From: Liolophura sinensis
Lineage: Eukaryota > Mollusca > Polyplacophora > Chitonida > Chitonidae
NCBI RefSeq assembly: GCF_032854445.1
Contig: NW_027017957.1
Span: 557,477-621,476, forward strand
Length of the DNA stretch: 64,000 bases
Direction of reading: 5' to 3'
In this document: piece after piece, positions 1 to 64,000 of the stretch
How positions within the stretch are numbered: position 1 is the stretch's first letter
How the letters are laid out: each line of letters begins with the position of its first letter
The notes under the pieces: generated by a model
What the model saw: only the letters and a program-made list of their open reading frames with translations
The model's database searches: none
What the model was told of the DNA's origin: nothing
Position numbers and translations under genes: made by a program

Positions 1-1533
1 TCGACATTAGATCAATATGATGATTTGGATCAAATTACAACTACATTGGCGGTTCTGTGTTGTTGCCAACTGACGGTATGTCCCAAGATGACAATCGATT
101 TGTTGCTTTCTTTCAAAGCGTCTGGTTCAACGTTTGACCAACATATCTGTGCAGGTAGACAGCCTTGCCCCAAGTACTAATAATCTGTTGAGTTATCCGT
201 ATCAGCCTATGACAAAACAGCCACAACCAGCGGAATTTAAGAAATAAAGCTAGGTCACCTTCAACTGAATATTTGGAGCCTTCACCAGTCCTGACAAGTG
301 ACCTTCCCATTATTCAGGGTCAAGCAGATAATGTGACATACAAGGTTAAACGATGTCTGGAAAAACCTGTCCCACTCTGCCTAATCCACCATGTTTTTCT
401 GTGGTAATACACCACACTCAAGGCTAAGTCAGGCTCTTTTTATTTATTTATAAATGCGTGTATGGAGCTTTTCGGGTTTGTACTTTCCAACTAACCTGTA
501 ACTTTTATATTTGCTCGCTGGGGATTACACTTTACAATGTATCTGTTGACACTATTTAAACAAGTATATATTGTAACGGTCTATGTATTAAGTCGTGATA
601 CTCCAGTAAAAGCAATGAACATTTGTCATGGGATATCCCAATATTCATTTATGTCCATAATACTGATGTGCAAGTTATTCGTCATATCGACGGGTTTATC
701 ATTTGTGTTTGGTGTTTTAACAGAATAAATAGCTATTGTTTTAACCTAGTTGAGACACATTCCAACTGCTAGTTGTAATTAAGCATCGAATCCCGCATTC
801 ATATACAATGTATCATTCATCTATCAACAAAGGACATACCAGATATATAATGATAAGTAATTTTAATGATAAGAGGGAACCGACACCAAATAAAACTAAA
901 TACATGATAAAGAGAGGGAGTAAACTGTCCGTCACAAGGAATATTATCCAACCACGGTATCTTTATCATATAATTCGAAAGTCCTTCAGTATTATCTACT
1001 GTAAATACATTTAAATCGTACCTTCATTGACAAAATTGGAATAAATATCACCAGAGCTTTCGACTATAAACACTGAAAGGTTAACTGGGAAAGATAACAT
1101 AAAATCCGCTATAACAAAACAACGCAACTGAAAACCAGCAGGTAACTTTCGAAAGCACATTTTGTAGACATTTGGACATTAAGTCTGTCACTTTATTTAC
1201 ATTCAAAAAATGATATAGGGTACAGCTATCGCACAAAAAATTGAAAAAAATTCTATAAAGTTTTGAAAGCCGGGAGATGAAGTTCAGCATTGGGGATATG
1301 GCACTGACTTTACTCCGAAGAGCCATGTTGTATAAGCCCTTATTAACTTGGTCAATCACTAGCGCTAAAATTGTCACGTGGTAATTGTCTATCACGTCAT
1401 AAAAAAACAATTAGATCTCGATTGTAGTGTGTTTTTTTTTTATAGTGGATAGACAAATATCGATGCAATAAATTCGATTTTGCGTTTAGTTTATGTGTTA
1501 AACCGAAGTATTTTGGGCCACACATTTCTGAAC

Positions 1534-1592
1534 TATGAATATTCTTGAGTACGGCGTAAAACACAAATCAAATATATAAATAAATACATTTT
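1534..1592 (+). mobile_element. SINE family 1 3'-end fragment
   Basis: Conserved tail 'attcttgagtacggcgtaaa' followed by AAATA repeats; the body is missing. A similar scrap lies at 7618-7660 in reverse orientation. Confidence 0.75.
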
Positions 1593-4500
1593 TGAACAAT
1601 GAACTGATAACGGCTGCCCGTGTCACAAGTACATGTTAGTCAGGATAGTGGAGTAACTTGTTAGGGTGGGCTGGCAAGAAAACCTCCTCGGGAGAGTAAT
1701 AGCTTGAAGAAAATTATTGAGACTTGCATTATTTTTCCTTATCAAAGCCAGATTTATTTCGAAAAGATCTTCCCAAAATTTGAATGAAAGAGTCTGTTAT
1801 CAATCAGAAGGTCCTGCTTTTCGGTAAATTCCCTGAAGTTGGTACAGTCAGCTTGGCCATACACGATGAGGACGAACAGGACCGCTATAACACTACGCTT
1901 GTGTCCACGAACTTCATCCTGTCCGAGCGCCAAACTAATCCGAAACATCGGCCCTTTGAACATAGAACAGAGATACACTTTGGTTGGGTATGAGCCGTTT
2001 GTGTTTGTATTTTCTCATTGTCACATTGTTTAATACCGATGGTACCAAAGAATAAAAGGTTTTGTGACGTCACTCTGGATTGCTATAACATAGTAAAATG
2101 GCGTCACCAAATGTGTGGCCCGGTACTGGCGATTGTTTGCTATTTATTTTGTTGATAAGCGGAGTAAAAAATTTTAAAAATATTTTAAGAAAATTTTAGG
2201 AATAATACTTTACTAATTAATTCAGCTTTAGTTGCAAACTTTATGTTTACTTTCAAGCCGAAAATCTTGCACCAGTTTCTAAGTCTTGAATCCCTGCTTT
2301 CGTCATGACCATTTTTAGTACAAATCTTCAGAACACCAGTAATTATACATATATTTAGTCCATGTGCGATTTAAGTAATTTCCTAAAGTCGGTTTTGTTC
2401 GCTTTACGGCTGTAATTTGTCCTGAATAACGCGGAAATGTCTATTGGATGGTCGACGATATGGAGTGTTTCATGTAATATTCCAAATAGCTTAGAGGCGT
2501 GCTTCGTTAAACTGGGAAGAATGGAAAAGAAAGATATGAAATTAAATTTCCGGGAAAAGCCCTTTGTTCTTCCTGCTGTTCATTAGTACATATCTACAGT
2601 CAATTGTCTCCAATCAAAGAATTGCGTCAGACACCAGATCTTTCACGGAATGGCCAATATGACTGTCAATTTTCAACAATTCCACTTAAATGGTACTACA
2701 TTTTGTTGTAAATCTTTTGGGAAAATGTCATGCAATTTAATACATTTTATATACCCTCTGGAATCAGAGAGTACTTTGATAATATCGTATTCATGTACAC
2801 AGGTATCAGGACCAAAGGGCGTGGTTCAGCATGAAATTGTTACATTGCCCTAAACTTAAATAATATCAGTTTAAACAATTCCATAAATAATCATTTTAAA
2901 GTCCCATTACCGTAAACACTTTATATGACTGATTCCACTATATAGGTGAATTTTTATAACCTTTATTTATAGCATTACATTAATGCCGTATCATTCGCCA
3001 GTTTGTATTTTACGATGTTTGAACAGCCTAGCTGTGGGCCTAAGACACTAAAAAAAATACACGCAAATGCCTAACAGTAGGCCTATTTTTGCTCGAACTT
3101 CTAAAATGTAGGTCACTGTTTACCTGCCAGTCTGTTTGATGTCACGGATTTTAACCTATCACTCGGTACTACTATGTACTGTCAAATGTAACTTAGTGGT
3201 TTTTTTACGGTTGGGTACTCTCCTTTGTGAGTTAAACCGATACACAAATATGTATATTCTCTGTCTTAAAATAAATATATTTGCTAGCCGAATCAAAGGG
3301 CAACGGTGATGACAGAATACACCTAACACTACCCTCAGTAGCATGTTTAGAGCTATGCAGGTTATTGCAAACCACCTAGTATTACCTCAGTTATAAAGGA
3401 CCAATACGTGTATGCACATCTGGTCTGGTTGTAAACACCAATTTTGGAAACAAATGCAGAATATGCATCAATTCGAAGACATCAAAAAGTCAAGAGGCAG
3501 CAGACGTGCATAGAAGTTGCAGCTTGTCTTACTTATGATAGCCAGAGCAATTAATTAATCTATCAATATTACCTCGCTTCAAAATATTTTGTGTCGACAA
3601 AACTGTATGGAGTTTCCCATGAATAAGGCGCGTGACCTTATCTACAGCCTTGAAAGTATCCATGACAACCAGATGACCCTTTAAAATTCCTTTTGATGAC
3701 GTCGTATTTACTCGCACAGTAAATGTCCGGTCATGTTCAGCGACGCAGTATTATTTACTAAATGTGCACATTTACAAATCTACCTACCACAGGACAAATA
3801 ATCTTCTTTATTAAGGATAACCTTTTCTCCATTTGTAGCGTAATTCGGTTCTCCGCTTAGCGCATACATGTCCATCCCGCCATCGGAATACCGTCGTTTA
3901 TGTCCTGTTTAAATGATTATCAGCTTGTCCCTTAGCACATATAACATTGTCAACACAGTGATAGTTTTCTCAACCCCGTTTGCTTGGTATACATTCCAAA
4001 ATGGCCGCCATGTACATCGGATTTTCACTTAATCACAAAGTTACTGGGACACTAGTTTAAAAAATAGCCAGACCAGAGACCAGACTTAAATAATCCTGTG
4101 TGTCAGTGTATGGTAGTGATTATCATTCATTTTATAACTTACCATTAACAGACAACAATATCCAATAACAGTTTTCCTTTCTACACTTTAGTCAAACAAG
4201 TTTATACAGCTAGTACATGGTATTATGCTGTGAACTACTTAGATCAATTTCAACAGCAAAATCACAAATGCATATGCTCACTAGGGTTGTCTCCCCTAAA
4301 ACAACTCTTTCTTTTTCTCATTGTAACTTCGTGGGGTTACAGAAATTTTAATGCTGATTTTACAAGAATTTCGGCGGTAACATGACAAATAGTTTTTTTT
4401 TAACAGGTTGGTATCATTCGTGATAAAGTTACACTGCTGCCTTACTGGATAGGATAGTATATGTCACGACTTTTTTCGGGAAACAGCATCGGAATGTACT

Positions 4501-4660
4501 TGGTTTCCTCTGTCTCCCGCTTGAAAAGTTAAGCCCAGGCAATGTTATTTGAAAATGTAAAAATTAAGCCTATATTGGCAATGTTGTAACATAAATATAC
4601 TACAACAGAAAGAGTAAGGACAGAACAGCTTTTTCTTACCTAATTCCGCTAAAGCCATAG
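1593..4660. other. No gene recognised
   Basis: Apart from the possible leader exon at 1.85 kb, this is AT-rich sequence without coding-like frames or recognised repeats. 1-1530 is likewise empty. Confidence 0.5.
1846..1948 (-). CDS. Possible signal-peptide exon of a gene running off the left edge
   Basis: Minus-strand open segment, from the third in-frame ATG, encoding an Arg/Lys-containing n-region and a hydrophobic core 'SVIAVLFVLIVYGQAD', followed by GACT and GTACCA, a possible phase-1 donor. The shape resembles the other two leader exons in this window. The donor is only moderate and no following exon is recognised in the 1.8 kb left of it, so confidence is low. Confidence 0.28.
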
Positions 4661-5002
4661 TTCTAGGGACTTGTAAGTTGCTACTATTTTATCATTCACA
4701 TCGACAGTTAGACAGAACTGAGGTAAACGTTGACCGTATTTTACCGGTTACATGTGACCATTAGCTAGCTACTACACCGCCGTCGCTGCTCTGGTATTAC
4801 TCTGTATGCTGTACGTCTGACTGTGTCATAGTATTACCAGTGAAATCTGCCCTTTTGTCACAAGGATTAGGGTTTTAATAATAATAATGCTTTGTTTCAG
4901 ACACCAAGGTACATATGAAAATGTTTTGGAACAGAAGTAAGAGAAACGCCAAAATGTTAAAAGCACATGACCTCTTGGCTACATTAATGTACAACAGGCA
5001 AT

Positions 5003-5276
5003 ATTTATTTATTTATTTATTTATTTGACTGGTGTTTTACGCCGTGCTCAAGAACGTTTCACTTAGACGGCAGCGGCTAGCATTATGGTGGGAGAAAACC
5101 GGGCAGAGCCCGGTGGAAACACACAACTATCCGTAGGTTGTTGGTGGACCTTCTCACGTACACCAGAATAGGAAGCCAGCATGTGATGGGCTTGAATTCA
5201 CAGCTACCGCACTATGAGAGGCTCTTGCGTCATTACGCTGCGCTAGCGTGCTAACCAACTGAGCCACGGAGCCTCC
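5003..5276 (-). mobile_element. SINE family 1, full length, reverse orientation
   Basis: Complete minus-strand copy with an (ATTT)n start and head ending 'gagccacggagcctcc'; a C-rich run follows. No clear target duplication. Confidence 0.9.
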
Positions 5277-5706
5277 AACCTCCCCCCTCCCCCCCCCCCC
5301 CTCCAACAGGTAACAATGAAGATGTAAAGTTCTATATCGGTAGATTAGCGGAGGATCTTATTATACGTACTCGGTTTTGATTAAATGCAGTTTTAGTTGA
5401 AAACTGTACAAATGTACTTGAACAATATGCCTGGAATAGTGACTTCTTAACTATAGTAAAACATTTAACGAATATCTTTAGAAACATATTTGCACGTACA
5501 CACAAGTTACGTTTTTGACGAAGAATGAAGCAAACAAGAAATGGCGAAAGAATTCCATACTACCTAACACCATTGGTAATATTAAAGAAAGATGATCCCC
5601 ATTTTGACTGCAAACTTTTGTACATGAGACCAAACGGTAATCGCGATCAATTATCTTTTTTAAGCCCAGTTAACAACACAATCAAATGCTTTGCTGGCAT
5701 CAAGAA

Positions 5707-5845
5707 ATGTGTTTATTTATTTATTTGACTGGTGTTTTAGCCGTACTCAAGAATATTTCACTTATAAGACGGCGGCTAACATTATGGTGGGAGGAAACCG
5801 TTTAGAGCCCCGGAGAAACCCACGACCATCCTCAGGCTGAGAAAT
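5707..5845 (-). mobile_element. SINE family 1 fragment
   Basis: Tail and 3' half of the body ('ccgtactcaagaatatttca'), reverse orientation. Confidence 0.85.
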
Positions 5846-6639
5846 ATATGCATACGGGGCTACCGTTAATGTAATCAAAATTGGGGATTTTGTTTTTTTG
5901 AGGATGTAAATAGGCCTTGACTCTTAGTTTCTCTGTTTTACAGCAATAGTAATTATCTTGTAAGTAAATACGGACAGAGCGTTCAGAATCGATGGCGCCC
6001 TGTTGCCTGTAGTAAGAAAAGGGTGCACTGGAAGGTGCTTACCCTTAAATGGGGTTACCGACTGTTGTAGCTTGAAACGAAACTGCCTGAAATAATTACA
6101 ACTAAGTAAAAAGTGGTTCAAAGATTCTTCCACTGAGCAATGGTCAAATAGTCCAGTGGCGTGTAAAATTAATCAGTGCAGATGTGCAAGTAATGGACAT
6201 ATTCCGGAAACAATCCTAAATGAGGAATAAATCAGCCTTGCGACTTCTTAACTGAATTAAAGCATAAAACACAGACGGTTCACAATCATGATAAAATTAA
6301 CAATCACTTGTTGCATCCCGGCTCTCATATATGGTACTGTATAAAAGAAAACGAATCGCCGCTGGGCAGTAAGCGCAGAAGCCTATTAGAGTACACTCCC
6401 TTGGAAGTGAGCTGAAACATTGTTAGCATTTATTGGTGCTGAAATGCTTAAAACTGTAGTATATCACCCCCTCCCCCTTAAAACAATGCAAGGGAACCAG
6501 GCTTCAGGACGCTTAGTCCACCAGCAGAATCGTGGTTTATGCAGGAATACCATATAATTAAAGAAGTACAGGACTTTCTAAACGAAAGCAGCGACAACAG
6601 TTTGATAGCTGACACGTAGCCGGAGCAATTCAGCCTGAA

Positions 6640-6990
6640 GAGTGAGTGAGTGCTTCGGGTTTAACGTCGTACTTAACAATTTTTAAGTCATATGACGACG
6701 AAGGAATCCTTTAGAGTGCATGTGATGTGCCTCCTGGTGGCAGGGCGGATTTGTGCCACTCTTTTGTCTACTGCTGCTTCACTGTGACGCCTTACCGAAG
6801 GCAAGTAAGCCGACCCGCCCGAACCATTGTACTGATACGGGTCAACCAGTCGTTGCACTACCCTCTTTATGCTGAACGCCAAGCGAGGAAATTACAACTT
6901 TTTCTTTTAAGGTCTTAGGTGTGACTCCACCCAGGGTTGACCCTAGATCCGGAAGCGGAAGCTTTATCAACTGTGCTATCGGGCCCGGTT
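6640..6990 (-). mobile_element. SINE family 2 (tRNA-like head, TCACTC tail)
   Basis: About 350 bases, related over its length to 45.87-46.21 kb. The right end, read on the minus strand, has a tRNA-like arrangement (CCCGATAGCACAGTTGAT, then GGTCAACCC, which fits a B box). The left end reads 'gagtgagtgagtgcttcggg', the 3' tail of the element. So it lies in reverse orientation. Confidence 0.8.
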
Positions 6991-9054
6991 ACCATGGCTT
7001 GAGCATTACGTAAATAAAGAAAATGCAGTTAAGTTAACTGCAATTTCTTAGTCGTCACAGTCCTTGAATTACAAAACATTCGGTGTTGTCATCACCTTTA
7101 ACATACAATAACATTAAAAAGTGCAAATGGACCAAGCCTCCTTATTCTTGCACTGTTTCCACGGGTTAAATCAGATCTGTTGACAGTTCACATCAGTAAA
7201 GCTTTCATGTCAAGTGTGCATGTAAATGCTTATATAATAGCAACACCCTCTAGCTCCATGGTTTATGCACAGTAAATAGAATTAATGAAGAAATGCAAAA
7301 ATTAAGTCGTGTGTCTCAAGCGCTTTTACTCAACTATTATTTCAAATATCGAGGTTATCTAGCATGGTGCTTTGACTTCACATCGTATCAGGCTGAATTC
7401 ACAGACACACTGCTTGCGATATTCTTGTAGATTACTCTATCTTAAAAATACTCTAACGAAGTAAATTGCATGATTCCAAGCGATTTGTTTGAAGAAAAAT
7501 TAAAAATGAATTAAAGCGAAAAGACTTGACATATTCTTGACAGACCATACGTGCAATGGATATTTACATCACCCAACAAGGAAACATTGTAAAGCTGTTT
7601 AGATTATGTTTGTGATTAACATTTTACGCCGAATTCAAGAATATTTCACATATGACTGGTAATGGTTGTTGATGGAGGAGACTGTGTGGTAAACCTCTGC
7701 AATTCGACAAATTCGATTTAATGCGGTCAAAGAATCATCCAGACCAGATTCCAACATGCGGTTTATTTGGCCGTTGAACAACGGGATGCGACGAATCAGA
7801 GGCTTGAGTTTACTGGTCTAGAGAAAACCCTCCGTTGTTATATTTGATGACTATCAGAGAATAAATTACACTGCCAAAGTTATTTTATTAGATTGAGCTA
7901 AATTTTACAGTGCATCCAAAGAGGGGCGTTTCTAAACGATCTGTTTATAATATGGTGTTTGATGAAAATTTAGAATCAATGCGACAACTCTTGATAAACT
8001 TACACGACCAAAGTTAGGTTGTTAGGAAACATCGCATGAGATGATACCGTTGCCATTCATTACCCAATGGCTATTTTTTTCCAGATGGGTTTTTAAAGCG
8101 TTTTCAAATTACACAGACTGAAGTTAGCTTGTTACAAGGTACTAACTATTTGGTTTTCCCCGCATTTAAATGATAGGTCACTCTTTCATCGTCTTCTCAA
8201 GTCATCCAGTTTCTTTTGGCGTAAGCAATCGAAGTCAGGAAAGGAAAACATACAGAGGAAGACAATGTTTCACAAGAGAGAATTGTACTTATTCCCGTGT
8301 AAGGACTGCGTGTAGAATGCGGTAGGTGCACAATGAAAGGAGTTGCTGAGATCATTACATTCAAGGTCTTGACCTGTCGCCACTGGTTGCTACTCTGTGG
8401 AGTTGACCAATCAGTGTGGTTTTCAAATACTGAGAGCATAAGCTAGGTTAGAGTATTACTCGACCATTAGCACTGATTAGCCAGTGGTAGTCTGCCAGGA
8501 TAATTTCACTAGCTGATCATGACAACACTGGTGTATTGCCCCTGATTGGTAGCTCGAAAGAAATTCACAGAAATTAAGGTTGAATAAAACGCGAAGCTGA
8601 TCCTGTCAGACAATACCTCTGAAAAGATTTATTGAAAGAAAACCTTAATTAGCACAAAACACCCTGTATAATTTTAAAAGAAAAATAAAATTATAACATA
8701 CACCACAGGGAGGTAATACCATTTTGTAACAAAACTTTCTTTGTATATCTGATCTTAACGCCAAACAAAACAAACTGAAGCACAGACAACGTTAGGTGTT
8801 GTCTAATTTCGTAATAACTTTTATATATTCGTTGATTCAACAACTATCGGTTTCGCGTGGAAGAGGCCTCGTATAATTTCTGGGGCTGGTTTTTCACTCT
8901 CGGTTGTCTGCATATGCATTTAATTTTTATCATTAACGAGATATATCCCTCGACGCGGACAATTTTCACCTATTTTTCTTTCATTCGCGCTCATCATTAT
9001 AATCAGCAATCAGTGTGCAATCCCTCATTCATGCACATGTAATCCTCACCAGCA

Positions 9055-9245
9055 ACGAATTTTTCCATTCACTAAACGTTATATCGATGATCTGCCAGTT
9101 TTAAACGACCCATATGTAGCAAAGGATGTGAAAGACATGTACCCACTTTCGCTGGAATAAAAGAAAACCACACACTCTCCGGATGGTACATTCTATCTGG
9201 ATCTATATTTGTACAAGTCTATGCATCGAAACAGACATTCATATA
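9055..9245 (+). pseudogene. Reverse transcriptase relic (YIDD motif)
   Basis: Plus-strand frame reads FTKRYIDDLPVLNDPYVAKD, later TTHSPDGTFYLDLYLYK. RYIDD is the catalytic YxDD box of a reverse transcriptase and the downstream YLDL is a conserved strand in Penelope-like and some LINE polymerases. There is a stop between them and nothing else of the protein in frame, so it is a dead fragment of a retroelement. Confidence 0.7.
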
Positions 9246-9365
9246 CCAGCCGTCAACCAATAAAGCAGTTCCGGGTCAATAATCCCAAGGCCAATTCCCA
9301 AAACGACGTTTAACACAAATTATCAAAGAACTAAGAAAGTATGTAAAGTACGAAAATAGGAAGTA
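9225..9365 (+). repeat. Dispersed repeat rep2, copy next to RT relic
   Basis: About 130-base sequence around 'aacgacgtttaacac' and 'aaagaactaagaaagtat'. Other copies: 10730-10870 (+), 12900-13075 (-), 18030-18175 (-), 19555-19720 (+), 26935-27065 (-), 32945-33065 (-). The last two are paralogous through the 6-kb duplication. Being contiguous with the RT relic here, rep2 may derive from the same retroelement. Confidence 0.75.
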
Positions 9366-10289
9366 ATCATACAAAGAGAAGTGGTCAGCAGTTTTCAAAG
9401 ATGTAGGAAAGACACAAGGTATGTTCTAGGCGACTGAGTGAAATCAGCTTTAACTTTTTTTCAGGAGTTACACCTACATTCTGTATCTTGCTCTGTACAC
9501 TAAATATATACACATAACACTGACATAAAACTCCACTAGGTATTGTAATTCTTTGCCAATTAGCCGTAAGATATTCGTCTGCATCCAAGCTTTTCACTCT
9601 GACAAGTACTGTTAGGGACTGTATAAGTATCATCACACACATTTGTATATCTCCTGTATCTGATAGCAAACACATATTGTTTTGACCGTTCGGATGGCGG
9701 AAAATGGTTTAATAATTGTTGCACATCTCGGATTAACAGATACATTACAGAGGCTCACCTGATACATGTACAAGGGCTAGGCCATTGTAAAGAGAGAATG
9801 GTTCGTGTTTGCGCTTAGTTGAAAATACAAAGAGAGTAAGAAGAATAAAATTATGTCTATAAATGGATGGATTCTATAGAAGGAGTAAAAAGGTTCTACA
9901 TCGGAACATTCCTCATTATTTTTAATAGCTACACAAAGTTAATTATATGTATATTATGTTGTTAGATAAATCAAGTGCCTCAAACAGCACAGGTATTTAC
10001 ATGTGAATCAGTTAGTTTCACCTTGTTGCCTGGGTCTGACGGATCGCCGAATCGGTAGACACAGTTGTGCAAGCTCTAGTAGTCCATAGTGAAACCGGCA
10101 CTCCTGCAGTTGTGTCTTCATGGTTACAATTGAAACATTTGTAAAGAAAGTTTTTCCAATGACATCAAAATTTAGCCGCAGAACTGCCACTGCAATATGG
10201 CTTAAGACGTCTGTGCCCTACGTCAAGCCCAGTAAACACGGAAAACATTTCCTGTCGTATACAAGATTTTCTAATCACAACAATATACT

Positions 10290-10460
10290 GGACATCACTA
10301 GTCTAGATTTACATAAAATCTAACTGACCAGGTTTCGAAGATCCTTAGTCCACCATGAGAGTTCTAGCTTTAATATGCAGAAATACAGGTAATCAGACAC
10401 TTAGCCCAATTTGCTAACGTGGTAAGTTGTAGGGGAGTGTTCTTCAAAGTATTAGAAAAC
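10290..10460 (+). repeat. Dispersed repeat rep1
   Basis: Core 'cttagtccaccagcagaatc' preceded by 'agtctagatttacttaaaa' and followed by 'tttatgc'. Copies or parts at 6481-6551 (+), 7060-7150 (+), 10290-10460 (+), 13200-13390 (+), 14520-14700 (+), 18600-18760 (-) and 30175-30330 (+). Non-coding; nature unknown. Together with rep2 it makes up much of 6-20 kb. Confidence 0.7.
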
Positions 10461-10999
10461 AATGTTGGAATATGTCAAACACGGTACCTAAAGTTATTGT
10501 AATCTTAATAGCCGTTTAAAGGACTCAACTATAACTTGTACCCGATGAATAATTATTCGAACGAACTTCAATGCGTTCATCTCTCATTTTAACCAGATGT
10601 GTACAGTGTATGCCAGATGGGTTGAGGTTTAGTACCGGTAACCACTCCCACTGGTATAGCTGTGAGAACTGCGAGTATAGCGCAAGAACTGGCTGGCTCA
10701 TTAGGGATATAACTTAGAAGTGTCTCAAAATCATGTAGGGTTATGTACCTTATTAGACGTTCCAGGTCAATAATCGCAAGGCCAATTCCCCAAACGACGT
10801 TTAACAAACAGTACTAAAGAACTAAGAATGTATATAAATTACGAAAATAGGAAGAAAGCAGGACGAAATCATAAAAAAAGATAAGCGTTCAACAGTTTCC
10901 ATTGAAGCAGAAAAGACGCAAGATATTTTCTGGGCAACTGAGTTAAATCAGTCTTCTATCAGTCTTCAAATGGTGTACTAAGCTACAATATCAGTTGTC

Positions 11000-11850
11000 G
11001 ATAACAAAATATGTATCTCTGTTGTACTTTGATTGTGAGTGTTTATATATCCAACGTGGCGATGTAATTCAACACGATAAATACTTTTCCCCTACCCCCT
11101 GCTTAGGCGGAGTTATACAGAATCATGAGGCAGAGCTACAGAGATTCTGAACCCTCGGCTGAGGCGGAATTATACACAATAATGAGGCAGAGCTCCAGAG
11201 ATTCTGAACCCTCGCCTTACGCGGAGTTATACACAATCATGAGGCAGAGCTCCAGAGATTCTGAACCCTAGGCTTATGCGGAATTATACACAATCATGAG
11301 GCAGAGCTCCAGAGATTCTGAACCCTCGCCTTACGCGGAGTTATACACAATCATGAGGCAGAGCTCCAGAGATTCTGAACCCTCGACTTACGCGGAGTTA
11401 TACACAATCATGAGGCAGAGCTCCAGAGATTCTGAACCCTCGGCTTACGCGGAATTATACACAATCATGATTCAGAGCTCTAGAGATTCTGAACCCTCGG
11501 CTTACGCGGAGTTATACACAATCATGAGGCAGAGCTACAGAGATTCTGAACCATCGGCTTACGCGGAGTTATACACAGTAATAAAGCACAGCTCCAGCGA
11601 CTCTCAACGCTCTGTCCACATTTACTTGACTTTAAGAGAAATGTACTGATTATAAAATTTTTAAAAAATTGGATTCAAGGTGTTTGATGGAATAACCTTG
11701 ACACACTAGTTCTTGCAGCAATTACCTGTGATGTTGACTGAACTTGTCACTCAACATTCAGGTTCTAACAAATGCTACAAGGCGAGATATGTTCACGCTA
11801 TATGCAAGACCCTTCGGTATATTTCTGTCCAGGTAAGTATAATTTACAGT
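11000..11850 (+). pseudogene. Decayed paralogue of the 19.8-kb tail exon
   Basis: Matches 19.73-20.10 kb at both ends: 'aaaatatgtatctctgttgt' occurs in both, as does the end region (tctaacaaatg ... cccttcggta). The middle has been expanded by a 57-bp repeat. Stops interrupt the reading frame in the first and third repeat copies and between the array and the end region. Copies 4-9 plus a short extension form one open stretch (11273-11649). The final segment ends in GTCCAG followed by GTAAGTA, a strong donor. Most likely a non-functional duplicate, although expression of the open part cannot be excluded. Confidence 0.55.
11101..11613 (+). repeat. 57-bp tandem repeat, nine copies, encoding ITIM and YxxM
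   Basis: Nine contiguous 57-base units start at 11101, 11158, 11215, 11272, 11329, 11386, 11443, 11500 and 11557. The unit translates as AYAELYTIMRQSSRDSEPS. Together with the preceding Ser it gives SAYAEL, a perfect ITIM pattern (SxYxxL), and YTIM, a YxxM pattern of the kind bound by PI3-kinase p85 SH2 domains. Copy 1 has TAG and copy 2 GAG in place of the first Tyr codon, and copy 3 ends in TAG. Copies 4-8 are intact; copy 9 is diverged (YTVIKH). The array is absent from the paralogue at 19.8 kb. Confidence 0.92.
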
Positions 11851-14800
11851 GTCAAAATTGACTCTATCCCTCATGTCACAAAGTATGCGAGAGAAAAAAA
11901 CGTTTTGATCTTTCTACACGTTTAGATAAGGTGTGCCATTTGGTGAGTCTGAAGATTTTTTTAAATCCAGTGAAGGTGGGGAAATATCTTAATATACCGA
12001 TTAGAGAATGAGAAAGATCGGGTCTGGTGAGGATTTCATATGTATTCGTATTCATATGACAACAGGTATAGATCGGCCAAAGGGGTGGGGTCGGGGTGGG
12101 AGACACAGTTTGTAGCCATTGGAATGCCTGTACATTGTTGGTATATGGTTTCCCCGAATTTTAGATAAATGTTATCAATGAGAAATTCAAGGAACAAGGA
12201 AACATCCCATGAATGGTAACCCTTGTGTGTAGTTGAACTGAATAAGGCTTTGTTGCTTTCGATGTTAATGTAACAGTGACCAGTTTTATTAAATTCCGAT
12301 AAAATTAGTGCTGTAATTCTATCAACTAAATTTGTGTGAGGAATTGTAGTATAGAGAGTAGGCAGCCTAGTCCACGGTGTTGCAAGCGGTGGTACCGTTA
12401 TCTCATCATTAGTACATCTAGCATTTTTGCAATGAGAGTTACCCCAATAAAATCAGAATTCAGCAGCAGAACCGTTAACCGCTACAATGTGGCTTTAGAA
12501 GTGCACATGGGAAAGCACGACCAAACTGGATTGAAAGATTCAAGTTGCTTTATTTTCTTGTTTTCTCTTGAAAACATGTCAAGAGACAAATGAGTTCTGC
12601 ACTTTCTCCCCCTGTCATGATGATTCAGATCTTCTGAGAATGTCGTCGATACGTCAATCTATTAGCGTCGATGGAAATGTCATGTGGCAATGTTCTGAGC
12701 GTGTCATGTAGCCATTGTTTACCGATGGAATATCAAAAATCAAATTCGATTGAAATCAAATTGTTACAATATAAATGTAGTCTTAAAGCACAGAGATTTT
12801 AACCAGAGAAGCAACAACAGTGAAATACGGTCTCTTTCACTCATTCGCCTAGAACACACTTTGGGTCTTTTCAACATCATTGAAATCTGTTGACTGCTTC
12901 TTTTTGCATGATTCCGTCGTATTTTCGTACTTTATATATTTTCTTAGTTCTTTTCCAGTTTTTGTTAAACGTGGTTTTGGAAATTGGACTTGCGATTATC
13001 CACCTAGAATGTCCGTCTTGGTTGACGACTGGTATACGAATGTCTATTTCGACGAATAGACTCTTGTTAGTTTGTATTTTCTTCAGCTAGTTTTATTCTA
13101 ACTCTTCGCGTATATACCTAACACAGCACATTACTCGTCCTGTAGCACCAAGGCCACAACGGATTTAGGTAGAACATATTTTAGTGGAGATAGAATTTAT
13201 TAGACATCACAAGTCTAGATTTACTTAAAATAATGTTATGTCATCACATTTAACATACAATGAAAATAAATAATGCAAAGGGGCCAGGCCTCGGAGATCC
13301 TTAGTCCACCAGCAGAATCCTAATTTATGCGACAATACAAGAGGTCCTACACTCAGCCCAGTGTCCTATTGTGGCAGGTTATAGGAGAAAATAAGGTCTC
13401 CTTGGCCGAGGGGTTAGCAAGCCAGTGCAGAGTAATGACCAAGGAGCATGTCACTATGCTATGTCGAGTATATAACACAGGTATGTCCAGAAGTTCTAAT
13501 GAATGACAGCCGTCCTTCGTTACAAACGGACTGGTTTGTAAAGAGCAAACTGCCATTATCAACAGATGTATTTATTGCAAGTGTCCGAAATTCCCAATCT
13601 AATGAGACACAATTCTGGATGTTGTCTGAGAGAGTATAAAATAGTAATATAGCAATGTCATAACAATATTTGCTTTGTCCAGCTCCGCTCCGTGGGCTAT
13701 AGCTCAGTATTATTTTTGTAGCACTGAGTTATCTTCCCGTAGACAACACAAAACTGGTGCTTCGTCTTTCTTCTTCAATAAGCCAAAGCTTTGCATCCTT
13801 TTTCATTCAGAGACGTTCCAGCAGTGGTGCAAGGGCACTGTGCCTTACAAAGAGTCCCCTCTAGGCGTGGGTATATTTCTCTGTGGTATTAGTTGCATAC
13901 ATGGAGTGCTTATGTAAGACCGAAACAATCAATCTCAGTCAAACCACTGTACCAATGGTGAAGAACACCGGAGTGACTGGAGTAAACCACCGACCTTCGA
14001 TAGCTACCTGGTCAGTCTCCTGATTCAAGATAGAAGACAAATCAGCGAGAGATGGAATACATTTGCAGGCCTACGCTCAAAGAATAGCCTATGGAAATTA
14101 AAAGGGACGCATCACTGTAATAAAATAATATCTTTATTATTTCTTGTGTTGGCAAAGAGAAAATGTAAATATTTCATACGATTAAATCTGGCTGAGTACA
14201 GAGACATAAGCTCACTCATTGGTGTGCATAGAAAAACACAACTGATACATGCCAGTACCTTTTTTTCTGATTATATACGTTATCAAGAATATTTACATTT
14301 TAAATTTATTCAAACACTTGTTTTCTCAACATTCCACTTTTACCACACTTGGTTAACCAAATCGCTCACTTGAAATGTACTTAGGAGTGATGTCCCCTTT
14401 GTTACAAATTAATGCGATCAATTCAGTAACTCATACAGCACACATCTATACGCCTAAAAGTAGCCATGTACTCGCCTTTTAGCTCCATGGACCAAGCAGA
14501 AGTAGGTATCAAAAATTATGACACGTCATTAGTCTAGAATTTCTCATACTGCTGTGTTATCATCACATTTGACATACAGTCATAATAAAAGATGTAAAAG
14601 GACCAGGTTCCGGGTACGCTCATCCAACCAGCAGATTCCAAGTTTATACAAAAAGTCCGACATAGTGAGCTATCGTGGCAAGTTATAGGGATGAGTTTAA
14701 CAGAGTATCTATAGTTATTGTGATCATATTCAAGGCTTAAATGACAAGGTATATTTTAGGACATATTTTGTTAATTCATAGCATGTTTCGTCACATTTTA

Positions 14801-16130
14801 ACCAGAGGTGTACATGCTATGTGAAATGTTTAGTGGCGCTAGAATGTCTCTGAAAACTTTGAGTATATCGCCATTTAAACACCATCAAACTGATCACTGG
14901 TAAATCCTAGAAAAGTCAAAAATTATATACAGGTATAGATTATATTAAACAATAGCGACATCTGTGAATATTCCAAGAATGTCAATAGAGAACCATTGGA
15001 GAAATATGTAATTTTGTTGAATAAAACACAGGTATGCCCAGGTGTTCTGTTAAATCACTGTGGTCCTTGCCGCCACTCTGACTGCCATGATCAGTGACCC
15101 GGGTGAGGTGGTGGTCTTGACCAGATGAATCCTAGACGTGGACTAAACGACTTATTTCACAAAAAAGAAAAGAACAAGTAATATCATCAGCAGAGAAAAC
15201 ATCAACATAAATACTGAAATCTGGACGCTGAAAGAACAACACGTGTATTTTGAGCCCAAGAACTCCCGGTTTATGGACCTACATAGCTATAACAACCAGT
15301 AAGTTGTCGACCCACTCGACCCAGTATTTTCACTGGTCTTGAGTGCATGTAATTGTTTCAAATGTGAGAAATTTAAAATATTCTGGATGTTCGAGAATGT
15401 AATCTAAAACAGAGCAATTGGCTCAGTCTTTTTCCTAAAGATCTATTGGCCATAACTCAATATTATTTAGAAAACAAATCTCTAGAGCACACCTTTCTAT
15501 CCTTTCCTATTCAGAGACGTTCTGGAAGTAGTGCATGGCACTGAACAAAATCCAATAATTCGGTTTACATACGTAAATATTGCAAATAGTAACAGCGAGG
15601 CGAGTGTATATTTCTTTGTGCAGTTAAATACCTACATGGGTCTTTCATATAATTCCGCAACAAGAAATCTCAATAACCCATTGTGTTACAGATGCAGGTT
15701 TGATGTTTATGGGTGGGGAACACCCAGGTGCGTGGGTTAAAGTACCTGACAAGCCTCCTGATTTAACAACGTAATTAAAACACCTATAGATGGGATACAC
15801 TAGTCTGGTAAAATGCGACGAATAGTCTATAAAAATTTAAAAAAGGACATATCATTAAGCTGAAAATAAAGACTTTCTACGCTCTTCAAAAATGTCCAAG
15901 TACCACACCCTTAAAGTTGGCTGACTACCGAGGCATATGCTCACTCATTTGTAGAAAAATACTATTGCCACAAATCTTTTTTCTGATTATACACGTTATA
16001 AATAATATGTATATATTTATACTTAAAATTTTTTTCTGTACTGAACAATGACATTGTGCCGTAAATTACTCTGAATCAAATATTGCGGAAATCCAACAAT
16101 ACTGCATAGCGCAAATAAGACCAGTGAGGT
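11850..16130. other. Repeat-derived intergenic stretch
   Basis: Holds rep1 and rep2 copies. 13.1-14.4 kb and 14.4-16.0 kb are loosely related to each other: 'ttcagagacgttc' near 13.81 and 15.51 kb, and 'ttttttctgattata' near 14.26 and 15.98 kb. This suggests an old duplication. No exon recognised. Confidence 0.5.
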
Positions 16131-16143
16131 TGAGTTTTGTTTA

Positions 16144-16412
16144 TTTGATTTATTTGTTTGATTGGTGCTTTACGGCGTACTCAAGAATATTTCACTTATA
16201 CGACGGCGGCTAGCATTATGGTGGGTGGAAACCGGGCATAGCCTGGGGGAAACCCACGACCATCCGCAGGTTGCTAGCAGACCTTTCCACTTACGGCCGG
16301 AGAGGAAGCCAGCATGAGCTGGACTTGAACTCACAGCGATAGCATTGGTGGGAGACTCCTGGGTCATTACGCTGAGCTAGCGCGCTAACCAACTGAGCCA
16401 CGGAGGCCCCAC
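16144..16412 (-). mobile_element. SINE family 1, full length, reverse orientation
   Basis: Complete minus-strand element flanked by GAGTTTTGTTTA at 16132-16143 and 16413-16424 (12-bp target duplication). Confidence 0.93.
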
Positions 16413-16424
16413 GAGTTTTGTTTA

Positions 16425-18030
16425 AGACCACGACGTCTTCCTTTTCGCACCTCGCACAGAGGCAGGTTTATACAATGAGGATTTGTTGAACTTAGGCTTG
16501 TAAAGGCCCAGTTACATGTATTCCTAAATCACGAGTGGCAAAAATTAAAGGAGAAGGAAAATGATACAGCAGACCCCAAAAGGAAGACAGGCTTTCCGTT
16601 ATCACCGGGTATTTGATAATGTGTACAAAATGAATGAATAACCGGGCTTTACGCTCACCCGCAATACTTTAATCATATAGATCTATTGACGAAAAATGGC
16701 GATTTAAAGTGTTGATGAAAGTGCAAATAGAATATATTGATGATTGTATTTTCCCCTCTGGTCTTCATTTACAGGAACAGGTGACAAAGGTATTGATATT
16801 GAGAGAATTGTGAAAGCACACATTTTTCCAAAATTGTTTTCTGAGCTCTAAAGGCATCACTGTTCAGTTTAGTAAGATTTATTCCACCAATAATCTTTGA
16901 CTGCAGACAACACCTTACGAAATGTGCCATTGTTATCTTCATATATTTATTGATATATATATATAAACTAACACCTTAAATGCACCGTTCGTATAGACCA
17001 TTTTCTGAGACAGTCCAATGAATACAGTGTTATTCTGTTTGAAAGCTAATTATTATTTAAAAATATCAAGACACCATAATTAAAGAACATATAAAACCTA
17101 AATAGAAAAAATATAGTGTATATCAAAAAATTAAGGGTGATAACTGCGGAAAATAAAAAGTATCTTATACTATTGTAAAGTACATATTTAATGTACATGT
17201 AAATGTGTGCAAATATCAGCACAACATAGCTTGTCTCCAAATAGATTATACATTATTAGTTTTAAAAGTTTAAAATTGTCATTTATAAAAAGTATATAAC
17301 ATGGTACAATAAATCTAGTAAGTACATGTGCTTTAAGGTTTGAGCTTGTTAGAACTACATTTGGGGTGCAATTAAAATACCCGATTGTAACCTGTTTAGT
17401 ATGATACACGTGTATGCATGTGTTAACATAACTTCTCAAACATCTCATGTTGTGTATACACACAAAATAAACACATTTTAAAAATAATCAATGAATAACT
17501 GCAAAGGTAAAACAGCTGCAATTCAAGGAAGAATACACAATACATTGCAATTTACAGTGAAATATGTTAGAGTAATAGACACAGACTTAGTAGAAATACA
17601 AACTTATAAGGCTTTGTGCACGTCTCATGTGTAATTTTATTCAAAATTCTGAAATACGTCTCAGAGAGATCAATTTCGAATGGCATGCGACAGCTACCCT
17701 AGACTCTCACACTCAGCAAGACGTAAACGACCAAGTTATTTTGAAAGTAATAAGGGTTAAACTATATTTTCATTTTAGGAAGCTAAAACCCTGTCGTCCT
17801 TGAAGGAGACGGCTATGTTAAACTATGTTAAGCTATGTTAAAGCCCTGTACATCGTGTTGAATTAGATCGCCATGTTGGATATATGAACAGTTGCAATCA
17901 AAGCGCAAATCAAACACTTGCTATGAACAACTTCTATTAGGTTATAGCTTTCAATACTGATTTTACTCAGTCACCTAGCACATAACTGGCGTCTTTCCAA
18001 CATAACTGAAAACTGTTGACTGCTTCTCTT
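16425..18030. other. No gene recognised
   Basis: AT-rich. A short tandem run near 17.82 kb (aactatgttaa, three times) is the only local structure. Confidence 0.5.
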
Positions 18031-18419
18031 TGCATGATTCCTGTCCTGTGTATAGGTATATGGCTACATTATATACTTTCTTAGTTGTTTGGTGATTTGT
18101 GTTAAACGTCGTTTTGGGAATTGGCCTTGCTTGTATTGGTTGGCGGTTATTATACGAATGCTTGTTCGGACGCATGGGTTATATTGTTTAAATGTTTAGT
18201 TAAAAGTTTTTTTATGACAAAAAAGAGAATAGAAAACAAGTTCTGCTAACGCGGGGGAAGTACCCATTTAGGAAATACAAATATGATTTCCAGCATCAAA
18301 ATTGCATTGTTTGACCTTGGTTGGGGCTGCGCTTGAAGAATTCACTTTTTTCTTCTTTTATTTTTTTGTTCAAAGGCCACCAAAAATTGTTTCAAGTTAC
18401 ATGCCCACTTCGCGGTACC

Positions 18420-18620
18420 GAAAGTTGGTTGTATTAAGATTGCTACTGTATAAGCATTTACCTGAACAGTTAGAATAAAACACTAACTGAAGTAAATTGA
18501 CAACAGGTCGTGGTCACCTGTTACGTGTCACCATTTACCAGGTATCACACTGTCATCGCTGCTCTGGTTTTTCTGCAGTACGTCTTTTATGCTGTACGTC
18601 TTAATTATATTTTATTCCTG
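18420..18620. repeat. Dispersed repeat shared with 4.67-4.86 kb
   Basis: 'cgtcgctgctctggt' with 'atgctgtacgtct' downstream at 4.79 kb matches 'catcgctgctctggt' and 'atgctgtacgtct' at 18.55 kb, with similar sequence for about 180 bases before it. A shorter related piece is near 18.80 kb. Non-coding. Confidence 0.6.
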
Positions 18621-18996
18621 TTTAAAGCACGATTCTGCTAGTGGATTAAGCATCCCCGAGGCCTGCTCCCTTTGCACTGTTTTAATGTTAGTTTATGTTA
18701 AATGTGATGACAATACAACATTTTCAGTAATTTTAGACCAAAGACGTTTAATAAATTGCAATTAACATCACTACATATTTTTTGTGCTAAGGGGCTTGTA
18801 ATTCTCTACTGTTTACGCATGTACATGAACAGTTGGAATAAAACCCTAACTTAGGTTAGTTGACAAGAGTCCGAATTAATTTTAATACGTAACACAGACG
18901 TATATAATTTCAATGTTAATGGACAATAAGGGACTTTTGGGCGCTTGTGTTACAGCTTAAGGCTTCGAAAAGTAATGTCTCATATATATGTTTTAT

Positions 18997-19075
18997 TTTT
19001 TACTTATTTATTAATATTATTTCATTGGCGTTTTTCGGCGTACTCAAGAATATTTCATTTATACGACGGCAGCCT
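18997..19075 (-). mobile_element. SINE family 1 3'-end fragment
   Basis: Only the conserved 3' end survives ('cggcgtactcaagaatattt' with flanking A/T-rich tail). Confidence 0.75.
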
Positions 19076-19803
19076 TCATATTTTATGTGATGTCCTATTC
19101 GTTCAATCACTGTTAATTACGTAGTGCAAACAGATGATGCAACGTTTTTGATGTAAGGGTGATATTAACAAAATCTAGAGTTACATCGTCAATAAAATCT
19201 TGTTTTCATCTTGTTGTGTGAAAACAAGTATCAAAAATACTATTTTGTACAAAACAAATTTTGGGAAAACACCAGGTAAAGTCATATCCAGAACCCACTC
19301 CCTATATTGACAAGTCTTACTTCAGAGTAATTTACAGGCAAAAGTCAATATAGGGATAGGTTACTACATTCCGGCTCTAATTACATCCCTGTCAGTAGTA
19401 CTTACTTTGTTATGTCAACTTACTATATGGCCTTAAATCGTCTAGTTAACTTATTTTGTCATAACAATAATGATTCGCAAGGTGGCTGGGAAAGAAGAGA
19501 AAATAACCCAAAGATACCTATATCGGCATAAAGCCGTGTTCACAGGGCGCGATTTGCCATACTGACTCGCAGAATTCGATAAACGCATTCTTATACCAGC
19601 CATCAACCAATAAGAACGTTCCTTGTCAATAATCCCAAGGTTAATTTGCAAAATGACGCTTAACACAAACGACCAAAGAACTAAGAAAGTATAACACAAG
19701 CTACCAAAGAACTAAGATAGTATATACTCACACCAGCAAAGTTGTCAACAATAAAATATGTATCTCTGTTGTCGCTTGATTGCAACTGTTCATATATCCA
19801 AAG

Positions 19804-20098
19804 CTATCCAATTCAATACGATGAATACATAAACCCAGCACTGGACAAAGTACCTTCACAGACAGAACTGGACAGTACTATGAGCAGAGCTCTGTCCACA
19901 TCTACTTACACGAGTATTATACCGACTTCAGAACCTGGAGTGAAGGCGTCCGATGGAACAACCGTGACACACCATCTTTCTCAGCATCAACCTGTGGCGT
20001 TAATTGAGATCGTCGAACAACACGCAGGATCTAACAAATGGTTCCAGGCAAGAGATGTACACGCCATATATAGGCCCCTTCGGTACAATATTGTCTAA
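19804..20098 (+). CDS. Tyrosine-motif tail exon of a convergent receptor-like gene
   Basis: Open segment of 97 codons plus TAA after a plausible acceptor (ATATATCCAAAG; phase 2). It contains 'YPIQYDEYINPALD', where YINP fits YxN; 'STSTYTSIIP', where STYTSI fits the ITIM pattern SxYxxI; and a C-terminal RPLRYNIV, where LRYNIV fits LxYxxV. A TM segment is absent, so this would be a cytoplasmic-tail exon. A decayed paralogue lies at about 11.0-11.85 kb. There the equivalent of the stop is replaced by CCAG followed by GTAAGT, so in the ancestor this may have been an internal exon. No ectodomain exons for a plus-strand gene were found upstream in the window. Confidence 0.5.
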
Positions 20099-20422
20099 GT
20101 AAGGACAACCTAAAGCCAAAACTGCAGTTATCTCTCCTGCCGCACAGTCCGCGAGAGAGGAAACCTTTAGGTTTGTGTACAAACATAGGCCCAGACAAGA
20201 TATACCATCTGCAGAACCTGTGGTTCCCTTTAAATCCAGTAAATATGTTCAACAGCATTTGCTATACATGGATTGTTTAAAGCCAGCAGATTAAAAATAT
20301 ACCATTTAGTGACTGGGAAAGATCGGACACGGTGAGGACCACTCCCAGATAATTTCCACAGGCGTTCCGCTGGATGATTGAGGAGGAATGGGGTTGTGCT
20401 TTGATTATAAGGCTATTTAGCT

Positions 20423-20590
20423 TTAGGAACTCTGATGACCATACTCTTTCTCAGCGCCATATACGACTGACGGTCCCCACTCCTCAAAGGCAATGCTGGC
20501 GTAGGTCGTCATGTTCTCAGAAGGGTGTGTGATGGGTTTGTTGCCCACGAGTTTCGCATCCGCGTCCACCGTTACGCGAGGACTTTTCAT
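20423..20590 (-). CDS. Receptor terminal coding exon: ITSM-type motif
   Basis: Last coding exon of the minus-strand receptor: acceptor ATCACCTCTTCCAG, then 55 codons and TAA. The peptide runs from 'MKSPRVTVDADAKLVGNKPI' through 'THPSENMTTYASIAFEEWGP' to a tail with VVYG and KEYGHQSS. TTYASI matches TxYxxI, the immunoreceptor tyrosine switch motif pattern (TxYxx[V/I]) known to bind SAP/SHP-type SH2 proteins in vertebrate receptors. Three tyrosines are present in all. The peptide frame needs a phase-0 exon upstream, which I did not find, so its link to the rest of the gene is inferred from order, strand and style. It converges on the plus-strand exon ending at 20098. Confidence 0.6.
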   Translation of the reverse strand: MKSPRVTVDADAKLVGNKPITHPSENMTTYASIAFEEWGPSVVYGAEKEYGHQSS

Positions 20591-21304
20591 CTGGAAGAGG
20601 TGATATTTAACAGATAATAACGGTTAAAATATCAGCAGATCAATCTTGTACAACAAACCCTTAACCAATTAGTGAACCTGTTCACACTGTACTGTCTTGA
20701 AACTGTGCGTTCTATCATCAAAGGTTAATTCATCTTTTCCATTACCGAAGACATATTTGAGCATAGTGAACCTATTTTAACGTTTGTATCGTAGTACCTG
20801 AAACCTGTATCGTAATGTCATACTAGGTTTTATCCCGTTTACTCCACAGCTGCTCCGATTCGTCACACTTAGCAATTTCTCAGAAATGAGTACGCTATTG
20901 GCACCGGCGTTTCTTGGGAATGTAACTCTCTGTGTTTTGGGATATCAAGTCCTTTTTGCTTCCATCAGGAGCAGGTTTGAGTTTTAAGGATGAATTTAAA
21001 ATTCTTGGCAAGAGGACACAAGACAGGTGGTGATCAGGCTGTGAGCGACGTCCCCATGGCGTTTCTAGGCACAGCTGCCAGCTTCTAACGTAGAAAGATC
21101 CAGATTTCGGCGGTCAACATTTGTCAAGATTTTCATGGTTGCTTTCTCACAGGAAGGGTCAGGTATTCACCTAATCTTATCGGCCACGAAATGTTTGTGA
21201 CTGAATTATAGCACTAACAGTTTACATGGTGACTTGTGGAAATTTAATACGTTTTTGAGTAATATAACGATGAGCATTCATTAGGTGTGTGTACATTTAC
21301 TGTA

Positions 21305-21560
21305 TCTTCTTGTGGCAGGGCGAGTCCATGCCGCCAAAGTACAGCCGCCACTGCCGCCACTGAACCATCATGCCGAGGATGATATGACACCCCACTGAGT
21401 CAACCCACCGTGTCACAACCGGGCCAACCAATCATGTTTCCTTGCTCTAACCTCTCAATGCTGAGCGCCAAGCAAGCAGCAGCAAGTACCATTTTTAAAG
21501 CCTTTGGTATGACCCGACTTGGGTTTGATCCTCGGGTCTCCCGGATTCAAGGCGGACTCT
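21305..21560 (-). mobile_element. SINE family 2, partial and diverged
   Basis: Recognised from 'cttgtggcagggcg', 'tgctgagcgccaagcaagc' and 'ttgatcctcgggtctcccgg' in the order seen in the fuller copies. It abuts the left edge of duplication unit A. Confidence 0.55.
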
Positions 21561-21756
21561 TAGGTAATGGTATAGCCTACATGTACATGATATAGTGTTA
21601 TACCACTTCACTTCTTGGCATCTCCAATAAATGTGCCCTTGTGCCCCTGTCACGTGCATACCTTGCAGATAGCCGTAGGGTACTTTTGTCATGCATAATC
21701 AGATGTTTATCTACGTGTGTCTGAATTACAAACGAGAGAAAACAGCAAACGTGTAC

Positions 21757-21819
21757 CTGGTCAGGTCTGCAGTTTCCAAGCGGTCATCGTATCCGGAGTT
21801 ATAATACATCACTTCATCC
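21757..21819 (-). pseudogene. Tail exon, unit A: GDEV copy with lost acceptor
   Basis: Unit A copy of the GDEV exon. The frame is open ('DEVMYYNSGYDDRLETADLT') and the donor (ACCAG followed by GTACACG) is present, but the acceptor AG of unit B (GCTAG) reads GCTGG here. Unless another acceptor is used, for example GATGAAG eight bases inside, the exon is skipped. It has an extra tyrosine pair (YYN) not found in unit B. Confidence 0.45.
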
Positions 21820-22000
21820 CCAGCAGAATGGCGATAAGCAAACAACGATACTCGTGTGGCCGTTGCGTAGTCCGATATTCGTTGCACGCAATTGTACCTG
21901 CCTCCGATATGGTGTGCATGTCTGAACATTGTATGTAGGAAAGGTGTCAATAACTTGCCATGATATCAGTGTTTTATGCCAAACACTCATACCTCCACGC

Positions 22001-22151
22001 CGTAAGTGGGAAGGTCTGCCAGCGGATGGTCGTGGGTTTCCCCCGGGCTATGCCCGGATTCCACCCACCATAATGCTGGCCGCCGTCGTATAAGTGAAAT
22101 ATTCTTGAGTGCGGCGTAAAACATCAATCAAATAAATAAATAAATAAACAA
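22001..22151 (+). mobile_element. SINE family 1, 5'-truncated, with target-site duplication
   Basis: Body and tail of the SINE, beginning after the tRNA-like head. It is flanked by ATACCTCCACGC at 21989-22000 and 22152-22163 (12-bp duplication). The equivalent position in unit B (28503-28514) is an empty site, so insertion followed the 6-kb duplication. Confidence 0.93.
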
Positions 22152-23865
22152 ATACCTCCACGCATAAGACAGCGCTGTTGTATGGGTGAACACTGCAGTT
22201 AAACAATAAGAACAAAAATAGGAAAAATGTGACACATGGTGGAACAAATTGTGCTGGCCACGAGTTTAGGGGGTCAAAAAGATTTCATGTTAATAAATGG
22301 GATATGGATGTAGAAATAAAGGATACAAGACCTGTTTTCAAAACAAAACGTCATTTCCAAAGGAAGCCATGTGCAGAAAGCTGATCAGAGCAAACATAAA
22401 GCATTAGAAATGGCAGGACGTCATGTTGCTCAGTTTGGCTTCATATAGATTGTTTCATGGGCCATTCATGGTGTGCATGCACAAGTCAAGATGATAGGCA
22501 AGATGTATGGTAAGTTTCATCAAAATTGGCGCAGTAGTATTTGGGAAGTGATGCATGGACAAAATCGTGTCCACAGACGAACAAACTTCGTCGAGCGGGG
22601 TATAATAATGAAGTATTCTCATATCCAATAATCACACAACAGCTTTAACTGTAACAATTCGATTTATTAAGTTTTTTTACTTCAATTTCTACAATTTTTG
22701 CTTAGTGTAATGTGAAAAAAAAATATCAGATATGTTTCTGTCTCATTATCATCACTATTATTTCATTGATATTATTGAGATTATATCTAGTTATTAATTA
22801 GTTTGTCAAAGGTGCCCTTAAATTATTGACACTGATATCTTTAATATTCTTTGCATTAACGTAAAATGTATGTGGTAAAACAAAAGATTGTGCTTGTAAC
22901 GCAGATGTAAAGTGTCTAGTGTACAGGGGGATATAACAGACTTAGAAAACTCTTAATATCCACGAAGTGTAATATAATAAAGTAGGCTGGTGGTGGATGC
23001 AAACTCGACAATAACATGATCACATCTAAACGACTGAACTCTGTACCGACCTATGGTGGTCCATTGTTGGCTGCCATAGAGCATAAGAAAGTAAGTATAT
23101 CTACATTGTACATACATATGTAACTACTTTACAAGCACATCTGTTTCCTAATAGCAGAAATGATTTGTCTTCTATAAACTATATTCTTATTTCCAAGCCG
23201 GTGGCTCAAAAGCATTATTTATTTTATATTTTACACTTCTCAGTTTTCATAATACACCTGTTCAAGTAATTTGTCTCATAGTTTCTATTTTCTCCCCGAT
23301 TAACTAAATTACGGGGCACAATTACTACATCTGTTAATCTGAATACACAGATGTAATATCTAGTAAACATTCCAAACCCTTTCAAATGTGGAAAAAGCTA
23401 TAATCAACCGTTTTTAATTCTAAACAGGGTTATAATTTATGTACACGTTTAATTCGAATACGAAAATAAAGCCGAACATATAACAATTTGGTTTAAAATA
23501 AGAAAATACCAAAAAATGTTCTTTTTTTGTTCATTTGTATTCCTGATAAATTATACCCGACTGTGGGGAAATACATCACAGTAACATTACTGCGAAAGCT
23601 ATCAAACTATTGCTCGTTAACAACAAGGCTTGAGAAGTGTAGTAAATATTAGGACGGTGATACTAAAGCCTGGTTTTGTATTAGGACATAATGCCAAAAT
23701 ACTCCACAACTATTTACAGTTCAGAGTCACGTCTGCAACTGCGATTTTTTGGCAAGCTTTGAGTGTATATATCCTGTTATTTTGTCCGCACTGCTGCATA
23801 TTATTTTCAGACTCGGTTCAGTGTTTCTTGCAGTAAATAAAAAATATTTAAAAAGTAATTCTCAC

Positions 23866-23925
23866 CTTTTCCATCATTTGGTTTGCCTTTGGTACGACCA
23901 GTTTTGTCACCTTGCATAGAATTCC
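23866..23925 (-). CDS. Tail exon, unit A only: GNSMQGDK segment
   Basis: Candidate exon of 60 bases between ATTTGACAG and AAAAG followed by GTGAGA. Read phase 1 to 1 it encodes 'NSMQGDKTGRTKGKPNDGK', a basic, tyrosine-free linker that joins the preceding YAEL exon in frame. A phase-0 reading is also open. Unit B lacks this stretch: about 1.4 kb is missing there, with a fold-back element at the junction. Confidence 0.45.
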
Positions 23926-24584
23926 CTGTCAAATAATCCCAAAATGTAATTAGACTAAAATAATAAATAGAACACCTTTAGCACATATAGACACCTAGCC
24001 TCAAGTATAATTACAGCAATTACAGAGCATGTCTGTTTTGCTCAGCAAAACATTTCTCATCTGGTATTAATTAAGACTTAATGGAAAGTACAAAGGCTGA
24101 ATAAGTATGGAGACAAGCACATAATGGTTCGGATTTTACTTTACATAATAACTATGCTATACTTCCAATAAGTATATATAGTTGTGGTGATATTTCGTCT
24201 GTGACTTGTGCCATCGTTTACCTGGCTCTAGCTTGAAAATCCTCTTAGCTTTACCGAAGGCACGTTGAAAAAAGGCAAAAATGGAACACAACCTAATTCA
24301 CCATACATTCATGCATTGTATGAAAAGAAATCAGATGATAAAAAGAACTATAACTCACAGAGTACATCCAGAGCAGAGACGAGTGTGGTCCGATGAAAAC
24401 CTACATCTTGGCAATTTACGTCAGTTACGATTATTATTTTAACTGCTTATGTGAATGCTTTAATAGAGGCAAGTCTTACAGCTCTTATCACCGTAGTTTA
24501 AAAAAAAATACTTTTTAAAAATTCAGTTATGATAATACCGATTTGACAAACATTTCAAGTACTGTTCTATCCCCAGCTAAACGG

Positions 24585-24750
24585 CTATTGATAAGGCAGC
24601 TGATTCGAATCCAGTTCTAGCTCTAGTGCGGCCTTGAGCGAGAAGGATTGTGAGGTACATGCCGTATAGCAGTGGTCTACATGTGGCACTGGCACTCTGG
24701 TTTCCTCAACTCATCAGTCTTAACCTCATAATACCAGTCAAATAAAAATG
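24585..24750 (+). mobile_element. SINE family 3, unit A copy
   Basis: Short element with B-box-like 'gattcgaatccag', then 'ctctagtgcggccttg', 'ctctggtttcctcaactcat' and a tail ending 'accagtcaaataaa'. The orthologous copy in unit B is at 30.53-30.74 kb, so it predates the duplication. A separate tail fragment is at about 39.19-39.29 kb. Confidence 0.6.
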
Positions 24751-25217
24751 TACAACAAATCCGATTAAAATTATGTCAAACTGATCAACAAAATATTATC
24801 TTTCTAATTTCATTGTTTGATGATTGGATGAAGATGACTTGGAACAATAATAAACGCTTTGTAGAAATAAACCATGTGGCGTTTAAGGAAATCAAACCTG
24901 TTTTCTTACTGTCTTTCAGTTTTGTTGACTTCATCATAGACTGGACCCTCTGGAGATAAACATTAATTGTAATGAAATATTTTTCATGTTCCTATTGTTA
25001 TTTCCCTTTTTCGATGTCAGGTAAGCGGCTTTTCACGCACAACCTATTGCAATGCACATTAATCCACTTACGACAAATTTGTGATACTTTATATGAAAGG
25101 AACGTTATACTTTGGAAACCTTATAAAACCTTGGAAAATATCCCCTTTTTGTGAGATTGAAAAAATAGCCACAAAAATGAGAAAACATGAAGGTTTGCTA
25201 GCAGCTATAAAACTGAC

Positions 25218-25280
25218 CTTTTGCAGTTTTGCTGATTTTCTTTGCTGTATTTAATTCTGCATAGACCCGTGCTGCTTCTT
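25218..25280 (-). CDS. Tail exon, unit A: VYAEL motif
   Basis: Unit A copy of the YAEL exon, 63 bases, phase 1 to 1, with the same acceptor and donor as at 31.2 kb. It encodes 'EEAARVYAELNTAKKISKTA' plus Lys. The reading frame and both splice sites are unchanged between the two units, while surrounding intron sequence differs by many substitutions and insertions. That contrast suggests constraint on the exon. Confidence 0.66.
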
Positions 25281-26680
25281 CTGAAATTAAAGGTGATACA
25301 CTGTAATGTATATCAATCAATATATGGAATTTCACCACAGACGCGATTAAACTGTGGACGAAAATTCCTGTGAATACAAATGCTTGTTTGTACCTCGTTT
25401 CACTGACCACTAAGCACTATTGAAGACAAAACCCACGATTGCTTTATAAATAAAAAAACACCAGTAAATTGTATTTCCGGTATACTGGACATATATGAGA
25501 ATCGAGGGCAACACTGGAGACGAGAACTTGCTCTAACATATTCAGGAGTCTATAAACCATAAGAATGGGGTTCACCAGTTACAAAGTAAAGTGAATCTTG
25601 TTGCCCATTAAAGTAGTGGCCTCTGCCTTTTTGAATTACACTATAAACTATGGCTATTTAAGATCACTTGCATTGCTACCAAAATGATTTATATTTTTAT
25701 TAAAATAGGTAAAGGGCCCAACTGTACAATACAGTACGGAAGATTTTCTCCACCTTGTAGAAGATCAGTGAACCTCATTAGACATTTCTTACCTACTTCT
25801 TGTATCTTCTAAATTTTTCGCCCACCAAACTAAGAATTTCTCCAATCGCTGATTACAACCTTACATACGTATTTTCGGAATTCGCTTTGATGACATTTTT
25901 TCAAGGTTATGTGGAATTTTATCATAAAAACTGGTGTACCAGACAGGCAATAACATTAGGGTAGAATTTATACGCAACTGTTTTTTGTATCAATAGTTGT
26001 AAGTCCAAAGCATCAGCTAAACAGGTTTATGCGTATACTAAGAGGATGATTCATTACCCGTTCTATTAGCGTTTGAGATAGATTATCATTTAATTAATCC
26101 TGGTTTATATATAGCTTAACTCTTACTTTTATTCTTGTCAACAACAACATACAACCCAACTGATATATTATAACCTGTATCTATCAAATGTTTAGTTAGA
26201 GCACAATTATCCGCGTTGTACCCGAATGTCATCTGGTCCATAGCAAACATTTTGTCCTGTTTTCATTTCATTTTATTCACATATAGACAAATACACATAT
26301 TTTTCCAAGCATTTTTCCAAAATTACTCGTCTGGAATACCAGCCCAGAGAGCATCATGGTTTCCAACAGAAAAAACGGTTTCCGACAGGAAACATCGTCT
26401 CCAGCTTGAAACTATCTTCTGCTAGGAAAATGATTTTGCTGCATTTCTCGCTTTGTGGCGTTTAGTATACTCTGTGTGGTTTGTGACTCTCTTGTGTCTT
26501 ACAATTCTTTTGTAAGTGAATATGGGAAAGGCGTTTAGAATCTCTGGCATTCTGGTTCATGCATGTGTCCAATCTGGCTTAACCCATGACATGAGCCCGT
26601 ATATTCATCGTGTTGAATGAGGGCGTCACGTAGGATATGTAAACTATTGCACCAAAAGGCTGCGGAAATACATATTTTAT

Positions 26681-26922
26681 ACTGGAAAAGGCATTGCTTA
26701 TGGATTTACAACTTCTTGGTGTATTGTCAGGACGTTTCGATACAGATACTAGCATCGTTATCAAGTCGCTTGAGATACTATTATCTTTATTAAGTCACTT
26801 GATAACGATGCTAGTATCTGCATCGAGACGTCGTGGCAATAAACCAAAACGTTGTAAATCCATGAGCAATGCCTTGTCCAGTGTACTTACGTGCCCACTT
26901 CTAAATCTCATTAAAACAAGTT
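26681..26922. mobile_element. Palindromic insertion with 11-bp target duplication, unit A only
   Basis: Two arms of roughly 95 bases face each other (left 'gatactagcatcgttatcaa' is repeated inverted at 26.8 kb) around a spacer of about 15 bases, followed by about 40 unpaired bases. The whole is flanked by ACATATTTTAT at 26670-26680 and 26923-26933. Unit B has one uninterrupted ACATATTTTAT. Possibly a fold-back element or an insertion made by twin priming. Confidence 0.85.
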
Positions 26923-27236
26923 ACATATTTTATTAACGACTTTTGTTGGTTTGTGTCAAACGTCATTTTGTTAATTGGTATTGCGATTATTGACCTGGTA
27001 CGTACATACTGGCTAACGGATGATATATGAATGTCCGTTTTGGGCGCATAGATTCATGTAGGTGCCATTGAGCTGACGTGTGCCTGAGATATCAGAGAGA
27101 CCGTCTATATTATGTGAGGCTTTTCGTTTATATATAAAAAAATTGCAGGAATGAGAGTTACATATATTTTGCATTAGCATACGCTGTTATAAACGCAGCC
27201 GGAGAGCTATATCCTCTTTTAATGGAGTATACTTAC

Positions 27237-27280
27237 CTAAGCTGGGCATGAGATCCACCTTTTCACAGACTCCAATTTTT
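27237..27280 (-). CDS. Tail exon, unit A: VCEKV, tyrosine lost
   Basis: Unit A copy of the YEKV exon, 44 bases, phase 2 to 1, with a good donor (TTAG followed by GTAAGTA). It encodes KIGVCEKVDLMPSL: the single tyrosine of the unit B copy is Cys here. The frame and sites are intact, so the exon may still be spliced as a spacer without a phosphosite. Confidence 0.52.
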
Positions 27281-27752
27281 CTAATAAAAGATGGGAATGT
27301 ATTGACGATAAACAGCTTGATGAAATAAGCATCTTGTTCACCTGAATCTTAAGCGATGTAGTAACATCAAATCTAAAATACACTACACAAAATGTATCAT
27401 TACCCATACTAAATGTTTCAACCTGCAAAAAACTGCTCTTTCAAAAGATGTAAAACATTATCCAAACATGTGAAAGAAAGGTTAACTTTGAGTCTAGTTA
27501 TGAACATACATAAAGCATGGAAACGGTTATTTTATTTTCTGTAACAAAAAGACGCGGATTCTTAAGTAATGCTATCTTGTACATGGTATAATGTTATACC
27601 AGCTCATTTCGTTGCATCTCAAATAAATGTGCCCCTGTGTCCCTGTCACGTCCATGCTTTGCAGATAGCCGTAGAGTACTTTTGTCGTGTATAATCAGAT
27701 GTCTTTCTACGTGCGTCTGAATTACAAACGCAAGAAGACAGCAAACATTTAC

Positions 27753-27815
27753 CTGGTTAGGTCTGCGGTTTCCAAGCTGTCATCGTATCCGGAGTTATTA
27801 TTCGTCACTTCATCC
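27753..27815 (-). CDS. Tail exon, unit B: GDEV/SGYDD segment
   Basis: Candidate exon of 63 bases, phase 2 to phase 2, between TTTTGCTAG and ACCAG followed by GTAAATG, encoding 'DEVTNNNSGYDDSLETADLT'. It joins in frame to the 2-to-1 exon that follows at 27237-27280. The acidic segment around a single tyrosine resembles a phosphorylation site. The unit A copy (21757-21819) has a broken acceptor. Confidence 0.5.
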
Positions 27816-28299
27816 CTAGCAAAAGCCTTATTGCCAAACGTGTCCACAGAAATTTGGTCTGTTTAAAGACAAAGGCATACATAAACGTGTGAACTACCTG
27901 AATGAAACTGTTTATCTTATATATGTATATATACATGCAATGAGCAATTTACTGTTCAAGAAGATCGTGTGGATGGCTGTGAACTTCCAAGTGTTCGCTT
28001 ACATTGAAATATCATTTTACCATCATTTCAAACTTGTTTACTTATCCATCAAACAACTTCTGTCTCAAACGTTGTTTTATGTGAGACGCATGTATAACTT
28101 ACACTAGACACAATTTGAAGATGAACCACACAGCGCGTGGTCCTTGATAACAATAAGCGATTAACCACATTCATGTGGTCGTTGCGTAGTCCAGTATTTG
28201 TTGCATACGATTGTGTCTGTCTCCAATATGGTGTACATGTTTGAACATTGTATGTGGGAAAGGTGTCAAAAACTTGCCATAATATCAGCGTTTTATGCC

Positions 28300-28498
28300 G
28301 AGCATTTCCGACCCTTTATATGGAGGACCAAATGAACATTAATCGAAAATTATCAGTTTAGAAAAATAAATTATCGATATCAATAAATCTCTATCGATAA
28401 ATATCGTTAATCCATTTATCAATATCTCTTATTCATTTATCGATATGGCTAATTCATTTATTGATGTGTACAATTCTCGATTAAATGTTAATTTAGCC
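28300..28498. mobile_element. AT-rich TIR element, unit B only
   Basis: About 200 bases absent from unit A. Ends pair as inverted repeats (AAATGAACATTAATCGAAAATT against the reverse complement of AATTCTCGATTAAATGTTAATTT). The interior is a run of TATCGATA-type palindromes. A non-autonomous MITE-like element. Confidence 0.7.
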
Positions 28499-29439
28499 AC
28501 TCATACCTCCACGCATAAAACAGATTATTGTCGTATGGGTGAAAACTGCAGTTAAACAATAAGAAAATAAATAGGAAAAATGTGACACATGGTAGAAAAA
28601 AATTGTGGTAGCTACTCCTTTAGGGAATATAGAAGATTTCATGTGAATAAATCGGATATGGATAAAGGACCCAGTGTGAATTTCGACATCCGTATATCAG
28701 TCGCAGACTACGAGACGTTCCTAAGTCGATAACCGCAAGATCCATTCTCAAACCGAAACGTCATTTCCCAAGGAAGCCATATGCAGAAAGCTGATCAGAG
28801 CAAACATAAAGCGTTAGAAATGGCAGGACGTCGCGTTGCTCGGTTTGGCTTCATATAGATTGTTTCATGGGCCATTCATGGTGTGCATTTATTGCACAAC
28901 TGGTATATCAAGCTTGAGTGGAGAAATGTAATGAGATTACAGTGTTCATGAAAATCCATTATTGCACTTAGTCCTATATGGGGGTAAATCTAAAAACAAT
29001 TGCCCAATTGCCATTAGTTTTAAACACGCACAAGTTGAGATGATAGGCAAGATGTATGGTAAGTTTCATAAAAATCGATGCAGTTGTTTTGGGGAGGAGA
29101 TGCATGGACAAAATCGTGTCTACAGACGGACGTACGAACAGACAGGATTATATATTACAGTAAGCCTCCTAACGCCTTCGAGCGTAGGGGATGCCGGGGG
29201 GGCGGGGGTGGGGCGTATAGTAATGATATATACTTATATACATTAATCATACAAAATCTTCAACTGTAAAAATTCGATTTTTTCAGGTTTTTTTTTACTT
29301 CAGTTTGTGCAATTTTGCCTAGTGTAATATGAAAAAGAATATCAGACATGTTTATCCTCACTATTTAATACTTCATATATATTATTGACATTATATCTAG
29401 TTATATGTTAGTTTCAGACAAGTAGAGATGTCATTTTTA

Positions 29440-29857
29440 GAAAGTGGAGTAAGTAACAGTATTATCGTTAAAAGGTATTACACTTTCTGAATATAGCACA
29501 GATCCTAGTGCTGAAATTTAGTTGAAACAACTGCGGGTTTCGAACCAGCGACCTCAGAGCCAGGCACCAAATCACCAGCAATACATGTTAAACACCTAGA
29601 TCACTCGACCAATAAGTCTTCCACTAAGAAAGAAAGTAGTTGACCGGTAGAGTTTACAGCGAACATGCATTACCCCTCTGATGATCACAAATGACACAAT
29701 TCCCTTAGACGAATATATCAGACAAGTACAGATGTCATTTTTAGTAAGTGGTTCGAAACGCGCGGTGGTCTCAGCCAAATTTCAGCACTAGAATCTGTGC
29801 TATATTCAGGAAGTGTAATCCCTATTAACGATAATACTGTTAATTAATCCACTTTTC
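29440..29857. mobile_element. Fold-back element with about 90-bp inverted arms, unit B only
   Basis: The left arm (29440-29530; 'gaatatagcacagatcctag') is repeated inverted in the right arm (29760-29857). The interior holds 'ggtttcgaaccagcgacctc', a B-box-like piece. It occupies the junction where unit B lacks 1.4 kb of unit A, including the GNSMQ exon. Confidence 0.75.
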
Positions 29858-30529
29858 GTTTCCTTGGCTCTGGGGTGAAAACACCCTTAGCTTTACCGAC
29901 GGCACAATGTAAAAAAGACAAAAATGAAATACAACCTGATTCACAATTCATTAATGCAATGTATAAAAACAAATCAGGTGATAAAAAGAACTACAACTCA
30001 CAGAGTACATCCACAGCAGCGACCAGCGTTGTTCCATGAAACGTAAATCTTGCCAATGTACGTCAGTATTACTTTAACTGTTTATGTAGATTCTTAAATA
30101 GAGGCAAGCCGTAAGCCCCTATGACCAGAGTCTAAGCAAAATTAGATTTAAAAAATCAAGTGATGTCAATTGTGATTTGATAGACGTCTCCGGTCTAAAA
30201 TTACTTAAAATGCTGTGGTATAATTACATATAACAAATATTTTTTACGTGAAGCCATTGTAAACCAATCAGACCTGGGTGGTGCTTAGTCCACCAGAATG
30301 TTGGTTTATGCAAAATGCATGTACAATATAAAACAATACATATAGAGTAAGACCAGAATCCTGACGGTAAACGGTCACACGAAGCCAGTGAAATCCGGCC
30401 TGTCGTCAATTTGTACCAGGGTTTTACTCTAAAAAATCATTAAATAGGAGCAACTCACGCATCCCCTACCGTCGCGGACTTACAACTGATGCAGTTATGT
30501 CTGAAGTAAGGAATTTAGTACTGTTTTGT

Positions 30530-30740
30530 CCCCAGCTAAACGGCTAATGATAAATAATGCTGCAGACACGAATCCTTCTTTAACTCTAGTGCGGCCTTGT
30601 TTGTCAGATACATGCCGTTGAGCGGTGGTCCCCACATGGCATTGGCACTCTGGTTTCCTCAACTCATAAGCCTGAACGCCTTATACAAGTAATACGTTCT
30701 TGTGGACGGCAAGAAACACCAGTCAATTAAAGATATACTA
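30530..30740 (+). mobile_element. SINE family 3, unit B copy
   Basis: Same element as at 24.6 kb; this copy keeps a longer 3' part ('cttgtggacggcaagaaaca'). It shows that the insertion was already present before the 6-kb duplication. Confidence 0.6.
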
Positions 30741-31211
30741 CAAATCCCATTAAAATTATATCTAACTGGTGAACAAACTTCTATTCTTCTCATTCCACTG
30801 CTTAATGAATGGATGAAGTCCTCTTGGAATAATAATGAACGCTTGGCAGAAATAAAATGTCAACCATGTGTCGTGTAAGGAAATTAAGCCTGTTTTCTCA
30901 TTGGCTTTTAGTTTAGTTGACTTCATCATACACTGAACCCTCTGGAGCTGAAAATTAACTGTAATAAAACATTTTCATGTTGTTCTTGTTATTTTCCTTT
31001 TCCCATGGCAGGTAAACGAATTTTCTTTCACCACGTATTGCAACATACAATAATCTACTCATCACAAATTTGAAATGTTTAATATGAAAGGAACGTTATA
31101 CTTTGGCTGTTAAAGCCTTGGAAAAAATCCCCTTTTTGTGAGATTGAAAAAAAACAAAACAAAAACACTAATGAGAAAACATAAAGGTTTGCTAGCAGCT
31201 ATAAAACTGAC

Positions 31212-31274
31212 CTTTTGCAGTTTTGCTGGTTTTCCTTGCTGTATTTAATTCTGCATAGACCCGTGCTGCTTCTT
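31212..31274 (-). CDS. Tail exon, unit B: VYAEL motif
   Basis: Candidate tail exon of 63 bases, phase 1 to phase 1 (acceptor TTTAATTTCAG, donor AAAAG followed by GTCAG), encoding 'EEAARVYAELNTARKTSKTA' plus Lys. It can follow the transmembrane exon directly in frame. YAEL is a YxxL motif; the -2 residue is Arg, so it misses the strict ITIM consensus. It could also act as an endocytosis signal. The copy in unit A (25218-25280) differs at two residues only. Confidence 0.66.
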
Positions 31275-31699
31275 CTGAAATTAAAGGTGATACACTGTAA
31301 TGTATATGAATAAATATATGGAATTTCACCATAGACTCGATTAAACTGTGAACTAAAATTCCTGTGAACACAAGTGCTTATTTGTACCTCGTTTCACTGA
31401 CCACTAAGCACTATTGAAGACAAAATCCACAATTGCTTTATAAATAAGAAACACCAGTAAATTGTATTTGGGGTATACTGGACATATATGAGAATCGAGG
31501 GCAACACTGGAGACGAGAACTTGCTGTAACATATTCAGAAGTCTATAAACCATAAGAGCGTTGTTCACCACTTTATTACAAAGTGAAGTGAATCTTGTTG
31601 CCCATTAAAGTAGTGGTCTCTGCCGTTTTGAATTACACTATAAGCTATGGCTATTTAAGATCACTTGCAGTGCTAGTCAAATGATTTATAATTTTTATT

Positions 31700-31960
31700 G
31701 GCCTCCGTGGATCTGTCGATTAGCGCGCTAGCGCTTCGTAATGACCCAGGAGCCTCTCACCAATACGGTTGCTGTGAGTTCAAGTCCAACTCATGATGGC
31801 TTCCTCTCCGGCCGTAAGTGGGAAGGTCTTCCAGCAACCTGCGGATGGTCGTGAGTTTCCCCTGGGCTTTGCCCGGTTTCCACCCACCATAATGCTGGCT
31901 GCCATCGTATAAGCGAAATATTCTTGAGAACGGCGTAAAACACCAATCAAATAAATAAAT
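31700..31960 (+). mobile_element. SINE family 1, full length, with target-site duplication
   Basis: Complete copy: tRNA-like head (ggcctccgtgg... with a B-box-like 'gagttcaagtcc'), body, 'attcttgagaacggcg' and an AAATA tail. It is flanked by ATAATTTTTATT at 31688-31699 and 31961-31972. The matching place in unit A (about 25691-25701) is uninterrupted. Transcription would be by RNA polymerase III, with mobilisation by a partner LINE. Confidence 0.95.
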
Positions 31961-33213
31961 ATAATTTTTATTAAAATAGGGAAAGGGCCCAACTCTGCGA
32001 TACAGTAAGGGAGATTGGCTCCATCTTGTTGAGGACCAGTGAGCCTCATTAGATATTTGTTACCTATTTCCTGTATCTTCTAAAGTTCTCACCAACCAAA
32101 GTAAGAATTTCACCAATTTCTGATGAAAACTTTACATACGTATTCTCGGAACGGTAAATTCGCTTTGATGACATTTTTGTAAGGTTATGTCAAAATTTAT
32201 CATAAAAACTGGAGTACCAGACAGGCAATAACATCAAGGTAAAATTTATAGGCAACTGGTTTTTGTATCGATAGTTGTAAATCCAAAACATCAGCTATAC
32301 AGGTTTATGCGTACACCAAGAGGATTACTTATTATCCACATCATTCGATTTATTCTCGTTTAAATCTAGCTTAACTGCTTACCATTTTTTTTTTTTTCAT
32401 TTTTTTTAATCCAACTGATGTATCAGAACCTGTATCTGTCAAATGTTTAGTTACAGCACAATTATCCGCGTCGTACCCGGATATCGTCTGTCCTTAGCAA
32501 ACGTTTTGTCTTGTTTATCGAATTTTAAAAAATGACTCGTCTGGAATACAACCCCAGAAAGCATTATAGCATTATACGAAATTCATGGTTTCTGATTTGA
32601 AACATGTTTTCCGACTGGAAACATGTTTTCCAACTTGAAACACGGTCTTCTACTGGAAACAGGATATTGCTACATGTCTGGCCTTGTGGCGTTTAGTATA
32701 CCCTATGTGTTTTCTGACTCTCTTAATCAACGTCACAATTTATTGCTGCAAGAAACTCGTAGGACAAGGTTATTTTATCGAAAGCCGTCACTCTGTTTTT
32801 GAACTTTTACAATGAGTACAATTTTCTTGTAAGTGAATACATAGAAAGCATTTAGGATCTCTGGCACTTTGCTTTATAAATGTGTCCTATTTAACGCTGG
32901 ATATGTAAACTGTTGAAGCCAAAATGCTGCTGAGATACATATTTTATTATGTATTTTTTGGGGCTTGTGTGAAACGTCATTTTTGGTATTGGTAATGTGA
33001 TTACTGACCTGGTACATACATACTGGTAAAACGCTGAAATAGGGATGTCCATTTTGACGCATGTGAGTGTCGTTGAACTGACGTGTTGCTGAGATATCAG
33101 AGATCGTCTAAATTATGTCAGCTTTTTCGTTTATAAACAAATTTCAAGAATAAGCATACGCTGTTCTAAACGCAGACGGAGAGCTGTAACCTTTTCTAAC
33201 GGGGTATACTTAC

Positions 33214-33257
33214 CTGGGTTGGGCATGGGATCCACCTTTTCATAGACTCCAATTTTT
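33214..33257 (-). CDS. Tail exon, unit B: VYEKV motif
   Basis: Short candidate tail exon of 44 bases (acceptor TTTTATTAG, donor CCAG followed by GTAAGTA), phase 2 to phase 1, encoding KIGVYEKVDPMPNP. YEKV is a tyrosine-based SH2-docking-like motif. The same exon occurs in the other 6-kb repeat unit at 27237-27280, where the tyrosine codon TAT has become TGT (Cys). Splice sites are kept in both copies. Confidence 0.58.
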
Positions 33258-33510
33258 CTAATAAAAGATGGGAATGTATTGACGATAAACATTTTGATGA
33301 AATAAGCATCTTGTTCAATGGAATCTTAAGCATTCAACAACTACAACAATACACTACACGAAGTGGATGATTACCACTGAGTGTAAAAGTTACTAAATGT
33401 TTCAACGCGAAAGAAAATATTGCTTTAACATGTGAAAGGAAGGTTAACTTTGAGTCTAGTCATGAACACATATAATACATGAAACCGGTATTTATATTTT
33501 TTGTAACAAA

Positions 33511-35479
33511 TTCTTTTTGCAATTAAACTAAGATTCACGAAAAGTTTCATTCTTGGGTTTATTCTTGTTCTGTGATTGTTGAAAAATGACCTCTCCTAGG
33601 TAACGTAAATTTAATGTCAACACTGAAACAAGGATCGGCTCAATGCAAGCAAACTAACTTTGGTCGACAGATTTCTGACAAAAGAAATGAGGATCGAAAA
33701 TTTTGGTCACAGGGAATATCACAGGCGGCCAAAGTCATGAGAGTAAAATATTTTGATCAAAGAAAAGAAATAGTCCGCGGAAAAAATATGGTCAGCAAAA
33801 AAACAAAGATTTGGTCGAATCCTCAGAATTCTCCCCCTGATTATGGTAAAGTCTGAAACTGGTAGCATTTGGTGTTCTGCACACCAGAGTGATGAAATAT
33901 TGCCCATTGTTCACATACAGAAGTCTTGAATACTGCGTGAGCTTTGGCAATAAGAGACATGACTTTTTTCTGTTGTTTTACCACAACTAATGGGGCGAAC
34001 AAACACTGAAAGGTCGAAATGACTAGATATGTTTGGACATGAAATCTTGAGCAATATTCAATTTCCTAACACATAAAATAATGACACCTTTGCAAATCCA
34101 CAAAGTTCATGACATTTCCAGGCAGAATCCCAAGTGATACTGATAGCGTTTAGTAGAGGTTTGTAGGTATGTATAAGAAAAAGATCCCTTCTTTAGTCCT
34201 GTGCCATTATAATAGTTTTAAAACAAATTTGGTAAAGATTTGTCCTTTTTAATAGTTCTAAAAATGAAGACTTTCTTTGGTCGCCAGAACCCGGTTAAAC
34301 TAAGCAATAAAAGACTTGTCAAAACATCCACAACCATTATGATTGCATTTTTATGGTCGTCAGTATAGGGTAAAGGTAGCCAGTACTATTGGTCGAAGCA
34401 ACTCCAAATAAAATTCCCTCTGTTTGAGCGGGGCGAATTAAAAGACAAATAGAATTCTTCATGGCACAGAGAAATCAAGTAAGGGGGAAGTTGCGTGTGA
34501 CCTCATGGGGTGGGGAGAGCTTGGAGTGAAGCTGTGGCACGAGGTTTTTGTGCCGTGTTCTTAGCCTTTGGGAACGCTTTTCTTCGCCGATAGCCATATA
34601 AATAGATAGACATGAAGCTAAATAAAGTGTACGGGTGACGGAGGGAGTGATAAAGTGTGTGAAAACTGGTACAATACGTCCATGAGCCATATAAAGGGTG
34701 GGCGGCTGACGAGCCGATATAATACGTTGATGAGCCATTGAACGGCTGAAGAGCCGAAATAATACGTTAATGATAATTGTGGGTGAGCTGTCGGCACATA
34801 CAGCTTGCAGAAAGAATTCATCCTGATCAGTGGGTCTTCAGAAAGCACGGAATACGGGCTATAGAGCATACTGCCATGTGGTTAAAGAACAATTACAATA
34901 ATTATAAAATAAGCCTGAACCGGTTGAGAGAAATACTTACACGTGACTGGTACAAACATCATGTAATAAACCCGGCCTTATGACACACAGCTCGTGACAC
35001 GGTGCAAAGCAACTAATGTTTTGTCTTAGCCGATGTATGGAGTGCACATGTATTCACATGTGATGGAGAACTAATGAGGTCGCTTTTACTCTAGCCGCAT
35101 ATTCTTTGGTCACCAAAGGGTTGTGGCAAACACTGTAAACAAAACTGTATTGGTGTATTTTACCAATCTTTTAATGGCAAATTTTACCCTGTTCTGGCGG
35201 CTAAGGAAAATCTGAAGGTTTGGTCGACCCATTATTTGGCCGGACGCGCCTGTACCAAAATTTGTTGGGTGAAATTGACCAGATCCTTCTACCAGAATCT
35301 TAGACGGGAAGCATGATTCACTTTTTAAAAAAAATAGGGTTAGGCTACAGAGTGTGATACCTTTATTACCAGGTCTAATCATGATCCAACCAGGACATTA
35401 CATGCAATATTTTAACAGCGCTTCAATAAACATGGAGGCCAGATAAGGCCATCACAAGATCCGGCGATAACCCGAAGCG
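33511..35479. other. No gene recognised; scattered TTGGTCG words
   Basis: The word ttggtcg recurs at 33.66, 33.70, 33.81, 34.28, 34.39 and 35.22 kb and again near 38.5 kb, and ttctggcg occurs at 35.2 and 38.4 kb. Probably remnants of one repeat family. The open frames here have no recognisable protein character. Confidence 0.45.
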
Positions 35480-35685
35480 ATGGCACAATGATGCTAAGCT
35501 ATGACACGATGGCACAAAGGGATGGCACGATGGTACGAAGCGATGGTTCAGTGGCATGAAGCGATGGTACGATGGCACAAAGCTATGACACGATGGTACA
35601 AAGTGATGGTACGATGGCACAAAGCTATGACACGATGGCACAAAGGGATGGTACGATGGCACAAAGCTATGACACGATGCTACAT
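35480..35685. repeat. 21-bp minisatellite, about 9.5 copies
   Basis: Units of 21 bases of the type ATGRYACGATGGCACAAAGSN, with starts at 35501, 35522, 35543, 35564, 35585, 35606, 35627, 35648 and 35669. ATGACAC and ATGGTAC forms partly alternate, hinting at a 42-bp higher-order unit. Because 21 is a multiple of three it is open on both strands, which I regard as chance. Confidence 0.92.
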
Positions 35686-36604
35686 GTAATGAAATGATAG
35701 ATGAACATGTAATGATTCAATGTAAAATCTTATCTTATTACAGAAGCACATGTGTATGTATCTGTTCAAACCATTTCACAATTGTGCACTGCGAGGAGTT
35801 CGTCACTACCCGGTACAGCATATGTCACTCTGGACCAATCAGGTGATTGTATCCCATGTGGCTTTGATTTCCCCTTGTTTCCGAAAGGTGTTACGGAATC
35901 GACGTCAGTAATTTTCACCTGAATGATTGAAACTTCATAGAAAGAAACGACTGTTGCGCATTCTCTTTATTTAAGTGATGGATTTATCAGTGGACAAACC
36001 GGCCCCTTTTTATAGATAAACAGGCTACGATTATGAAAGGTAAGTTCAGTTGTTGCTGATATTGTCGTGAGCAGAAAAAAACAGAAAACAGCTTCTGTCC
36101 ATAAGTGAATACATCGTCTTCAAATATTTGTTAGACTGGGAAATGAAGTTGTATACTAATGACAGTTAAGTAACTGCTTGAGAATCTTCTGGTCAATTGT
36201 AAACAAGTAAAGCTTAGGTTAATATATTGGTCACGTGGTAGAGGACTCGTCGTCAGCACAATCACTGAAAGAATCAGCTTTTTCCCAGTAACGTTGCCCT
36301 GATTCATGTATAAAAGCCACTTCCCTGGTATTCAACTTAAATAAATAAGCCTTGATCATCATTCTTTGTTAAATTAATTTTCTTTTTCTTGCATTCTATT
36401 ATACAAAATGTTCTGTAAATTATGTAAAAGGTTGCTTTCATTACACAGAAGTTAACATTAAGGTGACGTTAAAGTTGGTCATAAACACATGCATTTTTCT
36501 TTTTTTAACTTAGGCTGGCACAGAAACTGACCTTATGTACTGGACCTGACAAATATCTGCGACATAAAGTTGTTGACCTTTTAGAGGCTTAACTTGATGA
36601 GCAT

Positions 36605-36680
36605 GAGAAATTGAATGAATGAATGAATGAATGATTATGGCTCAATGCCACGTCGGCAATATTTTAGCCATATTGTGGCG
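36605..36680. repeat. (TGAA)n and repeat-element edge
   Basis: Five GAAT units, then 'ggctcaatgccacgtcggca' and 'atattttagccatattgtgg'. The arrangement looks like the 3' end of a further SINE type in reverse orientation; identity is uncertain. Confidence 0.45.
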
Positions 36681-37407
36681 GGAACAAGGTTACACCATGA
36701 GACTGTGAATGGCTTTCGACTTGATGGAGACATTCAAAATAAAACAGAAAAGAACAACATGGTTAAAAGCAGTTAAAAACAACCAAACCTCGACGAGAAA
36801 TTGAGGTATGTTAGCTGAAGACAGCGTGACAAGGTAAAAGTAACGATTTTGTTGTATTGGGACACAGGGTGATTGGTGTTACAAGACTGAGTGAAGGGCC
36901 CATCTTCAATTTTTGTCATTATAACCCGTTGTCATGGATATGAAAAGGATAATAGCAGGAAGATAAATACAATGGCTAACATCTGGTTCAAATGGAGTTT
37001 GAAAGTCAGCTCAATCCACGCATAAATTTCTCATATTTAACGAATCAACTGATTCTTTATCATTGGTTTTCATGCAATAACTGCTTCAAAATATTGTCAT
37101 TTTCCAATACCACAAGGATATAAAAAAAATTCAGATGTACATAGTTTCTTTTCACTTTTTATTATTATTTGTTGTATCTGTTGTACGATAGCTGAGAAAG
37201 TGACAAAAACCATACCTTGTGGGTATCTTTCCATCTGGAACAACATTTTAGGACATAAAAAGTGCGATCTTAGTTATGGCATTTCGACTGGCTTAAGAAA
37301 GGCGAAAGGTAACATTGTTTTTAGACAGAACACCAGTCACCTGTTTTTCCTCAATGTGAATGCTTTTTATACAATGATAGTGGTGTGTTTTTGTACTGCA
37401 GACTTAC

Positions 37408-37464
37408 GGCCAGCGCCCAGGGCTTCGTCCTTCCCATGAAGATATTTCATCCAATAGTTTGCGA
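37408..37464 (-). CDS. Possible tail exon (NYWMKYL segment)
   Basis: Weak candidate lying between the tail exons at 39.4 and 33.2 kb. A 57-base open segment between CTTAG and GGCC followed by GTAAGTC would be phase 1 to phase 1 and encode 'ANYWMKYLHGKDEALGAG', with two tyrosines. The donor is strong and the acceptor weak. No duplicate is available to test conservation, so this may be chance. Confidence 0.22.
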
Positions 37465-38034
37465 CTAAGCTGCAAATCTGCATACAGACATTTGACACGG
37501 ACTAGGGTAAGATGTACGATTTCTGACTCTTGTCCTTTGATAAAGTGAAGCTGGCAGGCCTATGGAATAATGTCTTTCATTTGATTCCCCAAATTTTTCA
37601 AAAACTTATTTTATTTGTTTGTTCAAATTCTTTGTTTTGATAATTGCATGACAGGTACTTTTTATTTAAGGGCGCCTATTATATCCCAGCTTACTGGGGA
37701 CTAAAGACTACAAAGTCATTACTTGAGTCAACTGTAGTTTGTCAATAGGCTGTTTTTCTTTTAGTTAGTCAGTTACAAAGATCTGTACCAACTTCATTAT
37801 TATCTTGTTCGGAATGTTTTTGACATGCTTGAGGATACAGTGATCAGCTTTGTGCATTACCCTAAATTCTATGACCACAAGCATTGATATCCATCTCTTC
37901 CTTGTCTATAATTAGATGGTATATGTTACTAGCTATGAGACACCATTATTCGAGGTATCAAATCAACCAGTATAATTTTGGTAATAATGACACTGCTATA
38001 GTGAACAAAGAAAATGCAACCACATTCGCATTGG

Positions 38035-38440
38035 TTGCTTCGACACTTAAATGTAACCATAATGGTTATGGCCGTTTTGACCATTCTTATATAATGGTAA
38101 CTTAGAAACTATTTTGGCGGTCATTTGAATGTAATCATAGTGGTTATGGTGGTTTTGGCCATTCTTATATAATGGTAACTTGGAACCTATTCTGGCGGTC
38201 ATTTGAATGTAATCATAGTGGTTTTGGCCGTTTTGGCCATTCTTATATAATGGTAACTTGGAACCTATTCTGGCGGTCATTTAAATGTAACCACAATGGT
38301 TATGGTCGTTTTGGGCATTCTTATATAATGGTTACTTGGACCATATTTTGACGGTCATATAAATGTAACCATAATGGTTATGGTCGGTTTGACCAATCTT
38401 ATATAATGTTTACTTGAACCCTGTTCTGGCGACCAAAGGA
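38035..38440. repeat. 78-bp tandem repeat, five copies
   Basis: The ATGTAAYCATARTGG landmark recurs at 38051, 38129, 38207, 38285 and 38363, exactly 78 bases apart. Each unit includes 'ccattcttatataatggt'. The last copy runs into sequence with 'ttctggcgaccaaagg', which recurs loosely at 34.3 and 35.2 kb. Open on the minus strand by virtue of the period. Confidence 0.92.
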
Positions 38441-38842
38441 ATTCTGACTCTAAAATATGTGGTCGTTTAGACATTTTTAAGTACGTACCCAAATTCGTTT
38501 GGTCGTGGGGAACCAATTTTTTGGGGGTACAATCCACCAGATCCTTTTAACAGTAAATTGTTAATTGTTACGACCAATATATAGCACGCAATATGCCAGT
38601 TTCAACTGTTCCTCTAAGGATACAGTGTGTAAAACGTAAGTGACGACTGGTCTTGGAGTGTCTTTAAGCATCTTACTTACTGTTCGTCTGCGGAAAACCC
38701 TAAACCTGTGGGGGGAAAAAGAGAAAAAAAAACTTCAATTGTTACTTTTTTAAATTAAATACAAGCCTGTCCGTCTATAGTGTTGTCAGAGATTGCGGAA
38801 ACGTAAGTTCCACTGTACTCTCCGATATCAGCTTGTGTATGT

Positions 38843-39033
38843 AAGTTCAAGACCAGCTCATGCTGGCTTCCTCTCCGGCAGTACGTGGGAAGGTCTCTCA
38901 GCAACTTGCGGATGGTCGTGGGTTTACCCCGGGCTCTGCCCGGTTTCCGCCCACCATAATGCTGGCCGCCGTGGTATAAGTGAAATATTCTTGGGTACGG
39001 CGTAAAACACCAATCAAATAAATAAAATAAAGT
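38843..39033 (+). mobile_element. SINE family 1, 5'-truncated
   Basis: Starts at the B-box-like region ('agttcaagaccagctcatgc') and ends in the AAATA-type tail. Confidence 0.9.
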
Positions 39034-39343
39034 ATGTATGTAAGTATAGATTAAGTAAGGTAAAAGGGGTAAGCTCGTATGTAAAAGGTTTTATACTGAG
39101 ACAAAATAAAATAAATTGTGTTTTTCTCTCGAACAAAAATTAGACAGGCCCCAGAACACGAGGTACCAATGTTCAGTCAGATAACATAGTGTACCAAACG
39201 TTCTTGGCTCACGCCGGGCACCCGGTTTCCTCAACCCACAAATCTGAACGCCATTGTTGAACAACAGTCAAATATATAAATAAATAAGTACACAAATGTA
39301 AATAGTAAATATATCCCAAACCATCGTGTCTTCCGCATAGTGC

Positions 39344-40425
39344 TCATTTCTCACCTGAAACGTTTTCGTAATGTCTGGTTGATTGCACACCATTTGATAT
39401 CTCATCCGGTCTCATCTGCCTGTCAGAAAAAAATAACAGCCTCCAGTAATTATACCAAAAATGAATCTTCAGAACTCTAGCGTGTTATGATCACACGCTT
39501 GTTTATTTAAAGGCGTGTATAACTGAAATGTCTATTATTAATATTAATATTAATATTATTATATTCTGACACTTATGTTGACAGCTCAGTTATACTTACA
39601 ATAAGTCGTTATATGTGACACAAATAATTCATATGATTGTCAAACTTACCCTGTTTCTCCTGAAGACCTGCTACCTGAAAGAGTACACCGAAAGCGTTTC
39701 ATTTCTTGACAGCCAAGATGTGTATCGACAATGTACATATGCGTACTTAAATAATTTCTACATTTATTTGTTACCAGTACTTTCTGGAAGCTTGTTTGTT
39801 GGAAACATGAACGGTACATCACAAAGACTACATCATGGAAAGAGTGAAATTTGCATTGATGTTTTAAAATTTTATCGAAAAGACTTAGCACTGGCTTTCA
39901 AAACATCAATGCTCATACCGCAATCTCACTGTTGTTCCTACCACAAGCTTTAAGTAATACATAAGAAGAATTAATTTGATACCCCCCCCCCCCTCCTCCA
40001 CCCCAAAGATTCACTAGGAATACAATAAATTGGGAGTCAGGAAATATACATTACATGGTGAGACGTATATGGATAAAAACAACTCAGTTAATAAACAAAG
40101 AAGAGAAAAAAAGCAAACCTACTGTTTCAAATAATTTGCACAGTTTACTGCGGAATGTAAAAAATAATCCAATGATTTTACAGGTCAATTGACATCCGTT
40201 AGTTCCACACAAAACAAAAATAATAAAAACAGTAGCAAGAATACAGATAGCAAAGGTATGATGCCGCAAAAAAAGCATTTTTTTATTTTTAAATAATTTT
40301 TGCTTCTCCATGTAGTACTGTTTGTCCATCTACGGCTTATATGCTCTTTGCTATCTGGATTAATACGATTTTTTTCAAAGTTCGTTATAACTTTGCTTTC
40401 GCCCACTGAAAATGACCACAACTAG
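39344..40425. repeat. 1.1-kb tandem duplication, copy C2
   Basis: Direct copy of C1. Its far end contains the broken 3' half of the transmembrane exon at about 40.39-40.42 kb ('gaccacaactagaag'). There the membrane end reads VVVIFSGRKQ, and the donor GT is lost. That piece cannot act as an exon. Copy C2 also holds a C-rich run near 39.98 kb. Confidence 0.85.
39355..39419 (-). CDS. Tail exon copy C2: YENV motif
   Basis: Second copy of the YENV tail exon, produced by the 1.1-kb tandem duplication. It encodes the same peptide except Met for Ile at the second residue, with the same acceptor (TTTCTGACAG) and donor (CAG followed by GTGAGA). Phases are again 2 to 1. Two consecutive 2-to-1 exons cannot be spliced together in frame, so C1 and C2 would have to be mutually exclusive or separated by an exon that I have not found. 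Confidence 0.58.
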
Positions 40426-40454
40426 AAGACAAATCATTGTCTTTCACATAATGC

Positions 40455-41620
40455 ACACTTCTCACCTGAAACGTTTTCGTAATGTCTGGTTGATTGCACA
40501 CCATTTGATATCTCATCCGGTCTTATCTGCCTGTCAGATAAAATGAGACTGATAATACTAAAATATTAATCTACAGAACTCCGGTGTGTTACGATTATAC
40601 ACTTGTTTATTTAAAGGCGTGTATAACTGAATCGTCCATCATTAATATCAATATTATTATATTTTGACACCTACGTTGAGAGCTCAGTTATACTAACATT
40701 AAGTCGTTATATGTCACACAAATAATTCATCTGATTGTCAAACTTACTTTGTTTCTCCTGAGGAACGGCTACCTGAAAGAGTACGAACAGAAGCGTTACA
40801 TTTCTTGATAGTCAAAATGTGCATTGACAATGTATGTATGTTTACTTGAATAATTTCCACATTTATTTGTTACCGGTGCTTGTTTTTCTTGGAAACATGA
40901 ACGGTACATTACAAAGACTATATCATGGAAAGAGTGACATTTGCGTTGATGTTTTCAACATTTTATCTCAAGATTAAGCACTAGCTTTCAAAACATCAAT
41001 GCTCATACCGCAATGTCACTGTTGTTCCTACCACAAGTTTTAAGTAATGCATATAAAGAATTAATTCGCCCCCACTACCCCAAAGATTCACTAGGAATAC
41101 AATGAATTGGGAGTCAGAAAATATACATTTACATGGTAAGAAGAATATGGCACCAGTGCTCATGTCGCAATCCCACTGTTGTTCCTAATATAAGTTTTAA
41201 GTTACACATAAACAGAACTGATTCGAAAAACACCACCAAAGATTCACTATACATGTGCATGGTAAGAAGAATATGGCTAAAAATACACCAGTTAATACCC
41301 AAACAAGAGAGTTATTAACGGTTTCAAATACAGTCTACTGCGCACTAAGAAAAATAATCCAATGATTCAACAGGTCATCTGATATCCGTTAGTACACTAC
41401 ATCACAACAATAAAGCAACAGTAGCGAGAATATAGATTACAAAGCTGTAGTACTGCAACAATGCAATTTTTATTTAAAGGCATTTTTGCTTCTCTTTGTA
41501 CTACCGTTTGTCCATCTACGGCTTATATGCCCTTGCCTATTTAAATTAACAAGGGTTTTTTTTACCGTACGCCATTACCTTGCTTTCGCCTACGCAAGAT
41601 GACCACAACTAGAAGCACAA
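40455..41620. repeat. 1.1-kb tandem duplication, copy C1
   Basis: Copy nearest the transmembrane exon. It runs from the YENV exon up into the 3' half of the transmembrane exon, so the breakpoint lies inside a coding exon. Shared blocks with C2: the YENV exon, 'gtttatttaaaggcgtgtat', 'gttgttcctaccacaag', 'aaagattcactaggaata' and 'catctacggcttatatgc'. A further internal partial repeat ('atggtaagaagaatatgg' twice, 41.13 and 41.26 kb) is present only here. Confidence 0.85.
40466..40530 (-). CDS. Tail exon copy C1: YENV motif
   Basis: Candidate cytoplasmic-tail exon encoding 21 residues, 'QIRPDEISNGVQSTRHYENV' plus Ser. The acceptor is ATCTGACAG and the donor TTTCAG followed by GTGAGA. YENV fits the YxN consensus for Grb2-type SH2 domains. 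In the peptide frame the exon begins phase 2 and ends phase 1, so it cannot follow the transmembrane exon (phase 1) directly. Direct joining would give an immediate stop (Gly-Arg-stop). An intervening exon, or the tandem acceptor four bases downstream (phase 0), would be needed. A nearly identical copy lies at 39355-39419. Conservation of peptide and splice sites in both copies supports coding use. Confidence 0.62.
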
Positions 41621-41701
41621 CTCCCATTAAAACGATAGCTCCAGAGATGCCGCCTGCCAGGGGGCCGGTTAAGGCACCGGGGGCACCAGGGGAACCGGGA
41701 G
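41579..41701 (-). CDS. Receptor exon 6: stalk and transmembrane segment
   Basis: Encodes a Pro/Gly-rich stalk ('APGSPGAPGALTGP') then about 23 hydrophobic residues ('GAIVLMGVVLLVVVIL') and a basic stop-transfer run (RRRKQ), giving a type I membrane protein. The acceptor is TTCTGTTGTAG and the donor CAAG followed by GTAATGG; both are phase 1, matching the FN3 exon upstream. The 3' part of this exon has been copied, in damaged form, into the tandem duplicate at about 40.39-40.42 kb. Next in the direction of transcription are the candidate cytoplasmic-tail exons. Confidence 0.86.
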
Positions 41702-42055
41702 CTACAACAGAAAGTGTAAAATACGAGTTTAAAGTCTTAAAAACCCAGGGAGTATATATAAACATTTATACTTCTTCTGTTTGAAGGAACTCTACATTGT
41801 ACATGTATATACACTTTTATGAATACGTTAATAAAAGAAATGGTAAATGTTGTTCAAAATAAATTTTAAGGCAAGCTAATTCATACATGTTTACCACAAA
41901 TTTATGTTGTTTTTACATCTATAATTTGATTTATTGTTGAATGAGTAATACCTGTCGCACGACATAACGGTTGAGTATATTAGACAGTGAGCGGGGAAAA
42001 TCACCCCACTGAGTAAACCGGAATAAAAACAAGGGGCATTACTCATGCTCCTTAC

Positions 42056-42191
42056 GGCGCACACACCACACCCTTTTCATCACTGTCACCACTAGAAATG
42101 TTTGTGCAGAAATAATAAACAGCGCCAAAGTCATCAGGGACTCGGTGATAAGGCAAGAAGTGATTTCATAAAATACAAAATCTCTCTCAAC
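42056..42191 (-). CDS. Possible alternative transmembrane exon
   Basis: Between the FN3 and main transmembrane exons is an open segment encoding 'ESLMTLALFIISAQTFLVVT' followed by the basic run VMKRVWCVR. It ends at GCGCC followed by GTAAGG, a fair donor in phase 1 like the main transmembrane exon. The best acceptor (AAACACAG then GTTGAG) is phase 0, so it does not join the FN3 exon in frame unless another exon intervenes. It could be an alternative membrane exon, a decayed duplicate or chance. No transcript evidence is available. Confidence 0.25.
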
Positions 42192-42249
42192 CTGTGTTTG
42201 TAATAACAACTTATAGGCACGCATTCTCTATATTTGACGGTCGCTGTTA

Positions 42250-42384
42250 GTTGAGCTCATACTGACTTTCTCTCCGGCCGTTAGCGGGAAGGTCGTGGGT
42301 TTCTCCCGGTCTGGCCGCCGTTGTATAAGTGAAATTTTCTTGAGTACGGCGTAAAATACCAATCAAATAAATAAATAAATCTTT
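42250..42384 (+). mobile_element. SINE family 1, deleted internal part
   Basis: Fragment from 'ctttctctccggccg' to 'gagtacggcgtaaaatacca' and an AAATA tail, lying in the intron before the transmembrane exon. Confidence 0.85.
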
Positions 42385-42980
42385 ATTTGAAGTATGCACA
42401 ATACCATTTCAGTTATCATCTGAAACTATTGAATGAATGCTGATCAAGTAGTTCCGCACATTGATGAAGCTAAACATAAAACAGCCTACGTGCGCTAAAG
42501 GTCTAGTTTGTCTTGTGGTGGCAGTGATGTAAAGTGAGTGTAGAGAGCGAGTATACATGTAATACTCTGCTGGTAGAACACAAACAACACTCAGGTGGCC
42601 AGAAACACATATGAGGTTGTGGTTGCTTGAATGAGGTCGTATTTCGACAAATGTCGTAATTATCGAATCTTCTTGTCGTTTGGATTCCATGTATTCCCGT
42701 TAGTAATGAGCTATTCTTTATTCTCCTATTGATACTTCTAGCACAAATGCTCCTCTCTTGTTATACCATAATCTTTGTTTTTCAAAACATTCTTTTAGAA
42801 CGGGTTTGTAGAATGTTTAGTACTAAAATGTTTATCGTTTTCAGATATACATGTACACGTACCTTTAATCGTTCACGTTCTCCATGTCACCTTTGTTTTT
42901 ACCTGACTCGGTACCGATTGAACCATGTCTATATGAAGTGTGTAAATTTGTGTTTCTGTTTTATTGCCCTTTACATTTAC

Positions 42981-43271
42981 CTGTAACTGTACAACTCGTC
43001 TCTACCGTGTCACTTTTATTCCACCTGTTGAAACCGTACACCCTGAAGCTGTATTCTCCCCTCTCCTCGAGACCCTTCACCACCTCGCTCACAGCCATAT
43101 CCTCTCCCGGGTCTGTTATGTTATCAGGTAATTCAACCCAATGGCCAGCCTTCTTTTTGTACAGGAGTTTAAACGTCTGGGTAGAACCGCCATTGAAACA
43201 GGAAATCCACGTCACGTTGGCCATACGGTTTTCACAAAATGTGGTTGTTAAAATAGGTGGACAAGGACGAT
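42981..43271 (-). CDS. Receptor exon 5: fibronectin type III domain
   Basis: Encodes one FN3 domain, 97 residues, phase 1 to phase 1. The acceptor is AATGTTCCAG and the donor GTTACAG followed by GTAAATG. Marks of the fold are 'DRPCPPILTTTF' at the start, 'VTWISCFNGGSTQTFKLLYKK' with the B-strand Trp, and 'GEYSFRVYGFNRWNKS', where the Tyr/Phe core and N-x-x-N loop are typical. Cysteines at the start, after the Trp and near the end could form an internal disulfide. It is the membrane-proximal domain and joins in frame to the transmembrane exon. Ig domains followed by one FN3 is a common adhesion/receptor layout (nephrin- and sidekick-like proteins), which does not by itself tell function. Confidence 0.9.
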
Positions 43272-43584
43272 CTGGAACATTAAACAACGAATGAAGATAT
43301 AAATCAAGTTTACAACTTTTGTTATGTGCATCAATTGCTTCAAATATTTGAAGCTGAAGATGCATTATATGGCTTGTAAACAGCAATTAATAATTGTTGT
43401 ACGAATTCTTTTCGAAAATTCAAAAAAAGTTTCCAACATTTTGTTTATGACGCTTTTGAATTTCCATTTCGTATGATTAAATCGATCGTAGACGTAGACA
43501 AGTTCAGTATCGTTGCCAGGAACGCTAAATGGGTTTTATCAGATTTACCAACACATTCATAATGAAACAATGTGGGGACATGTA

Positions 43585-43815
43585 TATTTATGTGTTTGAT
43601 TGGTGTTTGGCGCCATATTCAAGCATATTTAACTTATACGACGGTGACCAGCATTATTGGGAAGAAGCCGAGCAGGCCTCGGGGAAACCCACAGGTTGCT
43701 GCAAGACCTTTTCACGTATAGCCGAAGAGGAAGCCAGCGTGAGCTGGACAGCGACCGCATAGGTTGGAGGCACTGGCATTATTGTCCAGCGCTGGCTTTC
43801 TAAACCCCTCGGCCA
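43585..43815 (-). mobile_element. SINE family 1, decayed, in the FN3-Ig3 intron
   Basis: Reverse copy from 'tgtttgattggtgtttggcg' to 'ccctcggccatgtagacgc'. Internal deletions shorten the body. Confidence 0.82.
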
Positions 43816-44338
43816 TGTAGACGCTGAGAAATGTATAACACAGGCTTATAGCTTCTGCATAAATGTGTGGAGTGGATTATGTATTTGAAGAAGAAATTTT
43901 ACTTTTTTTCTTTTTTATACTATATATGCATCTTTTATTTTTTCATATAGCATGTTTCTAGTAATTAGCTTTATGCCCTTTGTGACCTAACGACTTCACA
44001 AAAGGTGTGAATTTTCCCAGCTAAAAGTAGTTGTACATTTGTCTTGCAATACACCTACTTTAGTTTGAGTTTCAGTGCAGATGTATATATAATATTCTCC
44101 ATACTATTGAAAAACTATGACCTGAGCATGCAAACTTTATCTAAATGCGGTGACTGGCAATTTATTTGTATATCATGTATGTTTAGTTATTTGACTGGTG
44201 TTTATTGCAGTATTCAGGACTGTTTCCCATACACAACGGAGGTCTGTGAAGTGTGTGCACGTGGGTGAAAGAAGTGATTAGTCATATAAACTGAGTAACC
44301 TTCAAATTCTACCTTCTCCAGTAAGAAAAATACATTAC

Positions 44339-44692
44339 CTATTAAGTTAAAAGATATGATTGTCTCAGAAGATCCCACGTCATTTTCAGCAACAAATTTG
44401 TATTGCCCAAAATCATCACGTTTAACGTCAGAGATTTCTAGTTCCGCCAAGTGACCTGAAAGCTGGACTTCGGCCTTGTTAAATAGAAACTTGTGGATAG
44501 CATCCGTCACGCGACTTCGGTATTTACTCCCGGATGAGTTAGAGACGGTTAGTTTTTCAGCTGTACCATTGATAAGTTTGTACCACGTCAGGTTCACATA
44601 GGCTGGATTAGACACAAACTTAAACATCAGTCTGATATTTTCACCGAGCGCTGCTGCTTGTTGGTTGCTTTGTCTGGGAAACTGTGGTCGGG
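44339..44692 (-). CDS. Receptor exon 4: cysteine-less Ig domain 3
   Basis: Encodes a third Ig-like domain, about 118 residues, phase 1 to phase 1. The acceptor is TTCTTTCCCAG and the donor AATAG followed by GTAATG. The fold is recognised from 'VNLTWYKLINGTAEKL' (C strand with Trp) and 'LAELEISDVKRDDFGQYKF' (E-F hairpin with the D-x-G-x-Y signature). Both canonical cysteines are absent: the first position reads 'IRLMFKF' and the second 'GQYKFVAEND', each Phe. Such I-set-like domains without the disulfide are known, so this is probably genuine rather than decay, because the rest of the domain is well kept. Several NxS/T sites (NLT, NGT, NSS) are present. Confidence 0.88.
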
Positions 44693-45869
44693 CTGGGAAA
44701 GAAAATGGAGAAGTATAAGGTAAACATCTGTCTTTACCACGCCAGCATACTTGTAGCTTTGACGGCCGTATCTTACAAGAAATTATCCCAGTTTATTGCG
44801 CACATTTTATTTATTTATTTATTATTAAAGGTCAACAGTAAAAATCCAGAAAGAGGCCCAGCACTAGTTAACCAACATTTTAATAATGGAACACATAAAT
44901 CTATGCGTCAAAAGAGACACTTATATAAGAGTCGTCAACTCAAATGTATGTTCTGTGTCAATAATCACAAGGGCATTTCCCTTTTACCACAAACCACCAG
45001 AGAACCAAGAAAGGTTCTACAGTTGTCTACAGCTAACATAACATCTATACAATAAAATAAATAAGACGGACCAAGATAGTAAAGCAAATGTTAAAATGGC
45101 AAATTAACAGCCACCTCTTAATGTTAATATATCAACAGTTTCTTTACTACTGCATCGTTGATGTTTATATCGGCACACTTTCTAATTCCTCATACATGAA
45201 AGACATAGCAGTAAATGAATCAAACATCATTTACTGTCGTGTCCAGGCAATTCATAATCATCGATGTATAGGGTGAACTTTTGTAGATAACATCCACATA
45301 TATACGGAGTTCAGCCTTCTATCCGCTTGGAATGGTGTAATATTTCATCTGCAATTTTATTTCATTCTGTGCAAGAAGTAAAAAAAAGTTAGTCGACCGG
45401 AGGTTAAACTACAACAAATAATAGCTCGTGCTTTTCCATCCAATATGTGAAACAGAACGCGTGTAAATGTTTTGTTTTTTTCTTTCTTTTTGGAGGGGGG
45501 GATGGCGGTGGGTATTTAAATAATAAATATAAATAATTAATAATAAATAATATAAAAAAAGCGTGCTTGGTAAAATAATACTTTCTGATACTTTCTACAA
45601 CATCGACCTTTTATTTTCGGTTGTTCTCTGTTACTGATTTTTTAATCTCCGAAAAATGTGTTTTTTCAAAAAAGAAATTTTAACTTATTAAAACGTACAC
45701 GAAAAGCATGCTTCACTCTGAATGGAAACCATTTTAAACACACCATATGTATACTATTTGTAAGACAGTTCAGAATCTCTGTGCATACTGCCTATTCCAT
45801 AAACACAATTCCTTTTAAAGCAGCCTCAGGGAAAATGAATAATGAAATGGTACGAAATTAGAAAATTAG

Positions 45870-46215
45870 TTAGGGCGTGGGTTCTTAAAGTTTAACGTCG
45901 TACATAACAAGTTTTCAGTCATATGAGGACGAAGAAGTAGCCTACTCAGAGTGCATGTAGGGTGCCTCCTTCTTGTACGAGGGATTTTCACAACTCTTTT
46001 ATATCTAGTACTACTTCACTGTGACGACTTACCGAAGGCAAGTAAGCCGCGCCACGCGAGCCACTATACTGATTCGGCTCAACCGTTCGTTGCACGCCAA
46101 GCCAGTAAGCTACAACTTCCTGTTTTAAAGTCTTTAGTGTCACCCGATCCAGAATTGACCCTGGATATAACTCTCTGAGGGGACGCTTTAATAACTAAGC
46201 TATCGGGGCTGGTTA
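45870..46215 (-). mobile_element. SINE family 2, second copy
   Basis: Shares 'tttaacgtcgtac', 'cttaccgaaggcaagtaagc' and the 'ctatcggg' end with the copy at 6.64-6.99 kb. A diverged partial copy lies at about 21.31-21.56 kb and a tail fragment at 55.76-55.80 kb. Confidence 0.78.
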
Positions 46216-47784
46216 ATTTGAAAATGAAAGCAAAAGTCACTGAGGTTTGAGGTACGTGTACCCCCAAGTACGAGTATCCCCAAGGCAAACACGTCGTTAG
46301 AAATTAGAATGTTGAATTCTAATCAGTTAACACACACGCTGAAATTACAATTCATTAAAGGAAGTCAGTGTAGAATATTCCTGAAAACTGATTTATTTAA
46401 CAACTAATTCTGCAGATGGAAAACCTCCCACTCATCAAGGTATTTATGTATGTGTGTATTACTGATCTCTGTTATCACACCGGCAAATGGGTTAAAGGCC
46501 GTTCATGGGTGCTGGCCTATCAATCCCTGTGCTACACAACATGTGGATTCAAGCGCACCTTGCTTACAACATCAGGCAGAGAAGCTCAGGTGACCATATG
46601 CCCAATTCAGTGTTTGTTAAAGATCGTTTGTCCTCTACCGTTACAGTGTGCATGTGTGTCCATCATACGAGAGAATTAGGCTGTAGATAGTTGAGCTGAG
46701 TTAGCTGTAGATAGACGTCTCTAAGGGTCTTTTGATGTGATACTCCCGCAATTTCGTTCACACTGAACACAAATACTGGACAAGTTGAGTGCCACAATCG
46801 CATTCTATATACATGCAGATAGAGCATATGTTACGGTTGTAGCCAATTCAGTGACATCAGCTACCTGTACGTACTGCGTTACCTAGCACATGTAAACATT
46901 CGCCGTATAAGTGAGTAACAAGGTCACAATGTTTAGGCACGGAATGTTTTCAATAGGTAGTCTATACATTTTTAACGCGTTTGCCAGATCTATATCTTGT
47001 ACGTTTTAGGTTCACAGAAAAATGTGTAATGTTTATAACTGCAGTGGACTAAACACAAGGTGTGCATACGCCACGGATTTAAATCTGCCTTAACATGAGT
47101 CCTATAAAACCACATAACAAAACAACTTATCCGCTGGTGTATATTTACTGATTTTTCTCGTGGTTTATTTTGGTAAATTTGCCTATGTTTAAAGTCATTT
47201 GGAACGACTAATTTCATATATATTACAGTGTTTAAGCCACAGACTGTTGGACGCGATAATGTGGCAAATTAGAACAAAAATAATATCTCGTCTTCTGCGC
47301 CCAGTCTGTTTCTAGATCAATAATATAATATCAGAATATTGTCTTTATCTGTGAAGCATTTTAGAAATGTCGTTTTGGGGTGAAAAACTGTCACATCTTT
47401 GGCCTGGGTTTGCCCGTCGTCGTTGTCCCGTCCGTCATTGCCCATTCAGTATACTTTGCAATAGGAGAACCTTTAGTGTAGTTTCATCTAATGGCCTAAG
47501 ACTCTACTATAATATGTATGAGGAAACTACAGAAATTAAACAGAAAAACATACATGTACATTATGATCTATGAACGAATTATAAAAATTCTAACATTAAA
47601 GCTGTAGTGATAAAGAAGAGAGACTTACACGTGACATTCAGTGAGAGGTTGGGTGATACACGTTTACTGCTACACATTAAAACTACACATTAATGTGTTT
47701 TTGATACTGTTTTGTACACAGTCATACTGGTGCAATGTAAATACAGTGTGTGTCAAGCATTGAAGCTTAAGTTTCAGTAACTTA

Positions 47785-47945
47785 GCGTGCCAGCGCGGCG
47801 GAATGACCCATGGGCCTTTTATCATTGCGGTCACTGTGAGTTCAAGTCCAGCTCATGATGGCTTCATCTCCGGTCGTACGTGGGAAGGCCTGTAGGCTAC
47901 GTGCAGATGGTCGTGGATTTCCTCTGGGCTCTGCATGGTTTCTTC
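47785..47945 (+). mobile_element. SINE family 1, 3'-lost fragment
   Basis: Head and first half of the body ('agttcaagtccagctcatg') without the conserved tail. The fragment supplies the start of a 170-codon chance open frame that follows. Confidence 0.8.
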
Positions 47946-49273
47946 CCGTTGATCAGCATTCATCAATTACACAAAGGGGCAAGATATGCCATAAAAGGGT
48001 ACAGCATCGATGTTAACCGCGCATTTCTACTAAAAAAAAAGCCTACATATGACTGTCGTGAGAACATGGGCATTACACTTTACAAAGATCCTCTTTCCAC
48101 AGCCACACAACGCAATAATAACATGCACAAGCCCATGTTGCATGGCCCTGTGCTGTGTACGGGTACTACAGCATTGACTAGGCGAGCGAGGCTGTACAGA
48201 AATATCACATCATGGGGACTGGTTCTGTACCATGTAGCCAGGGCAAAGTGCCATTACCAAAAGGCTTCAAATTTTCATATAAATTTATCATGGCGTCGTG
48301 TTATCACGGTGGCGTTTGTATTCATGCATCAGTGTGGCATTCATTGCATCCAAATCCTATTCACATTAAACCTTATTAAGAATCCGAGGTAAAAGAGAAA
48401 GCGTTATGTCAGTTTTTAAACTAGAGACTTCGGAGTGCATTGCAGGATATATTAACCCTGCTCCGCAACTATAAATTACTACATCGCCGAATATGGCATA
48501 ATTAAGATATACATGTTCATCGAGTGAACACCTGTGCAATGAAATACACATGTGTGGTGATTGTTACGAAATAAATATACTGCAAGTGATGTCAGTTCAA
48601 CCTGTCTAGGGTGGAACAGAAGTTTCGAGAAGACAGATATTTACCCGTCCGACACTAAAGTTACTTTTCTTCATATCGTCTTATTTAAGCCGAGGATACA
48701 CACAGCGAATTTTTAGAAATTTACGAAGCATGTCTATACGAGCGGAAAAATCCATCCAGTATGTCCCTGGATTTCCCGGTTTTATCGGCCATTGTGTAAG
48801 CTGTAATTACAGATCACATGTAAGTATCCAATAGCTTTTCCAATGTGATTGTGAGCATTCTGGTCATAAAGGTAACTACGCAGTCAATCACAGAAAATCT
48901 GTTCAAACCACGTGAGATTGCATTATAATTGAAATATTATGACTGCAGGTTGACAGACAAAGCGGTGATAACCTCCAATACAATGGTGATATCACCGGCA
49001 CGGTGGTGATGACATGTGACAACATGTACATTCAAAGATCTATATGGATGCCAGGAGAAGTTACGGGAACGTAATCAAACCAAAGTACATTATGGTTGAC
49101 GAATAATTTAAAAACTCCTTGTAAGAAAGGGCAATGCTAGTTATATGAGACCACATTTTCTAGACTACTCTCCTATTAGTTGTTAGGTAATATAATAACC
49201 TTTCAGCGCTGGCTTGGCGTAGTTTCTTTATGTTATGATCTCAATGATTTTCTGTATGATAACATATACTCAC

Positions 49274-49585
49274 ATTGTACATTGAGTGTGTAGACTTGTG
49301 ATCGTACAGGATGATCGGTCACACTGTTGGAGGCGTTACAGTACAGCTTAGCTCCGTTCTCCTCGGCACTAGCTGTAAACGTGAATGTCCGGGTTGTAGT
49401 CTGTACCGAGCTGGATTCCTGGTTACAGTATCCTGGGTCTAGCTCCCGGATATTAGCGGACGTCCTTATGTATGCCCTTATACAGGCCTGTGGTTTACTG
49501 GCCGATGACACACAGGTTAAGGTGGTGGGGTTACCGGCGAACACTGCATCTGGAGGGTTCGTCATAGTTACCCGGGTAACCATAA
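49274..49585 (-). CDS. Receptor exon 3: immunoglobulin domain 2
   Basis: Encodes the second Ig-like domain, about 104 residues. The acceptor is GTTCTGCAG; the donor is CAAT followed by GTGAGT, a strong site. Both boundaries are phase 1. 'NPTTLTCVSSASKP' holds the first Ig cysteine and 'NGAKLYCNASN' the second with the usual YxCxAxN pattern. The expected tryptophan (IRWY) is replaced: the sequence reads 'ACIRAYIRTS'. Two further cysteines ('QAC', 'GYC') could make a second disulfide. The domain end 'SQVYTLNVQ' is a normal G strand. About 5 kb of intron separates it from Ig1 and 4.6 kb from Ig3. It resembles nephrin/KIRREL-type C2 domains in general form; no orthologue is assigned. Confidence 0.9.
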
Positions 49586-49792
49586 CTGCAGAACACACAG
49601 AACATTAATTTGAAACCAAAGTATGGTGCTTCAATGATCTTGATCTTCCCATGCAGCAAATATAAAAAATGGCCAGTGACACTCATGTTGCCTCATTTTA
49701 CATAATTGTACTCGCAACAAAAACTCAGAAACAATACGTGTGTACAGGCAAACTCTACATTAAAGAAGACTTCCGCTCCACTGTATAACTTG

Positions 49793-50050
49793 TTTATTTA
49801 TTTGATTGTCGTTTTACGCTGTACTCAAGAATATTTCACTCATACGAAAGCGGCCAGCATTTTGGTGGGAGGAAACCGGACAGAGCCCGAGGAAACCCAC
49901 CACCATCCGCAAGTGGTTGTAGACCTTGTCACGTTCGGCGGGAGAGGAAGCCAGCATGAACTGGACTTAAACTCACACCGACGGCATCGGTGAGAGGCCC
50001 CGGAGTCATTGCACCGCGCTGGGATGCTAAGCACCTCGGCCACGGACGCC
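49793..50050 (-). mobile_element. SINE family 1, diverged, in the Ig1-Ig2 intron
   Basis: Nearly full-length reverse copy, from 'tttatttatttgattgtcg' to 'cacctcggccacggacgcc', with many substitutions in the head. Confidence 0.88.
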
Positions 50051-50268
50051 ACTCCATTGTCTGAAGTCCTAGTATCCGTGTGCAATACCCTGGTTGTATG
50101 TAAAAGAAAAGACCACATGGGTGAATCATTATATTAGATTGTACAGTGAAGCAGGGTCGTAGTCCAATATCCTACGCCCATCGTGGCCGGGCCAAACATG
50201 GGCTGTCCGGCCGTCATACGCGCAACCTGATCCTATCCCTAGTGCCATCCTGACCTGATCGTAGGCCC

Positions 50269-50306
50269 ATGGTACGCCCATCATGGTACCATCATGGGCG
50301 TACCAT
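50269..50306. repeat. 38-bp near-perfect palindrome
   Basis: ATGGTACGCCCAT at each end in inverted orientation around a GGTACC centre, with a single mismatched pair. Lies in the Ig1-Ig2 intron within a locally GC-richer stretch (50.15-50.33 kb) that has several GGCCC/ATGG words. Confidence 0.88.
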
Positions 50307-50309
50307 CCT

Positions 50310-53300
50310 GCCGTCTTGATCAGAATTCACCAGTGTTCATGCAGTGTTAGTTACGAACTTATTTACGGCAAATCCGTCCTATCTTTATATATTAACGAGT
50401 ATTTCTTCCTGCTGGACAATTTTCCACTTAGTCCTGATCGGATTTTTCGCTCATCATGAAGCCATGCTGGACGCAGGGTAATCGACTGGAAGGCGGCTGT
50501 AGTGTACATGAGATGTATATATCTATAGGGTACTAACACAGTTATCCAACCTAAAACGCAAACGTTACTGTCTTGTTCAACTAACATAACATATGACAAC
50601 TCACTCTAAGTATATCGCGATTTTAACTTATTTATAAATAATCTTCTTAATGATACGTCAGTGCTTTATTCGTCAAGTAAACTAATTTGGGAACCTACAA
50701 TTAACGTATTGATAGTTGAGTGCGGGATATGAGAAGATTGTTTACATTTCAGCTACGGTTTGGACTCAGTGTCTAAAGCAAGAGGAGTAGAAATGTTTCA
50801 CTCTTTTTTTCTTTTTCGTCTATTGGGATGAGGGACAAGTTCTTGCAACTTACAAGCCCTTCTCCCTACAGGGAATATTCATAAATTTTATACACGTCTG
50901 GATACTAAGTATTTTCAGGCGTAAACAAAATAATATTAACGGCAAAAGTAACAAACGTAAAAAGTGAGTTGTGTTATATACACAAACACATACGGAACCT
51001 TGGTCATGAAAGAAGAAAAAATCTGGCACTAGAAAGAGAAAAATCATTTTGATCTAACATTGCAAGTCATATTCGGGTCGCTAAAGAATAAATCATTTTC
51101 TTTTTTCTATATATCTACTCACAGCTGTGAAAATATTTTATATAAAAAGGGGTCATTGTCTTTTTCCCAAAGCAGACCTTGGCATGTTTAATCAGTAGGA
51201 ATTGTTTTCATCACCCTTGCCCTAGTTGTACTATACAACGGACAATTTGAGATTGTCTGCATCTTCAGACGGATGTCCGCACAGGCAACTTGGGTGAGTG
51301 GTGAGATGTATCTGGACTATGTGAACACTTAGAAGACAATATTTATGTCTCATGCGAGTAATAATTATGCTTAATTTTCCATTTCCTTTAAATGGCTTTG
51401 GGTTAGTTATTCGCCTTGATATTGAGTGAATAAAACTTTCGATAGTTATCTTGTTCCTAACCTCTAATTTAACGTTGTTCGATTCTCGTATTACAGAAGA
51501 GAAATGAATTATACACGAAATATATTTAATCGTGTCCTGTATATAACATACTCCACACTGTTCCCTAAGTAATTTGGTGTCGTATCATAAACTGGTAGTG
51601 TCAAGAGACTGTAAATAGAATGGAGCTTCACCGTTAGTTATTCGGTACGTAAATTTCATCTTTACTATTTTCCTTCTGTTTTCTAAAGTCTCCCACCCTG
51701 TCTCAAAATATAATAAAAATTGCTGCAGTTGAATGGAAGACCTTTAACAATGCGTGCTGCAGTGAGTTACAACTGTTTCAGATTTTCCGACTTGATAGCA
51801 GCATAGCCATTCCAAACACATAATCCATACTTAGCATGAGTCTAATACAAGATAAATATATCTGTTTAAGAGTTTTTCTGCCAAGTTGGTATTTCAATTT
51901 CCTGAAAATGCCTAATCTCTGCATTATGACTTTACCTAATTTTCCAGCAACCTTTCACAGGGTTTGTACGTAGCGAGTGGACTGTAGTTGGAATTATGTA
52001 CGACATGTTGAGAAGAATTTCTTAAAACCATATCTTTATCTTAATCCACAATGTTTTCAAATTACATACATCTGATTCCAATTCCCCGTAGAGGGCACAA
52101 TGAATGTTACCAGAATACCTTGACCAGGGTTTACGCGAGATGAGTCTCTATCTTTCTTGAAAGATGGATGATAACCATCAATTCTAAGAGTATCAGAATC
52201 AATATTTACATCGAGATTTGTTTCTGTTATAGAAATGACATAAAAATCTTCAGAGATATCTATGGTATAAGATAACTTATAACGACGACTTCATATACTG
52301 AAATGAAGTACAGTTAATATACTATTTGCGACAGATGAATCTGTACCAGGATTAGATTCCGCATTTCCACAAATAGATAAGAGAAATCAACAACAAACTT
52401 AAAATGCCTGGCTGAGGGTATATGATTTAGAGGGTAAAACAGATAATAAAATAACAGATGATTTTAAATTTGTTGCTAGGCACTCTCAGTAATTGGCTTC
52501 AACAACTGAGCGGTTTATACTTTAGACTCAACATGCTCCATGATATGTGAATGATAGACACCAACTGATATCCTGCTGGACATAATATCATTACGCACTG
52601 TCAAAATAGTACCTACAGGAACAAAATAGATATGACGTCGCCATATATAGATATAAAGTCGCTCTGATAAATTGCACACAATACGTATACATTATAATAA
52701 AATCAAGGATAACGAACCTAAGTATAAAAATTACATTCACTGTTTTGGCTTCATGTGTTACTGTAATTGTAATGCAAGGTGTACTCCGACTTTTGAATAT
52801 TACAACATCTGTACAATTTGAAACAACGTTTACTAAAAGTACAATCACAAACTGCTCTGCCATGCTGTTACGAACTCCCTCTTTAAATATTGTATCATAC
52901 TTTTTTTTATTTTACCTTGGTCGGTGTCTGACCTACATTTTCCATTTTGAGCACGATGTAGTCTGCACTGTAATTGAAATAACACATTACATAATAGTAG
53001 AATGATTTGGACGACATTAGAGGAGATCACTGTATTTTTCAGTTGAAACTGTTTTAATGAACAATGACTGCGTTACATGTAACCTGTTTGCTGTATAGAT
53101 TGTGACTAATATAAGTAAGATTTTTAAATATATTTTATATTATATATAAACTACCGTTGGTATACATCCACAATATTTATCCAACCAACTGTATGCTCAC
53201 TACATGTTACAAACCCCGTCTTTAAACATTGTATTATATTTTTTATTATCTTTTTTTCATTCAACATTCGTCATTTGTAGTCCATTTTCTGTATGTAGCT

Positions 53301-54600
53301 TGTGAGCTTGTGTTTCACCACTTGCTAATTTTTGAAACGTTATTTTGGAGTTTGCTTCGCTTATTGTCTCTTTGTGCTATTCATACATTTCATACCAATT
53401 TACCCTGAAAATGACTTTGTGTATATTTCCCTGGAGTGAAACATACATCGCCAGCTCGGCATCGCGGACGCTACTGTCAATCCGCCCACCCTGAGAGGTT
53501 ACACCTTCACAGGCAGTTGGGGATCAACCATCGTCGGCGCGACGTGTCCATTACAGCTTGTCACTTATCGGACTGTCATACTTTGTCTGGGAAATTCCTC
53601 TTAACTGTAGATTCTATATTTACGTGGACTGTCTCGCCTGTGTAAACTGGAATATTCTATCCGGATTTGGACGCTGTCATCAGTAAGATATTATGTATAT
53701 TTTGTAATTATTTGTATGGTTTTGTATATTGTTCTTATTTGTATTATTTGTCTATTTTGTTTAAATGTAGGTATTGAACTCATTCAAGCGTGTTCGTGTT
53801 TCTTTGTTTGATCTTGTGTAAGGCCTATCGCTGATCTAAGAGTTTAAACAAGCCAGTTGTTGCTCCTTTATAATCCATACCCTGATACCTGCTTAACACT
53901 TCTGAGCATGACGAAGAGACGTATTTAATGCAAAATATCATAATGGATTTTAAACAACACTAATGAATTTTTTATATAAAGTGGGTATAACTTTGCATAC
54001 ATACTCATATACACATATATGTATATATATTACACTATCCACATTCAAACATTTAACAAATTTAATTTCATGCTAGCAAAACTATTATATACGACATATA
54101 CGACGATGGCCAGCGTTATAGTGGGAGGAAACCGGGAAGAAACCAAAGGCCAGAGCTTCCCATGTATAACCGGAGCCTTGGTTTTAGGACGTTTATATCG
54201 ATACACACATGTTCATATTATACACACTGCAAACGGTGGTTGTTAGTCCGTTACAATGCAATGTATACATAAACTCGTAATACCCCAGTAATGAAGCAAG
54301 GGGTTGCGTTTTGCCGCCTAGTGTTCAAGTTACTTCTTGGTAAAGTATTACTGAAAGGGTAAAAATTTTTACAAGGCAGAAACTTAAAGCCTCGCAAAAA
54401 CACCCCTCAAGACACCGGGTGTTATCATTTACATATTTATATTATTTAAGTTGACTGATCTGTTGGGGCTAGGATAATGCTGCATGCTTTCCTGTTACAT
54501 AGTGTTAACGTAATGTGTGCATAACGGTCTATATACGTTTTTTCTCATTTAGTGTAACTTCAGGCAGCGTGTTATTACGGTTAAACTACATGTGCCAGAG
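50310..54600. other. Ig1-Ig2 intron, no further exon recognised
   Basis: No Ig-like frame was seen. A GC-richer patch at 53.44-53.67 kb ('gccagctcggcatcgcggac') is unexplained. A missed small exon here would resolve the phase problem at the end of Ig1. Confidence 0.5.
54090..54180 (-). mobile_element. SINE family 1 short fragment
   Basis: Body piece 'tatacgacgatggccagcg' through 'gtataaccgga', reverse orientation, in the Ig1-Ig2 intron. Confidence 0.65.
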
Positions 54601-54662
54601 ACAGGTACAGATATATACGTATACTGTAAGCGACACAGGTTCAGTTGAGTATTTGTACCTGC

Positions 54663-55001
54663 CTTTAATATCCAGTGTAACGCTGTCCTTGCTTGCATAC
54701 TGACATCTCCATTCGCCCCGGCCCGTGTCTAGAGTGACGTTTTCTATCGTGACTGTGTAAACCTCTGCACCGTTGTCGTGTCGACATCCCCCTGATAACC
54801 CATCTGATGACTTTGTCTGTATTGACGGTGTACAGTTTCGGGAGGCGTATATACGGGATGAGTTAGAACCAAAATCACGGTACCATATGAGAGATAAAAG
54901 GGGATTTGTTGACCTGTTTATCTTGCACTCCAGGGAAAATGGACGACCGGCCACGACATCACCTGGTGCTGAGATTGACTGACTGGATACAGGATGTAGA
55001 T
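54663..55001 (-). CDS. Receptor exon 2: immunoglobulin domain 1
   Basis: Encodes the first Ig-like domain, 113 residues, after the acceptor TTTTCATTAG. The canonical cysteines are in 'FSLEC' and 'GEWRC', the C-strand tryptophan is in 'LIWYRD', and 'TVTIENVTLDTGRGEW' fits the E-F region. A second cysteine pair ('RNC', 'GGC') may form an extra disulfide. NxS/T sites (NRS, NSS, NCT, NVT) suggest glycosylation on the cell surface. The 3' boundary is uncertain. A phase-1 exit, needed to join the next Ig exon, requires a GC donor (AAAG then GCAGGT at 54663). The nearby GT donor (GGCAG then GTACAA) would end the exon at 54659 in phase 2. The Ig identification itself is secure. Confidence 0.88.
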
Positions 55002-55412
55002 CTAATGAAAATTTAAAAAATTCTTTCATTCAGAGTTATTAAACCTAGATGGCGTGCCACCCTTTACAGAAAAAAACATGATTCCTTATCAGATAGGAAA
55101 AAAATAGACGTCAAACATACATATTACGTTTCCTGATCTCGACAGACAGATGTCTTAGCCATAAGAACGCTATCAATTACTAAAACTGTGTCAATAATCA
55201 TGTCTTCATTAAGCGAAATCGAATGCACATACACGTGTACGAAATGTGCAGAACGGAGTGTTAATTTTGCATGTGTCATTCTATTAACAGTATACTATTA
55301 ATACTGCCAGTGATTTGTACGAGTATGCTATGGTATTTAGGAATGCACACTATAATACCAGTTAAAATGCAATATTTGACACCTGAGGAAAGAATATCGT
55401 CTAAAACTGTAC

Positions 55413-55476
55413 CTGCAAATATGCATGAAGTGATAAACACAGTCAACAGGACCTCTCTGATGAACGCGTCGCTCAT
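55413..55476 (-). CDS. Receptor exon 1: signal peptide
   Basis: First coding exon of the minus-strand Ig-superfamily receptor. It starts at an ATG and encodes 21 residues (MSDAFIREVLLTVFITSCIFA): a short charged n-region, a hydrophobic core and small residues at the end, typical of a secretory signal peptide. It closes with GCAG followed by GTACAGT, a good donor in phase 1. The single leftover G joins AT at the start of the next exon to make GAT (Asp), so the frame continues into the first Ig domain. Phase-1 splicing after the leader is usual in Ig-superfamily genes. The transcription start was not located. Confidence rests on the signal-peptide shape plus the matching phase. Confidence 0.82.
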
Positions 55477-56760
55477 TCTTGTAAGTCAGCGTCAACACCT
55501 CAGGAAAAGAGCTACACACATCGTCCTACGATATGCCTCCAAGAGAGAAAGTCAGTCATTTTTAAGGGAAGTAACTCCTTAAACCTTTGCGTATTTTCAA
55601 ATTTCCCCCGATTCGTAGACTTTTCATGTAACATTATTTTGTAGAAAAACGTCCCTGGCATTTATAACCAGTTGCTGTATTCTACTTTAAACTACTTTCA
55701 TTTGAACATTCAATCCCTACGTAACAAGATATAACAGAGTGGTCCTCTATATCGAAGTACGATGTTAAACCCCAAGCACTCACTCACTCCTCTATATCGA
55801 GCGGAAGAATATGTGGCACGCGCATGTCTTTTTTATTTACCTTCTCATACACTCGTCTGATTATCAGTTTCAAGTTGATGGGCTCAGCAAGGGAGTTTCT
55901 CAAGTGTACATAATATCTTCTTGGATAATACAAGGACTGTTTTGTATCAGGCAATGGTCAACACTGATGTGAGTATTACATTTGTAGAATGTAAAGAGAA
56001 GCGAGGCAGCAGTAAGGGTAGGAACAAAGACCTGGCAAAATTACAAGGATAACGGTATTAATCACATTTTCATCATGTAATTGCTTTGCCACTGTTTATT
56101 TCCACTAAATAATAAGGCAATATGAAAAAGTTTTATAGAGTTTTTAGACAAAATAGGTAAAAACTTTAGTTTAATGACAAGGTTGGTCTCCTTGTTAAAG
56201 GCGGAAACTACTTAAAGATCAGAAGAAATAATGCGAAAAGTTGGTTGTAAATGTGATATCCAAATTTTATTTCCATTTTTCTTTAAAGAGGAAGAGATAC
56301 TTGAGAACATGTTTGTATGGTGGGTATTTTGGAGCACCTCTTGGTACATATTGTATTTGCGTAATATTCTTAGCAATGAGGACGCAACACATGTTTACTA
56401 AGTATGTTTGCACTAGAATTTGGTCTGTTAAGAATAATATTCAACCTTGATTTGATCACTTTTATATTTTAATATATTCATAGATATTATCATAATTCCG
56501 GTTAAATGCATGTATTTAGATACATGCAAGACAGTTAAAATCAAATAAATTGGAACACTGTGATGAAAAGACCATAGATACCAAGAAATGGTCTCAAATA
56601 TCCACCACACAAAAGTATGTCCTAATAACCTTTTCTCTTAAAAGAAATATTGTCAGCAAGTGTTTATGTTCTTTCACCTGGTTTGTCATCATTTTTGTTT
56701 TCTCTTTTAAAGCCTGTTTCCTCTGTTTTTATTGTTGAAGGGTTTTTAAGACCAGGTAGT
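55477..56760. promoter_or_regulatory. Putative bidirectional promoter interval
   Basis: The 1.28-kb interval between the two diverging leader exons must hold the 5' ends of both genes if the models are right. A TATA-like run (AAGATATAACAG) lies near 55.73 kb. At about 55.76-55.80 kb there is a fragment of the second SINE family (ending in CACTCACTCACTCC). No CpG-rich island is seen. No transcription start can be assigned. Confidence 0.35.
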
Positions 56761-56845
56761 ATGGCTATTCTGAGAACATGGGGTCGATCTCTGTCGGTAA
56801 TTCTAACAGGGTACGTGCTTCTCCTGGTTAAAACAGAAGCTCAGT
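56761..56845 (+). CDS. Signal-peptide exon of a divergent gene
   Basis: An ATG opens 28 codons: 'MAILRTWGRSLSVILTGYVL' then LLVKTEAQ. This is an n-region with two Arg, a hydrophobic core and a small-residue end, as in a secretory signal. The exon ends GCTCAGT followed by GTAAGT, a near-perfect donor in phase 1, the same phase as the leader exon of the minus-strand receptor. The two leader exons face away from each other across 1,284 bases. The next exons were not recognised before the end of the window, so they are far away, small, or beyond 64 kb. Inference: a head-to-head partner, perhaps a related secreted or membrane protein. Confidence 0.6.
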
Positions 56846-57096
56846 GTAAGTATTCATTTGTATCTCTTGATTAACTCTAACTGTTTATGGCGAACTGTAG
56901 GGTTTTGAAGATGCTGTTCCTTTGGTCAATTCCATTTTTGGAAGCGGGGTGGTGGGTCGAGGAAAATTCCCTGACACAGTGTTGTGTCTTTCTACTTCTT
57001 TGTACGTAGCTGTAAGGACATAATGTTGTACTGATATGAAAGCACACAGTATAGTGTCACCCTGAAAAGAAGCCAGGGATTTATTTATCAATAGCG

Positions 57097-57356
57097 ACCT
57101 CCGTGGGCGAGGAGGCTATCACACCAGCGAGGCACAATTGTCGGGGAGCCTCTCACTAATGCGGTTGAAGTGAGTTAAAGTCCAGCTCATGCTGGCTTCC
57201 TCTGTACGGTTGTGCGTGGGAAGATGTGGCAGCATGCTGATGGTCGTGGGTTTACCCGGGACTGTGCCCGGTTTCCTCCCACCAGAATCCTCTCCGACGT
57301 TCTGTAAGTGAAATGTTCTTGAGTACGACAAAAAAGAACTCAATCAAATAAATCGA
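57097..57356 (+). mobile_element. SINE family 1, diverged
   Basis: Forward copy just downstream of the divergent leader exon. The head is altered ('cctccgtgggcgaggaggc') but the body and 'gttcttgagtacgacaa' tail are clear. Confidence 0.88.
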
Positions 57357-57954
57357 TAAGTTTATTTACCTATATACTAGTAGTATGTTTATCGCATATT
57401 ACTTAAAGGAGAAGAAAACATGAAAATCATGCCAAAATAAGATGAATGGGAGTCAAAACGTATTTACAGATATGGCCTTTGAATATTTTTGTCGATTTTT
57501 CTTTCAGGAAAATGGCATGTGAAAATAATTTGTATGGTGGATATTTGGGACCACATTTAAACATATCTCTTCGTTGCATAATAGTCTTCTAAAAATGATG
57601 TGATACACGTCCAATAAATTTATTTAAATGTAAATTTGTTGTTTGCATCCAGATATATGCATTTAACCTGAATTCTGGTAAAATTTATGAATATATTAAA
57701 AATATATCTGTTAGTTGCAAAGACTGAATTCTAGTGCAAATATTATTATTAAACATGTGCTACATCCTCATTATAACATTATTACACAACGATTGTATGT
57801 ACCAAAAGGTAGTCACAATTACCCACCATACACATTTTTTTCTAAGGGTCTTTTTCTGTTTAAAAAGTCGAAAAAATATTGAAGAACATATTTACCACTA
57901 ACTTTTCTCACTCTTTTATCTGAACAGTGTTTAATTTTTATGTTGTCGCCACCT

Positions 57955-58400
57955 CTAGGGCAGCGCAGGCCATTCAGTAGGCCACATGTTGATGATCTAC
58001 TGGCTTTGAACAACTCTTGTAAGGCTGTTAAAGATATATATATATAAGTCTTTGCAGAATTTATAGGAAACAACAGACTCTCCAGATGGTACATCTAACC
58101 TGAACCTGCCTTTGTATAAAGCCAACAAATGTTTCTTGCCAAGCCGAATTTACGACAAAAGGGGATAGTTTTCTTAATAGGTTAACAATATACCATATGG
58201 ACTTCTATTGTATGTTCTATTTACATATCTCAGGCTGTATGGTTTCAATGTTTCTTATGTGTGTTGTTGACCATTTCAGTCAGCGTCACAAGGTCATAGG
58301 GCAAAAATCACTCTTTTATGTTTGTGCTGTGATTATAGGCCTCTTGTAAGGAAATATGGGTGGTGTGCTTAGAATCTCTGTCATTCTGCGTCATAATCGT
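57955..58400 (+). pseudogene. Second reverse transcriptase relic
   Basis: Decayed counterpart of the 9.1-kb relic: frames give VDDLLALNNSCKAVKD, then with a frameshift ETTDSPDGTSNLNLPLYKA, then RIYDKRG and NNIPYG. The shared 'SPDGT' segment ties the two together. The Y of the YxDD box is changed here (HVDD), and stops and frameshifts are many. Confidence 0.6.
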
Positions 58401-60380
58401 GCATAATGCCACTTATTCTTAAAAAGCAAAAGTGTACCGTTTCGACGAGTGTGTTTGTGTGGCTCGCGACAAAGTGTGTATCACTGGCATACGATTTGGT
58501 ACCCATTAAAAGTATAGGTGTATCAAACTGAAGTATGCAAGGCACACATTAATGTCCCTGTGCAAATGTGTTGCAACTAATGTGTGCTTGGGGTACACAT
58601 TATCTGTATTTTTGCATGAAATTGCTATTTTTAGTGTAACCCGGGAATAAAAAATATAAATGAAATAAAATGAATTATACGCCTTGTTTAGAATAACCCG
58701 GGAATAAAAAAACTATAAAATTAATAATACGCCTCTAATTGTTGTATTAATATCTAAATGTCTACATGGTTTTATAAATTCGTAGATGATTACTACTTGG
58801 TGCATGATTTTGTTATGTGTAACACACTAATGGGTGTCGGTGTAAACTGGACAAAGACGTGGAGACAGATCGCACGTATTCGACGTTCGCTGAACGTACA
58901 TAGTCTCCTAAAACTAGGATTCACAATGGCCCGGGACGGACTACGAAGATACTACATCTCTCCCTTTATTTTAGATGTCAGCGTTACATTAACACTGATG
59001 TGCGCATAAACAATACTATGCTTGGGATTCTATACCAAAAAATGTTGTCGGACATACGTATCCGTCGGATACTACCAAGTCACAAATGTTCAACTCTGGT
59101 TCTGTTAGAACAACAGTTCATAGTAAAGTTATAAGGAAAACGCACATGATATGTCAGTAAAAGACAGTAAAATACAAAACAGTTTAAATTACTTATATGA
59201 GAAATCGGCTTAGTTTTCTGTCTCCTTGTGGATACCGTGATCGAGTTTGAGATTGTTCGGTAGTTCTGCGATCAATCGGAAAGTCCGTGACGTCATCTTC
59301 CTCATCATTATCGTTTCTGGAATATGCTGTCGTACTGGGGCTCACACGCTTGAAGATAGAACTGTTGAGTGTTATTACGGACAGATATCAAGAAGCTTTG
59401 ACCTTTTTAACAACAAATGGTGTAACTTTGAAACGACATATACACTTGTTCATCTCGTTTTGCTAATGTAGCACATAGTCACCAAGCTGGATGCGGGACG
59501 ATCTGGCTGAACTACGCTGATCAGCAGATTCTTTCATTCGGCGTTTTGCGGTTTTGTTTTAAATACGAACGTCAGTGTCCGGGGCAGGTTTGGGTAGGTC
59601 TTGTAGTTTGGTGTGGATTGATTGGTGTCAGCCGAACCTAAGATGTGAAGGAGACTGTCCACTTGTGATGTAAGTAGTTATTCGATAATTCCGTTGAAAT
59701 GAGAACAGTTGGAGCTTCCAGGTTTTCCATAGCTCGTTTTGGCTCATTTCAAAGCACATATCAATTTTGAGAAAGAAAGGGAAAGTCATTCATGTAGCCA
59801 TGTTGTTTGTGTATTACGGGCGTTAGTATTGTAACGTCACAAAGTTAGCTTGTGAGAACGGCTGTTATTCACCAGAAATTTATTGCAATGTGTCTTAGGT
59901 TAGTTCCTCGATCGCCAATGTAACATTCTTGAGGATGCCGGTTTGCTCTATCCAATGGTGAGTACAGTGTAGCCTAACAGCATATAGGGAATGTTTACAT
60001 GCTGCTGATAATATAACATTGTGTCATAACATAAATGGCGACAAAACTACACGTAGGTAGCACAAATCATGAAAAGATCTAAAGAAAAAGCCTTCATAGA
60101 CAAACAGATTTGGTTTATCGTTTTTAATTTAACCTATTTAGCGAACAACATCGCGGCCATAGAATAACCTATTCAAGGAGATGTAATGTAATACAAGATT
60201 TGGGTAGAAATGTAGAATTTATACTATGGGGAGTGATACGTAGGTTATTCTGTTCTCGAAAACAAAATACTCTTAACGGAAAATACGACTGGTTATAGTC
60301 TAATGTTGTTGGTTTTTTTGTGTCTATATATTCCTACATTCAACTAGCTCTAAAAACGGTTGGCCATGTTCCCAACTTAC
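58400..60380. other. No gene recognised
   Basis: A perfect CRE-like TGACGTCA occurs near 59.29 kb, and again near 61.11 kb. A hydrophobic open frame near 59.25-59.47 kb lacks an ATG. Nothing else stands out. Confidence 0.45.
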
Positions 60381-60464
60381 CTTCCACATTAACCACTCTG
60401 AACCATGCCATTCACTAAACTGGAACTGAGCCCTGTCGTCTTCGCTGTCGCCAAAGTGCCAACG
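60381..60464 (-). CDS. Exon of an unrecognised gene (SEDDRAQFQFSEWHG)
   Basis: Minus-strand 84-base segment, phase 0 to phase 0, between TTTTTGTGGTGTATAG and TGGAAG followed by GTAAGT. It encodes 28 residues including 'HFGDSEDDRAQFQFSEWHG' and 'SEWLMWK'. The composition (acidic and aromatic, no low-complexity run) and the strong donor look like a conserved intracellular protein. An in-frame stop sits just before the acceptor, as expected of intron. I do not recognise the family. A possible start (ATGGCAGCTTGC at 60599) lies a short way upstream, but no clean donor links it. An alternative overlapping frame is also open for about 30 codons. Confidence 0.38.
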
Positions 60465-60815
60465 CTATACACCACAAAAAGAGATGTCCCATGACCTTAA
60501 AGTAATTCTGAAATAAAAATACAGGTCATAACATCGCAAATAACACAAATGTAACCGACGAATCCACTCTGACAGCATCAGGACTTCGCAAGCTGCCATT
60601 TTCAAATCACATAACTTGGTTACTAGGGTGGGCTCGGCTGTTCTTCCCAAAGTGAGGGCCTTGTTTTTCACAATGTAATTGATTGTGGATCATTTCTGTT
60701 CATTATTAACACACAAATTAAAGTTAAGACTCCCTTTGGTGTACAATTCATTGGTTTCAGTAAAATCATTCTGCGAGTTTTTTTTTTCGGAAAATGCGGC
60801 CGACTCAAATTAAAG

Positions 60816-60901
60816 ATGGCGGTTAGCGAAGTTTGGCTTGCCGCCGATGTAACAGATACATTTGTGTTAATTGTGACGTCTTTACTATTCACGAAAGCTA
60901 G
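60816..60901 (+). CDS. Possible first exon (MAVSEVWLAADV)
   Basis: An ATG in good context (TTAAAGATGGCGG) opens 28 codons, 'MAVSEVWLAADVTDTFVLIV' onward, and ends at GCTAG followed by GTGATC, a possible phase-2 donor. It lies head-to-head with the minus-strand ATGGCAGC at 60599, and the two starts share sequence in inverted orientation. No following exon was found. It could equally be a small inverted duplication of promoter sequence. Confidence 0.2.
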
Positions 60902-61307
60902 GTGATCTAAAGTAAGAATTATTGAATGATTACAGGAAACATGTTTTTATAGCGTACAACTTTGATATTTTGAGAAAAGCATACGCGAAAGAATCGAGTT
61001 TCAGGTTAGTTAATGAACGAGTACAGATCTGTATTTCTGAAGGCTAAGCTGGTAAGAATGAGACAACTATCTGTAAAATGATCCATAATTCCTACTGTGT
61101 TTACGTCAAATGACGTCATAATCAATCAAAGCAATTGGCATGCTGGTCAGTGGACGAGGAGAGTAAATTGTTTTACACTAACAGCACGCCATGCGATTAC
61201 ATGTAGAAGAAACCCCACGAAGATATAAAGCGTATATTACTGATTAAGCCTAAGGGAATAGACAGAATCATGTCTGAGGTTTTCCAAGTTGACTAGATAT
61301 AATACCA

Positions 61308-61561
61308 TAGATTTATTTGTTTGGTTGGTGTTTTATGCCGTACTCAAGAACTTTTCACTTATACTACGGCGGCATTATGGTGGGAGGAAATCGGCCAGAG
61401 CCCTCGGGAAATCCCCGACCATCCGCAGGTTGCTGCGAAACCTTCCCACGTACGGCCGGAGAGGAAGCCAGCATGAGCGGACTTGAACTCCCAGCGACCG
61501 CGGAGGCTCCCAGGTCATTAAGCTGCGCTGGAGCGCTAACCAACTGAGCCACGGAGGCCCC
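61308..61561 (-). mobile_element. SINE family 1, full length, reverse orientation
   Basis: Complete element on the minus strand, head at the right end (...actgagccacggaggcccc). It is flanked by ATAATACCA at 61299-61307 and 61562-61570. Confidence 0.93.
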
Positions 61562-62072
61562 ATAATACCACAGAGACCATTTGTATTTCGAGAGAAGAAA
61601 TCCTTCTTGGTACCGTCCGCAAATAAAATATTAACAAAGTTAACATTCTAATTCTGTTCATAGAGGTAGAAGATTTGATGCCCAGAATAGCAAAATAGAT
61701 AAGCATAGACAAAAAAATACAGACAAGATCTGACAAATACGAATGAAATTTTAACATGCTTTCAACACATAAATGTCATTATTGTGCTTCTCCATGAATG
61801 GCTTTGTATGGTTGATTCTGATCTGAAGGTAAACTATTCGTTTAGAATAGAAATTAGTGGCAGCCACACCATACAGGTACATTAGAACATGTACAAGTTC
61901 TGCTGCAAATATTTAGATAGCATCAGTACAGCTGTTCAGTTAGACCGTCCATACTGTTATAACATGATGCGATTGAGATGTTTTGTATGTTTGGACATGT
62001 ATCATGGTGAACATGACATCATTTACTTAAAAGTAAACACAATACTGGTTAAGTACCGTAATTGTAACATCT

Positions 62073-62310
62073 GGGGGCCTCCGTGGCTCAGTTGGTTAGC
62101 GCGCAGGAGTCTCTCGCCAATGCTGTTGCTCTGAGTTCAAGTCCAGCTCACACTGGCTTCCTCTCCGGCCTTATGTGGGAAGGTCTGCCAGCAGATAGTC
62201 GTGGGTTTCCCCCGGGCTCTGTAGGGCTTCCACCCACCATAATGCTGACCGCCGTCGTATAAGTGAAATATTCTTGAGTACGGCGTAAAGCACTAAGCTA
62301 ATAAATAAAT
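62073..62310 (+). mobile_element. SINE family 1, near full length, intact A/B-box head
   Basis: Head reads 'gcctccgtggctcagttggt' with the A-box-like TGGCTCAGTTGG; the B-box-like 'gagttcaagtcc' follows. It is flanked by AATTGTAACATCT (62060-62072) and AATTGTAGCATCT (62311-62323). Among the best preserved copies here. Confidence 0.93.
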
Positions 62311-62879
62311 AATTGTAGCATCTAAGTTGTATTATAACAATATGTCACAATGCAGGGCCTATTAGAATAAATACACTGTAAAAATCTCCCACGTGCAGTT
62401 ATATTTCTTTTTGGAAAACAAAAAATAAAGCTCAAAAGTCTGGGCCGGAGTTTAAAATTTTACGCTACTTCAGTCTATCTATGGAGTTACTGCTATGTCG
62501 TCATTGACATTACGTCACGTGGGTTAAACTGGGAGTCATATTGGCAACACCTACATGTCAGTTGCCTCAGCAGCTATAACCAGCTTGTTGTGCACAAGTT
62601 CTACAACATCCTGTCAACAGTCCGCTACACCATAGTTCCACAAATGTGAAGGCTATCTAATCTTGTGTATAGTTCTATAAAATTATATACATACGTTTAT
62701 TAAGGACGATAAAACTTAGACGGGTTAGATTTGAATAGTTTAATTTATTCGCCTAGATCATTCCTCGCAACTTTCTATGGTCACTATACTATGGGTGGAA
62801 ATAGTTATTTCATATAGGACGGTGCTATGGGCGCAAATAAACGTTCATAAAATACGATAGCTTTACTGTGGACGAAAAC

Positions 62880-63060
62880 AGTTCTAGATGATAACAACAG
62901 CTGTTGATGAATGACGATAGCCGCCGTGGGTGGGGATCGTTGTGGACGGCGATATCCACGTAGTTGTTTGTGGATGGTGATAGCTACTAAGGGAAAAAAA
63001 TATTTGCTTGTGGATGGCGATAGCCCCTATGGAAAGGTAATTGTTTGTGGATGCAATGGA
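62880..63060. repeat. Degenerate minisatellite (gtggatggcgatagc)
   Basis: Imperfect units of about 35-45 bases built on 'tgtggatggcgatagc', at least four recognisable. Produces a long minus-strand open frame of no evident meaning. Confidence 0.6.
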
Positions 63061-63187
63061 TGATTTCGAAAAAACATAGTTGTTTGTCGTTGAGTGTAGC
63101 TGATATAAAAGGAAATAGTTGAATGTTGAGAATTGCTGTGGAAAATTACATTTGGTAACGAATGACAAGTGGCACATTAAGAGAATT

Positions 63188-63393
63188 GAAGTTTTAATTT
63201 TAACAGAAAGTCTGTTGTCTGAGTGATGCTAGAATATATTCTGCTATTGGAACAGATTAATCTGTTAAATATAACACATATATTCTACTAATTCAACATA
63301 AGGATTCTATCAGACTAACGGCATATTGTACTGAATTTGACACAGGATTATGTAACACCAGTCACACAACAGACTTTCTTTTAAATTAAAACT
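63188..63393. mobile_element. MITE-like element with about 33-bp terminal inverted repeats
   Basis: 'gaagttttaattttaacag' and 'aaagtctgttgt' at the left match the inverted right end 'acaacagactttctttta' and 'aattaaaactt'. The interior is AT-rich without coding potential. Confidence 0.7.
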
Positions 63394-64000
63394 TTTAAGT
63401 GTAGATATTGTGTTGACGGAGATACGTGTAGTTGTTGGATTTCAAGTGTTAGTGAACTCCAGGCAGCCCGCATTAAGATGAACGACACACTTGAGTTATC
63501 ATACAGGGGTGCCTTTACCTATCAGCTGCATGTAAAGCAAATAGGTCTAGGCCTATGTATACATGTACCCCGGTAAAGAAAATCCAGTAAAGTGAGAAAG
63601 CATAAACAAAAAAACTATTCCTTGATAATATGAGGATAAGAAGTCTAAAGTCAACTAGATAATTATAAATTGGCTGTGAAAAATAGCGTAAACACAGAAC
63701 AATTTGCTCGAAGGAACGAGAGTTTAGTATTACAGGTAACTGGTGTCACCCTCCTTCAAAACTCCGCCAAATACCTAGCATGCCACAGGTTTGGGTATAA
63801 TTATGACGTCACCCGAGGCAATTGGTACTTGCCGTCAAACCGAGCTTATAGACTTCAATGTTATAAATTCGAAAATTTGTTCTAAGTTCCTTTTTCTAGC
63901 AAGAACATGAACTTAAAACATACCAATGTGTAGAGCTTGTGCTGTTGCGTGTCATTGACTGAAGGCAATTTTGGTAGCGAGTATGACTGATTTTGCAGAC

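Follow-up and report, generated by a model that had tools for sequence, protein, structure and literature searches.

Closest described receptor systems

In molluscs, clustered genes in which Ig domains are followed by FN3 and a transmembrane segment (TM) are known from the pearl oyster Pinctada fucata; their copy number depends on the haplotype, the number of Ig domains is variable, and the C-terminal part often comprises FN3 and TM (PMC9646362). The locus analysed here, found in a 64,000-nucleotide stretch of Liolophura sinensis DNA (the window), has the same order of Ig domains, FN3, and TM and also belongs to a molluscan gene cluster, but neither a tyrosine-motif tail nor microexon cassettes are described in the accessible part of the oyster paper, and the two are likened by description, not by sequence homology. 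CgIgIT2, an Ig receptor reported in the haemolymph immunity of the oyster, also carries a tyrosine signalling motif (review PMC11999971); it comprises five Ig domains and a single motif of the ITAM/ITIM type, whereas the present gene has three Ig domains, FN3, and a multi-cassette tail. The Ig/FN3/C-type lectin receptors of the gastropod Biomphalaria sudanica are likewise single-pass and form diverse clusters, one of them having an ectodomain with high nonsynonymous diversity; unlike the gene studied here they contain TMEM154 and lectin domains, and a string of tyrosine cassettes is not described in the available text (PMC10875847).

Outside molluscs, the clustered FcoR genes of the tunicate Botryllus encode type I Ig receptors that bear a variable-type Ig domain and have ITIM, hemITAM, or YxxI/L/V tails, whose motifs are exchanged by splicing at some loci (review PMC12065747). 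FcoR proteins differ in having sushi and C2 Ig domains, the sushi domain lying between the V-type and the C2 Ig; no Pfam match to a sushi domain was obtained in the four ectodomain exons of the present gene, the stretches scanned, and FN3 and 25-nt half cassettes are not described for FcoR in the consulted sections of that review. The Alr genes of Hydractinia, a cnidarian allorecognition complex, form a cluster of Ig receptors in which V-set and I-set domains occur, and candidate genes among them have ITIM/ITAM motifs (PMC11999971, PMC12065747); the likeness noted here concerns clustering, domains, and motifs. In arthropod Dscam, exons with SH2-binding or ITAM motifs are skipped or included in the tail, and in Daphnia the skipping of one exon changes the frame in which the following exon is read. 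Dscam is, however, one large gene (9 Ig, 4 FN3, Ig, 2 FN3, TM) whose ectodomain diversity arises by splicing (PMC6851185), whereas here many genes (about 18 Ig3 loci) code for short ectodomains of three Ig domains, one FN3, and TM.

Clustered Ig–FN3–TM genes and splice-varied tyrosine tails are thus each known, and the claim of the sequence-only reading that no molluscan gene of this layout had been described is too strong for the ectodomain, in view of the pearl oyster clusters (PMC9646362) and CgIgIT2 (PMC11999971). No existing description of a molluscan gene with this tail, or of the frame-locked combination, was found in open-licence PMC papers.

Organization of the gene and of its family

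The gene lies on the minus strand between positions 55476 and 20423 and comprises a leader, three Ig exons, FN3, a TM exon, and tail exons. The proposed phase-1 joining of all exons from the leader to TM was confirmed at the following coordinates:

55413..55476, minus strand: leader exon, MSDAFIREVLLTVFITSCIFA, phase 1 at its end; the region is 93% identical in the neighbouring gene g2, with the GT donor retained
54663..54968, minus strand: Ig1 exon, phase 1-1, V-like on a weak Pfam match; GC donor in this copy
49274..49585, minus strand: Ig2 exon, phase 1-1
44339..44692, minus strand: Ig3 exon (I-set), phase 1-1
42981..43271, minus strand: FN3 exon, phase 1-1
41579..41701, minus strand: stalk and transmembrane exon, phase 1-1, with the C-terminal residues RRRKQ

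The joined exons, from the leader to a phase-1 stop, form an open reading frame of 652 residues. In Pfam, Ig3 scores above the I-set cut-off and Ig2 barely above that of C2-set_2; Ig1 (E 0.00012) and FN3 (E 0.001) both fall under the curated cut-offs, and a single-sequence AlphaFold model of Ig1 has a mean pLDDT of 57. The Ig1 donor is GC in this copy versus GT in the six other aligned copies of the same scaffold (C18). Among copies of the TM exon, indels in the stalk displaced the aligned TM acceptors in 5 of 8. Adhesion proteins of the nephrin/SYG-2 type have many Ig domains plus FN3, and only three Ig exons were found here; SYG-2 is a weak PDB sequence match of the Ig2 region (E 6.9e-06).

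Judged from its exons and paralogs, the locus belongs to a clustered family, expanded in its lineage, of putative type I membrane receptors with the structure V-like Ig1–Ig2–Ig3–FN3–TM. The family comprises about 18–19 loci; this 621-kb scaffold carries seven of them, arranged head to tail. Of the 19 last-exon loci, 15 have an Ig3 exon 11–29 kb upstream on the same strand with no other last exon intervening, indicating that ectodomain and tail are parts of one gene. The four last-exon loci without an Ig3 partner of their own are C93, C32:110246, C1:60726379, for which the next Ig3 upstream has a closer last exon, and C32:186049, which is about 8.5 kb from the end of its contig; conversely, 3 of the 18 Ig3 loci have no last-exon match. 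The matches to the YAEL, YENV, and YEKV exons mostly share the same loci.

Exons of the cytoplasmic tail

Downstream of the TM exon, the tail is predicted to be encoded by small exons:

40748..40772, minus strand: 25-nt microexon X1 (SRSSGET), phase 1 to 2
40466..40530, minus strand: YENV exon 1, 65 nt, phase 2 to 1, YENV at 40481
39650..39674, minus strand: 25-nt microexon X2, phase 1 to 2
39355..39419, minus strand: YENV exon 2, phase 2 to 1, YENV at 39370
38681..38705, minus strand: 25-nt microexon X3 (LGFSADE), phase 1 to 2
33214..33257, minus strand: YEKV exon 1, 44 nt, phase 2 to 1, YEKV at 33244
31212..31274, minus strand: YAEL exon 1, 63 nt, phase 1-1, YAEL at 31257
27237..27280, minus strand: second YEKV exon, with Y changed to C (CEKV); by phase a substitute for YEKV exon 1, which it cannot succeed
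25218..25280, minus strand: YAEL exon 2, phase 1-1, YAEL at 25263
23866..23925, minus strand: 60-nt exon without tyrosine, phase 1-1
23051..23070, minus strand: 20-nt microexon Z, phase 1 to 0, last codon TAG in this copy
20423..20590, minus strand: last exon, read in phase 0 as TTYASI (ITSM-type, at 20509), in phase 1 as a tyrosine-free end of 24 residues

The phases of the microexons (1 to 2, and 1 to 0 for Z) exactly complement the gaps between the larger exons. The YENV and YEKV exons are preceded by 25-nt microexons, with which they make up in-frame cassettes; the YAEL exon is a cassette alone, and all types enter and leave in phase 1. The frames read earlier for YENV and YEKV are therefore correct, but they depend on 25-nt microexons that had been missed, and of the two YEKV exons only the first has the motif intact, at 33244, the second reading CEKV. 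By exon phase there are 144 in-frame paths through the tail of this copy, with 0 to 5 tyrosines, the longest having five motif tyrosines and an end without TxYxxI. Splice-site weight matrices proved too strict for these exons, whose splicing is predicted from their phases and from the comparison of paralogs.

The strict ITIM consensus is (I/S/V/L)xYxx(V/L) in a cytoplasmic tail, according to the part of PMC6851185 consulted. Since residue -2 in the window is R in YENV (TRHYENVS), G in YEKV (IGVYEKV), and R in YAEL (ARVYAEL), none of the three conforms to it in this copy.

Conservation of the tail among paralogs

Among copies elsewhere in the genome, both the AG acceptor and the GT donor are retained in all 27 copies of the YENV exon (26 open) and all 25 of the YAEL exon (25 open), and each of them in 15 of 16 copies of the YEKV exon (16 open); a YENV remnant without acceptor (C93) and a YEKV copy (C62), in both of which the exon start is unaligned, were excluded from these counts. 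The last exon has AG in 19/19 copies, of which 15 stay open as far as the family stop. Conservation of the tyrosine was seen in 24/27 YENV, 15/16 YEKV, and 25/25 YAEL copies, and the hydrophobic residue at +3 is mostly conserved. In six of the seven tail exon types tested the claimed phase is the only open one. The pN/pS values in the claimed frames are 0.28 to 1.03, i.e., not low, and another frame gives a lower value in five of the seven types (YENV, X3, YEKV, the 60-nt exon, and, marginally, the last exon). Comparison of 11 tails shows that the cassettes are duplicated, and intact, to different extents gene by gene (e.g., three YENV exons in g4 and one in g8).

The segments are tiny and widely spaced, and we estimate that one four-residue motif could arise randomly in 64 kb, so they might be taken for chance matches or parts of other genes. 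Such an origin is extremely improbable, as splice sites, frame, and tyrosine are kept in copies elsewhere in the genome and the phases are complementary; the same-strand linkage in 15/19 loci led to the rejection of separate genes for ectodomain and tail, the arrangement that would have refuted the sequence-only reading. The central proposal of that reading, that a single receptor gene has a modular tyrosine tail encoded in separate exons, is upheld by this linkage and by the conserved splice sites and frame. A molluscan source is likewise supported, by a run of eight haemocyanin domains of the molluscan type.

The Z microexon and the last exon

ITSM motifs, as in receptors of the SLAM and PD-1 type, have the consensus TxYxx(V/I). 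In this copy the last exon contains a stop in every phase and reads TTYASI in phase 0 only. No connector other than Z was found to bring the TxYxxI last exon into this frame; alignment scans in 10 genes revealed no other 1-to-0 connector before the last exon, and candidates of 7, 8, and 10 nt were rejected because of poor acceptors or because they were not common to the genes. As Z bears a stop codon (TAG) in this copy, TTYASI is probably not made here; when Z is skipped, the last exon is read in phase 1. The ITSM-type motif attributed to this tail is hence encoded, at 20509, but unreachable in the conserved frames, and the predicted exon phases give no TxYxx(V/I) in an expressed tail of this copy. 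Z is open in g5 to g11, 7 of the 11 genes compared, and lost or broken in 4, three neighbours having a common 235-nt deletion of Z. The possibility that the last exon is conserved in phase 1 was rejected: among the 17 of 19 copies that were aligned, phase 0 is open over the first 108 nt in 17/17, and a stop in phase 1 is present in 17/17. Two further TxYxxI motifs, at +6664 and -55765, were rejected as exons, both lying in one common sequence, presumably a common repeat.

Variability of the ectodomain

Ig1 is the most variable of the predicted domains. Its dN/dS is 0.90 (17 copies, no stops), compared with 0.44 for Ig2 (16 copies), 0.64 for Ig3, and 0.87 for FN3 (8 copies, one stop-bearing). 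With FN3 so similar and Ig3 at 0.64, dN/dS alone cannot single out Ig1; its value, below 1 and near that of FN3, may also reflect relaxed constraint and gene conversion. In close pairs the divergence of Ig1 is about equal to or above that of the flanking introns, and in distant pairs Ig1 is better conserved than its flanks. As in immune and allorecognition receptors, the genes form a multigene cluster and their membrane-distal domain is variable.

Proposed function and alternative explanations

The model that we favour, with a probability of about 0.65, is that of a clustered receptor family with a variable Ig1, a cassette tail, Z as a frame connector, and signalling through SH2 proteins. Ig1 would meet a variable ligand, whereupon the tail tyrosines would be phosphorylated and dock SH2 proteins, of Grb2 type at YEN and of phosphatase or kinase type at YxxV/L; the number and kind of cassettes would set the strength and type of signalling of each gene. 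Immune or self/non-self recognition is the most likely role. A bolder version, held only tentatively, is that of a germline-diversified system in which both ends are variable, the V-like domain giving specificity and the frame-locked tail kit determining the signal, with Z as the gate for translation of the ITSM-type exon, through cassette turnover and possibly regulated microexon splicing.

AP-2 recognizes the pattern YxxO, which YENV, YEKV, YAEL, and YASI match, with the +3 hydrophobic residue mostly kept; nevertheless, it is unlikely that the motifs are sorting signals controlling surface level and endocytosis instead of SH2 docking sites, as endocytosis would need just one or two such signals, and multiple copies with conserved neighbours (YEN, YxxLN/VN) would better fit SH2 ligands. 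Splicing raises a different question, that of whether tail diversity arises mainly within genes, with microexons switching the frame between tyrosine-rich, ITSM-bearing, and tyrosine-free tails. The phase-1 cassettes can be skipped in frame, giving the 144 legal paths, phase allows only one of this gene's two YEKV exons in any one tail, and the last exon ends in every phase with TTYASI in one; moreover, motif exons are skipped or included in the Dscam tails of shrimp and Daphnia, the latter having an exon that shifts the frame (PMC6851185), and motifs are swapped at some Botryllus FcoR loci (PMC12065747). Yet duplication alone also yields symmetric exons, and the loss or breakage of Z in 4/11 genes resembles gene-by-gene fixation, not regulation, which leaves regulated splicing as the main source a somewhat doubtful option. 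Of the earlier suggestion of a splicing-varied tail with tunable output, the tail variation stands, as it is found between paralogs and the phases permit 144 paths, while the suggestion as worded is not supported.

The GC donor of Ig1, the Y-to-C change in the second YEKV exon, and the stop in Z would suit a decaying gene retained as a source for gene conversion, or an alternative haplotype, the small scaffold being perhaps an unplaced haplotype of the C1 cluster. GC splice donors are used in animals, though, and the reading frame of 652 residues is open throughout, beginning in the leader and ending at the phase-1 stop, so that this explanation appears rather improbable.

Significance

How recognition diversifies in invertebrates, which have no antibodies, and how activation versus inhibition is decided are open questions. 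In the receptor family described here the outermost part varies strongly, and the tail of tiny exons differs in number and frame from copy to copy, so these molluscs may diversify both receptor recognition and the emitted signal. One cluster offers a direct test, with specificity and signalling parts that vary independently and with frame-setting microexons from which the signalling motifs available to each gene can be predicted. If confirmed, the model would connect immune-type signalling with the splicing of microexons and the duplication of cassettes, as a parallel to Botryllus FcoR and arthropod Dscam.

The gene: ectodomain and tail

The ectodomain and membrane exons of the receptor gene in the window share one strand and one phase:

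Ectodomain and membrane exons of the window gene
55476-55413, minus strand: leader exon, phase 1 join
54968-54663, minus strand: Ig1 exon, phase 1 joins, Pfam match below the curated cut-off
49585-49274, minus strand: Ig2 exon, phase 1 joins, Pfam match above the curated cut-off
44692-44339, minus strand: Ig3 exon, phase 1 joins, Pfam match above the curated cut-off
43271-42981, minus strand: FN3 exon, phase 1 joins, Pfam match below the curated cut-off
41701-41579, minus strand: stalk-TM exon, phase 1 joins

The closest solved structures by sequence are generic Ig/FN3 proteins (titin, SYG-2, CADM4, and Dscam). Ig1 is followed by a GC donor in the window copy (54661-54663, minus strand) and by GT in the six other aligned copies of C18, the scaffold holding the window.

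The sequence-only reading had assigned the ectodomain and the tyrosine-motif tail exons to a single gene, and their linkage bears this out: in 15 of the 19 last-exon loci (window counted) a same-strand Ig3 match lies 11.4-29.3 kb upstream of the last exon. Four loci, on other scaffolds, lack an Ig3 partner of their own: C93, C32:110246, C1:60726379, whose next upstream Ig3 is already paired with a nearer last exon, and C32:186049, ca. 8.5 kb from a contig end; 3 of 18 Ig3 loci have no last-exon match. The YAEL, YENV, and YEKV exons, named by their tyrosine motifs, gave 21, 27, and 15 matches, respectively, mostly in the same loci as Ig3 or the last exon. Judged by this genomic linkage, ectodomain and tail exons belong to one gene, not two.

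C18, a 621-kb scaffold of the 609-Mb genome, has the window at its right end and carries seven receptor genes head to tail, spaced by 79-121 kb (Ig3 to Ig3). A sequence search of the genome gave at least 99 Ig1/Ig2 and at least 36 Ig3/FN3 matches; those listed sit on small scaffolds and on C1, there mostly at 58.3-62.8 Mb. Loci counted among the matches listed number about 18 for Ig3 and 19 for the last exon (window included); the copy number of the family is uncertain, since some of the small scaffolds may represent alternative haplotypes. Ig1/Ig2-like exons are densely clustered at C1:58.26-58.59 Mb, with spacings of ca. 1.1 kb at some points and almost no Ig3/FN3 matches (one weak FN3 match at 58.52 Mb); by its exon content this cluster appears to be a related family of different architecture. 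The genome also holds eight molluscan-type haemocyanin domain matches in a row, which mark the animal as a mollusc; one of these units matches solved haemocyanin structures, including KLH1.

The tail exons

The tails of 11 genes were compared (the window gene, g2-g6 on C18, g7 and g11 on C1, g8 on C162, g9 on C62, and g10 on C310), with short pieces from further copies added to the exon comparison. Phase 1 at the end of the TM exon does not fit the YENV and YEKV exons, which begin in phase 2; paralog comparison revealed, upstream of these two exon types, 25-nt microexons running from phase 1 to 2, X (SRSSGET-like) and X3. X or X3 together with YENV or YEKV forms a cassette entered and left in phase 1, and the YAEL exon (63 nt) and a 60-nt exon without tyrosine are symmetric on their own.

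Tail exons: copies; with AG acceptor; with GT donor; with open frame
X: 17; 16 (one sequence piece starts at the exon); 17; 17
YENV exon: 27; 27; 27; 26
X3: 14; 14; 14; 14
YEKV exon: 16; 15; 15; 16
YAEL exon: 25; 25; 25; 25
60-nt exon: 9; 9; 9; 9
Z (20-nt microexon): 8; 8; 8; 7
Last exon: 19; 19; –; open as far as the family stop in 15

In g10 a single base is inserted in the YENV exon. Two sequences are outside these counts, the alignment having missed the exon start: a YENV remnant on C93 that lacks an acceptor, and the YEKV copy of C62. The window probe found the TM exon in 8 of 11 genes, with GT in all 8 and the acceptor in place in just 3, because stalk indels displace the exon start; its frame is open in g6 (separate check), and a TM exon was also seen in g11.

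Six of seven exon types are open in (nearly) all copies solely in the claimed phase, X being open in two. In the claimed frame pN/pS is 0.28 for X, 0.87 for YENV, 1.03 for X3, 0.67 for YEKV, 0.55 for YAEL, 0.95 for the 60-nt exon, and 0.91 for the last exon, and another frame gives a lower ratio for five of the seven (for the last exon only by a small margin), so purifying selection on whole tail peptides is weak or not measurable. The motif tyrosine is kept in 24/27 YENV, 15/16 YEKV, and 25/25 YAEL copies; what the copies conserve is the open frame, the splice sites, and the tyrosine together with the residues next to it. Two tandem duplications occur in the window, one of ca. 6 kb (21582-27354 / 27578-33331) doubling the YEKV and YAEL exons, and one of 1.1 kb (39.2-41.7 kb) doubling X-YENV along with a piece of the TM exon.

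The last exon and the predicted protein

The last exon ends in the ITSM-type TxYxxI only when read in phase 0, and the sole consistent phase 1-to-0 exon found in the tail comparison is Z. Seven of the 11 genes (g5-g11) have Z with an open frame; in the window copy it ends in TAG, and g2, g3, and g4 lack it through a common 235-nt deletion with identical breakpoints. A tail lacking Z enters the last exon in phase 1, where most of the 19 copies stop at ca. 24 residues with no tyrosine (C32:110246, with one, is an exception). The TxYxxI motif reported earlier is thus present in the window DNA but probably absent from the protein of this copy. An earlier tyrosine of the last exon (LIYADMDF and the like) is retained in the C162/C62/C310/C1:60.64 gene group and lost in the C18 group (VDAD).

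Joining the exons in conserved phase, with the second YEKV exon and Z omitted, predicts a protein of 652 residues that begins with the leader and runs to the phase-1 stop; its motif tyrosines come in the order YENV, YENV, YEKV, YAEL, YAEL. In frame, the second YEKV exon (CEKV) cannot come after the first, which makes the two alternatives. Were every in-frame skip allowed, 144 in-frame paths with 0-5 tyrosines would result, a count of possibilities and not of transcripts. The tail motifs of the window copy do not match the strict ITIM consensus (PMC6851185).

Beyond the last receptor exon a 57-bp minisatellite of nine copies (11105-11650, plus strand; reading AYAELYTIMRQSSRDSEPS) directly follows a splice acceptor of good quality. 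At ca. 9-11 kb past the last receptor exon, comparable arrays occur in five C18 units (window's included) and at C1:60.73 Mb. In-frame stops are present in the window array and in the five others read; the minisatellite is either what decay has left of a convergent gene's exon or a chance occurrence. A 125-residue open frame with TYTSII (19721-20098, plus strand) has a left flank similar to that of the minisatellite.

Variation between copies

Mean dN and dS are 0.31 and 0.35 for Ig1 (ratio 0.90; 17 stop-free copies, two of which encode the same protein), 0.16 and 0.36 for Ig2 (16 copies), 0.08 and 0.12 for Ig3 (10 copies), and 0.12 and 0.14 for FN3 (ratio 0.87; 8 copies, one carrying a stop), the gene sets not being identical from domain to domain. 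As FN3 comes close to Ig1, Ig1 is not set apart by its ratio alone; it is distinct in the amount and pattern of its change. Its changes cluster from the first cysteine to about alignment column 60, with pN exceeding pS in columns 35-60 and conservation in columns 60-85. Close pairs show a divergence of the Ig1 exon that is similar to or greater than that of its introns (pN 0.23 vs. 0.16-0.19 for window-g2, 0.20 vs. 0.12-0.14 for g3-g5, and 0.10 vs. 0.07-0.12 for g2-g4), while in distant pairs the exon is more conserved than its introns. Ig2 ratios in close pairs are also near or above 1, from few changes, and gene conversion or relaxed constraint may lie behind the domain variation.

Related systems and possible signalling

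Published accounts describe clustered Ig genes of pearl oyster, often with FN3 and TM at the C-terminus and with haplotype differences (PMC9646362), the oyster Ig receptor CgIgIT2 carrying a tyrosine motif (PMC11999971), and polymorphic Ig/FN3/lectin receptors of B. sudanica (PMC10875847). Motifs are swapped through splicing at some loci of Botryllus FcoR (PMC12065747), and in Dscam tails motif exons are included or skipped, in Daphnia with a change of reading frame (PMC6851185). Searches of open-licence PMC papers found no description of a tail such as that of the chiton receptor.

Grb2-type SH2 domains bind pYxN, YxxV/L is a binding site for SH2 phosphatases or kinases, and ITSM corresponds to TxYxxV/I; all three motifs double as YxxO sorting signals. 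The structure, linkage, phases, and variation of the receptor family are established at the level of genomic sequence. Ligand binding by Ig1 would lead to phosphorylation of the tail, the phosphorylated tail would dock SH2 proteins, and the signal output would be set by the cassette content.
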